Assembly (NCBI GenBank): GCA_027604185.1
Contig: JADGKB010000017.1
Span: 109,378 to 173,377, forward strand
Reading direction: 5' to 3'
DNA length: 64,000 nt
DNA from: Boothiomyces macroporosus
Lineage: Eukaryota > Chytridiomycota > Chytridiomycetes > Rhizophydiales > Terramycetaceae
Shown: in pieces, positions 1-64,000 of the stretch
Layout of the letters: each line of letters starts with the position of its first letter
Numbering within the stretch: position 1 is the stretch's first letter
Translations under genes and position numbers: made by a program
The notes under the pieces: generated by a model
What the model saw: the letters and a program-made list of their open reading frames with translations, nothing else
The model's database searches: none
Told to the model about the DNA's origin: nothing

Positions 1-3000
1 GGGATCTATCGTGAAGGCCATTGTAAAGAATTTCCAAGCGAGTTTGTATTCTCCTTCACTTTGCTTTGTGTAGGCGATGTTCACGTACGTTTCGGCATTA
101 GTAGGGTACATGTGCAGAACTCTGCAGTAGTCCCGTCTACTAAGTTCAAGCTCTTTCATATTAGCATACACGTTTCCTCTTCCTAAAATTGCCTCTTTGG
201 TAGAAGGCTCTAATTTCATCGACTCGGTAAATTCAACGCAACTTTCTTGTAACTTTCCAACTTTTTGGTATGCGAGACCCAGTAAGGATCTCAGTTTGGC
301 CTCCTTTGGGCTTATTTTGACTGCTTCGATAAAGTCACATAAGGCATTTTGATTATCGCCCAATTTCCAATACAGAATAGCCCTCTGTCGATATGCATTC
401 TACATGAAATGATTTAGTACCAAATTGTTATCGTTTAGAAGTAAAACTATACTGTAATCCTTGATTGCATTATGATGGTCACCTGAAGCTTCGAATGCCA
501 TAGCCCTATTGAAAAATGCAAAATAACTCGTCTGTATGTTAACTATATGCACCTTGTCGATTGTTGCGGCCTTGGTGTAATCCATTATAGCAATTCCAAA
601 TTGATTCAGCCTGCATTTGCTGTTACCTCGTAAAATATGTGCCCTAATACTGGTTGGCTCAATTTTCAAAGCTTCATCGCAATCAGCAATCGCCTTTTGG
701 TATTGCCCTTTACTTTCATAATATGCAGCCCTCGTAAGATATGCATCAAAGAATTTAGGATCCAGTTCAAGAGCATAGTTCAGATCCTGCTCTCCATCTT
801 CATTGCCTTGAGCAAACCTGCATATACCCCGATGGAAATATGCTTTAGAAAACTTGGGGATTAGGCCAATGCACTTTGAGAATTCCTCCTCCGCCAAGGA
901 CCAGTTTTTTAAATGTTCGTAACAAATACCTTTTTGGAGCGAAATTTGTGGATCATCCTTCCCTGCATCAGACACAGAAACTAGATCGTTTAGCGCACCT
1001 TGATAATCACCGTACTGGATCCTTGCTTTGGCTACAATTGATAACAGTACAGGGTCGTCGATATGCTTGAATCGTTTCTTCCGCTCGTCAAATTCATCAA
1101 TCACTTGTTTGTATTTCCTTTGGAAGGATAATATTAGTGCACGCTGAATAAGTGAAAAATCACCTGTATGAATGTCTGTGCTATGCCAGAATTCAAGTCA
1201 AACGCTGCATGGAAATCTTTAGTTGCCTCTGGCACCTTTCCCTGACTGAGTAGCATCCTTCCACGATACAAAAACAGCACATAATTACTTGGTCTGATAT
1301 GAATAGCACGGCTGTAGTCTTTTATAGCCAAATACGCATAGGATTGTACCATTTCTAATTTGTTTCCTCTGATGGCTCTTTTCGAATTATGGGTTGTTAA
1401 CGTCAGCAAACTTTCCTTGTAGATCTTCTCATACAGTTCTCCCCGGTTGATGTAACCCCTTAGGTTGCAAGGGTCTAACTTAATTGCGAATTACCTGCTG
1501 ATATGGCTAGATTCAGATTATGTTTCGCTTCAGCATAGGTACTAGAGTTTTTCATGTATAGAGCACCCAAGTTTAAGAACGCTTTTGCTTTTCGAGGATC
1601 AAGCTCAATAGCTTGAGTTAGTCCAAGCTTACCAGACATGTAATCTGCGATCGCCAAATTATCAAATCCCAGACGTTGATATAGCAATGCTCGATGGTAG
1701 AAAGCATCAGAATTAGTTTCATAGGGATTTAGTAATATCGAAACGCTTAGGTCTTGGATTGCCCATTGAGGGTTTTGCTCTCTTAAAAGACACCCTCTGT
1801 GAAAAAAGTATCTGAAGTTGTCTGGACTAATTCTAATAGCTTGCGTGAGATCCTAAGATCAGAAAAGTTTACTTCCATTGCATCATAATAGAAGGAAAGA
1901 GCAGCATACGATCTACCCCGAAACATGTAAGCATCTGCATCTTCTGGATCAATTAATATTAATTTGGTAAATTCGTTTATCGCGTCAGACCATAATTGAC
2001 GCTGAAATGAATACATTGCTAAATTTTGTATAGCTTGGTCATTGTTTGGATCCAGCATTCGAACTATTCTAAAATCTTCATTGGCAAATGTAGTTTCCTA
2101 AGTTAATATGGGATACGTGATCGATTTCGAAGAGACACGCTCGATTGTAGTAGGCATCAGCGCAGTCAGACTTTAATCTTATAACCGTCGAATAGTTTAT
2201 AATCGCGAGCTTGAACATTCCTAGATTACTTTAAAAATACCTATAGCTTGGTAAATTCGTGCCTTTGCCTGGAAAGCAGCTAGATGGATCTTGTTATTTT
2301 CGGTTATTGCATCTAGATCCCTGAGTGCGGATTCTGCATCGTTATATCTCAGGTATAACTGGTGTCTATGCCACAGACCATCAGAATTAAAGGGGTCTAT
2401 CATTAATTTGGTTTACCAAACTGAATGGCCAAGTCCAAATCCTCCATGGCTCTGATAAATTTTTCCATTCTGGAAAATATTACACCTCTCCTTCTGTGAT
2501 GTGCAGGAATGGGTACTTTACTTGCTTCAATTAATTGATTGATTTTCTCCAGCTCTTCTTCAAAATTAATTTCCTGAACGGGACTAGCAGCTCCATCTTC
2601 TTTTAGGATAGGAGTTCCTGTTGCGTCCAGAGGAGGACCTGCATATTAGATTCAAATACCAGGGTCATCAAAGGTAGGATATTTAATACGCTCCAATGGG
2701 GTGAGACCTAATTTTCTCCTTTTAATGTTGTGGACTACTTCATACAAAGTGGTAGAGTTTTGCTTTGTGTATCCATTAATGGCTAAACCACTTCGTATGG
2801 TGCCAGTGTGAATGGCTTCGACTGAATCTGGAATTAATTTATATTACCGGTTGCGCTTGGTTTATCTCTTTCTGCTGGTAGCCCTATTACTGGTCGCAAA
2901 GTCAAATTTAAATCCAGCTTGTTGGTAAGAGGATCCACGGTCTTTCTAGTGTACAGGTGAGGGTTCTTAATCATATCAATCGCTCTTCGTTGATTGGTGT

Positions 3001-6000
3001 AGTATGTTTTCGGACTAATTTCGTTGCTGCTTTGCGGTTTTGCAATTACCTCATTCTTTGGCTCCAATTTCTCAATCAGCTCATCAGCAGCAGCTGGAGG
3101 AGCCACATCCATAACTTCACTTTCCGGTTCTATCATCAACTTTTCAGGTTTAAGAGCATTAATAAGTGTTTTTTTCATTATATCTTTCTTTAAGTAACGC
3201 CAAAGTTGCTGTGCTTTGAGATTTGGCTTCTTTTCCTCATCTGGCTCTTCTTCTGTGATATATTCATCCTCCGTTTCAACATTTTCCTTTGGTAATTGGA
3301 AAGTCGCTGTTGACTTTCGTCTGTCTTTACTCTCTCTTGGAACTACTTTTCTTTTCTCGTATTCTTGCAATGCTTTGATCACATATCCATCCAACGGGTC
3401 ATTAGAGTTGCTGTAATTCAAAGACGAGATCTGCCCCAATGACGTACTGGACGTATGAACTGTGTAGGGGGTCTGCTCAATCTCATCTTTGTTGAGGGAT
3501 AAGAAGAAATCAGGGTGCTGTACAGCCAACTTTCCTTTTTTCAATCTACCTTTGGTAGCGGTATTTATGATAAAGTCTGGCAACGCCTTTTTTACAAATC
3601 CTGGTAGCTTATCCTTTACAAAATCTATGGTATCATTCAAAGTGACTTTGGTCAAGACTTTTCCAGTATCTGCGAGTCCAATATTTTTTGCCACTTTCAA
3701 TGCCAATTTACTTTGTTCAACTTCTGGTTTATGCTCTGGTTGCAATGAACCAATTACTGCAGTTCCTGCTCCACCAAGAATAATGGTGTTATCAACAGCA
3801 GCTCCTTTTACCTCTAATAATTCTGCTTCTTCCTCATCATCTTTTGGGATGGCGTTTGGTGTTTTAGGTGGGCTATTATCTGTGTCAGTTTGCCCTTCAC
3901 CCATTTCCTCTTGAACCTCTTTAGCTATTTCAGAGGCATCTTTTGTAAGTTCATTTTGCTTTTCGAAAAGCATCAGCATGTGCTTTAAATTATTTTTCTC
4001 TCTAATATTATTAAAAGTTACGCCAATTCATCAAGTCTTTGTTGATATCTAGATCGCTTCGTAGGAGGGTCCGGTTTTAGCGAATTAGTTATATCTTCTT
4101 GCGTTGCATACTTTGCAAAGATTAACGTCTTTTGAGGGATTTCCTTTCCATGTTTTCTCCGTGTAAATTTAGGTTTTGGCAATTTTGGAGGTTTGTTAAC
4201 AGCAGTTTTTTTCTGAATTGACTTTTGTACCATCTTTGGAATATCTTTGCCAGTAGATTCCCTTGTAGTTGTAGTTTCAGATGTTGATTCTCCAGTTTTA
4301 GGGCGTGAATGTGATTGTGCAGCTGACAAGCATCTGGAGCAGTTCGAGTCAGAAATAGGACAAGAGCAACTCCAAGTAACAGAATTTGACGGTGTATTAT
4401 CTACTGTAGTTCCAATATTGGAGGCAGATTTTACATCTCTTTTGATGACACCAGACTCCAAGTTTGATTTAAAGGAAATTCTCGCCGAGGTTGACAATCT
4501 TTCCGTTTTTGCAATATTTTGGCCATTTTCTTTGATGTTTATTCCTGAATCGACATCTGGCACTTCTATAGAAGGGCGAATTGCAATGGACACTAGCAAA
4601 TCATCCTGAATGTTTAATTCAGCGTGAGGTGTACTGGGTTTATCACCTGTCGGCATTTCATCTCCTTGGATCTCACCTTTAGTTTCGTCCTTTTTTGTGA
4701 AAACAGGAACATTCTTGAACTTTGACAAATCATAGTCGGATGTTGTCCGCTCAGTGTAAAGAGTTTTCTTTCTATTTTCTAAAATCGACGCAAAGTGAGT
4801 TACGATACTGTCAACATCGTCTATATTTTGGAAACTTCCAATATCAACAGATTCTTCAGACATTGGTTTCTCTTCTGTTACTTCCGTTTCTGCCTCTGGC
4901 TCCACACTCTCATTTTTTATGTAAACAGGTTCTAATTCTTCAGGGGTTTCTTCTCTCTTTGGAATTGTAATTGGATTTTCAATGGTAATGGGCTTTGATT
5001 CAACAAATTTTTGTGGTTCATAGTTTACTTTTTGCCCAACTAGCATAACAGATAAAAGATCCTGCTTTTCATGCTTTGTTGGGCTATTGATTTTAGATGA
5101 GTTTAGTCTACCCGTTGGTGCTTTGCTGAAGTCTGAATGTTTCGATTTTGTTTCTAGACGTTCCTCATCGCTGGTAAAGTCTGACGAATAACTCTTTTTT
5201 AAAACTTGAGAATCGATTAATACAGTCTTGGGAGTCTTTTTAGTGGATACAGATTGAGCTGGTGCAGGCTTTTGTTCAATTTCACTTTCAGGCTCGCTCT
5301 CTGTCGGCTCCTCTGTTTCTTCAATTATTTCTTCGTCTTCATACATTGATGAATTGAATAATGAATTTGGATCAAACGTGTTTCGTCTCCCGGGTAGTCT
5401 ATTTGGGTCCAACGTAGTCCGTCTCCTATTTGGACTATTCGGATTGAAACTTTGTGTATCAACGGTGCTTCGTCTTTTTGACATGCTACTTCTGCTTCCA
5501 GATGGATCAGCTGCCCTTCTGCGCGATCCTAATACCCCATTTGCATTATCCAAGGGATTTCTTCCAGAGCTTGCATCCGATATCCTCGCATTATCATTTA
5601 TACTCTTTCGTTTGTCCACAAAGCTATTGTCCTTTGATGAATTCGCACTTGATTTTCCATATTCCATGGTGTTTTCTCTAGTAAGAAACATGCTTCTCGG
5701 CGATTCTTGATTATCTTCCTCCCTTTCAGCATTTAATGCACCCCATGTTGTCCTGAAATTATATCTTTCGTACCTTCTACTCCGTGCCTTTTTTATATTA
5801 GCTAGGTTTAACGCTGACCCTTTTAGCGTAGCCTCCTTGGTACGTTTAGGAAAATCATCAGTCTCTTTATCTGGATGGTTACTAACTGACATGTTGACAT
5901 TAAATAGATCTTTTCCGTCGTCGCTTTCTTCTTCTGGATCCGCTATGACATGCATTCTTTCAGGAGGATCGTCTTGTTCCATACTCCTCCTCCGGGCTAA

Positions 6001-6366
6001 AAATATCAAATCTGTTTCAAGGGAGGCTTTTGAATTCCTGGTATTAAATAATCGAACCTTCTGATCTTTGTATTTATCGCTTGTATATCCAAATCATTTG
6101 AAGTGGGGGAAGTGACGGAATTTCTGAGTGAATTAAAGGTACCTTTCTGAAGAAGGAACAAACATTTGCGTCAATGAATTCGCTGAAATTGCCATTTTTA
6201 ACGGGGTGAAACCTTCTTCTGGTTTATCATTCAGATTCTCTGTACTTTCACGCGCTTCTTCTATTACAATCCCAGGAGCGGACTCGTCCACTTCCACCAA
6301 ATCTTCTCCCAGCTCTTCCTGTAATTTTTTGCGAACAATGTTTGTCAGATTACTCCTCTTTTTCAT
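1..6366 (-). CDS. Large tetratricopeptide-repeat protein, TTC6-like (3' end beyond window)
   Basis: The start is the ATG at 6366 (MKKRSNLT). The N-terminal ~1,100 residues are low-complexity, rich in S/E/K/R, with a series of near-repeats of the type RR-T-DPN near 5340-5480. From about 2640 leftwards to base 1 the protein is almost entirely TPR units (for example A-x3-Y-x3-A-x2-D-x3-A-I-x-I-x-P). Reading frames were joined across many 19-21 nt introns; resolved examples begin after 6139 (gtacctttaattcactcag), near 4019, 2851, 2644 and 1494. Each join restores a continuous TPR or linker frame. TPR arrays are protein-interaction scaffolds. Size and an N-terminal disordered part followed by many TPRs resemble animal TTC6, but the family name is a guess. 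The C-terminus lies outside the window. Confidence 0.75.
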
Positions 6367-6389
6367 GTCTGTTCGTGTCTACAAAAAAA

Positions 6390-7005
6390 ATGTCACTGAA
6401 AAATCCTTTTAAAATATTGGTGGTATTTGACTTGAATGGGACACTGATGACAAGGCTGAATGCAAAGGAATACAGAGTTTTCAAGAAAGCGAATAGTATA
6501 GCGCCTGATTTTACGGTAAATAAATCCAAAGTATTTAAACGACCACATTGGGATAAATTCCTGGAAGCGCTGATGAAATTACCACATATCGAAGTAGCAG
6601 TGTGGACTTCTGCTCAGCCAAATAATGCTGTTCCCCTTACTGAAAAGCTGTTTGGGAAATATGTAAACAGGCTGCAATTTATACTGGATAGGTCGCACTG
6701 TGAAGATGCACCAATGGGGGTCAAAGTGGATACTGCAGTTAAAAACCTTGAACTGGTATTTGATACTAAACTGTCTAGTGGGAAATGGGATATAGTAATT
6801 GGAACTAAATTAGACAAATACCATTCTCGTTGATGATTCAAAATCCAAAGCCAAGAAACAAACTGAAAACCTGGTTGAAATACCGACCTTTGATGTTACA
6901 ATTTCTTCGTCAGATGATTTCTTGCTTGTACTTTTGAATTGGTTGAGTACACTGAAACCAGGCGATGTTAGGGAAACAATCAGAGAAAACTCTCCATTTC
7001 AATAA
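6390..7005 (+). CDS. NIF/FCP1-type HAD phosphatase domain protein
   Basis: A 198-residue protein once a 19-nt intron at 6795-6813 is removed. Motif I reads VVFDLNGTLMT near residue 10, the substrate-side block VAVWTSAQ is near residue 70, and the spliced product gives TILVDDS, the late HAD acidic motif. This is the small CTD-phosphatase/NIF fold, which dephosphorylates phosphoserine in Pol II CTD or other targets. Active members have DxDx(T/V); here the second Asp is Asn (DLN), so catalysis is doubtful. The start ATG is only 23 nt from the divergent TPR gene start, so the 5' ends must share promoter sequence. An upstream in-frame extension exists but would overlap the TPR gene's coding start. 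The stop lies 5 nt from the convergent neighbour's stop. Confidence 0.8.
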
Positions 7006-7010
7006 ATTTA

Positions 7011-7169
7011 TTAAGGTGTATAGCATGGTAAATAATCGTTATCTCTGTATGCAGGCGGCTTGATTTTATCCTCTTTGTATATAGTTAGCCCCGCTTGAAG
7101 CAACACTAGTATCGAGAGCAGCTTACCAGTAAATGCTGCTACTGCCACCGCATAATCCAGATCTATCAT
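7011..7169 (-). CDS. Small single-pass membrane protein with PPAY motif
   Basis: About 52 residues starting MIDLDY, followed by one hydrophobic segment and a cytosolic-looking tail carrying PPAY and two further Y-rich motifs (DYLP, CYTP). The reading frame can be extended upstream to 7262, but this start places the membrane helix at the N-terminus. An alternative reading removes a possible 21-nt intron inside the helix (starting GTAAGC, ending TAG), giving 45 residues; it lacks a good branch box, so I leave it unspliced. The PPxY motif is known to bind WW domains of Nedd4/Rsp5 ubiquitin ligases; that role here is inference. It resembles in design the next gene on the same strand. Confidence 0.45.
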   Translation of the reverse strand: MIDLDYAVAVAAFTGKLLSILVLLQAGLTIYKEDKIKPPAYRDNDYLPCYTP

Positions 7170-7618
7170 TAATTGAAAAAGATTCAACTCCCGAAAAGGA
7201 TTCCAAATCGAGAACTCCCGAAAAGTTTCAAACCTGACTCTTTGCTCTTTGATGGGGACCATTATATTAGGAGACGTTGTAAATCCAAGGTCTGTTGCCT
7301 GGGTTCAGTTTGTCTATTCCCTAATACATCTTGCTGTCAAAGTGACTTGTCTCTGTAACGGGAGCTGTAGTGCCTTGATATCATATACCGTATTTTAGAT
7401 GGCATAAGACCCGAGTCACACTAACATTGAGCAAGCAGTACATTCTACTGAAACGAAGACAGCAATCCATTTGGGCTTTATTCTATAGTATAATTTAATA
7501 TTGAACCACCACTTAAATTCCTCCAATATTTGACCATATTTACTGATATCGCACTTGAAGAGAGGTGCCACGGGATCTTATAGTATGTAAATTACGTTTA
7601 AACAACTAATCTAATTTA
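7170..7618. other. Intergenic, no feature seen
   Basis: This is AT-rich sequence between two small same-strand membrane-protein genes. No convincing reading frame, tRNA-like element or repeat was seen. It presumably holds the promoter of the gene ending at 7011. Confidence 0.5.
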
Positions 7619-7876
7619 TTAATGATACTCTGGTGGAGCTTGTCTAGTTTTTTCATAGTCGGGCAATTCAGCACACTTTTCTTCTGGTATATATTGCGGT
7701 AATGGCTCTGAATGGGCAGCAGCAATGGCTTCGATATCTATTCTTTCTTGATTTTGCTTTCTGGAGTTTAGTTGTTGGAAGCAATCGATCACCACTATGA
7801 CAGCCAGGAACAAGATGAATATACCAGATACCTACAATTACTGATGGATTACGACTATGGTTGTTTCCAAGTCCAT
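7619..7876 (-). CDS. Small single-pass membrane protein with LPxY/PPEY motifs
   Basis: The first exon codes MDLETTIV. A 21-nt intron (GTAATC...TTGTAG) is then removed and the frame continues into a strongly hydrophobic helix (VVSGIFILFLAVIVVI), then a polar tail of about 50 residues with LPQY, LPDY and a C-terminal PPEY. The total is 78 residues. The tail motifs are the (L/P)PxY type recognised by WW domains, as in arrestin-like or adaptor proteins for Rsp5/Nedd4 ligases (family knowledge, role inferred). No homologous family is recognised. Splicing is what supplies a start codon and completes the helix, which supports the model. Confidence 0.55.
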
Positions 7877-8250
7877 TTATTTCTATTTTTCTATAAGTAA
7901 TCAGACCAACAATTTTTCTGCATTTATACAGTCATGAAACAGATTAAATGGGCTCAACTCCAAATTAGTACATGATGACTTTCAATCAAGAACTCAAAGG
8001 CGGAAAGTTTAACAACGTTAGGTTTGGGCTCTATGTACCTCCACTGGTAAAAGTATTTCTTTAAATGCCCATCTAGAACAGATGATTAGGAATAAAGAGT
8101 AAGCAGCACACCGCAATAGGCTGGACGTTTACGCCGCCAAGGTGAAATTGAATGACACGCCCACAAAGATTAGTTTGGTGCTGGCATCAATATCAAATAG
8201 ATGTACGATTTTTGGGATAGCGGTTGGGAAAATTTTTGAAGAATCAAAAA
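7877..8250. other. Intergenic promoter region between divergent genes
   Basis: This lies between the start of the small membrane protein (7876, minus) and the tafazzin start (8251, plus). An open frame at 8142-8399 overlaps tafazzin but has no recognisable content. No structured RNA was seen. Confidence 0.5.
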
Positions 8251-9052
8251 ATGATTCCCCCGATGGTTCCAGTATCCAAGTGGGAAAAGAGATTTGTTAT
8301 AGGATTAGGAGGACTGACATGCAAATTGGTTTTAAACACAATCGTCAATTTCAAAGTCCAAAATCTGAATATTCTACAAGATGCAATTCGAACGAATAGA
8401 CCATTAATTACAGTATTTAATCACGATTCTACAATAGATGATCCGCTGATATTTGGTACCATTGAACTAACAAGGAATGCTGGATAGCAGTATCCTGTTG
8501 GATGTTAACCGTTTTAGATGGACGTTATGTGCCCAGGAAATATGTTTCAAGAATAGATTTCTAAATTGGATGTTTTCCGCTGGTCAAGGGATTCCTATTA
8601 TACGGTAATACAATGGTAATATAGCGGAAACGGGATCCACCAACCTGGAATAGATATGGCTATAGATATCCTCAATAATAATGGATGGGTGCATATATTT
8701 CCAGAAGCAAAAATAAATAACGAGCCGCAAAATATCCTTCCTTTTAAGTGGGGTATTGCCAGGTAAGATATAGTTAACAAGGTTAATTAGGGAATCTCGC
8801 AATCCCCCGTTAGTTGTTCCAGTATACCATAAGGGTCTGGCAGAGATACTACCTCCTTTAGAATATAGAAAAGGCCCACATTTGTTTAAAGATCTACATG
8901 TTATAGTAGGCGAACCAATTGAATTCGACAGTATTGATTACTCTACAGGTCTGGATGAAGAGAAATCCAGAATTGATATTACTCGTAAAGTGGAATCTGA
9001 AATGCGAAACCTACATTCACAGTTCCTATCACTACAAAACAATAATATTTAA
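8251..9052 (+). CDS. TAZ1: Tafazzin, cardiolipin/monolysocardiolipin transacylase
   Basis: A 247-residue protein from four exons with three introns of 19, 20 and 19 nt; the first, GTACCATTGAACTAACAAG, removes an otherwise fatal TAG. The HX4D acyltransferase motif reads NHDSTID near residue 58, followed by DPLIFG, RWTLCAQEICF, a G-x-G region and the FPEAK / LPFKWGI block, then R-x3-S-R-x-P-P-L-V-V-P. This order is diagnostic of tafazzin in the PlsC/LPLAT family. It remodels cardiolipin in mitochondrial membranes. The start chosen is MIPPMVP; an in-frame TTG upstream would only add nine residues. There are no unusual codons. The downstream 530 bases are the promoter of a secreted-protein cluster. 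Confidence 0.92.
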
Positions 9053-9582
9053 TTTCCAATAAACACCACAAACATCCAGCCTTATTTTCAACGTGATTAA
9101 AGTTGAATTAGTTGTGGAGGGGTAGCCTGAAATCGATCATCACCTGTATAGCCATCCGCCGATGGACACTATGGCAACTAGATGCAACTAAATTGAACTT
9201 TCTCACATAAACTTTCAATTCTGGCCCTAGTTCTCGTGTTGTGATTTTTTGTGTTATTTCTTTTAATTAAGGATACCATTAGCCTATGTGCTCCCGAAAT
9301 AAGGGTGTGGCTTCTTTAGTTGCATACACGAGAATAATATATGGAAAATCCTCAAAGAAACTCAATGAAGGGTGAATTACGTCGATACATAGATATTACT
9401 AGTCACCCGAGAGTATGAGGGTTAATTTGATTTGATTTCTAATCTTCTCGGCAATGGATGAATCATAGAGGAAAATGGCTTTTAAAAAATCTCAAAGAGA
9501 CTCCGCCCAAAGCTTTGTCACTCAAAAGGACGTGGCTGGTGCACGTATAAATACAGCTTGAATCATCTTGTAATTCAATCAA
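9053..9582. other. Intergenic, promoter region of the secreted-protein cluster
   Basis: No coding or RNA feature is visible apart from a TATA-like box at 9546-9553 just before the first cluster gene. This is one of the longer gaps in the window, in line with a regulated promoter. Confidence 0.5.
9546..9553 (+). promoter_or_regulatory. TATA-like box
   Basis: TATAAATA lies 37 nt before the ATG at 9583. Similar boxes precede the fourth cluster gene and both inverted-repeat cysteine-rich genes, but not most housekeeping genes here. Confidence 0.5.
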
Positions 9583-10377
9583 ATGTCTGCAATTATTTCA
9601 CTACTTGTTTCTGCCGCACTATCCCAAAGCGTTACCGTTTCCAATGTTCAAACTTCAGCCATTGCCAGTGCAACTGGTGCTGCTGTAACTACTGTTGCAG
9701 TCACTACTACCACTAATGCACCAACTGCAACTACTACCAATTCAATGTCATTCCCAACTGGAATTGATTATGGATTTCAGAATTTATCTGCTGGATGTCA
9801 AGCTGCCATCCAAAAATACGAAAACTCCAGCCCTCAAGGATGTAACCTACCACAACAAGTTAGCGTGACTAATATTACCGCAGGATCATATGGCAGCGCG
9901 CTTTCAACTTTGAACAATCAAAACTTGGATGCCGTTTGCTCTTCTACCTGCCAAGCCTCCATTAAACCTATCGCCTCTGATATCGCTGCAGCTTGCAAGA
10001 ATGACAACATGTACTTCCAATATTACTCTCAATTGATGACTGCCTTCTTTGATGTTGCATGTGTTAAAGATGGCTCTGACTATTGCCTGGTAAAAGAAGT
10101 TCAAGACCTTACTCCAATTCTCGTTAACCATGCACCAATTGAATCTTTGATTCAAAACACCACTTTTCTTTGCAGCAAATGTATCTACTCGCAAATCACT
10201 GTATTGGATAAGGATATTACTTCTTTCCCACAACAAATGCAGCAAGAATATACAGCCTTCTCAACCAACATCAAGAGCCAATGTTCTTCACAATACCAAA
10301 AGTTTACCTCCAGTGCTATTGCGCAACCAGTTTCATTGCTCGGCGCGCTCTCCTTGGTATTTATTGCGTTCTTTTAA
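9583..10377 (+). CDS. Secreted ten-cysteine protein, probable GPI anchor (paralog 1 of 4)
   Basis: 264 residues without introns. There is a short signal peptide (MSAIISLLVSAALSQ), then a Thr/Ser/Ala-rich stretch to about residue 60, then a cysteine-rich domain. Ten cysteines occur in the order GC, GC, VC, TC, AC, VACVKD, YC, C-x2-C (CSKC) and QC. The protein ends in a small-residue site followed by a hydrophobic tail (ALSLVFIAFF), as in GPI-anchor signals. All four tandem genes from 9583 to 13138 share this layout and all ten cysteines. The family is not recognised with confidence; function as a cell-surface protein is inferred. TATA-like box upstream. Confidence 0.8.
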   Translation: MSAIISLLVSAALSQSVTVSNVQTSAIASATGAAVTTVAVTTTTNAPTATTTNSMSFPTGIDYGFQNLSAGCQAAIQKYENSSPQGCNLPQQVSVTNITAGSYGSALSTLNNQNLDAVCSSTCQASIKPIASDIAAACKNDNMYFQYYSQLMTAFFDVACVKDGSDYCLVKEVQDLTPILVNHAPIESLIQNTTFLCSKCIYSQITVLDKDITSFPQQMQQEYTAFSTNIKSQCSSQYQKFTSSAIAQPVSLLGALSLVFIAFF

Positions 10378-10480
10378 ATAAATAATTTTTGTCTGTATTC
10401 TATGTGGTTTGGTGTGATTGTCACAATCTCCATAACCAGAATTTCCAAATGCGGCGATAAAACAGCTTTTACTTTTTGTA

Positions 10481-11242
10481 ATGGCATTATTCATTTCATT
10501 CATTGCTGGACTAGTAGCAGCTCAAAAGAGCAACGCTACCGCTACTCTCAACACTACCGTTTCATCGAATTCAAGTACTACTGTTGGGGGCTCAACCATT
10601 CCATTTAACACCACCCAAACAATTCCAACTTCAAACTCATTCAACCAGACCCAAGCGTTCAACAGCTTGTCCCCACAATGTCAAGCAGCAGTAAAAAAGT
10701 ACAATGGCACCACACCACAGGGTTGCACAGATATCCCACAACAATCCACTAATTTTAACATTGACGCAAACGAATTGAATTCTTTGAATACAAAAGAATT
10801 GGATGGTATTTGTGTACCTGCTTGCCAATCGTCAGTCAAGCAAATGGCTTCTGAAATTTCCACTGCTTGCAAAAACGACAGTCCAGACTATCAATACTTG
10901 AGTGCCTACATGACAGCTTACTTTGATGTCTTGTGTGTCAAAGATGGCTCCCAGTACTGCATTTCTGAAGAAATTCAGGGAACAGTTTCTGCTTTACAAC
11001 AAGGAAAGTCTCCCATTGAACTTATTTCAAATACTACCTTTGCGTGCACAAAGTGCTTTTATCAACAACTTACTGCCCTTGATACGGACATTACGGCGTT
11101 TCCGAATATAACTCAACAAACATACAAAACTTATTCCAGTATCATTCAGGGAGAGTGTGCCAGCCAGTTTAAAGCATTCGCATCCTCAGCTGCAACTTAT
11201 TCATCAATAACCCTACTTGGATTCGTCATTTCATTGCTTTAA
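10481..11242 (+). CDS. Secreted ten-cysteine protein, probable GPI anchor (paralog 2 of 4)
   Basis: 253 residues, intronless, 103 nt after paralog 1. The signal peptide is MALFISFIAGLVAAQ, followed by an N/T/S-rich region with many N-x-S/T sites. The cysteine domain contains the shared blocks QAAVKKYN, GCTDIPQQ, LDGICVPACQSS, DVLCVKDGSQYC and ACTKCFYQQL, with a tail SITLLGFVISLL. The cysteine count and spacing match paralog 1. It may form one expression cluster with its neighbours. The cytoplasm is not a plausible location given signal and tail; exact role unknown. Confidence 0.8.
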   Translation: MALFISFIAGLVAAQKSNATATLNTTVSSNSSTTVGGSTIPFNTTQTIPTSNSFNQTQAFNSLSPQCQAAVKKYNGTTPQGCTDIPQQSTNFNIDANELNSLNTKELDGICVPACQSSVKQMASEISTACKNDSPDYQYLSAYMTAYFDVLCVKDGSQYCISEEIQGTVSALQQGKSPIELISNTTFACTKCFYQQLTALDTDITAFPNITQQTYKTYSSIIQGECASQFKAFASSAATYSSITLLGFVISLL

Positions 11243-11448
11243 ATAAAGAGAAATTCTAGACATATCTCTATTGGTTTAACTGTATAAACCACATCTCTAG
11301 TTATATTGGTTTCATTGATGAAGTGATTAAGCTGCCACATGAATACACAACCGCTTCATTTGTGTTTGATTGATGGCGCATAATTTTAATGCTGCAAGCC
11401 TCTGTCTGGGCTCAAGAGTAAACTGAGGCAGTTAATTTTTGACAAAAA

Positions 11449-12120
11449 ATGGTCTTGGCGATACTATTAGCTTCCTTTACTCTAGCACAATCATTAAACA
11501 CTACCGTTAATCAACCACCACTTTCTACCGCTTGCCAAGCAGTGTTGCAAAAATACGCAAACGCAACTCTTGCTGGATGCACACTTCCACCACAAACTTC
11601 AGCAGCAAACTTGACATCCTTGAACGCAAACTCGTTGAATACGCTTACAAGCGCTCAAAACTTGGATGGTATTTGTGCTTCCACTTGCCAATCTTCAATC
11701 AAAGCAGCTGCAACTGATATTGGAAATGGGTGTGCCAATGACAAGATTGAAGGAATGTTTTCTTATTCGCTTGCGCCAGCAGCAGTTACAGCATTATTGG
11801 ATGTTGGGTGTTACAAAGACGCTGGGCAGTACTGCTTGATAAGCGAAGCAAGTATTCTTTCCAGTGCACTTGGCAACGGAACTGCAAGCACTGCTTTGCT
11901 CACTGATCAAAACTTGGTATGTACAAAGTGTATGATGAACCAGCTATTGATTTTGGACAAGGACATTACTGCTTTCCCTACCGATATTCAAAATGAATAC
12001 AAAACATTTGCCACCATGATTAGAAATACTTGTGCAACACAATACAAGTCATACTCTTCCGGCGCATTGTCTGCTTCAATTGGACTGGCTGGGTTAGTTT
12101 TGGCAAGTTTGCTCCTTTAA
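11449..12120 (+). CDS. Secreted ten-cysteine protein, probable GPI anchor (paralog 3 of 4)
   Basis: 223 residues, intronless; the shortest copy because the Ser/Thr-rich spacer is nearly absent. The signal peptide MVLAILLASFTLAQS leads directly into ACQAVLQKYAN, then GCTLPPQTSA, LDGICASTCQSS, DVGCYKDAGQYC, VCTKCMMNQ and the final Cys before YKSYSSGALSAS. The C-terminal hydrophobic tail GLAGLVLASLLL is again GPI-like. All ten cysteines are conserved, though the first domain half is more divergent. Head-to-tail orientation with the other three copies indicates tandem duplication. Confidence 0.8.
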   Translation: MVLAILLASFTLAQSLNTTVNQPPLSTACQAVLQKYANATLAGCTLPPQTSAANLTSLNANSLNTLTSAQNLDGICASTCQSSIKAAATDIGNGCANDKIEGMFSYSLAPAAVTALLDVGCYKDAGQYCLISEASILSSALGNGTASTALLTDQNLVCTKCMMNQLLILDKDITAFPTDIQNEYKTFATMIRNTCATQYKSYSSGALSASIGLAGLVLASLLL

Positions 12121-12157
12121 CTCAGTGGTTTTCGATGGTCTTTGATTGCCACTCGCT

Positions 12158-12165
12158 ATATAAAG
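12158..12165 (+). promoter_or_regulatory. TATA-like box
   Basis: TATATAAA lies 30 nt or less before the ATG at 12188, within the 67-nt gap between paralogs 3 and 4. Confidence 0.5.
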
Positions 12166-12187
12166 AAAGCCAAGCGAATAAAACTCG

Positions 12188-13138
12188 ATGAATTCAATTA
12201 TATTATTATTTAGTTCAGTACTAGGTCAATCCAGCGAGAGTGTCGCGCTCCCTACTGGAATACCATTGGACTCTATTCCGTTAGTTGGAGTGCCAGTGGG
12301 GAAAGCAGTACCAACAACAGCTAATGCTATTCCAACAAACAATCCTCCGACAATCGGAAATTTACCTCCCAGTACAAGCTCTACAACTGCTGCTCCACTA
12401 CCTCCAACCACTATAGCACCTTCAAACCCCACCACTGTTCCATCAACTGCAGCTACCCCATTACAGTCATCCACTCCAGGCCAAGTTCTTCCATTAAAAG
12501 GAACTGGTACATTAATCAGTGCAGGAACTGGACAGCAACTAACTCTAAACCCAATAATTTCCAGTAACTGTAAATCAGCCTTAAACTCACTTACTGCTCC
12601 ATCTTGCTGGTCTGTTCCAAACATACCAAACTTTCTATCTACCAATTTGAATATATCCCAGTTAGGTGGTGCATTTGATTCAATTTGCAGTGATACATGT
12701 CAATCAGCTCTGGCAGCAGATATTCAAAGTGTAGATCAGGCTTGCGGATCGATTCCAGTCTACGCTTACTGGACAGCAAAACAAGTATTGGCAATCTCGC
12801 AAGCTCTGATTGCGTTTTCTTGCGTAAAAGACCCCTCGTCGGGAAATTATTGCCTTGGTTCAGAGTACTCTATCGTCTCTACTTTGCTTGCAAGTGGGAC
12901 TAGTCCATCTTCCATCCTAGCAAACACCACTATTACGTGTTCCAAGTGTGCATACAATCAAATTGCAGCTATTCAAAAGGAATATTCCGAGTTGGGTTCT
13001 GGCACAAGTCAAGTTCTGAATTCATCTGTTACTCAACTTCAAAACCAATGTGGTGCCCAATACAAGTCTTACCAATCGTCCGCCATCTCAGTATCTACCG
13101 GAATACTGTTTGTTTTGCTCCTGAATGTACTACAATAA
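12188..13138 (+). CDS. Secreted ten-cysteine protein, probable GPI anchor (paralog 4 of 4)
   Basis: 316 residues, intronless, the longest copy. Signal MNSIILLFSSVLGQS is followed by a Pro/Thr-rich mucin-like stalk (about residues 25-110, many PTT/PST motifs) and then the ten-cysteine domain: NCKSAL, SCWSVPN, SICSDTCQSAL, ACG, FSCVKD, YCLG, TCSKCAYNQ and QCGAQYKSYQS. The tail TGILFVLLLNVL is hydrophobic and C-terminal. The long stalk suggests display away from the membrane or in a wall layer. It is the most divergent copy in the N-terminal half. The parvulin gene begins 46 nt downstream. Confidence 0.8.
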   Translation: MNSIILLFSSVLGQSSESVALPTGIPLDSIPLVGVPVGKAVPTTANAIPTNNPPTIGNLPPSTSSTTAAPLPPTTIAPSNPTTVPSTAATPLQSSTPGQVLPLKGTGTLISAGTGQQLTLNPIISSNCKSALNSLTAPSCWSVPNIPNFLSTNLNISQLGGAFDSICSDTCQSALAADIQSVDQACGSIPVYAYWTAKQVLAISQALIAFSCVKDPSSGNYCLGSEYSIVSTLLASGTSPSSILANTTITCSKCAYNQIAAIQKEYSELGSGTSQVLNSSVTQLQNQCGAQYKSYQSSAISVSTGILFVLLLNVLQ

Positions 13139-13184
13139 ATTGCTTCAATTATCTGTAAATTTTCCTCTTGCTTTTTTCTTGCAA

Positions 13185-13631
13185 ATGGACCAAATTAAAG
13201 AAACTCTACAGCCAATCGTAGAAGCACTATCAAAGCCAGTCCTCGGACCAATTACCGGATGGCCAATCTTACTAGTCATCTTGTACGTGCTTTACACCAA
13301 CATCGCCGAGTTCATGTTCCCTTCTCTAAAAATCCGTGCTTCTCACATTCTTGTAAAGACAAAGGAAGAGTGCGAAGAAATCAAGAAAAAGCTGGACACT
13401 GAAACATTCGCTGAATTGGCAATGAAGCATTCAATCTGTCCTTCTGGCAAGAAGGGAGGCTCTTTGGGAGAATTTGGACCTGGACAAATGGTATCGGAAT
13501 TCGACTCTGTTTGCTTCTCTCCAGAATCTAAAGTTGGAAAAGTCTACGGGCCTGTAAAGACACAATTTGGATATCACTTGATCCTGATTACTCATAAACC
13601 AGAACCAAAAGATAAGAAAAAGAAGGAATAA
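13185..13631 (+). CDS. Membrane-anchored parvulin-type peptidyl-prolyl isomerase
   Basis: 148 residues from MDQIKETL. A single transmembrane segment (WPILLVILYVLYTNIAEF) lies near residues 26-43, followed by a complete rotamase domain: IRASHILVKT, FAELAMKHSICPSG, GGSLGEFGPGQMV, and GPVKTQFGYHLILI, ending in a KKKK tail. The block order is that of PpiC/PrsA-type parvulins, which are common in bacteria; nuclear Pin1 types instead carry a WW domain. The likely topology puts the PPIase on one membrane face, plausibly the secretory pathway, and the position next to four secreted-protein genes fits a folding helper (inference). An upstream in-frame ATG at 13125 would overlap the preceding stop, so I use the later one. 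Confidence 0.85.
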   Translation: MDQIKETLQPIVEALSKPVLGPITGWPILLVILYVLYTNIAEFMFPSLKIRASHILVKTKEECEEIKKKLDTETFAELAMKHSICPSGKKGGSLGEFGPGQMVSEFDSVCFSPESKVGKVYGPVKTQFGYHLILITHKPEPKDKKKKE

Positions 13632-13927
13632 TAAACAATCTAGTTACGCATCTGTGTTTCTTTACTAGCTGCCTGGTCACAGAGCAGCTGCGGTCCTATT
13701 CTTGTACAAGCGGCACAAAAAAATAGGAGAAAGGGACGGTTAGTGGATCAAATTAACTCTTTGTCCTGACTAAAGAGAATCCATCGGTCAGAGCATTTCC
13801 CTTACGTAATAGCCCACCAATCTCGATATTTTATCATTCAAATAACTTGGACTTGAACAACCAAATTTCTAGTCTCAAACAATTTTCCCCATTTCGTTTT
13901 TCCAAATTTTTGGAGAACAGTTTCACA

Positions 13928-14576
13928 ATGTTGCATAAACTAGTTATCTTGGGAGATGGTGGGGTAGGAAAGACCGCCCTTACGATACAATTTTGTCGCT
14001 CGCAGTTTATTGGTAATTCTAATTGACAGTAGAGGTAAGCTTCAACTGACAAGTTTTATGATCCTACAATAGAAGATTCGTATCGCAAGCAAGTGGTAGT
14101 AGATAGGCAGCCTTGCATTCTTGATATACTGGACACTGCGGGTCAGGAGGAATTCGTTTCGTACTTTATATTTGACATAGGCTTCGGGATCAGTGGATAA
14201 AAGATGGAGAGGGATTTCTACTTGTATATTCTGTAACTTCAAGGAGATCATTTGACATGATTGAAGGCTTAAAACAACAAATTATGGATGTAAAGGAAAC
14301 CGAAAATGTACCAATAGTCATAGTTGGAAACAAATGCGACAAGAAAGAGAAAGAGGTTTCATATGCGGATGGAGTAGCATTGGCAGCAAAATTGTCAAAT
14401 AACAGTCATATTGGATTTGTGGAAACTTCGGCAAAGACAGCTTTCAATGTTGACTTGTAATTTGTTTTAACAGCAGGGCTTTTTATACACTGATCAGATC
14501 TATAAGGGGAAACGGTGTGTACATGAAGAAGCAGAAGAAGGAAAAGAAGGAAAAGACAAAGTGTTTAATCTTGTAA
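13928..14576 (+). CDS. RAS1: Ras-family small GTPase
   Basis: 189 residues after removal of four introns (14013-14032, 14035-14053, and one each after EEFVS and NVDL; 20, 19, 20, 20 nt). The P-loop is [10 protein letters not shown], the effector loop [12 protein letters not shown], switch [10 protein letters not shown] with the catalytic Gln kept, then NKCD and ETSAK. The tail is Lys-rich and ends CLIL, a CAAX box of the geranylgeranyl type. The length equals canonical Ras. The first two introns are separated by only two exonic bases. Gln at the 61-equivalent argues for Ras rather than Rap. It would act at the plasma membrane in growth signalling. Confidence 0.9.
14033..14034 (+). other. Apparent 2-nt microexon in the Ras gene
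   Basis: Between a 20-nt intron (14013-14032) and a 19-nt intron (14035-14053) only AG remains. It completes the Glu codon of FIEFYDPT, matching the usual F-V-E-x-Y-D-P-T spacing exactly. The alternative is a 17-nt intron ending at 14029 and a 5-nt exon, which would insert one extra residue. Confidence 0.6.
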
Positions 14577-14601
14577 ACTAGCATTAATAAATTTGAAGAG
14601 T

Positions 14602-16921
14602 TTATTTTGAATTTTTGATGAATTTGGAAACCAAATTAGGATCTTTGATCCCTTTAGAAGCCTCTACCCCTGAACAAGCATCTACAAAGACCGGTTTCAA
14701 CTGACTTGCTTCCTTGACATTTTCTGGTGTGAGACCGCCTGCCAATCCTACTGGAATTCCTAATTCAGCCAGCTTGCTGACTAAAGACCAATCAAATGTA
14801 TGGCCTGTTCCACCAATTGCGCTGGGAGTAGTTGTATCTAAAAGAATGGCTTTTGCACTCAACTTGTAGCGCTCGACACCAAGAACAACTTGGTTGAACA
14901 CATCTGTTGCAGATGCATCCACACCAATCACTTGAATAACGGGTTTGTTTAAAAGCTTGTGGAATTGAACTGATTTTGGTTTGTGTAATTGTATATAGTC
15001 CAAATTACAGAATGCAGATATTTCATTAATTTCAGCTGCGGTATGGCTAGTAAAGACTCCAACGATTGCTGGTCTTTGATCGAATTTCTGGGTTGAAAAC
15101 CATTCAGATGATGTGATTGGAATCGTTAAAAGGTTAGAATCGCCCAAAATCTTTTCAGCTTTTGGGTAGACTGCTCTAATTGCATCGACAATGGTTTTTG
15201 CAGCATCTTTGGTTACATATCTAGGAGATTTTTGTTCAAAGATTAAACCAATAAAGTCTGCTCCGCCATCACAGGCGTGTAATGCATCTCCAATGTTTGT
15301 AATCCCACAGATCTTTACTTTTTGAGAAGCGCCGTCAGGTTTTCTCGCACCAAGGAGCTCTTTAACCATCTCTGGCTTGTTAGCAGCTCTCATCAACGCT
15401 TCTCCAACCAAAACACCTTGTGCACCAGAATCAATGTAGGTTTCAACATCTTTTCTTGAAGTAATTCCACTTAAGGCCAATAAAATAATATCAGAATTTT
15501 CAGTCAAGGCTGAAAGAGTTGTAGTTCTGTTCATGTCAACTTGGAAAGTATTCAAGTCTCTATTGTTGACACCAATTACTTTAGCTCCCAAGTTGATTGC
15601 CCTTTTCATTTCAGACACCGCAGCTACTTCAACTAGCGGCTCCATGCCAAGATTTCTAGAGTAATCAATCAATTTAGTCAGCTGTGCATCTGTCAGCATT
15701 GCCACAATCAACAGTACAGTGTCGGCTCCTATTGTTAACAATAATCACCAGCTAAACGTGCTTCAAGGATCTGATATTCGTCAAAAATAAACTCTTTACG
15801 AAGAACGGCAGGTCGGTTAGTCAATCTTTCTAAGCTAGCCCTAACTGTTTGCAGATCAGCTATAGATCCTTTGAACCAATTTGGCTCCGTCAACACTGAA
15901 ATACATGCAGCACCACCATCTGCATAGAGTAGCGATTGTTGCCCAGCATGTGCGTACATGTCAATCTCTCCTTTGGAAGGAGAAGCTCTCTTCACCTCTG
16001 CTAAAACCGCTACTCCGTGTTGATTAATGGACTGTTTAAGTCTGTCAGGAAAAGAGATTAGAGTAGGTGCCAAACCAAGCGCATACGATCGTTCAAGATA
16101 AGCCATGGAGAACCCTGGAAGATTTTTTTGGTCGAATACATCCTTGATTCTTTTTTGGTAAATCTTTTGCAAGATTGATTCATTCTCCACTTTTAACTGT
16201 GCAGGTTTGGCGGTAGAGTTCATCTTGGAAGCCAAGTGTAATGGAATACCATGACCCACATCCTCCTGCTCTTCTGATTTTTGAGTGAATTTCAGATTAT
16301 CTCTATTGACTTTGAGCTCTGACCACAGTCCGCCTTCCCATGATAAGAAATTGGCAAACATTTTCTCGCCCTCTTCGCTTGCAATACTTTCCGGATGGTA
16401 TTGGACACCCTCCATGACAAACTGCTTGTGTCTTACACCCATTATAATTCCACTTTCAGTCCATGAAGTTACTTCCAGTTCCTTTGGTAACGTCTTTGGT
16501 ACTCCAGAAAGAGAATGGTATCGCGTACATTCAATATTCTGCGATACTCCGTCATACAATCCTTTTCCATCATGCTGCACCGGTGTAGTTTTTCCATGAA
16601 TCAATTCTCCACAAGGAGCAACCGTTCCGCCATATAGTTCAAACATGCACTGTTCTCCCAAGCAAACACCAAGAATTGGGATTTTCCCTGCAAAATGCTT
16701 CAACAGTACATTAGAAATTCCTGCTTCAGAGGGATGGCCAGGCCCTACATTAGATTATTTCTACCTGGTGAAATAACCAAGTTCTTTGGGTTCAATGCTA
16801 TTGCTTCCTCTAATGTAATGAAATCATTTCTATGCACAACGACACTCGCTCCCAAATTACAAAGGGACTGGTACACATTCCAGGTAAACGAATCGTAATT
16901 ATCGATCAGCAGTGTGGTCAT
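14602..16921 (-). CDS. TRP1: Trifunctional tryptophan biosynthesis protein: TrpG-TrpC-TrpF
   Basis: 759 residues with two 20-nt introns. Residues 1-200 are the glutamine amidotransferase of anthranilate synthase: [30 protein letters not shown] with the nucleophile Cys, and the HPES triad site. The middle is indole-3-glycerol-phosphate synthase ([49 protein letters not shown]). The C-terminus is phosphoribosylanthranilate isomerase ([28 protein letters not shown]). This fusion order is typical of fungi. The large TrpE subunit is not in the window. Start M at 16921 begins right at the conserved [10 protein letters not shown]; a longer frame upstream is unneeded. It supplies three activities of the chorismate-to-tryptophan pathway. 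Confidence 0.95.
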
Positions 16922-17007
16922 TTTCAGAGATTCTCGTTTCGGAAAATTCAAATTTAGTGGAAGGCCGCTCGTAAATGCCATTTGCAAAACACATACGATG
17001 AATTTAT

Positions 17008-18306
17008 TTAGTATTTGGTCCAACTCCCATTCGTTGGAATCGAGTTGTTACAGATAGAGTCAAAGTTACAGCCAATTAAACCACCATAGATTCGATTAAA
17101 TTCAATCAATGAACACAATTTACCGCAGCCTGGTATTGCATGATAGACTTCATTGACCAGTAGTTTTACATGTGTTTCTTTGTCGCATTCATACAGTTCG
17201 AAAATGACATTTCCCATGAATGGTGCCACTACACTGGTGATGAATCTCCGATGACTTAGCTGACTCATTGGCAATCTGGCATCCAATTGAAACTTGTCCT
17301 TGAACAATCCTAAAGCGGTAATTAAAGGTGCCATGGTTTCTGCGTGAGTAAATTTAAGCACCAGACGGTTGAAATCTGAAGATTTGTATTGCTTCATTTC
17401 ATACGCTATTCCAGAGAGCAAACTGCAGGCAGTTTGTCCATTTAAACTATTCCCATATCCAAGTTCGTAATACTTTTCAATATCATCAAGCAATTCGTAA
17501 TTCTTTATATCCTGATCTTCAAACAGATAACAGACGCCTTCAGTTCGATCAAAGTCCAAAAGAGCGATTTGTGAAGCACAGAGATCCATCAAAGTGTAGA
17601 TTTGTTTCGAATCAAATTCAAGGATATGCTGAAGCCTGGCTTGCAATCCCGGGATAAACCTATCTCTCCAAATCTGGCCCTGTCCTTTGGCACCATTTGA
17701 ATCTTCACTTTCTACATAAGCTTCACATGCTTTTGTTGGATTTAAATCGGCATCAAACTGCCTGTTTTCAACAGAATCGACTGCTGCTTTGAGTCTCAAT
17801 GCATCTAGGAACACAGAAGCAGAATCAAGCACTCGTGGCAAGTTACTAGATTCTACTTTGACTGTTGAATTCAAGAGTCCATATCGCGAATACCGATCAT
17901 GAAACCTTTTGGCAAATGCTTGCAATTCCACTCGCCCAGCAGGTGCCAATTCTCCGGCTTGATCTTTTGGATATGGCAAAGAGAGGCTAGCCAGGCGAGG
18001 GTGTTTTACAGGGTCGACATTAGACTTGATGTAATCAACTAAATCAAACATATTGCTTTGTTTCCCTTCTGTCCACCAACGAATACCATGTCTAGCAATC
18101 AGCTGTACCTGAATCAATTTGCATTGAGGTGTAAACGGAGAGTGGTTTGGTACCGGATAGGGAGATTTTGAACCAAGACTGGTTCTAAATGAAAACGAAT
18201 CAAGCAATTGATAGGCGGCAAAAGTCCAATAGAGAAGGATAGTAACAGCAGCGAGAAGGAAATGACGCTTTCGTACAATCGGAAAGGTGGAGTGAACGGT
18301 TTTCAT
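17008..18306 (-). CDS. Multiple inositol polyphosphate phosphatase (MINPP1-like), histidine acid phosphatase
   Basis: 432 residues, no intron. An N-terminal positively charged stretch and a hydrophobic segment ([18 protein letters not shown]) form a signal anchor. The phosphate pocket is LIARHGIRW near residue 70, with the nucleophile His, and the proton-donor motif [10 protein letters not shown] near residue 325 (HAE rather than the HD of fungal phytases). HAE is characteristic of MINPP1, which dephosphorylates InsP5/InsP6 and 2,3-bisphosphoglycerate in the ER/secretory lumen. Several cysteines in the C-terminal part suggest disulfides. It ends 87 nt before the TRP1 start and is divergent from the OCRL-type gene, so two inositol-phosphate genes share the 238-nt region 18307-18544. 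Confidence 0.85.
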
Positions 18307-18544
18307 GAGTTAAATTTTGTAGAAACTTGGACATTTAAATGAGACCCGAGTATTTTCCGGGTAGAGATTTAGCTATCTGCGAAATATGTGACTGCGCTCT
18401 ATACTCGGAACCCAATTCCAACTAGATGAGCAAAAGGTGAGAACACTTATCACCGACTGGTTTTGTATCTGTCTTGCGCTACTCAAAAGTTTCTCTTTTT
18501 TCTTTATTTGGTTTGTTTACAGTTTTCGAAATTAATTTCCTGCA

Positions 18545-21534
18545 ATGGATCAGAACATTTTCGGAGACCTCAAAGTGCTTTCGTCAATTCCAGTCCTCTC
18601 TGGAGCACAAACATTAATCTTGGCGCTTGTTCAATCATCGAGTGCAGCATTGTTCATTTACAGTATTGAATCACTGAAGTCAATTGCATTTCAGAACGCC
18701 ATCAAGATTGTTCCAGAATTGGAAGTAAGGATAGGTAAGAATTCACTAATTAGAATCTTCCGCCAACAATGTGCGATTAACAATTCAGAATTATCACTTT
18801 GTAACTCTCAAAACCAAGGAATTGCAATCATTTATCGCGAATCTAGATAACGTAAAGAACAATGACAACAGTGACACTGCTTGGCTAAACCAATACCAAA
18901 AAGAGCGGTTCATAAAGAAATCTTTGAACTCTCTCAACTATCCCCAATTAGACAATCCTTTCATCCAATCGAATTTATGTATGGCTACGAGTGATGTAAA
19001 GAAGATCAAAAGAGCATATCTGGCAAAAGAGCTGAGGAAAAACTACAAATCAGTTACTGATTATTCAAATTTCAAAATATTTTGTGGGACATGGAATGTA
19101 GCAGGCGAGCCTGCTGCCGAATCACTAAAACCTTGGCTTTATGATGGCCAAGTAGCCAGCCCTGACTTGTACGTACTGGGATTTCAAGAAGTTGATTTAA
19201 GCACTGAAGCTTATTTGATGTACGATCCATTAAAAGAGCAGGAATGGAGTGCTGCTGTAGAACGTGCATTGATATTACATCGTGAAAAATATGTTAAAAT
19301 TGCCTCTAAACAATTGGTTGGAATGTTGATTCTAGTTTATGCACCAGTCAAGAATGTCGGAATTATCCAGGATATATCTGCTGAATCAATTGCTACTGGA
19401 ATTTTGGGCGTGATGGGAAACAAGGGAGCAGTTGGAGTTAGACTTAGAATATTAGATTCATACTACTCGTTTGTGAATTGCCATCTTGCAGCGGACGCAA
19501 ACATGACAGAGAAACGCAATCAGGACTACCAATACATTTCAAAAAAGCTAGTGTATCCTATCCAAACTCGCTTTGAGGATTCGGTAGATTATCAGCAACA
19601 GAACCCGTGGGTAGCCACCTTTTTGGACACCTCTCCACTATTAAATGGTCAGCCTGTTGTGGAAAACACACCACTAGCAACAGGGACAGCTTCTAAAATG
19701 CTGTCTGTATTCGAGTGCGAGTAAATTGTATTAATTATAGCCACTTGGTATGGATGGGTGATTTGAATTACAGAATCAACAATAACGAGGCACAAGTGAA
19801 AGAATTAATCAGCAACCAAAATTTGGAAAAGTTACTCGCGTATGATCAACTGAACATTGAACGAAATGGAAAAAGAGTATTCACTGGATTTGAGGAGGCG
19901 CCTATAACTTTCAACCCTACTTACAAGTACGACTTTGGAACAAGTGTCTACGATACAAGGTATATCATTTTAACCCAAGTGAGAAAAAGAGATGCCCCTC
20001 GTGGTGCGATAGAATATTATGGTTAAAGAATCCACTGCATCTTGATGACCCTGATTGGATAAAGTGCACGAGTTATACTTCTTGCGACCAAATCAAACTA
20101 AGTGACCACAAACCAGTTTCTGCAACCTTTGATACCAAAATTAGAAAAATCAACCAAGCCAAACTTGATGCATTGTCCTTTGAAATTACAAGAGAGATGG
20201 ACAGGTTGGAAAATGAAGCGATACCGACCCTGGCCCTAGATACCACACAATTAGAATTTGGTAATGTAACTCCATTTGCACCAGTAACAAAAAAGTTTAC
20301 CTTTACAAACACAGGGCAGGTACTTTAGATTTAATTCAGGTAATTGCCTCCTTCGCGTTGATCCCAAAAAATACTCAAGAAGCGCTTTTAAAGCCGTGGT
20401 TTAAGGTAACTCCAATCAAAGGTGCGGTTTTCCCTGGGGAAACCATAGAAGTGAATGTAACAATTTCTGTTGCTGCTGAACACATCCATGATTTGAACAT
20501 TGGCAAAGAGCCTCTTACTGATATTATAATATTCCACATTGAAAATGGAAACGACCATTTCATTTCCTTGAATGCAGAGTGGAAAACCTCATTTATAGGA
20601 GAATCGTTGGACCTTTTATGCAGACTTTTGAAACCTTGCAATTCCTACCCTCCTGAAAAACTGCAGAGCCTTACACAGTTGCCAGTAAATTCAGTTTTTA
20701 ATATTAATACACTTGAGCAGGCTTTAAAGGGTGTCAATCCACTAGACATCCAAAGTCACAACTCGACACCACCATCAGAAGTAGAAGGACAAGGTCTATC
20801 ACTACCAAAAGAAGTATGGCATATCATTGATTTCATTTACAAATATGGGATTGATGTGGTAACTCCCTTTTAAGCTGTAGGATGATTTGTTTTTTGCTCC
20901 AGGTGATGATTTGATTGTTCAGCACATGATTCAATGTTTGGATCAAGGGAGAGAATTTGACAAAGAGCTTCTCTTTTTAGATATTAATGACACTAGAGAG
21001 TTTCATATGACAAGCATCCAAGATTTACAACAATCCCAGCTATCTACAGAAAGGGCAGATGTTATATCCAAGTCTAGAGTGGTAGCTGTTCATTCTGCAG
21101 TTCAGTTACTTTTCACTTTTCTCAAGTCTTTGCCTGTTCCAATTATTCCACCAGAATTGCAAGATCGATGTACAGAGGGCCACACCTCATACACCGAAGC
21201 CAAAAGGGTGATTGAAAGCCTTCCAGTATCAAACCACCACATATTCACATATCTAACTAGCTTTTTCAATCAGATATGCAAAGAATACCAAGGAAGGGGA
21301 ACAGTCACTCCAAATTCCTTAGGTAAGATATTCCTAACTTTTGCGAAACTATTTATGCCGATATTCTTTAGACAAAATGCTAGTGCTGCCCCAGTAGAAG
21401 CTCCAAGCATCTCGAACTACCTGTACAGTGGATTTGCTTCTTATGTTTACGGCAAGCCAAAAGAGGAAGTTGACACTGTTGAAACACTAACTCGAAAGAG
21501 AGAAAGATTCATTTCTCACTTTCTTTCAATATAA
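18545..21534 (+). CDS. OCRL: Inositol polyphosphate 5-phosphatase, OCRL/INPP5B type
   Basis: 962 residues with five introns (19, 20, 20, 20, 22 nt). The layout is an N-terminal PH-like region (about 1-130), a 5-phosphatase domain (FKIFCGTWNVAG, LGFQEVDLS, GNKGAVGVR, FVNCHLAAD, WMGDLNYRI, and after splicing RCPSWCDRILW and SDHKPV), an ASH/ABD domain (residues ~530-650, with FTNTG and ALIPK), and a C-terminal RhoGAP-like domain lacking an obvious arginine finger. This is the full OCRL/INPP5B architecture, acting on PI(4,5)P2 in endosomal and Golgi traffic. The WCDRIL and DHKPV blocks appear only after intron removal, confirming the model. Its last 19 coding bases overlap the convergent next gene. 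Confidence 0.93.
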
Positions 21535-22148
21535 GCTGTATGATTGATATTTATTTTCTGCTTTTTTGATACTTTTCCAGAGACAGATTGTTTCTGTTTT
21601 CCCAAGTCACCTTTAGGCGCGATATTGATCGGTTTCGAAGATGATTTAGTATCTAGCTTTTTCTTTTTTACTTCTCCCTGAGTAGTTTCAATGATTTTGA
21701 TTCGGGTATTGAGGAATGTGTGTCCCTTCAACCATGGGATATCAAGATAATCCACCATCCCATCGATTAAATTATTCAGCATTTCATACTCTTGGTCATT
21801 TGGTATACCAACCGCACATATATTACTTTTCCCAACGATTTCCTGTAATTTTGCTTGAGAGTTTTTCAAAAGGGGAACAATCTTGATTGATTCGAAGCAA
21901 AGTGGTGGTAAATGGTTATAAGCCATTATCGGAAGGTCGCCCTTGCACAGTATAATCGATTTAATGGTGGACTTTACATTTTCGTCTTGCAGAGATGAGG
22001 TTAGTTTATTAATTCCCAGGATAAGTTTGCTTTTATCTACAGATTCAAGTTCTGATAGTATGTGAGATTCCTGTTCATTGTTGATTTGGTTCCACTTTAT
22101 GACAAATGGTGAGTCCAGAGCTTGTTTGAACACCTTTCTTTTTTCCAT
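21516..22148 (-). CDS. L7Ae-family protein, Rpp38/Pop3-like RNase P/MRP subunit
   Basis: 210 residues. The central part (residues ~40-120) reads LILGINKLTSSLQ, an Ile/Val-rich strand with CKGD, then SNICAVGI, the kink-turn-binding L7Ae pattern. The N-terminus RKVFKQALDSPFVIKW and basic C-terminal tail (KKKKLD, KKQK) fit eukaryotic Rpp38/Pop3 better than ribosomal eL8 or snoRNP Snu13. The role in tRNA 5' processing is inferred from this similarity. The stop lies inside the OCRL coding end, a 19-bp antisense coding overlap; an unrecognised short 3' intron could change the last residues. Confidence 0.6.
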   Translation of the reverse strand: MEKRKVFKQALDSPFVIKWNQINNEQESHILSELESVDKSKLILGINKLTSSLQDENVKSTIKSIILCKGDLPIMAYNHLPPLCFESIKIVPLLKNSQAKLQEIVGKSNICAVGIPNDQEYEMLNNLIDGMVDYLDIPWLKGHTFLNTRIKIIETTQGEVKKKKLDTKSSSKPINIAPKGDLGKQKQSVSGKVSKKQKININHTAYIERK

Positions 22149-22157
22149 TAAAAAATT

Positions 22158-22292
22158 TTAGCCAACTTGAGAATTTCCAGAAGTACCCTTAGGATAATTA
22201 TATTCACAGCATTGAACTGCCTTCCAAATATCTTTAACGCGTTCACCATTGCAAGAAATAGACATAGTTAACAGTACAGTGCTCGTTGCCAT
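22158..22292 (-). CDS. Possible 44-residue protein, unrecognised
   Basis: An ATG-initiated frame, MATSTVLLTM..., with three cysteines and C-terminal SGNSQVG, fills the gap between Brr2 and the Rpp38-like gene on the same strand and ends 9 nt before the latter's start. An overlapping frame upstream (ACGDDILQEIARR) looks protein-like but has no start and no intron that would join it. The gene may be real, a remnant, or chance. Confidence 0.3.
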   Translation of the reverse strand: MATSTVLLTMSISCNGERVKDIWKAVQCCEYNYPKGTSGNSQVG

Positions 22293-22388
22293 ACAATGCT
22301 TTGAGTAAAAGTAAGCGACGAGCTATTTCTTGTAGAATGTCATCACCACATGCTAAAACGCTTTGATAAACAACTAGTGAATGGTTTT

Positions 22389-25300
22389 TTATTTCTCCAT
22401 ATCCTCATCACTTTCTTGAGCTTCCCCTTCTTCAATATCAATTTCAAAGTCAAATTCTTGATCAGCCCCCATGTAGCAGTCACACATAAGATATAATTTA
22501 CAGCCAACTTTTCCAAGTCTGTTTTCTGGAACTGAAAACTCTAGCGTCAAAGCATGTTTCAATTGAAGGTTGATTCTCTTGATACCCAGTAAGGTCTTTG
22601 TTTCAGGATCTGCAATCACAACCCACCATCCTTCTTCTTTCTTGCCTGGATAGTAAGGAGCAATGACAGGACCAACACTGGTCTCGTCTGTTTCTCGCTC
22701 CAAAGTAATTTTCATTGAGCCAGAGTCGCCTTGGGTTAACTTTGGAGATTCCAAGCTGAATTCAATATCGACATTTGGATATCTATTGACAAATCGAACA
22801 ACATCCTTCATTTGGCTGTTATCTAGTCTGAGACAATCGTTTCTATCCTTATCTTCCAATTCTAATAATTCAGAAACATGCTCTACTCCAAGCTTGGTCA
22901 AACGAGAAATAATTTCTGAATTGAAATGAGGAATTTGTTTGAGAGGAGAGTCCTTATCCCATATTCCTTGAACACACATTTGACACAACTCCATTGCAGC
23001 CAAAGCTGGACCTAACCAACCGTTGGAGGAAATTACATCAACGCATGCCTGAATAATGCGAACTACTTTCTTTAGAATTTCCTTTTGATCTGATTCTAAA
23101 TCTGAAGGTAACTGGAATCTTGAAAAGTGTGCCTGTAAGAGCAAACTTGCTTTGAAATGTGGATCGTTAAAGTTAGGTTCAACCGGTCTTCTTGGTAGCC
23201 TCTCGTAAATCTTTACCAGTATCTCTTCTTCGTGGTGACGAATTGGAACATGTTCAAATTCAATTGCACCTGTAATAATATCCAGTAAAGTTTGTAGTTT
23301 TGTTCTGGAGCGAAGTGAAAGCGAGAATGCTTGAATAGTTCTGTAATTGATGTAATAATATGCAGCAATCATACCCAAGTTTGATGGAGAAACGGAATCA
23401 TCAGAAGCAATTACACATTTGTTTTCTACCAAATCTTCAATGGTTTGTTCAACAAGTTCAGACAGATGGTCAGACAAATGGCGGTGAGTGACGCCTTGTA
23501 AATCCTATAATTAAAAAATATTTACGTAAAAGTTTGGATTCATTGTCATTCGTCGATAGAAGAATGTCCATGTCAAGTATTCGACTGCTTCTTGTTTGGT
23601 CTCGATGGTTTTCGTAACGATTTCGGCATTAAAGTGATCGTGCAAGAAGTGGTTCAAGTAAGACTCTACTGGTAAGGCTTCATTCAAGAACTTTTTGTAG
23701 AAATCTTTCTTGATGGTGGTGCACATTAAAACACATTTTGCAACTTCACCTCCAATAGTTCTAGTAGCTCGTCCCATCATTTGTAGCATATCTGTCACTG
23801 GATAATCAATATATCTATGTTCTTTTCCTTCATAATACTGACTGCCCATAATTACAACTAATTTTGCCTGTATCTCTAGCCCCCAAACAGATTCCCGGGT
23901 TGCTACTACCAGCTGAATTGCATTCTTATTAAACAAAGTGGTAATCAATCTCTTGTCGCTTCTCGATAGACCTTCATGGTAATATGCAATTCCTGACTTT
24001 ACACTTTCAGCCAGAACTTTATCGTTGAAATTTTCAAGGAAGGGTTGCAGATCGTCAAGGGAACAGTGCAGGAACCGATCTTTGTTTCCAGAAGCAACAG
24101 CAAAAGTCAACAGTTCTACGGCAGTCAATCTAGTTTGCTTTCTACTTGGAACAAAAACGATCGTTGGTTCTTTTGGTGCCAAGGTGTTGATTGCATGATA
24201 TGTTGGTTTTGACATTGCTAGCATTAACGAAGCAAAATGAGGAATATTATATCCTTGAATGGTAATTTCCAGCGGAACTGGCCTGACTATTGGATGGAAG
24301 TTGAATGTTGTTGATGGTATTGCGCCAATCCATTCACCTACATCTCTAGCATTAGCTAATGATGATCCCAACGCAACTATTCTGATTTTGTTTCCGGATT
24401 GTGCGCTAATATATCTCATTCTCGAAACTACAATTTCAATCGTCGGACCCATTTCTCCGCCAATCAAATGTATATCGTCAACAATAAACAAGCCAACAGT
24501 TTGTACATTCTTTCTTTGAGTCCATCTCCTAGACAGTGCGTCCCATTGCTCTGGAGTAGCAAAAATGATATCTCCTAGCTCCAAGAGCTTCAAATCAGCA
24601 GCGCTTTCTCCAGTAAGAGCAACAATTTCTTTTCCTCCAAGTAGATTTCCAAATTTCTTTTTCCATTGCACGATTTTAGTTTCAATCACTTGTTCCATTG
24701 CTGCTAGGAATACACATCTAGCCTTTGGATTTTCGGTCCATAATCTCAACAGAGCAAATTCTGCACAAACAGTCTATGTAAACGATTTGATTACCTTTCC
24801 AGAGCCGACAGGAGCACAAATCAAAACATTTTCGTCCAGTCCATACACTGAATTAAATACTTGAGTTTGGATACCATTAAACTTTTCGAAATCCTTATAG
24901 ATTGCTTCATATTCAATGTTCCTTAACGATGAGATTGGTAAAGGCAAAAGATCTAATAACTCTGTGTGTGGAGGGTATTTTTCAGGCAAAATCAAGTTCT
25001 TTAGAATAACAGGGACGCGAGTTTCGACATGTAACCATCTGTCACTAATTATGCTAATGAAATAGTTAGGTGGCATAGGTTCATATAGAGGAACGGTGAA
25101 TGACATTGTGTGATCATCACTTGCATATCTACTCTTCAAAATAAACGTATCGTGGTACAAAATGACCTCAGAGTCAACATCTTCCACAAATACGTAAAAC
25201 AATTCAGCACCACCGTGTACATCTTCATTGTATTCAAACTTTGGTGATATGTCGATTTCGATTTTAAGCATAGATCGAGTAATTGGTTGGACATAAGGAG

Positions 25301-28300
25301 TGATTTCCAATTTAGGGAATTGATGAACGAACTGATAAATCGTTTTCCCACTTTTTGGCATTCCCACGAGCTCTCCCAACTCTTGAGCATTTAAATCTTG
25401 ATATCTCTCCCAAGCGATGTCTTTGCGTTCCAATTTTTTGATGACTTCAATTGGGAATTTCTTGAATTGCCGCAAAGGATTCATTGATAGCCAGCTTCTT
25501 CTATCTACCATTTTACATAAATCAAGTGCCTTTCTTGCCACTTGTGCCCATCCTCTTCGAAGACACACTTCGAAAATAGCACGAAGAATACGAGAGGCAC
25601 TTTGAGTCACATAGACCATATCGCTCATCAGAGCAAAGCCTTCAAGTTTGAGTTGAGAAATATATGCTTGCAAAAGTACATTGACTTTGGCAGTAGGTTC
25701 TTCAATACCTTCTTTGATTGGTATAGGTACTCGTTCTAAGAGTTTACCAAGTTCAACCTTTTCATCCTGTCTAACCGGTAGCAATTTAAATTCATTTGAA
25801 AGCGCAAATACACGGAATAAATCAATCAGTGTCATGGTTGGTTTCAAGTGCTGATTATACGTAGCCATACTAGTGTGACCAATGTAGTAGAATGACGCTA
25901 TTCTTCCTAGTTCAGTCCCTTGGAATCTTCCAGTTTTCCTGTCATATTTGATTAGATTGCATTTATCCAACACGTTTGCCGCAGCATGGATAAAATCTAC
26001 TCTTTTTTGAACCAAATAAGGATCGTCTTCAGCATCTTCGTATGTCACACCGTACAGGCTTCCATTTCTTAGCATACGAACGTACAGATACGTATATCCC
26101 AACCAGTCAACTGCCTCTTGGCGATTCCTTACATTACCCATTACAATTTCAGCATTCAGGACATCAGGTAGATGGCCAATCATTTGACTTTCAATTGGCA
26201 ATTGCTCGTTCAGCAATGAAAGGTAATATTGAAGTTCGCTATGAGTTGTAATAATGATACCTTCCCCAAAAGTATCGAACTGAGGTCTACCTGCTCTTCC
26301 CAGCATTTGGAGCATATCTTGAGAAGACAATTCAGTCCATCTGCCTTGTTCTGGATTATATACTTGTGTTCCTTTGATAATAACTGTGTGTGCAGGTAAG
26401 TTGACACCCCAAGCCAGCGTAGCAGTTGAAACCAAAACTGGGATATGTCTATCAGCATACAAGTTTTCAACCAAAGTTCTATCGGATCGCACCATTCCTG
26501 CATGATGAATGGCAAATCCATATGGAAGCAATTCCTTTAGATCTTCATTTTTAACTGACGCGGCTTCAGACTGAAGAATTTCTCTACTTGCGGCATCTTG
26601 ACGCAAGATTTGGCCAAGTGTATCGTTTTCAATTGCCAAATCCCTGATAGCTTTTGCAGTTTTTGCAGTTTCCTTTCTGGAATGACAGAACACCATAATT
26701 TGGTTGTCCTGATTCTTTGTCAATTCTTCAAGCAGTTTTTCATACACAATTTCATTCATCATTTGTAATCGCTTAATCGCTTTCTTTTCAGTGATTCCGA
26801 TATACTGCTGTTTAAGCGGACATGGTCTAAAAGACCCATCAAAGAAGAAAAGTCCGGTATCCATATTTACACGCATGAACGTTGCGACATCCTTGTAGTT
26901 TGGCAAAGTAGCTGATAATCCAACAATTCGAATCAACTCTTGTGTCTCTTCGATCTGACGTATAGTTCTTGCAATAATGGATTCCAAGACTGGCCCTCTG
27001 CCATCATGAAGCAAATGAATTTCGTCAATAATTATCAATCTAACAAGTTTCGTGTAAGATCTGTCTGAAGCTTTTCTGGTAATAATATCCCATTTTTCCG
27101 GTGTAGTTACAATAATTTGGGTCTTTGCAATTTGTTCCTTTGTCAGCTGCCTATCTCCTGTCAATTCTGCAACAGTGATTCCATAAGACTCCAATCTTGT
27201 TTTGAAATTTCCAACCATTTCTGCAACTAAGGCCTTCATTGGTGCTACATACACGATTTTAAATTCATCCAAATTGTATTCACCATCATCTCGTCTATGC
27301 TTGCCAATTTCACGCAAAATGGTAAGCATAGCACAGTTGGTTTTACCTGCACCTGTTGGAGCACAAAGCAACATATTTTCATCACTACCAAAAGCAGTTG
27401 GGTAAACGGAACTTTGAATTCTGTTTAAACTCTTGTTATTGAAACCTATTTGTTAAACATATGGTACCATCACGAGCCCAAGCTGGTAATGAAGATATCG
27501 GAATTAGCTTTTCGCCGGTTTTCATGGGCTTAGCCTTTGGTGGCGGGATATGTATTTCCTCATATCCAGGTTTGCTTCTCTTGAAACTTCCATCTGGCAG
27601 CTTCACTTTCTTATTCGACATGAAATGCCCTCCTTGTTCAAAAGCCAAAGCTTGCAAATCCACCTGTTGTTTTGGCTGTGCAGTGGCAGTTGGAGCAGCT
27701 TTTTCAGTTTTCTTGTCAACCTGCATTTCAACATCTTCTTTTGCCAAACCAGTAAGAATCCAGCCTAATCCTTCATCTCTGATTTCTTGTTCAATAGCTT
27801 GTGCTTCTTCCTTGTTTTCTGCACGTTTCAATTTGGTACACCAAACGATCGCATCTTTGTTCACAGTCAACGTTTTTACCAAATCAAAATGCTCAAAATC
27901 AAAAAGCTCTTGAAGATCGTTTTCCAGCTGCATAGCAGATGCACTTGATCCAAGTATATTTAATGCTTCCTCTGCTTTAGATTGAGCAGTCATTGCGTCT
28001 GGATAGTAAGTTGCAACAGTCTTTTGTACCCAGAATGCATCAATTTCAGAAGGATTAATCTGTATATTCTTGTGAGTACTTTCTTCAGATGCTTTGATAA
28101 TTGCGGTAAAGTCATCTTCTTGATCGCTATCGTTTTCCTCTTCAACTTCTTTACTCTTTAAAACGGTTTTGGTATCAGCTTCGTCACCTTCTTCTTCAGA
28201 CTCTTCTTCCACTTCATATTCTTCACTTTCATCTTCATCCTCTTCGAAATTAACCGCAACTGCCTCTTCGTCCACTTCCATTTCTTGTTGATCATTTCCA

Positions 28301-28841
28301 TAATCTGTGATTTTTTTACCCAAGTTTATCAACTGAGCAAATTGATCTGAAGGTAATGAAGTTGCTAGAATCTTTTCAATTTCTTTTTGGCGATCAAAAT
28401 CTTTCAGACTTTCATCCTGGCATTAAAAACAATTACCTTTAACTTTTCGAGTACCAGATCCGCTGCAGACTTTAGTACATCCTCTGACACATCCCCCAAG
28501 TAGCGAGAGAGAAAAACAAGGATTAATTCAAACGTCTCGATTGTCTTTTGCGTTTTTGGCTCATAACCAACAAAACTTTCTGTCGCATCCAGCACTGAAA
28601 TATACTGCGATTTTTTCTTTTTCTGCGTCGGTGCTTTCTTTTGAGTCGGAGCTTTTCGTTTGGGTTTCGTTTCTACATGTGCTCTGTCTCCCATCTTTTT
28701 GAAATCAATTTTTCCATATAACGACTCTGCTTCACCTGTTGGCTCGTTGTCCCTCTTGGTGACAAACTTGCGATCTGCTTGAAGAACCAGATTGGCATTC
28801 GCTTTGTATGAATAATCAATCTTTTGTTTTTCTTCTGGCAT
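22389..28841 (-). CDS. BRR2: Brr2 (SNRNP200) U5 snRNP RNA helicase
   Basis: 2122 residues with four introns (20, 22, 21, 21 nt). The N-terminus has the conserved [17 protein letters not shown] and [10 protein letters not shown], then an acidic region. The first helicase cassette has [40 protein letters not shown] and [12 protein letters not shown]. Two Sec63 units and a second, degenerate cassette follow ([25 protein letters not shown]). Length and double-cassette layout match Brr2, which unwinds U4/U6 to activate the spliceosome. All residues of the active first cassette that can be checked are intact. The start M at 28841 matches the conserved N-terminus. The gene also shows that the splicing machinery serving the ~20-nt introns includes a full-size Brr2. 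Confidence 0.96.
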
Positions 28842-28868
28842 TAGATCAAAAAAATTGGAAAAAATCAA

Positions 28869-28985
28869 ATGCAGAAAGAGTACCAAGTAGCCCACAGAGA
28901 ATTGGAAAAGACTGTGAAAAAGCTAAAGGAAGACAGCTGGATGTACGAGGAACGGCGGACGTTTAAACAGCTCGACCAGTCGTGA
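28869..28985 (+). CDS. Possible 38-residue coiled-coil protein
   Basis: An ATG frame divergent from Brr2, with start codons 27 nt apart and stop at 28983-28985. It is charged and helical (MQKEYQVAHRELEKTVKKLK, then W-M-Y-E-E-R-R). The composition looks like a genuine small protein, and it exactly fills the gap between two genes. The family is not recognised. Confidence 0.35.
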   Translation: MQKEYQVAHRELEKTVKKLKEDSWMYEERRTFKQLDQS

Positions 28986-29020
28986 TATTGCTAATAAAAA
29001 TAGAAGTTTAAGATTTGGTT

Positions 29021-31899
29021 TTATTGGGCAAATCCGTTTAATACTAGCCAGTCTGAAACGTTAGATCCTTCCCTAGCGGTCCACTTTGCGTTACCGCGAA
29101 GAGCTTCGAGTTTTTGGTCAAAGATTCTCTTGCAGAGGGAAACCTGTTTGACACGTTCGGCTTTGGCTTCTGGAGACAAACCTTCTCCCTTGGACCAGTT
29201 TTCAACTTTAGTGAGGAATTCATCATCATCAAAATTAATAGAGTTTGATAAAACGCTTCCCAAGAGAGCCAAAGTTGGGGCCAATTTGGTGTGCAGTGCT
29301 ACCCAGTTAGTAGTAACCCAGTGCCACATGTATTCATAGATTTCAGGCTTTCTAGGATATAAATTAGCCAATGAAGAGACTGGATAAGAACAATCCTGAA
29401 GTTTGACCACTGAGCTGTCCAAAACATTTGCAAGAATTTTTTTAGCAATTTCAAAATCAGTAGTTGCACCAACAGATTGAATAGCAGCCATTTTTTCATC
29501 AATGTTTTCTCCTTTGTGGTACAAGCTGAATATCGCATCAAAGTGTTCATTTGGAGTGGTGGAATGTGCCAATACAGAAGTAAAGACCGGTGCTCTCAAG
29601 TTGGCATGGAAGGCATTTTTATCACCTGCCATGAATTTATCAAAACGACTCTTCAATTCTGTAACAGTTCTAAATTAAATACAAAGTACCCTGGATGCTT
29701 GGTGTCAGCAGCAGCTTGAATGACCAAATTTCTCTTTAGGACGGATAATTGATCTTCTCCTTCTGGATATTCAAAGCCAACAGCGGAAATCTTGCTTTCA
29801 AAGATGGCCAATTTCAATTTGTCCAAAGCTTCGTTGACTTTGGTATCCCTGTACCATGCTTGCTTGATAGCGAGGATGCTAGTATTGATCAAGTCCAATA
29901 CCATTTGATCTTCTTCAGCCTTGAAGCTCTTTAAAACTTCTAATGCTTCAGCAGTTGTAGAGAGACCAGCTTTGGCAAGAGAAAAAGCATCAGAAATAAT
30001 TCCAATACGGTCAGAAGTAGAGAAAATCTTGATATCCTTTTCAATGACTGCTGCAAGTTGTTTTAATTGTTCGGGAGTGTATTTGACTCTGTAAAATCCG
30101 TTAACTTGAGCATTGATTTTGAAGTAGCTGTGTTCGCTCTTGGTGTATGGGAAAGTAATAGATCCACTCTTTTCTTTAAACAAGAAAGTAGAGTTTCCAG
30201 AGTCAGTAATGACAGCGATTGGAATGTGCCACAATGGAGCACTGGCATCTTCTTCAGGGGTCAAATCTCCAGAACTTAAGAATCTAGATTGAGATAAATT
30301 CAAAGTTAATTCCTTCTTTGCTTCATCGTATGATTCGCCGTCGACTGAGACTACTGGATATCCAAGGTCCCTAGTCCAAGAGTACATCATTGAAGCAACA
30401 TCAACACCAGATACTGAACCAAGAGCTGCCCAAAGGTCAACAGTTTTCGCATTTCCAAATGCGTGCTTCTTCAAGTACACGGTAACACCTTGTGCAAACT
30501 TGTCGCTTCCCAAGAAAGCGTTCAACATTCTAATTACCGAGGCTCCCTTACTGTACGAGATGGCATCAAAGATTTGGGAAACTTCAGACGGGCTCTTGAC
30601 TTCAACTTCAATAGGGTGACTGGATCGCAAACTGTCCAAAAGTACACCCTTGTTGTATTCATTGATCAAGAAAGAAGTGAATACATTCCATTCAGGGAAA
30701 ATGTGGTCTACAGCCAACCAACCTACAAATGTAGCAAAGCCCTCGTTAAGCCATAATTCACTCCACCAATCCATAGTAACCAAGTTACCAAACCTAGTAT
30801 TAAAAACAGCTACCATTGGTGGGCAAGTTCGTGACCAACAACGTAGGCAACTCTTTCTTTAGCTTTAGCGCTACTTTTTGCTGGGTCGTACAAGAGAGCA
30901 GATTCGCGGTAAGTAACCAGACCCCAGTTTTCCATAGCCCCAGCAGCGAAATCTGGAATTGCAACCATCTAGTATTACTATTGACTTACATCCATTTTTG
31001 GCAGTGGATAAGCGACATCAAAGTAAGCAGAAAAGAATTCCAAAGTCTTTGTTCCAACCCCCAAAGCGAATTTACCCATTTCCTTTTGTCCTTTGAGAGT
31101 GTAGACTCTGCAAGTAATAGATTGAGCGTTCGCTGGCTTGACTGGATTAGCAACTGCTTCAGTATAGTCAAATTCACCAACACACATTGCTACTAAATAA
31201 GTAGACATGACAGGAGTAGTGGCGAACTTAACAGATTTCAAAGTCTTGTCACCGATTTGAACATCGGTTTCTGAAATTACTTGCATATTGGAAAGAGCGG
31301 TTCTGTCCTTTGGTACACACAATGTAATATCAAACGTTGCTTTCAAGTTTGGCTAAATTAAAAAGAATTACTTCATCCCAGGATGGGAAACATCTTCTGC
31401 AATCTGTAGCTTCAAATTGAGTAACTACCAACCATTTCTTGTTTCCTTCAAGATCAGTGTACCCAGAGCGGTAGAACCCGGCCATTTGATCGTTATGGAT
31501 ACCAACAAATGACATGTGTAAAATAATCTTTGAGCCGGCAGGGATTTCCTCCTTGAACTCCATGGTAACAGTTTCTGCTTCTTTTTGGAGCGTGATTGAT
31601 GTAGCTTCCTGGGTTGCACGGTGAGTGGTTGGATCCTTTGGCCAGTGATTTACACGGTCAAGTCCGCCATCAGCAACTCTAAATACTACAACGGAAGCAG
31701 ATGAAACTTCAAGCTCGTTAGCATTAGTAATAATTGTTTTGGTGGTTTCCAAAACATCCAGACTGACTGACACTTGTCCTGAAAACTTTAGGGTTTCCAA
31801 ACCAGGGACAATTGTAACATTATAGTGAGTTGGTTTAACGTTGTTTGGTAGAATTTCTCTGTCTGTCGACGATCCAGTAGCACCTCCCATGCAGCACAT
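29021..31899 (-). CDS. M1-family zinc aminopeptidase (puromycin-sensitive/Aap1 type)
   Basis: 932 residues with four introns (19, 21, 20, 20 nt). Splicing assembles the substrate-binding GAMENWGL and the zinc site HELAHQWFGN with a downstream NEGFA Glu ligand; the third intron lies inside the HELAHQW/FGN motif. The C-terminal ERAP1-like helical domain (from about residue 600) follows, ending WLVLNGFAQ. There is no signal peptide, so a cytosolic aminopeptidase acting on N-terminal residues of peptides is likely. Residue order and length match the Aap1/NPEPPS group. The start [10 protein letters not shown] with early cysteines is unusual but is the only upstream Met. Confidence 0.93.
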
Positions 31900-32162
31900 T
31901 TAGATTCTCAAAACTTTTTTTAATTTGAACTGGCACTGATAAAAAGCACATGATCGGAAAATAGGGACCTTGGTTTTGGCATAGAATCAATTCGTTGATA
32001 ACAAATTGCGGTCATGCTTGAAACTAGTGAATCAAAATAGCGCTTCTCCTTGCAGTATCAGGGAAAATTGAAAAATACCCGCAACTCTGTTAAACCTGTT
32101 CCCAGTAAGTCACGCTTTAGCCGCCCGGGTTATATGAGTAACGGTAAATATACAGTATTTAT

Positions 32163-32957
32163 TTAACGTCTCCTGTCTTTCAAGTTTTCCATTTTGTTAT
32201 TGAGTCTGCCGACTTTAACTTGAGCCCTGTCAGTAGATTCATTCAATCTTCTCAGCTGCTTATCTTGAGAATCCATTTCGTCACTCATGGCCATTCCCAT
32301 CATCTTTAGTCTGGATAACCCACTAGATATTTGGTTCAAGTTGCTGTCGATTTCTTCTTCCTGAGCATCTCTTTCTAAACCATCTGGAGTAGTGTAGTAT
32401 GAACGTGGCCCATTTGAACGGGCAAACTGCTCTTGTTGTCGAGCTTGACGTTCACTACGAGAATTCCACTCCTGGTCACGTTCTTTTGCATATTTAGATT
32501 TGAATTGGTCTGCTTCTTTTTGTTGACGAAGCTCCTCTTCTTTTTTGGCTGCCTTTTTTCCACCGAACGATGGCAAGAAGAACCACTTGTTCAAGGAAGT
32601 CAAATGATCTACCTTGGCATCTACAGCTTTTGCATTAGCATTTGCTTCATCCAGTCTTCTTTCCATACGATTGAATTGTTCTGCAATTAATTAAAAATTA
32701 CCTGATTGGCTGTTGAGCATCACCAAGTTTTGCTCACCAACAGTTTGGGCTTCGTTCAATCTTCTTAAAGCCCTGCGGGTTGAATTTACAGATTCTCCTT
32801 GCACTCTTCTAGTTTCTTGTTGAAGATACTCCATGTTGTTCATTCTATCTTCTTCTTGCCAAGCGGTTTCACCACCTCTTTCAGCGGCTTGTGCAGCAGC
32901 TGCCCACTTATTAGGAGGTGGACTTTTTGTATCTCTCTGCGATTGGCGGTAGGACAT
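32163..32957 (-). CDS. SNAP-25/Sec9-type Qbc SNARE
   Basis: 257 residues with one 21-nt intron after the codon for S in NSQS. The N-terminal SNARE motif spans the exon junction (ETRRVQGESVNSTRRALRRL, then EAQTVGEQNL) and the second lies at the C-terminus (EEIDSNLNQISSGLSRLKMMG, with the ionic-layer Gln and heptad spacing). A basic linker (GGKKAAKKEEELRQQK) separates them and contains no cysteine cluster, as in yeast Sec9, so membrane attachment would rely on the partner syntaxin. It acts in exocytic fusion at the plasma membrane. There is no transmembrane segment. Confidence 0.88.
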
Positions 32958-33264
32958 TTACAGGTGAAATTTTTGAAATTTTTGCTTGAATTTATAGTGA
33001 CAGTCATGTTTGGGGCTTTGCCATCTGAAGCAAGCAATCAATTACGAAACACATTGGTCTGACATGGATTCATTTAAAGCAGATATGAATGACTAATCAT
33101 AAATACGTTCGTAACATCAATGTAAATTTACCCTGCATTATTCAATCACATTCAATAAAATGTTTAAAACCAGACCTGTTTATGCGGAAATTAGGTTTTC
33201 ATAAAGTTTATATTCAACCTTAATTTCTAGAAGCGTTCTTGAGTTTTGCTTTTTAATTTCAGAA
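32958..33264. other. Divergent promoter region
   Basis: This lies between the SNAP-25-like start (minus) and EMC6 (plus). It is AT-rich, with no frame or RNA-like element worth naming. Confidence 0.5.
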
Positions 33265-33588
33265 ATGCAATCTCAAACCAACACAGCAGTAATGTCCACT
33301 GAAGCAATCAGATTCAATCTCAAAGTTATTTCCAAAATTAGAGCATCAACAGCACTAGTATCTGGATTAGCTGCTGGGATCTTGGGTCTGGAAAACCTGA
33401 CTGGATTTGCTTTTTACCTTCTCACATCAGCAATCCTCTCTGTACTGCTGCTATTCAAGACTGGATTCAAACCAGGAAATTATTTTGCTTCTTTCGAGTC
33501 TGTATTTACTTTTGAAGTTTTTGGCAATTTAAGTAGTTTTGTCTTGTTTTGGGTACTGGCTACTGGTGTGTGCCATATTTATGAATAG
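33265..33588 (+). CDS. EMC6: ER membrane protein complex subunit 6
   Basis: 107 residues from the ATG at 33265 (an internal Met at 33292 is possible). Conserved signatures are R-A-S-T-A-L-V-S-G-L-A-A-GILGL, a helix GFAFYLLTSAILSVLLL, LFKTG followed by the K-x-Y-F segment, and the final helix VLFWVLATGVCHIYE. Length and three-helix layout match EMC6/TMEM93, the most conserved membrane subunit of the EMC insertase. No intron. It is transcribed away from the SNARE gene. Confidence 0.9.
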   Translation: MQSQTNTAVMSTEAIRFNLKVISKIRASTALVSGLAAGILGLENLTGFAFYLLTSAILSVLLLFKTGFKPGNYFASFESVFTFEVFGNLSSFVLFWVLATGVCHIYE

Positions 33589-34129
33589 ATAATAAACAGT
33601 TACATTTCTTTTATAGTGATTTTAAATAGCCGTGCATTGTTACAGTGTAAAGTTAAAGTGTATAGAAGTTACAGCGTAGTACTTTATTCGCCACTAAATT
33701 TCTCTCAAGACATTCCAACAACAGTTTCAATTTCCTACTTGGCAATTTCATGCAGTATAGTGTTAATATGACATTGTATTTACTGCACCAGAAGTAACAA
33801 CCGATAATAAAAAGTTATTATATGCTGGACTTGATTTATAGCAAATAGATTTAGATTCAATCGAATCAACAAACAGGGAATCGATTAATACAGAAATTCG
33901 AAAAGTGTTAACAGGTGGGACCATGGGATGGAATCAGAAATTCAAATATTATAAAATTAAAATGGCCAAATCTTTCAACCTTGCAAGAGTTACTCCTATC
34001 TAAATTGAGGTCTCTGTTGTACTTTTAGTACAAAAATATTAAATTTACTCTTCTGTTATCTGGTGGAAATTTTCTTGTGTCATTTTAACAGTGATTATTT
34101 ATCACTTTCTCTATCTTGGGCTATGAGAA
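33589..34129. other. Intergenic, nothing recognised
   Basis: 541 bases of AT-rich sequence with short A/T runs. No frame longer than chance, no tRNA-like or repeat structure was found. Confidence 0.5.
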
Positions 34130-35460
34130 ATGTGGGTTTATGACTTTGACTTAGCTTTCAATAAATCTTGTCCCGATCCATCTTTTTTTGGATTCAGTAC
34201 AATCGAATTTGGATTATTTTCTACCCCAATGAATTCAGAGATAGTCAACAGGATAAGTGAAAATATACAAAAATATTCATTCCTCAGAGACCTTTATCTC
34301 GAATATTCTCAAAAAAAGCTGTCGCCATATTTTGTCCACTGTGAATTTATTAACCAGAAAGCAGTGGAATTGAAGTTCCCAACTGAACAATTGGAAATAT
34401 TTGTCAAGGATTTAAATCATATTCAAAAACAAGAGTATTTCGAGCTGCGGAATTCGGGAAACAGCTTCTGCCTTTATCTTGCAGTCCTGGGAGGAAATGT
34501 CAAAAAGCTCTCCATCTACAAACCCCCATTCGACTTTGACATTGACTTGCATTTGGCTCATTTGGACTCACTTTTGCTTTGTCCAAACCTTCCAAGCAAG
34601 TTCTACAAAATATTTGCCAATTGCAAAATCAATCATTTGGAAGTGTACACAAAAAACTGTACTATTGAACAACTAACTGATCTGAACAAAATACTCTTAA
34701 CAGTCGACTCTGTAAAATTCAGTAAGAGCATCACTCGTGATTTTGGCGACATTGTCCGAATTCCTGAAAATGTAAAGCAATTGGAATTCTATAAATTAAA
34801 CAATTCTAAAGAATTAACGATGGACTACTCCATTGTAAAATTACTTGAAAATCTTGGAAAGTTGGAACTTAAATTCAACCATTGCGATTTAACTCCACAA
34901 GAAATGGATGTTTTGAAAGGGTTTTTGGAATCAAGAAGGTGCACTTCGTTTACATTTCAAATTGACGAGAATAGTATTAATCACCTGGAATCTCTCTGTT
35001 TAGACTCGATACTGAAATTTGCTATCTGTCCACGACTTTCTGTTAATGTTCCGTTCGATTTCAAATTAATCAAAGCAATCGATATGTTAGGGAATTAACT
35101 GTAAAAATCCAACAAGCAAATGATTTGTATTTCATTCTAGAATCAAAGATAAAGGTTCTACATCTATATTTTGATTCAACTCTGCACTATGAACAGATAA
35201 TCACTAGAATTGGAAAAAGCAAATTGCTGAGGTGTACTATCAATGGAAAAGAAATAAAGTGCAAGCAATTTGAAATCAACAAAAGTATTTGCAAGAAATG
35301 GAATGTAGATACACTGTTGCTCATTAGGAGCTTAAAAATGCTACCATTACCGCAAGAAATCCATGAAATGATATTTGAATCTGCTATAGGAGAAGATCGG
35401 AAAAGGTTATATGATAAATTTAGCGAATCGATAATTGGCGCTGATCTGGATTTGATCTAA
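34130..35460 (+). CDS. Unrecognised leucine-rich protein with F-box-like C-terminus
   Basis: 435 residues if a 23-nt intron (starting GTTCGATTTC, ending AATCAAAG, around 35055-35077) joins two frames; this restores a continuous reading through VRELTVKIQQ. The body has irregular leucine-rich strands (for example LEFYKLNNSKELT, LGKLELKFNHCDLTPQE) that resemble LRR solenoids in F-box proteins. Near the C-terminus LPLPQEIHEMIFESAIG resembles an F-box, though in an unusual terminal position. The base composition is AT-rich like neighbours. A role in substrate selection for SCF ubiquitin ligases is only a guess. Confidence 0.6.
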
Positions 35461-35588
35461 ATAAATCTCTGTTTCTATTTAGGGGTTTCAAAACGCTACA
35501 ATTTTGTTTTTGAAGAATATTATCATTTAATAATTTGTTTATGACTTTTAATTTTGTTAAGCCCCAGTAGGAAGGTATGGTAATCAAT

Positions 35589-35903
35589 CTAAAACATCGT
35601 TATAACAACTCCCATTACCCAACTAAAGCCAAGCGGAACGTTCACTTTCGCTCCACTTGGACATTTCGTACATGTTAAAGAACCTCCCGTTGAATAAGTC
35701 CCAGCTGGACGACAAAGTATAGCTCCATCAGTAGAGTATGTTCCTACAGAACATGTAGAACATGAAGAACAGCCAAGTCCCTGCTAAACAATTAAAACAA
35801 AAAGAAGATATATCAGGTTCCAGCAAGACAACGCAGACAATGACTCCTTCAGCCACTTTTGCAACTCCAATTTTTTTTCAAAATCAAAATAAATGGTTGT
35901 CAT
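35589..35903 (-). CDS. Possible small Cys-rich membrane/secreted protein (ephrin-receptor/TNFR-like repeat)
   Basis: Antisense to the eIF2 beta 5' end, a frame from an ATG at 35903 reads through a hydrophobic stretch (LIYLLFVLIV) and meets a stop; removing a 15- or 18-nt GT-AG segment rich in T leads into CSSCSTCSVGTYSTDGA, RPAGTYSTGG and CTKCPSG. The repeated C-x2-C-x-G-x-Y-S pattern is that of GCC2/GCC3 or ephrin-receptor-like modules. The end is hydrophobic (FSWVMGVVITMF). The start overlaps eIF2 beta coding sequence by 11 bp, so this may instead be a gene remnant. Confidence 0.35.
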
Positions 35904-36809
35904 ACCTGATGATGTATTGGCGGCATTCGTCGATTTAAAGAAAAAGAAAAAGACCGTTCACCAAGAAGCAGAGGAGATACAGGAAGATGAAGGGAATTCA
36001 ATGTTTGCTGGAATGAAGAAAAAGAAATCAAAGAAACCAGCTGAAGATGTCCAAGTTACCAATATTGAAGATGAACCTGAGAGCGCACCAATAGAAGAAA
36101 ATCAAGTATTTTTAATGTAATGCAGGTCGATGATTTGACAGCAATGTTTGGAAAAAAGAAAAAGAAAAAGAATGTTGCAGAATTCGAAGCGCAGCTAAGG
36201 GCTGAAGATGATCAAGAGCCTTTTGGGGAGGAAGCGATTGAAGAATCAAAGGAAGAAGCATGGGCCACTTCCAGCAGAGATTACAGTTACCAAGAAGTAA
36301 TTTCCATTAATCCTAGTTGCTCGAAAGAGTATTCAAGATTCTACGTCAAAATAATTTGGATGTTACTGGCGATAAGAAAAAGTATACTATTGTACCGCCT
36401 CAAGTATTGAGAGAAGGAACCAAAAAGACCGCATTTGTTAATATTATTGATATTGCAAAGAGGTAATTCAAACTAATGTAGAATGAGAAGACAACCTGAT
36501 CATGTCATTCAATTCTTGTTTGCTGAATTGGGTACCTCTGGATCTATTGACGGAAACCAGCGCTTGATTATCAAAGGTAGATTCCAACAAAAGCAAATCG
36601 AAACTGTGTTGCGTAGATATATTGGTAATTTATTATATAATTTAGCCGAGTACATCTCTTGCAAAACTTGTAAATCTGCTGAAACTATCTTGACAAAGGA
36701 AAACAGACTGTTCTTTATGCAATGTGAATCTTGTGGTTCTTCGCGTTCCGTATCTGCCATCAAAACTGGTTTCGTTGCTACAACAAAGAGACCAAAACAA
36801 CAAGCATAA
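35893..36809 (+). CDS. SUI3: Translation initiation factor eIF2 subunit beta
   Basis: 285 residues with three introns (20, 20, 19 nt; the last at 36463-36481, GTAATTCAAACTAATGTAG). Three lysine runs (KKKKK, KKKKSKK, KKKKKK) in the N-terminus are the K-boxes that bind eIF5 and eIF2B epsilon. The core domain has [18 protein letters not shown] and [16 protein letters not shown], and the C-terminus carries the C2-C2 zinc finger (CKTCKS then CESCGS). It is part of the ternary complex delivering initiator tRNA. All domains are complete. Removal of the short introns restores strictly conserved blocks, so this is one of the strongest proofs of intron size here. Confidence 0.96.
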
Positions 36810-36828
36810 TAAAAAGAATCACTTTATA

Positions 36829-39522
36829 TTATTCCTTTGGATTATTCAACAACTGTGAGTTTGTTCCATCTTGTGAATTTGTCGCAGATTCTTCAAATAC
36901 GATATTTGGTATCGGCGATGTGGTAATTGAGGATTCGCCTCTATCTGAACTATTTGTTTGTGGTGAAAATACTAGACTTTCACAAATGTTTCCAACACCT
37001 GCAACTGGGTTTGGTGAGGCACCAGTTTCTAGTTGTGTATTATTTGAATCGAAACTTGACAGTTTCTTTTCGCTTGAATCTGGAGAAATCGTCGAATCTG
37101 GTTTTCCACCATTACTAATTGATCTATCGCTAACAAAGATAGCATTGCCTTGTAATAATGTGGTTGGTGCTTCTGTTCCTTCATTTATAACTTCTTGTCG
37201 TAATGAGGATGCGTGTCTCTTGTAATCTGAAGCAATTTGTGTTTTATCTACAGATTTGAAATCAGATTTCTTTCTTCGACCTGGAGGTGAAGCTGCTGTA
37301 GAGGAATCGGTGATTTTTGCATTGGATGACGGTGAAAGTGGGTATTCAGGGGATTTAATGCGAGCTGGAGATTGAAGAGAACTGGTTTTATCTTCTCGCT
37401 GTGGTTCATCAATTTTCCTTCCAATTCCATTTGGTATTTCTAAACTTGGAGCTTCCTGATGTGATCTCCTTCTACTTGTTGGTGTTGGGATTTCGAGGCT
37501 GTCAAAGGTTTTCTTTGTTGGAGTTGCTAGCATTGGATTATCTGCACCTATTAGAGATGCACCACGCCGCCTGCTGGTTTCAGTAGATACCAGCAAGTTC
37601 TTTTGATCAATTTGCCTTGTTTCTTTGGTGGCACCAGATGTATCACTGCCAAGTTTAATATTACCAACTGTTGGACTGGGAATAACACTGGGAGTTCTAA
37701 CACCCTGGCTTCTTAAACTATTTTTTCTGGTTATTATCTTCAAGCCTTCCGGATTAGCCAAACTTTTTCTTTGTTTTCTTGGTGATTCTTGCAACTTGTT
37801 TTCTTGACTTTCAGAATCTGTTGAAGCATCTTTTTGTGATGAACTGGAGCTTGTAGCACTTTTGGATTCTTTACCGTCTTTAGTTCTTTTTTCTTGATCG
37901 TCTTTTTGTATTTGACTTGCAATCGATGGTCTTCTAGCGATTGCAAAATCGTTCCTAGAAGACAGGCTCTTTTTGCTTGAATTCAGCTCGCTCTCTCTCC
38001 TAACGGCTTTCTTTTTCTTCAGCTTGATCTTTAACGTTGCTAACGCATCAGCGCTTTCATGCGTTATTGTATACTGGAGAATGTAAAAGAAAAAGTTGAT
38101 ACCAAAGGTTGCCATCACTGCTTTGTCATTTCCTAATGCTGGTGTACCTAAAAATACAATTTGAAGTATCACATATATAACCAGTACGGATAGATTTATG
38201 TAAGTGAAGGAAATTAGGCTATGGCTGGATTGCCTAATTGAATGCATGCGATCTGTGAATGTCATAGTTTTAATAGGGGCAACAAAGTTGAAGGCCACCC
38301 AAGCTGGGATAACCAAATGGACGCTAAAGAACGTAATCGCCCAAAGTTGAAATGCTTTTGACCACCGTGTTAGAGCATCCAAACTAGTGGATGGATTTGA
38401 TTGCAACATGAAATAATAGCTTCCACCAAAAGCAATATTAGACAGAAAAATTACGCTTATTATTATTTGCTGCTTGAGTTTGGTTGTGGTTTCGTATTTT
38501 TGCAAAAGAAACACAGGCTCTATGGTTGAAGACAGCAGTGCAAAATTTAAAAATACCCGCCTTGCTAATTGCAGAGCATTCGGATCCACAAATAAGTTCT
38601 GCGCAAATACAAACGCGCATTCTAGAGATATATATACCAGCCAGAGCATAATAGAATAAAACGAGAGCTTTTGAAAGACTTGAATTTTTTCTTTTCTACT
38701 CTTGTCCACTTCTTTCTGGTCCTTGTTTTCTTTCTTTTCTATTTCGTTACCATCAACCGCATCCTTCTTTTTTTCCGAATCCTTAGTCTGTTTCTTTTTG
38801 TGGTTCGTACTTTCGCTTGGAAAGAGATTGTTGGCCACTACGTAGAACATCACTAATCCTGCAGCAACAAAAAATCCGATTCCCGTTATTTCAGTTCCGT
38901 CGCTAAATGATCCAAGGACCAGCTCCTTGGATGGAGTGAATGCTATCCATCCAAATTGCTCGCTTGCTAGTACAGATGTATACATAATTGCAGTGACATT
39001 TCCTAAATTTCTGATGTCTAACAGTTGGTCTTGGTCATAGAGCGAATATATTGATGGTGGACTTTGACATTCCGTTCCCTCTTCATACACATAAAGAGAA
39101 CCTTCTGGCTCGCAAATGATATTTGAATTAATACACTGTCTGGTTGCTGCAATATACAACCTTTCAAATCCATATAAAGAGTTTGGCCCAGTAGATGTAA
39201 ATGAACAGTATATGGTATTGACGGATTGAATGGGCATGGATGTGAGCAATGTATTCTCAGTTGTTATGTGTGCGATTCCGCTAGAAAACCCACTTGATAA
39301 ATTGGAGTTTGTTGACTGATAACAGCAGTCAGTATTGATATTAACCGGACTGTTGCCGCATGTATCTATCGTATATTCATTCACCGTAAAACGATACATT
39401 GTGGGCCAGGCTTCATTTGGAGGTTGGGAGTGGACAGATAAATCGGATACATTAAATAGAACCATCATATCTGGCGGTCCTGAACAACTGCTTTGATAAT
39501 ATTGGCTTTCCAAAACCAGCAT
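36829..39522 (-). CDS. Seven-transmembrane receptor-like protein with long disordered tail
   Basis: 897 residues in one exon. Residues 1-210 are Cys-containing and rich in N-x-S/T sites, thus probably extracellular. Seven hydrophobic segments follow at about 215-234, 287-308, 322-341, 352-373, 391-413, 436-459 and 467-486, with a Lys-rich loop of ~50 residues after the first. The C-terminal ~400 residues are Ser/Arg/Lys-rich with repeated RR-x-S sites, likely cytosolic and phosphorylated. The family is not recognised; the layout is like a G-protein-coupled receptor, but no diagnostic GPCR motif was seen. No signal peptide precedes the N-terminal domain, so a first exon may be missed. It is convergent with eIF2 beta, stops 19 nt apart. 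Confidence 0.75.
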   Translation of the reverse strand: MLVLESQYYQSSCSGPPDMMVLFNVSDLSVHSQPPNEAWPTMYRFTVNEYTIDTCGNSPVNINTDCCYQSTNSNLSSGFSSGIAHITTENTLLTSMPIQSVNTIYCSFTSTGPNSLYGFERLYIAATRQCINSNIICEPEGSLYVYEEGTECQSPPSIYSLYDQDQLLDIRNLGNVTAIMYTSVLASEQFGWIAFTPSKELVLGSFSDGTEITGIGFFVAAGLVMFYVVANNLFPSESTNHKKKQTKDSEKKKDAVDGNEIEKKENKDQKEVDKSRKEKIQVFQKLSFYSIMLWLVYISLECAFVFAQNLFVDPNALQLARRVFLNFALLSSTIEPVFLLQKYETTTKLKQQIIISVIFLSNIAFGGSYYFMLQSNPSTSLDALTRWSKAFQLWAITFFSVHLVIPAWVAFNFVAPIKTMTFTDRMHSIRQSSHSLISFTYINLSVLVIYVILQIVFLGTPALGNDKAVMATFGINFFFYILQYTITHESADALATLKIKLKKKKAVRRESELNSSKKSLSSRNDFAIARRPSIASQIQKDDQEKRTKDGKESKSATSSSSSQKDASTDSESQENKLQESPRKQRKSLANPEGLKIITRKNSLRSQGVRTPSVIPSPTVGNIKLGSDTSGATKETRQIDQKNLLVSTETSRRRGASLIGADNPMLATPTKKTFDSLEIPTPTSRRRSHQEAPSLEIPNGIGRKIDEPQREDKTSSLQSPARIKSPEYPLSPSSNAKITDSSTAASPPGRRKKSDFKSVDKTQIASDYKRHASSLRQEVINEGTEAPTTLLQGNAIFVSDRSISNGGKPDSTISPDSSEKKLSSFDSNNTQLETGASPNPVAGVGNICESLVFSPQTNSSDRGESSITTSPIPNIVFEESATNSQDGTNSQLLNNPKE

Positions 39523-39813
39523 TTAAATTTATTGAAATCAACGAAGGAAATGATCTTGGCAAACGTGACATAAGACTTGATAACGTCATGCTTTAAATTC
39601 CTCTCCAGCATCCGCATAATTCACTTTCATCTAATGCACCTCCTATTGATTCATAAGGGTTGGTCAGTTTCACGATTGAGCAATCCTGAATTAAGCACCA
39701 TTTCCCAATCACTTCTATCCGCGCTGTTTGCTATTTGAAATTATCCCGCATACTCTATCATTCTGATATCGCAATTTAATTGTAACTTCTGGCATCAGCG
39801 TTTGGATTTTTTA

Positions 39814-40180
39814 ATGTCCGCAATCTTGAACTCGATTCAACATCTCAAAGATTCACTTCAGGAGACGGAAAACCAACTCGATACGATATTTGAATCTTAC
39901 GAACAATCATTCAGCAGCGATTATCCGCCGGGTATCAATCCGATAGATTTATTAGCGAGACACAAAAAGTATATTTGGCTAATGTAGTATAGAAGAAAAG
40001 CAAGAGGAGCTGTTGCGATCACAAGAATCGCTTAATATTAAAAAGAAGGATTTGGCAGAAAAGATTGGCGAGCAGCTGCAGGAAAATAAGATGCTCATGA
40101 ACAGGTTGCTTGCACTTACAGAGTATTCTGGGGACTATGGAGCAATAGACAAATTTCAAAATGAGATAATGAATTTGTAG
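39814..40180 (+). CDS. Small coiled-coil protein
   Basis: 115 residues; a 19-nt intron (GTATATTTGGCTAATGTAG) is removed after the codons for ARHK. The sequence is helical throughout, with a loop NPIDLL in the middle between two coiled coils (HLKDSLQETENQLDTIF and EEKQEELLRSQESLN). The N-P-x-x-LL hinge between helices resembles SKA2 and some Mediator subunits, too weak to name. The stop is 81 nt from the convergent UPF2 stop. Confidence 0.6.
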
Positions 40181-40261
40181 GATTCCTTAATAAATATAGT
40201 AAAGCTAGTCCGTCTTTATTTCACTTTAGCATCACCCAAATCTCCAATTTGAATTGGTGGA

Positions 40262-43200
40262 TTAACTTTCACGATGCATACTGGATGAGTTTGACCATAA
40301 CACTTTAGATTTTCCTTTTCTCATGCTCCTTCCGCTTGCATCCAAAGGTTCTAAAATGAAATTAAAGTTACCAACTGGCTTATTGGAATCCTGTCTTTCC
40401 CTTTCCTCATAATTCAACACCAGCTGCTTCAACCTTACTCTCTCCTCTTGTTCGGCTTGTTGTTTAGACAGTGTTCTAATAGCAAATGAAGAATCTGCTG
40501 GAAGTGCCATTTGTTTTACCTTTGATTAATGCAAGAAATACTTGTTGCTTGTTACCCTTCTTTGTCAAAATAGAAAATGAAACTTGATTGCTACTCACAG
40601 AAGCATCATCTTCTGGGTTATTCCTCCTTGTAGGGATTGGAGCATCGAATACAGCTGTCTTTCGATCAGTCCTTCTAGAATCATTATATTCTTGCATTAG
40701 TTTGTTGAATTCTCGTTCAAAGTTTTGGTCTTCTTCCTCTTCTTCTTGATGTTGGGCCATATGAACAACAACTTCATCGTCATTGGTTTCTTCAGTCTGC
40801 TCAGGTTCGGCAGTGTCCTCAACATCTTGCAGATCTTCTTGATCTTCCATCTCCTCTTCGTCTTCACTTGCACTATCTTGTTCCTGCATTTGCGACCTTG
40901 CAATAGCGTTGACTTGATTTACACATTCTTCTAATGTTGGAATAAATTCCAACTTTGGACAGAGTGAATCTTTAGTTTCCATAAAGAAAAACTCGGTATC
41001 GATTGGCATCTTATCTTTGGAGAATAGATACAATTGCATAAACACGTAAAAGTCATCAAGCTTTCTCGCCAAGTGTCCTTTTCTAAAACAATGACCACAC
41101 GTGTCCAACAGAGTACAAACCAATCGAAGTCTAAAAAAGTCGTTTGGTGCATCTATAGGACAATTGTTATTTCGCATAGGGATTCCATTTTCATGCCCAA
41201 ATCTAAGAAGTAAATACAAAGTGTCAAAAATTACATGGGAATGGACCATACGATAATTGTACAATTCGCCTAGAAATTTGATACACGCCAATCGTCTTTG
41301 GTTCTGCTTGAACAAATTCAGTTCCAGTCCAATTCGAATTTGTTCCAAACAGCTATCTACCACTGAAACCCCAAATGAGGGATAGAATCTAGATAATTCG
41401 GCAATCAAGAATGCCATCAAGTTCAGGTTGGAATATTTTACTTTCCAAATTTTGAAAAATAGTTTTTGCAAGGTTTTCTTTGTCAATTCATCCTCCCAAT
41501 TTACTTTTCGAAGTAATTTCAGAGTTGCACGAGCATTTGGTCTCGACAAATCCTTGTAAATCAGTTTTCGCAAGAATAGCTCTATTGGTTCTCGGACTTT
41601 CTTTGGTGCAGCTTGGATATCTGGAGGGTTGCAGACATATATCGCATTATCAATCATGAAAGAGTACTTAGTATCCATATTCAAAGCGGATTTTTTTCGG
41701 AGTATAATTTCAAGCTACGATGAATTAAAACATACAAAATTGGCGGTACGAACTTGAGTTTCGGGGTTGCAGAACAGGAAACGCCCACACGTTTCCAGTA
41801 AAGAACAGGCCAGCTCTATATTATGGAAATTGAAATCATCAAGAAGGACTTTAAGGCAATGGAAGACTACATGATTGGGGGTAATCCTGAATTTGGTCAA
41901 CTCTCCAATAAATCTAATATTCTATTATTAAAACCGGATACCTTCATCTTTTCTTCAATAAACAATTGATTTTTCTTTCTTTGATGATAGTGAAATGACG
42001 ATTCAAGCTATGTTACTCTTAAAAATACTTCTTCCACGACCATTGTTCCAATATCAGGCATGTATGGATTAAGTGTCGCGATTAAGCGAGAGTAGTACGG
42101 CAATAAATCCAAACGTTGTCGAGAGACTCCAAGTAAAGTTTGAGCCAGCTGTTTTCTTGTCCCCTTGTTATTAATGAAAGCAAATTCAACAGCAATTTGA
42201 TCGATCGCATCTTTGTTGAGTGCATTTGCAAGACGATTCGCTAATGATACGAAAACAGCTTGGTTGGATCCCAGTTTTTCCAAATTATCCTCTGGCTCTT
42301 GTGTTTCAACCTCTTCTTCAACCTCCTCTTTTTCTGGTTCCATTTCCTTGATTTCTTTATTTTCCAAGTCTGTTACCATTGCTTTCTCTTCCTCTGGTAC
42401 CACAGATTCACCAAACTCTTGCTTTACTTGCTTCTGTCCCAAAAGGATAGTTGGTACTTGATTGGCCAAATCGATAATTCCTTCGTAGAACGATTTTGTT
42501 TCTTCATCTTCCCAAATACCATTGTTGATTGCCTAATTTTAGATTTCAATTACAGACTCATCCTTGATGGCTCTTCCATCCGATATTGTAATACCCATTC
42601 TGGTGACTTCTTCAGTAGGTAGTTCAGGCATTTCTAAATTCAAAAAAGAAGAGAGTGTTTGAGTAGAGGTGCGGAGCTTTTCAAATGATTTAAATCGCTT
42701 TTCGTATTCCTCTTGACGTCCTTCTGAAATTTCACCTCTAGCGATAAAAGAGTCCTGATTCCATTTGTCAATCTTTTGAAGCTTCTTATGTTCCTTTAGC
42801 AATTCTGCCTTTACTGTATCATAGTAATTCGATAATATCTTGTAACAGTCTTCTTGAATATTGGATGGCACCAGTTGCTTTCTCAAATCCAACACTGCTT
42901 CATCGCTTACAAGCTGACCCACGACAGAGTCTGGAAAGAAATACAACGCATATACCTTTACAAAAGTAACTGCAAGATTGAGATTCTGCAACGACTTGTC
43001 TTTTGCAAACTACGATTAGCGATAGCTACTAATTGAAACAATATCGCTGGCACAAATTCATCTCTGGCTTTCAATCCATCCTCGGCGATCCCTACTAGGT
43101 ATAATTCGGTAAGAAATCGAAGTGTACTTCTCAATTTCAAAACCCGTTGCTGTTCTTCCTTTTCTCTTCCATCACCGTTGATCCCGGAATAGCTGCTCCC

Positions 43201-43606
43201 AACATATTTCAGTAAATTTGAGAGCAGAAGCTTTCCAAATTCTTGAAATCGATAATTCATCATTGTGCAAATCTCTACTGCTGCCAATACATCATTCGAA
43301 GTTTTAAACGTTGAATCAGCAATAGAAGCTACAATTTCCTCCAAATATTTCTCCATTTTCAATGAAAGCAAATCCTTCTTCAATGATGACAGCTGCGCAG
43401 CGGTAATACCAGCTTTGATTTTCTTTATAAACGAAGTGTTCTTCTTGATTGAACCATCCAGTTTTGCGAACGACGACGGATCTTTTTAATATTCAATTAC
43501 CAGCTCTGACGGTTTTCGCAGATACATTTTCCTTTTTAAATTTCAGACGGATATTGATTTGGTCGAGAGCATCCTCCGTCGAGATGCTCTCCTTCACTTC
43601 AGTCAT
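40262..43606 (-). CDS. UPF2: UPF2, nonsense-mediated decay factor
   Basis: 1066 residues with seven introns (19, 20, 21, 21, 20, 21, 22 nt from the 5' end). Three MIF4G-type helical domains are visible: KKNTSFIKKIKAG near the start, CGRFLFCNPETQVR in the middle, and RKLIYKDLSRPNA with FFRLRLVCTLLDTCG in the third. An acidic linker follows, then FSILTKKGNKQQVKQM and KQQAEQEERVRLKQL, the UPF1-binding C-terminus. UPF2 links UPF1 to UPF3 and thus triggers decay of transcripts with premature stops. The last few residues (KGKSKVLWS...) are uncertain because another frame also looks coding there. Start M at 43606 lies 37 nt from the neighbouring MIA40 stop. Confidence 0.93.
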
Positions 43607-43642
43607 TTTTGTGAAAAATGAAAATGGAAAAATGAGAATATA

Positions 43643-44037
43643 TTAATGCTTGGATTCTTCTTTTGGAGCTTCCTTTTCTTCTTCATCATCGTCGTCATCA
43701 TCTAATTCCGCCCCGTATATATCAGGATGTTCCTAGAGGTTAAAAGAAAGTACTTGGAAGCACTTTTGCATTTCCCGGAATTGAGCTACACAATCTGCGC
43801 CTTTAGGTTCCTCTGTTGAATATACAAAGCAAGAGAATGCCTCCTTGAATTTTTCACCACATGGAGGTTGAACCATAGGACCTATGTTAGGCAGCCAGTA
43901 CCTAGGCATGGACAATCCCAATTTATTTCCCCGGTTTCTGGATTATATGCTTCTGCTTGTGCTGCTTCTGGATCGACTTTCTCCTTTGGCTGCTCCTTGG
44001 AATCATCATAAATAACGATATCTTTTTCTGTAGACAT
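43643..44037 (-). CDS. MIA40: Mia40/CHCHD4, mitochondrial intermembrane-space import receptor
   Basis: 117 residues with introns of 20 and 21 nt. The redox-active CPC appears in NWDCPCLG, and the first intron lies just after it. Splicing then gives [16 protein letters not shown] and [15 protein letters not shown], the paired Cx9C motifs. The tail is acidic (DDDDDDEEE). There is no membrane anchor or long presequence, so it is like the short animal form rather than the long yeast form. It oxidises small Cys proteins during import with Erv1. All six structural cysteines are present. Confidence 0.94.
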
Positions 44038-45252
44038 TTTTGATATTTTTTTGCAGAGGAAAAAAGTTTCAAATGGAAGCGAATATTTCGATTTAAATCG
44101 TATTTCATGCAACTGGCTCAAAAAACAATACGGAAGTGATGCGCGCTTAATTAAGCATTCTGGTAGCTTTTGGAGCGGGTTAGTTTGGTATATTTGGGAT
44201 TCTGACTGCCAAGAAAAAGAACAACAGAGAACATCCCGCATTAAGTTGCTTTCCAATGCAGTTCGCGTGGAATTAAGAATGGGATAATACGGGAATACGC
44301 GGATAAAAGCCTAATGATTGTATATTCAACTTTTAATTGAAGCAACAATAGTATGACTTTGGCATTCTAGATTTATTCCCTTTTCGTGATTGCTGGGAAA
44401 AGCTGCTATCGCCTTTGCAGTCTCGTACTTTTGATATTACTAAAGCATACTGATTTCATACCATTTTATCATATTTTATTCAGATCACAAAGATCACAAT
44501 ATTAAAACGTACAAAAGAATTAACACTCATCCAGACTGTTAAAGTTTCTACAAGATGAGTGCACTATTATACATCTGCTATGCGCCATCGATTACACTAT
44601 AGATCAGGCGTGGTGATATAATTAGCCTTTAAATATCTAGCCTCTCCAGTAGCAAAATTGTCTCACTTTGAGGTATTGTGGCTATGCCTTATTTAAATGA
44701 AGCCTGTGCTCCAGGTTATTTGATTCAATAACTGACTGCTCGGCTCTCTTTTTGTAATTAATGAAGTCTGTGAGAACTTTAATTGAATCATAGGATTTAA
44801 ATCTGTGAGTGTTGAAAAAAGTCCCGGTTTTTTAGATCTGTTTGGGCAACCGCCCGAATGTAATGCCAAGACATTTCTTGGATGAAAGGATTCTCTAGCC
44901 GATTTCAATAAATCTTTGCTGAAACATGTTCGGAATAGCGTTTCTTTGTTGCTGCAGTGTGCAATTGTCCATTTTTTCCATTAATCACGGGTGGATAGGA
45001 GTTTCTTCCCACTTTCCTTTTACGGTTCCACACACCTGCGAGTACATTGACACTTGAGAAATGAACGAATAAATCGAGATTAATACAGCATCGTTTTTGA
45101 AATTATCATTCAAAAAACCCGTTATTGTATCGCATTACCCTTATCGCTTTACTTCAGTGATTTGGTACAACTCTATGAGAGGGGTTCCCTGCGTAACGTT
45201 ACACAACGCAAAGGCATATGATAAATAGCACCAGAGAAAAAAGTGTCGCAAA
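44038..45252. other. Long intergenic region, nothing recognised
   Basis: At 1.2 kb this is the longest gap in the window. Short frames on both strands (such as 44693-44908) show no domain or start context. No tRNA A/B-box combination, terminal repeat or simple-sequence array was seen. It separates MIA40 (minus) and the SH3 protein (plus), so it carries two divergent promoters, possibly unrecognised RNA. Confidence 0.45.
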
Positions 45253-45840
45253 ATGCAGGAGGACATTTCAGTGTATGTAATAGGGACGCTCTGCACTCTT
45301 GTGTTCATATCATTCCTGATATTCTTATTATACAGCTGCTCACCAATGCGCAAGCAGGAAATCATTACAGCTACAAATTCAGGAGAGAAACAATCAAAGT
45401 TAGTTTCTTCCCAAGTCACTTACCCACCGCCGACAGTAGTCAATTCGCAAATTAAAAGGATTTCCTATACTCCATACCCACGGGACTCTCGCCATGAATC
45501 TTACACTACATACCTGGGAGATCAGAGAACAAGCACTCTACTTCAATATAGAGAAGAGACTATTTCAGAGTTTGATGATTCAGAATCTGATAGCTCCAGC
45601 GAAAATATTTTACCCTTTAAATTATCCAAAAGTGAATCTATTATCGAAATTGATTCACCAGAACCTTACGTGGCTAAACACAACTATATACCATCAATGG
45701 AGGATGAAATACAGATCACAAAGGGTGATTTGGTTAGGCTGGCTGTAGTCTGCAATGATAACTGGGCTATTGGGTACAACTTGAGTACTCAGAGACAAGG
45801 TGCGTTCCCGGTGGAATGTTTGGGAAAGTTGGATAACTAA
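45253..45840 (+). CDS. Single-pass membrane protein with C-terminal SH3 domain
   Basis: 195 residues, no intron. A short N-terminus precedes one helix (YVIGTLCTLVFISFLIFLLY, residues 8-27), a Ser/Pro/Tyr-rich linker with an acidic cluster (EFDDSESDSSSE), and a C-terminal SH3 domain: YVAKHNYIP (ALYDY-type block), EDEIQITKGD, DNWAIGYN and GAFPVECL. A one-helix plus SH3 design is seen in fungal Fus1 and related adaptors; orthology is not established. It may recruit proline-rich ligands to a membrane site. The gene stands alone between two large gaps. Confidence 0.8.
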   Translation: MQEDISVYVIGTLCTLVFISFLIFLLYSCSPMRKQEIITATNSGEKQSKLVSSQVTYPPPTVVNSQIKRISYTPYPRDSRHESYTTYLGDQRTSTLLQYREETISEFDDSESDSSSENILPFKLSKSESIIEIDSPEPYVAKHNYIPSMEDEIQITKGDLVRLAVVCNDNWAIGYNLSTQRQGAFPVECLGKLDN

Positions 45841-46189
45841 TTGTAAATTAATGGGTCAATAGTAATAAACATAATTCAATTTCAATTTTTGATTGATCTA
45901 TCAAGAAGCGGTCTGTCCACATCACCATTGATTATAAGTCTAGATCAAATGAATGCCATTGATCAGCCCATCAGACCGCTCTTTTAAGCTGTACTAAATG
46001 CAAAATCTTGATTTACCATTCGATGGCTAATTACAGTTCTGGTGACTTTAAGATCATCAAATTTCTTGAATGCAGGATTCGCTCGATAAGAGACAATCAC
46101 CACCTGCGAATTGCTAGGACACTATCAGTGCCCATTGAATCTCATCTCTCTAATTTAACCTAGAAAATCAAAACAAAATTAAACAGTAT
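45841..46189. other. Intergenic with one nested inverted repeat
   Basis: No reading frame. Between the SH3 gene stop and the BRI3-like stop, so mainly two convergent 3' ends. The inverted repeat at 45907-45980 is listed separately. Confidence 0.5.
45907..45980. repeat. Nested inverted repeat, potential hairpin
   Basis: AGCGGTCTG at 45907-45915 pairs perfectly with CAGACCGCT at 45972-45980. Inside it GATCAA and TTGATC form a second stem of 6 bp. Situated 67 nt beyond the SH3 gene stop, it could be a structured 3' end or small RNA; no known RNA class is recognised. Confidence 0.4.
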
Positions 46190-46519
46190 TTATACATTAA
46201 TTCCTTGGTTGATAACTGTAGCAGCAGCTCCAATTGCGAATCCAGTTCTGTATGAATTGGAATCCAGTTTATGGTCTTGACCATTTTCCAATTCTATTTC
46301 TGCCCCACATTTTGAGCAGGTTATTACTTTCATTCGGAGACAACACAGAATTCCACAAGGGAAGCAACAAATTGCCCAAATCCAGGCACAACCAGTATAG
46401 TACGGCTGCGACCAGTTATGCGCACATCCAGCTGGCTGAATATTGGGGTTTGGCACAGGCATGGTTACATATGGTTCATGCTTTTTCTTTGGTGTGTATG
46501 GTGGTGGGTTTGGGTCCAT
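46190..46519 (-). CDS. BRI3/LITAF-like small membrane protein with PPPY motif
   Basis: 109 residues, one exon. The N-terminus has PNPPPYTPKKK, a PY motif. The core C-A-W-I-W-AICCFPCGILCCLRMK is a Cys-rich hydrophobic segment followed by CSKCGAEI, giving the split zinc-ribbon/hydrophobic pattern of BRI3 and LITAF-type endosomal proteins. Those family members sit on late endosomes and bind Nedd4-type ligases via PY motifs (family knowledge). The C-terminal GFAIGAAATVINQG is a second weakly hydrophobic region. It is the third small PY-motif membrane protein in the window. Confidence 0.65.
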   Translation of the reverse strand: MDPNPPPYTPKKKHEPYVTMPVPNPNIQPAGCAHNWSQPYYTGCAWIWAICCFPCGILCCLRMKVITCSKCGAEIELENGQDHKLDSNSYRTGFAIGAAATVINQGINV

Positions 46520-46959
46520 TTTTCAAACTTTCTAGTTTCATTACAGCCAAGTAACAGCCACTCTTATTTGGAAACCTAACCTTATCGGTGAGTAATAACT
46601 GCAATTGCATGTGAGAGTAAAAATAAGGCGACCGTGCACCTATATCACTATATGTTTGCGACACTTCATTCCCCAGCGATATTCTTGCATCTCTTGATCA
46701 GGCAACCACTCTCCTCTTGATAAGCTGTCTAGTACTTGACTTCTGCTCCTGAATTGCCCACTCTCGGAAAGCAAAACCTAGTGCAGCTCGCTGCGGGGAA
46801 GCTTATTTAAATGATTCTTGCAAGCCAAATAACTGAAACATTCACATGAATTTTCAAGTAGCATCTCACCAAAAATAATTTGCCGCTCGACAAAAACGGA
46901 TCGGGCTTGGTTTCAAGACCACATTTAAATTCGAAAAATTTTTCAGAAAAAGTACTACT
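46520..46959. other. Intergenic, divergent promoters
   Basis: Between the BRI3-like gene (minus) and the first NDUFA4-like gene (plus). No frame or RNA structure was recognised. Confidence 0.5.
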
Positions 46960-47246
46960 ATGGGTAAATACGGATTTGCATTGAAGAAGACTCCACCAGG
47001 CGTAAGTCGCGCATTTAACCGTAGATTGTTCCTCTCTTGGCTGTTATTGGAGCTGGTATGGGTGGAATGTGCTACTACCTTGTTCATATGGGAACCAACC
47101 CTGAAAACGTATTCGATAGAAAGTAATATTTGGTTAATTGTAGGAACAACAGAACCCCATGGGAAAGCGTCCAACAAAACCAAACCACTAAAATGTATGA
47201 TCCTACTGGCCGCTTTGACGGAAAGTGGAAACGTGAACAAATCTAA
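46960..47246 (+). CDS. NDUFA4/MLRQ-like respiratory-chain subunit (copy A)
   Basis: 80 residues from three exons; introns of 23 nt (47002-47024) and 21 nt. The product begins MGKYGFALKKTPPGI, has one helix (VPLLAVIGAGMGGMCYYLVH) and then NPENVFDRKN-N-R-TPWE, the N-P-x-V-x-W/F-D-R-K-N-x-P-W signature of NDUFA4 (COXFA4). That family member is a small inner-membrane subunit tied to cytochrome oxidase and complex I. Copy B follows 150 nt downstream. Confidence 0.85.
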
Positions 47247-47396
47247 TTTCATCAATATATATTGAATATTTGCATTATAATCATGCTTTTTATTTTTCCG
47301 CGAAATGAATCGACGACGCATGATTCCGCAACGGATGAATATAGTTTGCATTGTTCCAGTTGCTATAAATTACCAAGCATTTAGTAGAGTGCAATC

Positions 47397-47702
47397 ATGG
47401 GCAAATACGGCTTTACATTACAAAAGACACCTCCTGGGTAATCCTTTTTCTAATCTAGAATCTGGCCTTTGCTGGGAGTAATTGGAGCAGGCAAGTCTAT
47501 ATAACGATTAGGTTTTGGAGGACTGGCATATTTCCTGGTGCACTCTGTCCAGAAGCCAGATATCGTATTTGACAGAAAGTGAGTAATGATTAATCAAAGG
47601 AATAATCCAACTCCGTGGGAATCAATTGCACAAAATCAAACTACAAAGATGTATGATCCTAACGGTCGGTTTGAATCAAAGTGGAGACGAATGTCTTTAT
47701 GA
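47397..47702 (+). CDS. NDUFA4/MLRQ-like respiratory-chain subunit (copy B)
   Basis: 80 residues, same length as copy A, with three 21-nt introns (47438-47458, 47491-47511, 47579-47599). The middle one begins GCAAGT and is absent from copy A, in the codon for the Gly of IGAG. Signature FDRKNNPTPWE and C-terminal MYDPNGRFESKW match copy A. The first intron sits in the same PPG context in both copies but in a different phase, and the last is shared. The gain or loss of the GC-AG intron therefore postdates the duplication or was lost in A. Confidence 0.85.
47491..47511 (+). other. 21-nt GC-AG intron
   Basis: The segment starts GCAAGTCTATATAACGATTA and ends with G. Removing it converts IGAGK + stop-prone frame into IGAGFGGLAYF, matching copy A (IGAGMGGMCYY). 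The GCAAGT donor is the usual form for GC-AG introns. Confidence 0.75.
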
Positions 47703-47893
47703 TTTCAATAAAGCTGTCAAACTAACCACTTGAGTTTTTGTTTCCCGAAAAAAGAAATACCTGCATTAAGGGTAGACTATGGATACGAATACAAACCTGC
47801 TCATTACAGTCTTTGAATAGTAATCGATTTCTTTCTGTTGAAGAAAAAGAAAGACAAATGTGAAATCTAGCAATAATTTATTTCGCTTTGCAT

Positions 47894-48196
47894 TTAGGCA
47901 ATAATAAGACGTTCGCAAACGTTGGCGCTGCAGAAAGTGCCCTTGACACAAGAGTTGTTTTCGTCGCAGAAGGCACCATATGGAAGACCGTCGGAATCAG
48001 CGTTAGCCAAACACACACCGCCAGCATCTGCTACATGGGACAACTTGCAGTGCAATCCAGGACCGCATTGAGGAGCAGAGCTCAAGAAGCCACCACAGTG
48101 CTTTCCGAGGGAAACAATTTCAGGGCAGACACCGTTTGGGCAGAGTTGCATTGGAGAAGCGAGAGCAAGAGCAGAGAGAGCGAATAACTTGAACAT
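47894..48196 (-). CDS. Small secreted ten-cysteine protein (left copy)
   Basis: 100 residues, intronless. A signal peptide (MFKLFALSALALASP) is followed by ten cysteines in pairs such as C-x4-C, HCGG, QCGPGLHC, FCDENNSC and FCSANVC. It has no GPI-like tail. The family is not recognised; its size and disulfide pattern are those of secreted effector-like or defensin-like proteins (inference). The only difference from the right copy is Leu at residue 18 against Phe. The TATA box is at 48225-48232 in the minus direction. Confidence 0.75.
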   Translation of the reverse strand: MFKLFALSALALASPMQLCPNGVCPEIVSLGKHCGGFLSSAPQCGPGLHCKLSHVADAGGVCLANADSDGLPYGAFCDENNSCVKGTFCSANVCERLIIA

Positions 48197-48224
48197 TTTG
48201 AGTAAATAGAAACAATCGCGTCCC

Positions 48225-48232
48225 TTTATATA
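48225..48232 (-). promoter_or_regulatory. TATA-like box of left copy
   Basis: Reads TATATAAA on the minus strand, about 30 nt before the ATG at 48196; identical in position to the right arm. Confidence 0.55.
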
Positions 48233-48282
48233 CTCGTATTTTTAATATGCTTGTGTACATTGAATTTTCCATTTTTGAATTT

Positions 48283-48601
48283 AATTGAATTCAAATGATT
48301 CACTTTCAGAATGCTTTTTCAATATTAAAAATTCTATTTGAGGAAGGTCGTGGGTATCTTACTAGTGAACCCTTATTAAATCTTAATGAAAAAGGAAACC
48401 AGTAATCAAATTTCGGCACTTTTGAAATTTACAATTTTGAAATAGTTTTGGCATTCAAACTAAAATTTTGACACTACCGTGAGATTAGAACAGCTTAATT
48501 ACTAAGCCAAAATTCACAGAGGTCACTTGTTAGATTTGAAACGACATTCACATTGATATTTTTTGGAATATACAAGCTTAGGATTGCCTCGCACAAATTA
48601 A
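48283..48601. other. Unique spacer between inverted arms
   Basis: 319 bp, AT-rich, between the two head-to-head promoters. No frame or repeat was recognised. It would form the loop if the arms paired. Confidence 0.6.
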
Positions 48602-48651
48602 AAATTCAAAAATGGAAAATTCAATGTACACAAGCATATTAAAAATACGAG

Positions 48652-48659
48652 TATATAAA
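48652..48659 (+). promoter_or_regulatory. TATA-like box of right copy
   Basis: TATATAAA, 29-36 nt before the ATG at 48688. Confidence 0.55.
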
Positions 48660-48687
48660 GGGACGCGATTGTTTCTATTTACTCAAA

Positions 48688-48990
48688 ATGTTCAAGTTAT
48701 TCGCTCTCTCTGCTCTTGCTCTCGCTTCTCCAATGCAATTCTGCCCAAACGGTGTCTGCCCTGAAATTGTTTCCCTCGGAAAGCACTGTGGTGGCTTCTT
48801 GAGCTCTGCTCCTCAATGCGGTCCTGGATTGCACTGCAAGTTGTCCCATGTAGCAGATGCTGGCGGTGTGTGTTTGGCTAACGCTGATTCCGACGGTCTT
48901 CCATATGGTGCCTTCTGCGACGAAAACAACTCTTGTGTCAAGGGCACTTTCTGCAGCGCCAACGTTTGCGAACGTCTTATTATTGCCTAA
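48688..48990 (+). CDS. Small secreted ten-cysteine protein (right copy)
   Basis: 100 residues, the same as the left copy except Phe at position 18 (TTC against CTC, base 48739). Signal peptide and all ten cysteines are kept. Near-identity including the flanks implies very recent duplication or ongoing gene conversion; an assembly artefact is also possible because arms are inverted. Its 3' end faces the ABCG gene's 3' end. Confidence 0.75.
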   Translation: MFKLFALSALALASPMQFCPNGVCPEIVSLGKHCGGFLSSAPQCGPGLHCKLSHVADAGGVCLANADSDGLPYGAFCDENNSCVKGTFCSANVCERLIIA

Positions 48991-49033
48991 ATGCAAAGCG
49001 AAATAAATTATTGCTAGATTGAAATCATTTTAT

Positions 49034-51796
49034 TTACTTTTGCTTTACTCTGTCAAACAACTTCAAGCCGAGGAAAGCAAGAATGTGCCATACAACGATT
49101 ATCTTGGTGATGTTTTGGAAACACAAATTGTATTCATTAAAGTTGTAAAAGTGATCTGCTTGCCCGTTCTTTTCTCTAAATGGAAGTGCTTGGATTTCTT
49201 TTATCCAGAAAGCTTCAATTGCCCACCTTGGTGCTGAAATATCCCAAATCCATTGAATGCTCGATGGATAACTAGTTTTAACATCCCAGAGGTCTGGAAC
49301 TACTCCGGAAAGTACTAATGCCCACAACAAAGCAACTCCAGTTCCATAAACAGCGAGTTTGGAATATGGAACTGCGGTTGATAAAGCATAACCCAAAACG
49401 AACGCATAGAAATACAATGCGATAACAACAGACAGGACGGATGCAAAGGACTGTTGATAAGGGAAGAACATGACCAAAGCAACTGAAAACATGATTGCAC
49501 CAATGATTACTCTTGGAATATCCACAATAACTTTGGCAATGTAGTATGGAATTGTAGACATTCCTGATGCAGCATCTCTCCAATATACGACCTTTTCATA
49601 TCCAAATGTATTTCCTGCTACACTAATTCCAGCAAAAAGACTGCCTAAAGAAATAAACATGCCAGCTTCTCTTGATATCAACTAATAAATACCTTATATG
49701 ATCAACTGTTCGTTGACAGTCATAATAGGTGTTCAAAGGCGCATAATAACATAAACCCTGTGGATTTGCTCCCAAAAAGGTAAACTTTTGGATGGCAACA
49801 GAAATAAATAGACCTAGATTAAATGGTGAATACCAGCAGAAAAATTCAAAGCCAAATCGACCAAAGTTGCATTAAGCGTGCGATAAGTTTGATGGTAGGC
49901 TCGCTTCATTAGAAACCAACCTTGCCAAATTACATTTCGTCGTTGTCTAATTGGATCCGGCCTTTGAATAATGATGTAAATCAAAGTTAGGCAAAATTCT
50001 GAAAACTCTAATACTACATCTTTGGTGTAAGAGTACACACTTCCAATAATGTCGGCAAGTGCAGCAGCAATATAGTTGGTGAATCCGTAATAATCGTGAG
50101 GCTTTCTTGCTGATTTGAAAGAGCCTTCTGCAAACAGGTGCGGTTTACTTTGTCTCAAGAATTCTTGTTTCGCAAGCTTTGCTTGTTCAATAGTCATCTT
50201 TGGTTGGTTGGCATACTTGAAATTAGATTGTTGTTCCCAATATTCAAACAGATCTGATGGCTGGAAAGCTGGATCGTATTGGGAAGCAACAAATCCACTT
50301 GCTACATCCATGAAAAAGTCGGAAGGAGATTCCTCTGGTGGACAGGTAAACCCAATAAAGTCAAACCATCTAATTGCATCTTCTCTAGGGCCCATATACA
50401 CTACTCTTCCTCCTTTTCCAAGCAATAAGAAATCATCGAATTGCTTGAAAGTTGCAGGAGACGGAGAGTGAATGACAGCAGCAACTGTTAGTCCCTGATG
50501 TTGAGCAATTTCCCTCAGGTTTTTACACACTTCAAACGCAGTAGAAGAATCCAATCCAGATGTTGGTTCATCCAAGAACAAAACAGAAGGTTCAGCAACA
50601 AGCTCCATTCCAATGTTCACACTATATTAGTCAACAGATTACCGTTTGCGCTGGCCTCCAGAAATACCTCTTTCAGCTTCATTACCGATAATTGAGTGAG
50701 CAACATGCTTCATCCCAAGGAAAGAAATGATTTCATTCACCTTTCGCTTTACAGTGGGATAATCCCAAGAAGCTGGCAGTCTCATTCTCGCAGAGTGCAT
50801 CAGAATGTCGCGCACAGTAAGTTCTCTAATCATAATATCTTCTTGTGGGACGTAACCGATTAATTTGCTGTAGTTGGACAACTCGTCTGGCTTTCCATTG
50901 ATATGGACAGTTCCAGTTGTTTTTGGGACCTTTCCTGTCAACAGAGTGACAAATGTTGTCTTACCAGCCCCTGAAATTAATCGACAATCACCTGAAGGAC
51001 CCATGATTGCACAAGTACGGCCAGAACGAAGAGTGCCAGTTACCCCCTTCATAATTTCAATTCCATTTGCTAATTTCAACCCCAAATTTTCAAACTCAAT
51101 ATCAAAAGTCCTAGTTAACTTTGACAATTCAGTTTTGGCACCAACATGGGACATGTCAATCCCAACCAAATCCAATTCCTGCTTTCTTTTGCGTTCTCTC
51201 ATATCTTCTGCGCGACCTTTCCATTTATACAGGAACCAAATAAATGCAGCAACTAAAAGTTAGGTTGATATTACCAACCGCAAAGACAAATACAACTAAA
51301 AACTTTGGTGCATCAGAACTACCTAATGGGCAGTTTGCCAAAAAGCAGTTTTTTGGGGTTACAGTGCCTACTGGACAGAATTTGCCAGCTGGGCAGTATT
51401 CAACAGTTGTTGTATCGTTGCTGCATGCAAATCCTGCGGGACAGTACACAGCTTCAATAGAATTTTCAGGACTAAATTAATATTACAATTACCAATAGAA
51501 TCCTGGTGTGCATTGAAACTTTTCAGTAGATCCAGGACAGAAATCTGTGTCAATTATATCTTACATCCTGCTGGACAGGTCCAGTAAGGTTGCTGTGTAT
51601 TTCCATTGATTGCAATTTGTGCTGAAGAGCAATATGGCAAACCAGTCTTGTTCAAGCCGGTTGGAACATTGCTAACGCTGCACTCTTTTTGAGCACGGAG
51701 ATTTGCAGCCCAATAGATTGGATCGTAGGCTCCAGGTGGTAGCTGCGAGCCTGATATTTGCGCATTCACCAATTGTGAAAGTAAATGTAATAGCAT
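49034..51796 (-). CDS. ABCG-type half transporter with secreted Cys-rich N-terminal domain
   Basis: 871 residues with seven introns (20, 21, 22, 21, 21, 20, 22 nt). A signal peptide (MLLHLLSQLVNAQ) leads into a Cys-rich ectodomain with C-P-x-G-x2-C modules (YCPAGFACSND, YCPAGKFCPVG), then a first helix (FLVVFVFAVVAAFIWFLYKW). The nucleotide-binding domain has GPSGAGKTT, signature ISGGQRKR and Walker B VLFLDEPTSGLDSS, and a six-helix domain with CQRTVDHIRxEAGMF follows. This layout matches the plant ABCG24/28 and protist ABCG group. The intron at 50971-50991 interrupts the P-loop and is 21 nt without a stop. It is probably a plasma-membrane lipid or xenobiotic exporter. Confidence 0.88.
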
Positions 51797-52985
<1,189 letters not shown>

Positions 52986-52987
52986 AT

Positions 52988-53685
52988 TTATTCGTTGATA
53001 GATTCAACCTTTGGTGCTCTTACTATTCCCAATTCTTTAATCACATTGTCCAGCTTTGATTCAAACATCTTTTCGTAATACACTTGCATCAAGAATTTCG
53101 AAGAACTCGCACATTGAATCGACCACGGTATATACACATCCATCAGCACCTTTCTCTGCTCTGGTTGAAGCCCTACTGGTCCAAACAATGCTGCAAGTCC
53201 ATTCATTGGTAATCCTGTTTGAAAATACTCGAAATATTTCAATCCAATTTCAGCTTCAACTGTGATTGGAAGATCAACCAGTGTATGCCAGAAATCATGA
53301 ATTTGTCTATATCTCGTCATAACATAAGCTAACTGAGGATCCCCAATGTATTTTATCTCTGACCTTGTATCTGGTGACACATCTTGGGTAGATAAAAAGT
53401 TGTGGTATGCGAACCCAAAAGTATCTTGAGGCAGCTGGGATAAATAATTTAAATCTATTGTTGAAGAGTTGATTATTGGCTTTTCCTTTAAAATCTGTCT
53501 TCCTTCTTTTGTCAATAGTAATCTGTTTCGCAGTTGATTTAATGCCCGCAACCCCGTCGTTTCGCCCAATGCAGCGACCATGTCTATATCAACGAATAGG
53601 TACCTCCTCTAGTAGGATCCATTAGCGCGGTAAAGGCAGATTTCACTGATATTGCAACTCGGCATGGAAGAGATGGTGTTGACAT
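52988..53685 (-). CDS. COQ4: COQ4, ubiquinone biosynthesis protein
   Basis: 225 residues with one 20-nt intron between codons of PTRG and DMVAALGETTG. The zinc-type motif HDFWH followed 11 residues later by Glu (HDxxH-x11-E) defines COQ4. Other blocks are YVMTRYRQIHDFWHTL, GLPM and CASSSKFLMQVYYEKMFE. It organises the coenzyme Q synthome on the matrix face of the mitochondrial inner membrane. The N-terminus is short (MSTPSLPCRVAISVKSAF) for a targeting peptide. Start codons of this gene and mtEF-G are 30 nt apart on opposite strands. Confidence 0.92.
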
Positions 53686-53715
53686 TAGAAAATTTGACTA
53701 AATTTTTTTTTGAAA

Positions 53716-56163
53716 ATGAAGACTGTCTTGCAAAGAATTTCCAGACAGTTGAAATTCGTCAATATTAGGCGACTAATGTCCACTGAGCCGGTACCGTATG
53801 ACGCCAAGGATTTGGTAAATTAAAAAATTTACAGTTAGCACAGATTGGATCACCTTAGAAATATTGGTAATAGCAGTTAATCGCAGGTATCTCTGCCCAC
53901 ATTGACTCTGGCAAAACTACTGTACATTATGCTAATATAGTTGACTGAGAGAATTTTATATTATACGGGGAGAATTGATGACATTCATGAAGTCCGTGGT
54001 AAAGATAACGTTGGAGCAAAGATGGATTCAATGGAATTGGAAAGGGAAAAGGGAATTACAATTCAATCCGCCGCTACTTATTGCAAGTGGGGAGATACTG
54101 GTAAATATATGCTGATGATAGCAATTAATATCATTGACACTCCTGGGCACGTTGATTTTACGATTGAAGTTGAAAGAGCTTTAAGAGTATTGGATGGTGC
54201 AGTTCTTGTTTTATGCGCTGTTGGAGGTGTGCAGGTAAAACGAATCTAAAATAGTCTCAAACTATGACAGTGGATCGTCAAATGAAGCGTTATGGAGTGC
54301 CTAGAATTTGCTTCATCAACAAAATGGATCGGTATTTTCATTCTTAATCTAGTACTGGGGCTAATCCATGGAAAGTTATCGACCAACTTCGCACAAAGTT
54401 ATTTTTGAATGCTGCTGCGGTACAAGTCCCAATTGGCGCTGAAAATGAATTGCAAGGTGTGGTTGATATTATTAGAATGAAAGCGTATTACAATGAAGGA
54501 GAAAAGGGGTAGCTAAGAATTAATTCAGCGAAACTATTGTTACAAAAGAAGTACCAAAAGAGTTGGAAGAGTTTGTTCAAGAAAAGCGATCAGAACTGAT
54601 TGAACATTTGGCTAATGTTGATGAACAAATTGAAGAAATCTACTTGAACGAAGAAATTCCAACTGCTGAACAACTAGTTGATGCTGTAAGAAGATCCACC
54701 ATTGCTCTAAAGTTTGTGCCTGTGTTCATGGGCTCTGCTTATCACAACAAGTCAGTACAACCTATGCTTGATGGTGTAAATGATTATTTGCCTGCTCCCC
54801 ACCATGTTAACAACTACGCGTTGGACACTCAAAACAATGAGCAAGAAACTAGACTAACTTGCAAATCTAGTGATCCATTTGTTGCATTGGCTTTCAAGCT
54901 GGAAGAAAGCAGATTTGGACAGTTGACTTATCTGCGTATTTATCAAGGCACTTTGAACAAGGGTGACTGGATTGTCAATGTAAGAACCAATAAAAGAGTA
55001 AAGGTGCCACGATTAGTTCGCATGCACTCTGCTGATATGGAGGTAAACTAAATTTAATGTTAGGATGTTGACACTGTTGGGTCTGGTGAAATCTGCGCGC
55101 TATTTGGTGTAGAATGTGCATCAGGTGATACATTCTCTGCTGGCTCCCTTCAATACACTATGGTACCAAGTTTCTAACCAGACATCAATGTTTGTTCCAG
55201 ACCCTGTAATCTCTTTGGCATTAACTCCAAAATCAAAGGACACTACCAATTTCAGCAAAGCTTTAAACAGATTCCAAAGAGAAGATCCTACTTTCCGAGT
55301 ACACGTTGATGAAGAATCCAAGCAAAGCATTATTTCTGGTATGGGTGAACTGCACTTGGAAATTTACGTTGAAAGAATGAAGCGCGAATACAAAGTTGAG
55401 TGTACCACTGGTAAACCACAAGTTGCGTTCCGCGAGGCTATCACTAAGCGTGTTCCATTCGATTTCACTCACAAGAAACAATCTGGCGGTGCCGGCCAGT
55501 ACGGTAAAATCCAAGGTTTCTTTGAGCCTATCCCTGAAGAAGAAAGAAAAGAGGGAGTTACATTTGAATTTGTTAATGAAACTGTTGGTATGAATATTCC
55601 GCACAACTATATTCCAGCTATTGAAAAGGTAAATCAAGCTAATCAAAGGGATTCAAGGAAGCCATTGAAAAGGGAATGTTAATTGGGCACAAGGTTGAAC
55701 ATTTAAGGGCTATTTTAGTTGATGGTGCCTCCCATGCTGTCGATTCTAGTGAAATTGCATTTAAACTTGCTGCCATTGGTGCATTTAGAGATAGTAAGCT
55801 ACGTATTAACAAAGATTACCTCAAGGCCAATCCAATCATTTTAGAACCAATCATGGAAGTCACTATGACGGCACCTGCTGAGTTCCAAGGTCCTGTTATT
55901 GCTCTATTGAACAAGCGCAAGGGCACAATCGTAGATTCAGAAGTTGAAAACGACTATCTCAATGTTCAAGCTGAAGTGCCGCTAAACAACATGTTTGGAA
56001 CTTCAACTGATCTCCGATCCATCACTCAAGTACGATCCATAATTAACGATAGGGAAAAGGAGAATTTAGCATGACGTACAAGGAGCACATGAGAGTACTC
56101 CCTAACGTCCAAGAACAACTAATTAAAGAATATCAAGAAAAGCTCGCAGCAAAGAACAAATAA
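53716..56163 (+). CDS. MEF1: Mitochondrial elongation factor G 1
   Basis: 739 residues from twelve exons; eleven introns of 24, 20, 19, 21, 20, 21, 20, 21, 19, 20 and 23 nt. A presequence ([14 protein letters not shown]) is followed by G1 [31 protein letters not shown]3 DTPGHVDF, G4 NKMD, later domain IV block [16 protein letters not shown] and, after the final intron, [13 protein letters not shown] with C-terminal KNK. The 24-nt intron at 53815-53838 is the longest resolved. The intron at 54101-54121 is a multiple of three with no stop; retention adds seven residues before NIIDTPG. The factor drives ribosome translocation in mitochondria. Confidence 0.95.
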
Positions 56164-56410
56164 AGTATTGATTGAATTCAAAAGTATTTCCTGTCAGATA
56201 AGATCAAGTTTTACGAATCGTCAAGACTCGATGCCTGGCAAAGGTCTCTGTCAATCTTCCTCTGTATCATCACCCAGGATTCCGAAAAGCGAATCATTGT
56301 TTTCTCAACTCGAATCTTCTGCAAGTCATCATCAGTCTTTTACCTTCAGACAGGCCTAAAGTTCTCGCTTTTGGGAAAACAAATCTGACCGCAAAAAACG
56401 AATCTTTAAA

Positions 56411-56982
56411 ATGGGAAATTATCAAAGTCAGTTGAACGATATTATGGCGCAGACCAACTGTAAATGAATATGTAATCAATAGTTACAGAGGATGAAATTA
56501 AGCGTCTCTACAAACGATTTGTTAAAATGGATACCGATCAGTCTGGTACGTTGGAGAAGAGCGAATTTCTTTCGCTCCCTCAAATTGCTAGCAATCCATT
56601 AGCACAGAGACTGTTGGCAGTATTTGATTTGGATGGCTCCGGCGATGTGGATTTTAAAGAGTTTCTGATTGGAATTAGCGCGTTCTCTGCAAAAGGCAAC
56701 AAGTTGGATAAACTCAAGTGTAATATGTAATTCATACTAGTCGCATTTCAAGTATATGATATTGATCGGGACGGATACGTTTCAAATGGAGAGCTTTTCC
56801 TGGTCTTGAAGATGATGGTTGGAAATAACTTGAAGGACACTCAACTTCAGCAAATTGTTGATAAAACTATATTGGAAGCAGATTTGGATGGCGACGGCAA
56901 AGTCTCTTTTGAGGAATTTACGCGCATGGTGGAGGGAACTGATATTGCAAGACAAATGGTTGTTGAAGATGAAAAGATTTAA
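56411..56982 (+). CDS. CNB1: Calcineurin regulatory subunit B
   Basis: 175 residues with two introns (23 and 21 nt). MGNYQSQL offers an N-myristoylation site. Four EF-hands are complete: [39 protein letters not shown] and [13 protein letters not shown], with [19 protein letters not shown] between hands 3 and 4, as in calcineurin B. It binds and activates the calcineurin A phosphatase in Ca2+ signalling. The catalytic subunit is not in the window. The 250 bases before it contain only a doubtful 42-residue frame. Confidence 0.95.
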
Positions 56983-57073
56983 ATATAATAATTTCATGTT
57001 CAAAATTATGGTGCGTTTTGACATTTCTTTGCGTGCAACGTCACTTCTTTAGATTCAAATATAATTGTAGAAA

Positions 57074-60000
57074 ATGATGATTCAGAAAAGGGAAAACAGG
57101 AAGCGACAAAGCCGCTATTCAAAAGGATTCAAGAATTTAGTGAATGTCAAAACTACTCCAACAGAGGACTATAAACGACCTCACAGAAAACAGTTGATGG
57201 AAACTATTTTCAGGACTGATTTAAACAGGAGAATTAGAGAGACTGAAAAAACAATAGAGTTTGTTTCCGAGTTGCCTGAGTTGGAATATCTGAGTCAGCC
57301 TGGGGTAGATTTAGCGGTTGGGATTGATCTTCGAACCAGACGAAGGACTAATAATGCCTTGGTATCAGCTATTGATCAAACAACGCTCCCACACTCTGAC
57401 TTGTACATGATTCGCCAGCCGATACAGATACCACCAAATTATAAAAAAAGATTGGAGAGTCTGCACAAGATTGGAGAAAAGCTCAGTGAAGAGCGGGAGA
57501 AATACGAGAAGCAAAGGAAATTGATGGATGAAGCAATACTTAAATTGAAATTCGCACCGCAAGATGGTATGCCAAGCTAACACAGAAAAGAAACCACCAG
57601 AACCACAAGAAGAGAGTTTGGAAAGTGAGTCTGCTGAGGTGGTGGAGGATATTAAGAGTGTTGCCTCAGAATCTATTCCTGCAACACCCTCAAGTGTCAA
57701 AAACTTTTTTGAACGAAAATCAGTTTTGGAAGGTTCAGGACTTCCAAGCATCATTGGATCAACTGACAGCTTGAGTGGTGCAGATAAAATCACCCCTGCT
57801 TTATCTTTTATCTCGAACCTCCCCCGGAAATCAAGCGTTTTGCAGAACAGGTCGACTCGCAGTTCGCTGTTGGCTCTTCCCAGGAGAGAGAGCAAGTTAC
57901 AATCCCAAGTGAGCTCTACTGCAATGTCTTTTTCAAATGAAGAACAAAAAACAGATGGTGCTGACAGCTGGCAAGCTAGAAATGTTCCCTATATGCTTGC
58001 TATCTGGGGTAAGGCAGAAGGTATAGATGTGGAAAAGTACATTGGAAAAAGAAAGGCGTCTTTGAAAAAGCAGGATTCCAAACCCCATGTTGCCAGAAGT
58101 GATTCCAAACACTTTGGTGTTGGTAGCACATCATTTTGGAGGAAAGCAACATCACGAATAGATTCTGTGATGGAAAATTTACGCAGACAATCCAAGGTAG
58201 AGTTGGACGGTGGTGAAATAGTTGAAGGTAGTTTGCTAAAGGACGGAATTAATGCCACCATTTCTGAGGAGGTCCCTTCAAATAAGCGCACCCCAACGAC
58301 AATCTCTGAAGGGACGTATGAATTATTAAAGCGATTTTCAAGAGATACTGTTTCTGATGAGCCACAAATTGAAACAACTTCTGATGAAACAATGGTTAAG
58401 CGTGTTCTGACTGGATTTGGAGTAAAAGGGTTAACTGATCTAAATTCACATCAACCATTGGAAAGCGCTCATACAGAGAAGAGTGGCAGTAATGAAAAAA
58501 GGCGGTATAGCAGCCCTTTCAAAAATGTCACACCTGGAAACTGCTCCAAAGTGATTGGCGAGTTTATCACAGATGAAGGGGACTTGGTAATTCCAAATTC
58601 TAGAGAGGATTCATTCAAGCAATCTTTTGAATTTAAGGTTCCTGAACCACAATATAATGAAGAGTTCAAGTATCAAAAGAAGGAAAGCAAGCAGATAACT
58701 ATTGTTGATGAAAACCAAGTAGATGGAATTTACAATCAGATGGCTGAAAATTTGCGCAATCTATTCGGTAAAAATGTATCTATGCCGAAAAGGATCAAAA
58801 ATGACCCCAATGAAATATTTACCCCAATCAACATTGCCGAAAATAAAGACGAACCAGTGGTTTTCTATTCGGCAAAGAATGAAATCAATCTGAAAAAGTT
58901 CAACACAGCGCTAAAAAACAACATAATGTCGAATTGTTGCACTCCAGAAAACAAGCTTTTATGGAACAATTATTTGGATTCTTTTACCTCAAAGCTGTTT
59001 GAAATTCCACAAAAAAATTCAAATGCATGGAGCGAGTTACAAAAAGTAGCAGTGGCAGGTGTAAAACAAGAAACGGATAGAAACCTATTGGGGGAGGCGG
59101 TCTGTGTACTGATACAAATAGAGGGCGAGAGTGGTAACAATATTTTAATTCTAGCACTGGGACGATGGGACACGATTATTTTTAAACAATTTATCAACGA
59201 GTTGATGGACATTGGAACAAATGACCAAAAGCAAATTGTCAGTCTATATTTTGTAAAACAATCCAAAGTTGATAAACGAGTAGTTGATCAAATCTACCTT
59301 GGACTGGGTGATTTAAATCCCGAAAAAAGAAACCAAGCATTGAGTATCCTGGGCTCTTTAGATATTAAATTTGCCGAATACATGGTTGCAGCCTGTAAAA
59401 GAGATATTAGCCATTCAAATTGGAGAGTTAGATTAGATGTTATACACTTATTGTCTGCCTGGATGGCAAGATTAGCACCAGTTGACAATACCCCGCCCCC
59501 AAAAAGAGATCCAGATGCATTGGAAACTGATGATGATGCTACTGTGAAGGCATTATTTTACACTTTGGGGACTACAACACTTGAACAAGTAGAAGAAGCA
59601 AGCCATCCCGACCAACGGCCAAGTATTCCTCGAATTATTCAAGTGGATGATGAACCACCAGAAAAAGTAAATGTTGAAGCGAGTCCCGTCTTATTTGGAG
59701 AATGTGTTCAAATACTCTTGGGGTCCATGTGGGGTGATTGGTCCGAAGATGTGAGAGATGCTGCGAATGCGGCTTTAGGAAACCTGAATCAAGGAAAACC
59801 AGTCTATGATTGGATATTACTACAGCTAGAAAATCCCGACCCAGTAAAACGAGTTGATGCGCTAAAATCGTTAACCTCTATCGGAGTACTAATTAAATCC
59901 AACATCAAAACTTTTTTAAAGTGCTTTCGGGATCCATACGCATCAGTAAGAATTGCTGCTTGCAAAGTACAAAAATTCTAATTCAGGTTGCTTGTGTTCT

Positions 60001-60750
60001 AGAATCCCCTGAGAGAGAGATTGTCACTGAAATAATGGGATTGCTTGATGATCACGACTACAAAGTCAGAGCCTATGCTGTAAAAGGTACTCAATTCTAA
60101 TTTTAGCATTGGGATTAAGCAAATTTAAGGGTGCTAAAATCAGACAGTCGTTAAACTGGGCACTGCAGCATGATGATCATCCAGCAGTGCGAGCAGAAGC
60201 CATTCGAGCAGCATACAATTTGGGAATGATTCAAGACGATGCCACTATTAAAGATGGAGTTTTGACCCTTCTAGCTACAGACAAAGCTGAAAAAGTTCAA
60301 AAAGAAGCAGAGAGGGTTCTTGTTTTGTCAAACGTAATCTTTCCATCTATAAAAGGAGATGACAAAGACAAGTCTGAAGGTAGAGTAAAAGTAGATGGCT
60401 CCCCGGTCAGGCCATATCCACATATACTGGGCGACAAGAGCCAAGATGAAGTAGCAATATATCTAAGTCCATCACTCATCGGAGATCAAGAAATTAGTTC
60501 CGTTATAAACAAAGTAAGGCTGATGTCTACAAAAGAGTCAATGATGTCAAAAGTCGATGAGATTGGAGGTAAATTTAAACACGTCAAAGTGCAAGGTCTT
60601 GACTTGAAGTACGACTCAAAACATAGACCAGTGTTGTCTGAAGTTAGGGCAACCAGGACATCGATAAGGAAAAGAATGGAAACAAAGGGCGTGGTTCCGA
60701 ATAGTCATGGTATACCAGAAATGAAACCTAATGCTCCAATAAAAAGTTGA
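57074..60750 (+). CDS. HEAT-repeat protein, HEATR4-like
   Basis: 1205 residues with three introns (19, 20, 20 nt; the first reads GTATGCCAAGCTAACACAG). The N-terminus is basic and helical, then a long Ser-rich disordered part, and the C-terminal ~450 residues are HEAT/armadillo-type repeats (VRDAANAALGNL, VKRVDALKSLTSIG, YASVRIAACKVACVL, YKVRAYAVKALGLS, PAVRAEAIRAAYNLG). The arrangement, with HEATs at the end and the sequence DWILLQLENPDPVKRVDAL, resembles animal HEATR4, but this is from memory of the pattern only. It is a scaffold without enzymatic motifs. Start MMIQKREN; the second Met is equally possible. Confidence 0.65.
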
Positions 60751-60836
60751 AATATTTCGACTTATCTTTTAAATGGCGTTTCGCGTCATTGTTTGTAAAT
60801 GTCATGGATGCGATCGCATAAGTTCGACTTTTTGAT

Positions 60837-61530
60837 ATGAGCATTCCAATTTACGGTATTGACAAAGAATTGGGTAATTATTAATTAATCTCTGCTGAAA
60901 AAGCCGCCGAAAAATACGATCCAGCAAGAGAGGCTCAAGCCAGAGCATGGCTAGAAGAAGTAATGCTAGGTTTATACAGGTTATTGGGGAATCTTCAGGA
61001 AATGCTCCTTTTATTGACTATTATTTAAAGGATGGCGTAGTGCTCTGCAAGTAAGCTCAATCTGATATTCTAGAGCTGTTTTGAAGATCATGCCAAACGC
61101 CGGAATCCCAAAACCAAATGTATCCAAGATGCCTTTCAAGCAGATGGAGAACATCAACAATTTTTTGCAGGCTATGGACAAGTTGGGAGTGCCAAAGCAT
61201 GATCAGTTCCAAACCATTGATTTGTACGAAGGCAAGAATCCTGGAGCTGTTGTTGATGGGATTTTTGCATTGTAATTTTCTCTCATCATAGTGCCCGTCA
61301 TGCTCACAAAAAGGGATATACAAAAGTATTATTAGGACCAAAATTGTCCGACAAGCATGCAAGTTGAAAGCTAATTCTAGGAAGTTCAATTTACTGAAGA
61401 GCAAATCCAACAAGGGAAAACCGTTGTGCCATTGGCGATGAAAGGTTCGACTGGAGCAAACCAATCCGGAATGATATTCGGTGCTAGGCGTGAAGTAATT
61501 CCAAACGAAAGAGGAGGATTCCACTCTTAA
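60837..61530 (+). CDS. Transgelin/calponin-family actin-binding protein
   Basis: 195 residues from six exons. A calponin-homology domain reads YGIDKELAEKAAEKYDP, AWLEEVIG, KDGVVLCKAVLKIMPN, KMPFKQMENINNFLQA, TIDLYEGKNPGAVV. The C-terminal calponin-like repeat is MKGSTGANQSGM. Introns are 21, 20, 23, 20 and 22 nt. The first (60874-60894) ends in TG rather than AG if the conserved spacing between YG and KYD is kept; the alternative is a 30-nt intron ending AAAAAG, deleting three residues. The last (61359-61380) starts GCAAGT. It bundles actin filaments. Confidence 0.88.
60874..60894 (+). other. Possible GT-TG intron (21 nt)
   Basis: The segment begins GTAATTATTAATTAATC and ends TCTG; branch-like ATTAAT is in normal position. 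Acceptor TG rather than AG is required for YGIDKELAEKAAEKYD, which has the usual calponin-family spacing. Confidence 0.5.
61359..61380 (+). other. 22-nt GC-AG intron
   Basis: GCAAGTTGAAAGCTAATTCT followed by AG. Its removal gives SDKHEVQFTEEQ, the expected transgelin frame. No GT donor in the vicinity restores this frame. Confidence 0.7.
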
Positions 61531-61606
61531 AAATAAATCATGCTTGGCCTTACCAGAATTTATGAGTAATAATTACCAATTTTTCTTCCCTTTAAATTTC
61601 TCTAAA

Positions 61607-62897
61607 ATGCCTCCAAAAGCTGCAGCACAAGTAGTTCCAGCAGCGAATTTCGGAAGAGTCAAGGCTAATTTGAAGATGGGAATCGTTGGTCTTCCTAACG
61701 TCGGTTAGTCACTATGTAATTCTAGGAAAATCCAGCTTGTTCAACTTATTGACCTCCCAATCTGCTGCTGCTGAAAACTATCCTTTCTGCACAATTGTAT
61801 TTGATTAGCTAAATTAGGAACCAAATGAAGCCAGATGTCCAGTTCCTGATGAACGCTATGATTTCCTATGTGGGTAATTTTCAATTAATTTCAGAATTTG
61901 GAACCCACCATCCACCCAGCCAGCTTATCTCCATGTTACGGACATTGCTGGATTAATCAGAGGTGCATCAGAAGGTGCAGGTCTCGGAAATGCGTTCCTT
62001 TCACACATTCAAGCTGTTGACGGAATCTTCCATTGCGTTAGAGTTTTTGAAGACTCTGATATTGTTCATGTAGACGACTCTATTGATGCACTCAGAGACT
62101 TGGAAACCATTCAGTCTGAGCTGTGCAAAAAGGATTTGGAGTTTGTAAAGAAAGCCATTGCAGTGGAAGAATTGGCAGTTAAAAAATCTGGGGGACGATT
62201 CAAGCTCTCTCCAAAGTAATCATTCGCTAACAGTAGCTTTATCAGTGTGACTGAAAAATTGGTAAAGATGTTGGAAGAAAATCAACCAGTCCGAATGGGA
62301 GAATGGACTACCGTCGAAGTAGATTTGATCAATGAAAAAATGAGCTTACTGACCACCAAACCAGTTACATATTTGGCCAACATGTCTAAAGCTGATTTCA
62401 TTCGAAAAAAGAACAAGTGGCTGCCTAAAATTCACGCTTGGATTCAATCCCACGGTGGAGGTGTTCTTATTCCATTCTCTGTTCAATTTGAACAAGAATT
62501 GTGGAATTTGAGAGATGATCCTGCAGGAAAAGAAGCATTCTTGAAGGAAGCAAATGGTGCCGTTTCTGCTCTTCCAAAAATGATTACCACTGGTTACAAG
62601 GAATTGAACTTGATTTATTACTTTACTGCTGGTGAAAAGGAAGTTAGAGCTTGGACCGTCTACAATGGTGCTACTGCTCCAGAAGCTGCATCTGTGATCC
62701 ACTCTGACTTTGGAAAAGCCTTTATTAAAGCAGAAGTTGCCTCTTTTGCTGATTTCAAAGAATACAATGATGGCAGTAAAGGAATGGCTGCAGTCAAAGC
62801 TGCAGGAAAGTATAGAATCGAAGGGAAAACTTATGTAGTCAAAGATGGCGATATCATCTACTTCCAAATTGGTACTTTGAACGGAAAGAAAAAGTAA
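61607..62897 (+). CDS. OLA1: Obg-like ATPase 1 (YchF family)
   Basis: 401 residues with four introns (22, 21, 21, 21 nt). The first splits the P-loop: spliced it reads GIVGLPNVGKSSLFN. Then [49 protein letters not shown] and the G4-equivalent TYLANMS follow, and a TGS domain (LIYYFTAGEKEVRAWTV, KDGDIIYFQIG) ends the protein. OLA1 hydrolyses ATP in preference to GTP and binds ribosomes. The NMS variant of the G4 motif is usual for the family. All parts are complete. Confidence 0.95.
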
Positions 62898-63095
62898 TTT
62901 AAAATTCATTAAATAATATTACAATTCTGTCAAAGTTGTCCTTTTGTTTGATGCTTACTTTTTCAAATTGAATGCAGTGCTATGTTTGCAAACACACGAG
63001 AAATGGGCTACTGTATGGATCTATAGATTGTCTTTGAATAGTTGTGATATTGAACGGTGTACGCTGCTTTAACAATGGATGTAAATCCGCAAAAG

Positions 63096-63851
63096 TCATG
63101 GCATGTACATCATTTTCCATCGATTACACAGCATTTGCTGGTATCCATACAAGGACTTTACATCTGTTGTTGACCTGCCTGCCTCTTCCCCAGACAGCAC
63201 AATCTTTCCAATCCTATGATTCCATTTATAAAATTGCCAATGTGGTGGCTCTGTATTTTCATTCAACGTATCGTCAGAATCATACATTTCGTTTTCAAAC
63301 CCAAAAGAAGCATCAGCTATTCTTTGTAGGATGTAACCCCTTTGTAATGCATTCGATATGATATCCCTGTGCCTCATTGAATAGGTGCTTATTGAATCAA
63401 AGGAATTACTCGAGCTAAGTGAAAACGTTTCTATTCCAGCAATAAATACACTATCCAAAGCTTCGCTTAGATCTAAGGTATTGTAAAATATGCTTTTAAT
63501 TGACACTCGAACATTGTCGTAAGTTGGTGTCCATTGTAATGGTGCATATATTTGTAAAAATACCAACCCTTTGCCGATTCGTATTAGACAGGAATCAATG
63601 GCATGCCGCTTACAACTAAAATCGGTTAGTTTGCATGCATGCGATGCTCGTGTTAACCAAGATATCGACTGTGACTCGATGGCAGCCAAATACTCTATTA
63701 TCGAATCATAGTACACAAAATGCCCTGGCGAGAACAAGTGGATATTTTTACGGGTATATTGACAGGACTGGGACACTTTTAGTATATCACTGAAATCCAG
63801 ATACTGAAGGGCTTGAGAAATCAGCTCTGCTGGCAATTGAAGGAATTTCAT
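63096..63851 (-). CDS. F-box protein
   Basis: 251 residues starting MKFLQLPAEL, in one exon (an ATG at 63872 would add seven). The N-terminal F-box reads LQLPAELISQALQYLDFSDI-LKVSQSC, binding Skp1 in SCF ubiquitin ligases. The remainder (IEYLAAIESQSISWLTRASHA, LVFLQIYAPLQWTP) has no recognised repeat; Trp/Tyr content resembles fungal F-box proteins of unknown target. Confidence 0.7.
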   Translation of the reverse strand: MKFLQLPAELISQALQYLDFSDILKVSQSCQYTRKNIHLFSPGHFVYYDSIIEYLAAIESQSISWLTRASHACKLTDFSCKRHAIDSCLIRIGKGLVFLQIYAPLQWTPTYDNVRVSIKSIFYNTLDLSEALDSVFIAGIETFSLSSSNSFDSISTYSMRHRDIISNALQRGYILQRIADASFGFENEMYDSDDTLNENTEPPHWQFYKWNHRIGKIVLSGEEAGRSTTDVKSLYGYQQMLCNRWKMMYMP

Positions 63852-64000
63852 ACAAAGAAAATTCTGAAACACTTTTTTGAAATCATTTTAGTTTGTTGAT
63901 AACGGGGGGTTTCAAAGTTGAATAAATTTAAAAATGTACAGTAAAAAATATGTTACCAGCCCAGATACATTGACTTTAAATTTCAACGGGTTTAATTAGG

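Follow-up and report, generated by a model that had tools for sequence, protein, structure and literature searches.

Genes and introns of the window

The window, that is, the whole stretch of DNA analysed, comprises 64,000 nt of the chytrid fungus Boothiomyces macroporosus (assembly GCA_027604185.1, contig JADGKB010000017.1, positions 109,378-173,377 of the forward strand), of which positions 1-62,897 are shown. The genes and introns predicted in it are listed below; they rest on gene models, together with any further basis given.

1-6366, minus strand: TPR-repeat gene (named by eye), 14 introns (400-420, 1144-1163, 1475-1494, 1612-1632, 1853-1872, 2098-2116, 2221-2240, 2397-2416, 2639-2659, 2828-2847, 4002-4021, 5753-5773, 6038-6057, 6124-6142)
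6390-7005, plus strand: gene, intron 6795-6813
7011-7876, minus strand: gene, intron 7832-7852
8251-9052, plus strand: gene, introns 8456-8474, 8605-8624, 8763-8781
12107-12125, plus strand: 19-nt intron in a secreted-repeat gene
13928-14576, plus strand: Ras gene, introns 14013-14032 and 14035-14053 (separated by a 2-nt exon), 14161-14180, 14457-14476; also KRas alignment
14602-18306, minus strand: TRP1-type gene (named by eye; the model has probably merged it with an upstream gene), introns 15729-15748, 16745-16764
18545-21256, plus strand: OCRL-type inositol 5-phosphatase, introns 18735-18753, 19721-19740, 19960-19979 (recovered by spliced alignment), 20320-20339, 20859-20880; also PDB OCRL alignment
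22389-28841, minus strand: Brr2-type helicase, introns 23505-23525, 24774-24794, 27446-27467, 28417-28436
29021-31890, minus strand: puromycin-sensitive-type aminopeptidase, introns 29670-29689, 30794-30813, 30969-30989, 31353-31371 (all but the first were also obtained when part of a PDB chain was used for spliced alignment); also PDB alignment
32163-35075: introns 32681-32701 (minus strand) and 35053-35075 (plus strand)
35893-36809, plus strand: eIF2 beta gene, introns 36106-36125, 36297-36316, 36463-36481, 36625-36645 (the second and third recovered by spliced alignment); also Pfam and PDB alignment
39814-40180, plus strand: gene, intron 39969-39987
40262-43606, minus strand: UPF2-type gene, introns 40281-40301, 40351-40371, 40520-40541, 41715-41735, 41922-41941, 42008-42028, 42533-42553, 43010-43029, 43482-43500
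43643-47458: introns 43733-43753, 43882-43901 (minus strand) and 47002-47024, 47123-47143, 47438-47458 (plus strand)
49034-52144, minus strand: ABC transporter gene (named by eye), introns 49671-49692, 49814-49833, 50622-50642, 50971-50991, 51253-51274, 51472-51492, 51545-51564
52438-52985, plus strand: cytidylyltransferase-type gene (named by eye), intron 52565-52584
52988-53685, minus strand: COQ4, 20-nt intron 53584-53603 (by spliced alignment); its product matches the deposited Boothiomyces macroporosus sequence at 100% identity
53716-56163, plus strand: mitochondrial EF-G, 12 introns (53815-53838, 53867-53886, 53922-53940, 54101-54121, 54235-54254, 54332-54352, 54509-54528, 55043-55063, 55163-55181, 55629-55648, 55794-55814, 56030-56052; the last 11 by spliced alignment)
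56411-56982, plus strand: calcineurin B, introns 56460-56482, 56720-56740 (the second recovered by spliced alignment); also PDB alignment
57074-62897, plus strand: a stretch in which the model runs two or three genes together (HEAT-repeat and calponin-type, both named by eye; OLA1 at about 61600-62897), introns 57567-57585, 59134-59154, 59967-59986, 60087-60106, 60960-60979, 61051-61073, 61272-61291, 61704-61725, 61797-61817, 61874-61894, 62216-62236 (61704-61725, 61797-61817 and 61874-61894, in OLA1, recovered by spliced alignment)

The names Ras, eIF2 beta, OCRL and mitochondrial EF-G (mtEF-G), proposed in an earlier note on this DNA, were borne out by Pfam, PDB, KRas and homologue alignments. 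The Brr2-type and UPF2-type names are those of the earlier note, and the Brr2-type exon gave only distant DEAD/DEAH helicase matches in a tblastn search against plasmids. Scans of the window for Rfam families and for tRNA genes returned no matches.

A narrow class of intron lengths

The gene finder, which admitted only GT-AG introns and started from a flat length prior and converged on 19-24 nt, is driven by coding sequence and hence reports coding-sequence introns. In the window, 94 of the 99 predicted introns are 19-24 nt long (15 of 19 nt, 37 of 20, 30 of 21, 6 of 22, 5 of 23 and 1 of 24). The earlier note had described about 90 introns, every one within this range; the class stands, with "every" reduced to nearly every. 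In a wider sample of 304 kb (2% of the genome), comprising the window plus 240 kb from elsewhere, the same 19-24 nt range takes in 389 of 412 predicted introns, 171 of them at exactly 20 nt, so that nearly all lie within a few nucleotides of one another and below 30 nt. The proportion outside the window, 295 of 313, supports at the level of sequence the further claim that ultrashort spliceosomal introns occur genome-wide in a fungal-type organism, here a chytrid. The models place introns in 132 of 191 predicted genes, at a density of 1.28 per kb of sampled sequence; extrapolation gives approximately 19,450 in the genome.

The class was visible in the first pass, made under a flat 10-300 nt prior and restricted to GT-AG introns, in which 63 of 130 introns in 267 kb were 19-23 nt long. 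Under a flat prior of 10-400 nt, 122 of 306 introns in 304 kb were 19-24 nt long, compared with about 1.5% for an even spread, and when the prior was kept flat throughout, 181 of 321 were within this range, four were shorter than 19 nt and 122 exceeded 40 nt. The reversed-sequence control yielded no introns of 19-24 nt among 23 in its first pass; because subsequent EM rounds on it degenerate (19-24 nt in 145 of 2438 introns, with no peak), this small first pass (30 genes, 2,753 codons) alone served as the comparison. Of the 91 introns with lengths divisible by three, 61 contain an in-frame stop. Stop-free introns of this kind escaped the first gene model, among them two in-frame 21-nt introns of mtEF-G, both of which were regained by homology and by the later gene model.

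Spliced alignment to homologues permitted all lengths from 5 to 1000 nt without preference and, alone among our methods, GC donors; AG was imposed. Against 13 homologues, all 11 introns recovered in mtEF-G measured 19-23 nt, and all 11 begin with GT although GC was permitted there (the gene finder imposes GT-AG); the same length-free procedure gave a single intron of 20 nt in COQ4. With single PDB chains, 12 of 15 introns were 19-22 nt and the other three were 27, 30 and 54 nt. At the first Ras pair, the single-chain alignment favoured a single intron of 27 nt with four inserted codons, leaving the second Ras intron unrecovered; the spliced Ras product aligned with KRas over residues 3-127 without a gap. 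The OCRL intron 19721-19740, which sits at the edge of the aligned segment, was read through, the eIF2 beta intron 36625-36645 was rendered as seven inserted codons at the same place, and the OLA1 intron at 62216 was given a 30-nt rather than a 21-nt end.

Splice signals and splicing factors

A U2-type branch motif lies near the 3′ end of these introns. In 339 of 389 introns the branch adenosine is nucleotide 14 or 15, and in 342 of 389 it stands 5 or 6 nt ahead of the AG; the later branch model behind these counts was seeded with a TRAY-type motif, refined to YTRAY, and permitted offsets of 3-9 nt only, and a T-A-A rise is also present in unseeded position tables. Of the TAAT/TAAC box reported in the earlier note, the branch motif itself was found; since the exact box follows the donor in only 217 of 321 introns, it is better written YTRAY. 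The commonest donor is GTAATT.

The pairing elements of the spliceosomal RNAs are canonical (U1 AUACUUACCUG, U2 GUGUAGUAUCUG, U6 ACAGAGA), the U1 match being slightly below the Rfam cut-off (68.8 versus 69.5 bits), and a genome search for U5 returned no match. All five splicing factors tested were matched, namely U2AF-large, SF1, Slu7, Prp18 and Isy1. Slu7 and Prp18 both exceeded their family cut-offs, and the six-frame match to U2AF-large scored 230.7 bits against a whole-protein family cut-off of 310.3. Since Slu7, Prp18, U2AF-large and SF1 are among these matches, we rejected the idea that the shortness is linked to missing factors of step 2 or of the 3′ splice site.

Arrays of abutting introns

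Arrays of two to five complete ultrashort introns abut one another, the exons between them being of zero nucleotides, so that acceptor and donor are juxtaposed as AG|GT. These arrays and the fixed branch position are additions to the observation in the earlier note. In a METTL2-type gene, alignment with 13 homologues is best when 57 nt are taken out, exactly 19+19+19; the PDB alignment of this protein starts at residue 50, after the array, and is thus uninformative on it. Genome-wide, a strict tandem pattern had 55 matches compared with six for the reversed pattern, and a triple pattern six compared with none. Under matched constraints, there were 26 distinct matches at spacing 0, compared with 3-12 at each spacing from 1 to 6. 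We took 26 loci from the 55 tandem-pattern matches, the most striking first and thus not a random sample; 16 carry arrays and 10 lack an array in the predicted gene. The array at locus L054 has a doubtful 110-nt first unit.

Of 33 pairs of neighbouring units, only four exceed in similarity the 99th percentile for introns paired at random; we therefore rejected the view that the arrays are mainly recent duplications. Intron density and a preference for AG flanks could account for much of the adjacency, with about 123 adjacent pairs expected from them versus about 258 estimated by extrapolation.

Interpretation and alternative explanations

How might such introns be recognised and removed? The features described above suggest that the splicing machinery, though otherwise normal in appearance, operates under an unusually strict limit on intron length. 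We consider it very probable that one joint explanation holds, in which U2-type introns would be kept to 19-24 nt by limits of packing and pairing and the units of an array would be removed singly. Splicing would occur by intron definition, the donor, the U2-branch helix and the acceptor being separated by hardly any free RNA; the minimum length would therefore be set by packing in the spliceosome and the maximum by how far apart the sites can be paired. Because of this upper limit, longer interruptions would survive chiefly as complete units arranged head to tail, every unit being excised separately to leave a zero-nucleotide exon, and the arrays may expand in part through tandem unit duplication. 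There is perhaps an even chance that a stricter version applies, in which introns would be quantised by a hard ruler (branch adenosine at nucleotide 14-15, total length 19-24 nt), so that an interruption exceeding 24 nt would persist only as a run of complete, separately spliced units, with duplication of a unit nearly neutral and intron gain ongoing.

The most serious alternative, which we regard as possible but unlikely, is that an array is removed whole, its first donor being joined directly to its last acceptor, in which case introns of 40-100 nt would be accepted and the inner units would be leftovers. Homology cannot separate the two routes, because both yield the same mRNA, and the near-identical, recently duplicated units of L037 and L038 would fit such leftovers, their inner sites having had no time to decay. 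However, the diverged arrays of L007, L039, L046 and L061 retain the donor, branch motif and AG in every unit, and although these arrays were found partly by a pattern that requires such features, those of L007 and L009 were found without it. The small number of adjacent pairs that are unusually alike also argues against one-step splicing, as does the inspection by sequence of 13 long candidates, of which two proved to be arrays and the other 11 had no homology support, though they were not disproved.

A second alternative is a further class of introns of ordinary length, lying for example in UTRs, which are outside a coding-driven method, or in rapidly evolving genes, and overlooked or under-rated by a survey of 2% of the genome. 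In its favour, 23 of 412 predictions in the 304 kb exceed 24 nt and have not each been disproved, and where several long predictions fall together, disallowing every intron above 24 nt was costlier than for single ones, reaching 16.4 nats in L019 and 13.8 nats in L026. We nevertheless judge it rather improbable. First, for the five window predictions outside 19-24 nt (55, 91, 109, 156 and 158 nt), no independent support was found, and 44 longer predictions gained at most 5.4 nats each when their own length was forbidden, compared with a median of 8.1 nats for 93 short window introns with the donor masked, a test that is not quite the same. Second, the best single long prediction, of 103 nt in L015, seems by eye to join two unrelated genes, several others, again as judged by eye, join tandem paralogues or unrelated neighbours, and the two ranking after it divide exactly into short units (57 = 19+19+19 and 43 = 21+22); on these grounds, we rejected the longer predictions as a second length class. 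Third, conserved genes aligned with homologues require no such introns beyond the array and the 27-, 30- and 54-nt cases. Conserved introns of ordinary length elsewhere, which the earlier note had named as contrary evidence, were searched for in the sample and none came to light, the one long gap that could be compared with homologues being three times 19 nt.

That the segments are kept in the mRNA and skipped during translation, or are excised by a non-spliceosomal route, is highly improbable given the U2-type branch motif, the GT ends used where GC was permitted, the intact U1, U2 and U6 elements and the spliceosomal protein matches. Sequencing frameshifts or coding indels made into false introns, an idea to which the very short Tetrahymena introns judged probable artefacts in another annotation lend some colour (PMC5014332), are scarcely credible in view of the sharp length class, the near-fixed position of the branch motif, the control first pass that lacks this class, the close fit to homologues and the in-frame stops.

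Comparison with known systems

Uniform ultrashort introns are already known from Stentor, mikrocytids and nucleomorphs; in the open-licence literature, we found no report of such introns in a fungus. The introns of Stentor coeruleus are 15-16 nt long and their commonest sequence begins with GUAAUU, recalling the commonest donor here; a 5-nt tail after the branch adenosine and conserved U2 and U6 recognition elements are further likenesses (PMC9505925). The Isy1 N-terminus is reported as non-conserved in Stentor (PMC9505925); in our Isy1 model, which has a predicted start, residues 1-31 lie outside all eight PDB matches. In contrast, the branch adenosine is at position 10-11 in Stentor, compared with 14-15 in B. 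macroporosus; Slu7 and Prp18 are listed as not found there, an absence that B. macroporosus does not share; 18% of Stentor genes contain introns, a far lower share than in our predictions; and abutting arrays are unmentioned in the portion of the text of PMC9505925 available to us. Mikrocytids share a narrow ultrashort class (16-17 nt) with conserved sequence, whereas the parasite Mikrocytos mackini has 224 introns and 17-19 identified spliceosomal proteins (PMC10245619), a reduction at odds with the intron density, extrapolated intron total and full set of tested factors in B. macroporosus. The closest in length are chlorarachniophyte nucleomorph introns, at 18-21 nt, although a nucleomorph is a relic algal nucleus rather than a fungal one (PMC10245619). 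Among fungi, whose introns are likewise U2-type, Cryptococcus introns are called relatively short at a mean of 63 bp and chytrids are described as intron-rich; a 20-nt class is unmentioned in the available part of PMC8476143.

The arrays also invite comparison with two known arrangements. Drosophila ratchet points likewise juxtapose acceptor and donor as AG|GT with an apparent zero-nucleotide exon, but they lie within long introns and need a cryptic exon (PMC8605326), whereas the units described here are complete and about 20 nt long. Fungal stwintrons resemble the arrays as complex interruptions removed by consecutive reactions, if units are indeed removed one by one in B. macroporosus; stwintrons, however, are nested, one intron splitting the splice site of another (PMC7138796; further examples in PMC9024468 and PMC8469720), whereas within the 21 arrays gathered here complete units adjoin one another, each keeping its own elements.

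This chytrid fungus thus combines an almost exclusive class of 20-nt introns with matches to all five tested splicing factors, so that extreme intron shortness need not accompany a stripped spliceosome or the loss of Slu7 and Prp18. Boothiomyces macroporosus is a saprotroph held in culture collections and, if culturable, could serve to probe the smallest substrate of a full spliceosome; the abutting arrays would allow intron gain by tandem duplication to be tested directly.

Standard annotation damages gene models in such a genome. The deposited mtEF-G of the sister strain, Boothiomyces sp. JEL0866, retains one intron as protein, with seven extra residues exactly at a 21-nt intron of B. macroporosus, and it lacks exons between two others, the 21 missing residues spanning exactly the interval from the junction of intron 53815-53838 to that of intron 53922-53940.

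Ultrashort introns in the window and beyond

How far does the ultrashort intron class extend? The window covers positions 109378-173377 of contig C17. Removal of one 20-nt intron from its COQ4 gene gives a product that agrees at all 225 aligned residues (100% identity) with a deposited Boothiomyces macroporosus protein; the genus is placed in Chytridiomycota, Rhizophydiales, Terramycetaceae, and the genome comprises 15.2 Mb in 216 contigs. Genes were sought with a gene finder that uses codon usage and requires GT-AG introns, all lengths of 10-300 nt being equiprobable at the start. In 267 kb, made up of the window, 20 ten-kilobase stretches and a 3-kb locus, 63 of 130 introns measured 19-23 nt in the first pass under this flat prior, and 321 of 385 measured 19-24 nt after learning. 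With 304 kb and lengths up to 400 nt, the first pass placed 122 of 306 introns at 19-24 nt, where an even spread predicts about 1.5%; learning raised this to 383/427, with none below 19 nt, and a length prior kept flat throughout gave 181/321, with four below 19 nt. The same sequences read backward yielded no intron in this range in the first pass (0/23, from only 30 gene calls). A second gene model, which additionally permits very short or zero-length exons, predicted 389 of 412 introns at 19-24 nt in the 304 kb, as well as 51 of 52 in nine further loci containing snRNA and splicing-factor genes; in the window itself 94 of 99 predicted introns fell in that range. We consider that, at the level of sequence, both the observation and the interpretation of the earlier note hold.

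Intron lengths judged against homologous proteins

In alignments of homologue profiles to genomic DNA, every intron carried the same fixed cost, could measure 5-1000 nt and could begin with a GC donor. The 13 mtEF-G homologues, taken from other fungi, delimited 11 introns, all of 19-23 nt; 694 codons were matched and one was deleted. COQ4 showed a single intron of 20 nt. Six more genes were aligned to individual PDB chains, whole or in part, and there 12 of 15 introns measured 19-22 nt. In our judgement, the three exceptions read as follows. First, a 27-nt Ras intron with four inserted codons corresponds in the gene model to introns of 20 and 19 nt flanking a 2-nt exon, and the model's product aligns with KRas across that site without a gap. 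Second, a 30-nt OLA1 intron consists of the 21-nt intron of the model and three further codons in frame. Third, a 54-nt aminopeptidase intron is an open in-frame stretch retained in the gene-model protein. PDB-chain alignment also rendered the 21-nt eIF2 beta intron (36625-36645) as seven inserted codons at exactly the same place, and read through 19721-19740 in OCRL, which sits at a segment edge.

The deposited mtEF-G of the sister strain Boothiomyces sp. JEL0866 (P0105) carries seven surplus residues precisely where B. macroporosus has the 21-nt intron 54101-54121. It is also short of 21 residues, which correspond precisely to the interval from the junction of intron 53815-53838 to that of intron 53922-53940, as though a single long intron had been annotated over three short ones. 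The natural reading is that JEL0866 would carry ultrashort introns at the same places, overlooked by annotation. The deposited B. macroporosus METTL2-type protein (P0226) is a shortened product covering 66% of our gene model. The retained intron and skipped exons of P0105 and the shortening of P0226 are what missed ultrashort introns would be expected to give.

Longer intron calls

None of the first model's 44 long calls gained more than 5.4 nats; 93 short introns of the window, put to a test that differed slightly, had a median of 8.1. When long introns were forbidden altogether, the cost rose to as much as 16.4 nats in one sampled locus (L019) and 13.8 in another (L026). The best long call, of 103 nt in L015, seems by eye to bridge two unrelated genes. 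The next best, of 57 and 43 nt, resolve into 19+19+19 and 21+22 nt, where every unit has a donor, a branch motif and an AG of its own. The 57-nt stretch, in the METTL2-type gene, is precisely what 13 homologues excise in their best alignment.

Tandem paralogues with repeated cysteine motifs occupy window positions 9583-13138; gene models tend to fuse them through doubtful introns of 85-142 nt, and a Pfam search with one stretch of them gave no match.

Abutting intron arrays

The new feature is the array of complete introns placed end to end. A whole-genome pattern for two abutting units, TAAYNNAGGTAN{8,11}TAAYN{1,3}AG, matched 55 times against six when reversed, and the three-unit pattern six times against none. 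Under equal constraints, 26 distinct matches were found at spacing 0, and 6, 7, 12, 3, 8 and 6 at spacings of 1-6 nt, for which the reversed control gave 14 over the six spacings summed. Of 26 loci picked among the 55 hits, 16 showed an array within a predicted gene (18 arrays) and 10 showed none. Three more from the 304-kb survey bring the collection to 21 arrays, each with two to five units; one of them has a doubtful first unit of 110 nt (L054). One locus (L038) contains five consecutive units, the last three nearly alike, and another (L037) has three units of 19 nt, of which two are identical.

Is such adjacency simply a matter of intron density? Extrapolation to the genome gives about 258 abutting pairs among about 19,450 introns, where by our arithmetic random placement predicts about 30, or about 123 once the AG-flank preference is allowed for (exonic AG stands just before the donor in 102/382 introns, against 6.45% of coding dinucleotides). 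About one run of three or more units is expected in the genome, and eight were collected (L007, L037, L038, L039, L046, L048, L049 and L061). Intron density thus accounts for part of the adjacency, but not for the long runs. On average, neighbouring units are hardly more similar than random introns (0.58 against 0.54); a clear likeness is seen in 4 of 33 pairs.

A less probable alternative, removal of a whole array in one step, would yield an mRNA identical to that of unit-by-unit splicing. No single intron of 38-101 nt was backed by homology, though arrays of that length exist, which argues that the units would be spliced one by one, under an upper length limit of about 24 nt.

Four introns at L013:9063-9155 are separated by three ATG triplets, and pattern matches at several places on contig C103 have an ACC triplet between introns, as if intron and codon had been duplicated together. 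Pairs of identical pattern matches also lie about 19-48 kb from each other on the same contig (C20:66653/111720, C65:7729/26559, C18:83410/131020 and C36:46891/89075), pointing to large direct duplications or to haplotypes left unmerged in the assembly.

Intron anatomy and splicing machinery

The introns are 71% A+T and begin with GTA in about nine of ten; the commonest donor is GTAATT (52/382), and G occupies position +5 in just 58/382. A rise of T-A-A close to the 3′ end appears in position tables that predate any branch model. The later model started from a TRAY-type seed, with offsets limited to 3-9 nt, and converged on YTRAY, with weights of 0.47 and 0.41 at 5 and 6 nt from the intron end; the best offset was 5 or 6 nt in 342 of 389 introns, and the branch A lay at position 14 or 15 from the donor in 339. 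An in-frame stop occurs within 61 of 91 introns of multiple-of-three length, a figure inflated because stop-bearing introns are easier to find. We infer recognition by intron definition, in which donor and branch helix would be almost in contact, leaving no space for a polypyrimidine tract.

U1 starts with AUACUUACCUG (68.8 bits, slightly below the 69.5 cut-off), U2 is present in two copies carrying GUGUAGUAUCUG, and U6 carries ACAGAGA; a genome search for U5 gave no match. Since the U1 and U6 elements are canonical, the weak +5 donor position is without a matching change in either. Slu7, Prp18, SF1 and Isy1 matched above their family cut-offs, and U2AF-large at E 1e-67, which falls short of its whole-protein cut-off; the control of that search was also positive in 2 of 14 genomes. 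In the gene models, the genes of these five factors themselves hold short introns, except for a doubtful 46-nt call in Isy1.

Uniform ultrashort spliceosomal introns are of a known kind, here in a chytrid fungus with all five tested splicing factors matched. Stentor has introns of 15-16 nt with a tail of 5 nt past the branch A, and a passage of the same report lists as not found Slu7 and Prp18 (PMC9505925), both of which, in contrast, are matched in B. macroporosus. Parts of other reports describe introns of 16-17 nt with a reduced spliceosome in mikrocytids and of 18-21 nt in nucleomorphs (PMC10245619), of about 25 nt in Paramecium (PMC5014332) and, in Trichomonas, 24 introns of 23-25 nt (PMC12316389). 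Our searches of open-licence papers showed no report of 20-nt introns in such a fungus, or of abutting intron arrays; one may exist elsewhere, for example in the original description of this genome.

None of the eight PDB Isy1 matches reaches residues 1-31 of the Isy1 model, whose start is a prediction, and a passage on Stentor describes its Isy1 N-terminus as non-conserved (PMC9505925), a likeness that we regard only as a lead. Near the start of the Isy1 gene, two introns almost abut (L063:1225-1330).

Two head-to-head inverted gene pairs were also seen. In the window, intronless genes at 47894-48196 (minus strand) and 48688-48990 (plus strand) encode cysteine-rich proteins of 100 residues differing at one residue. 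Adjoining the U6 gene, L001:2-496 (minus strand) and 913-1425 (plus strand) appear by eye to be copies of each other.
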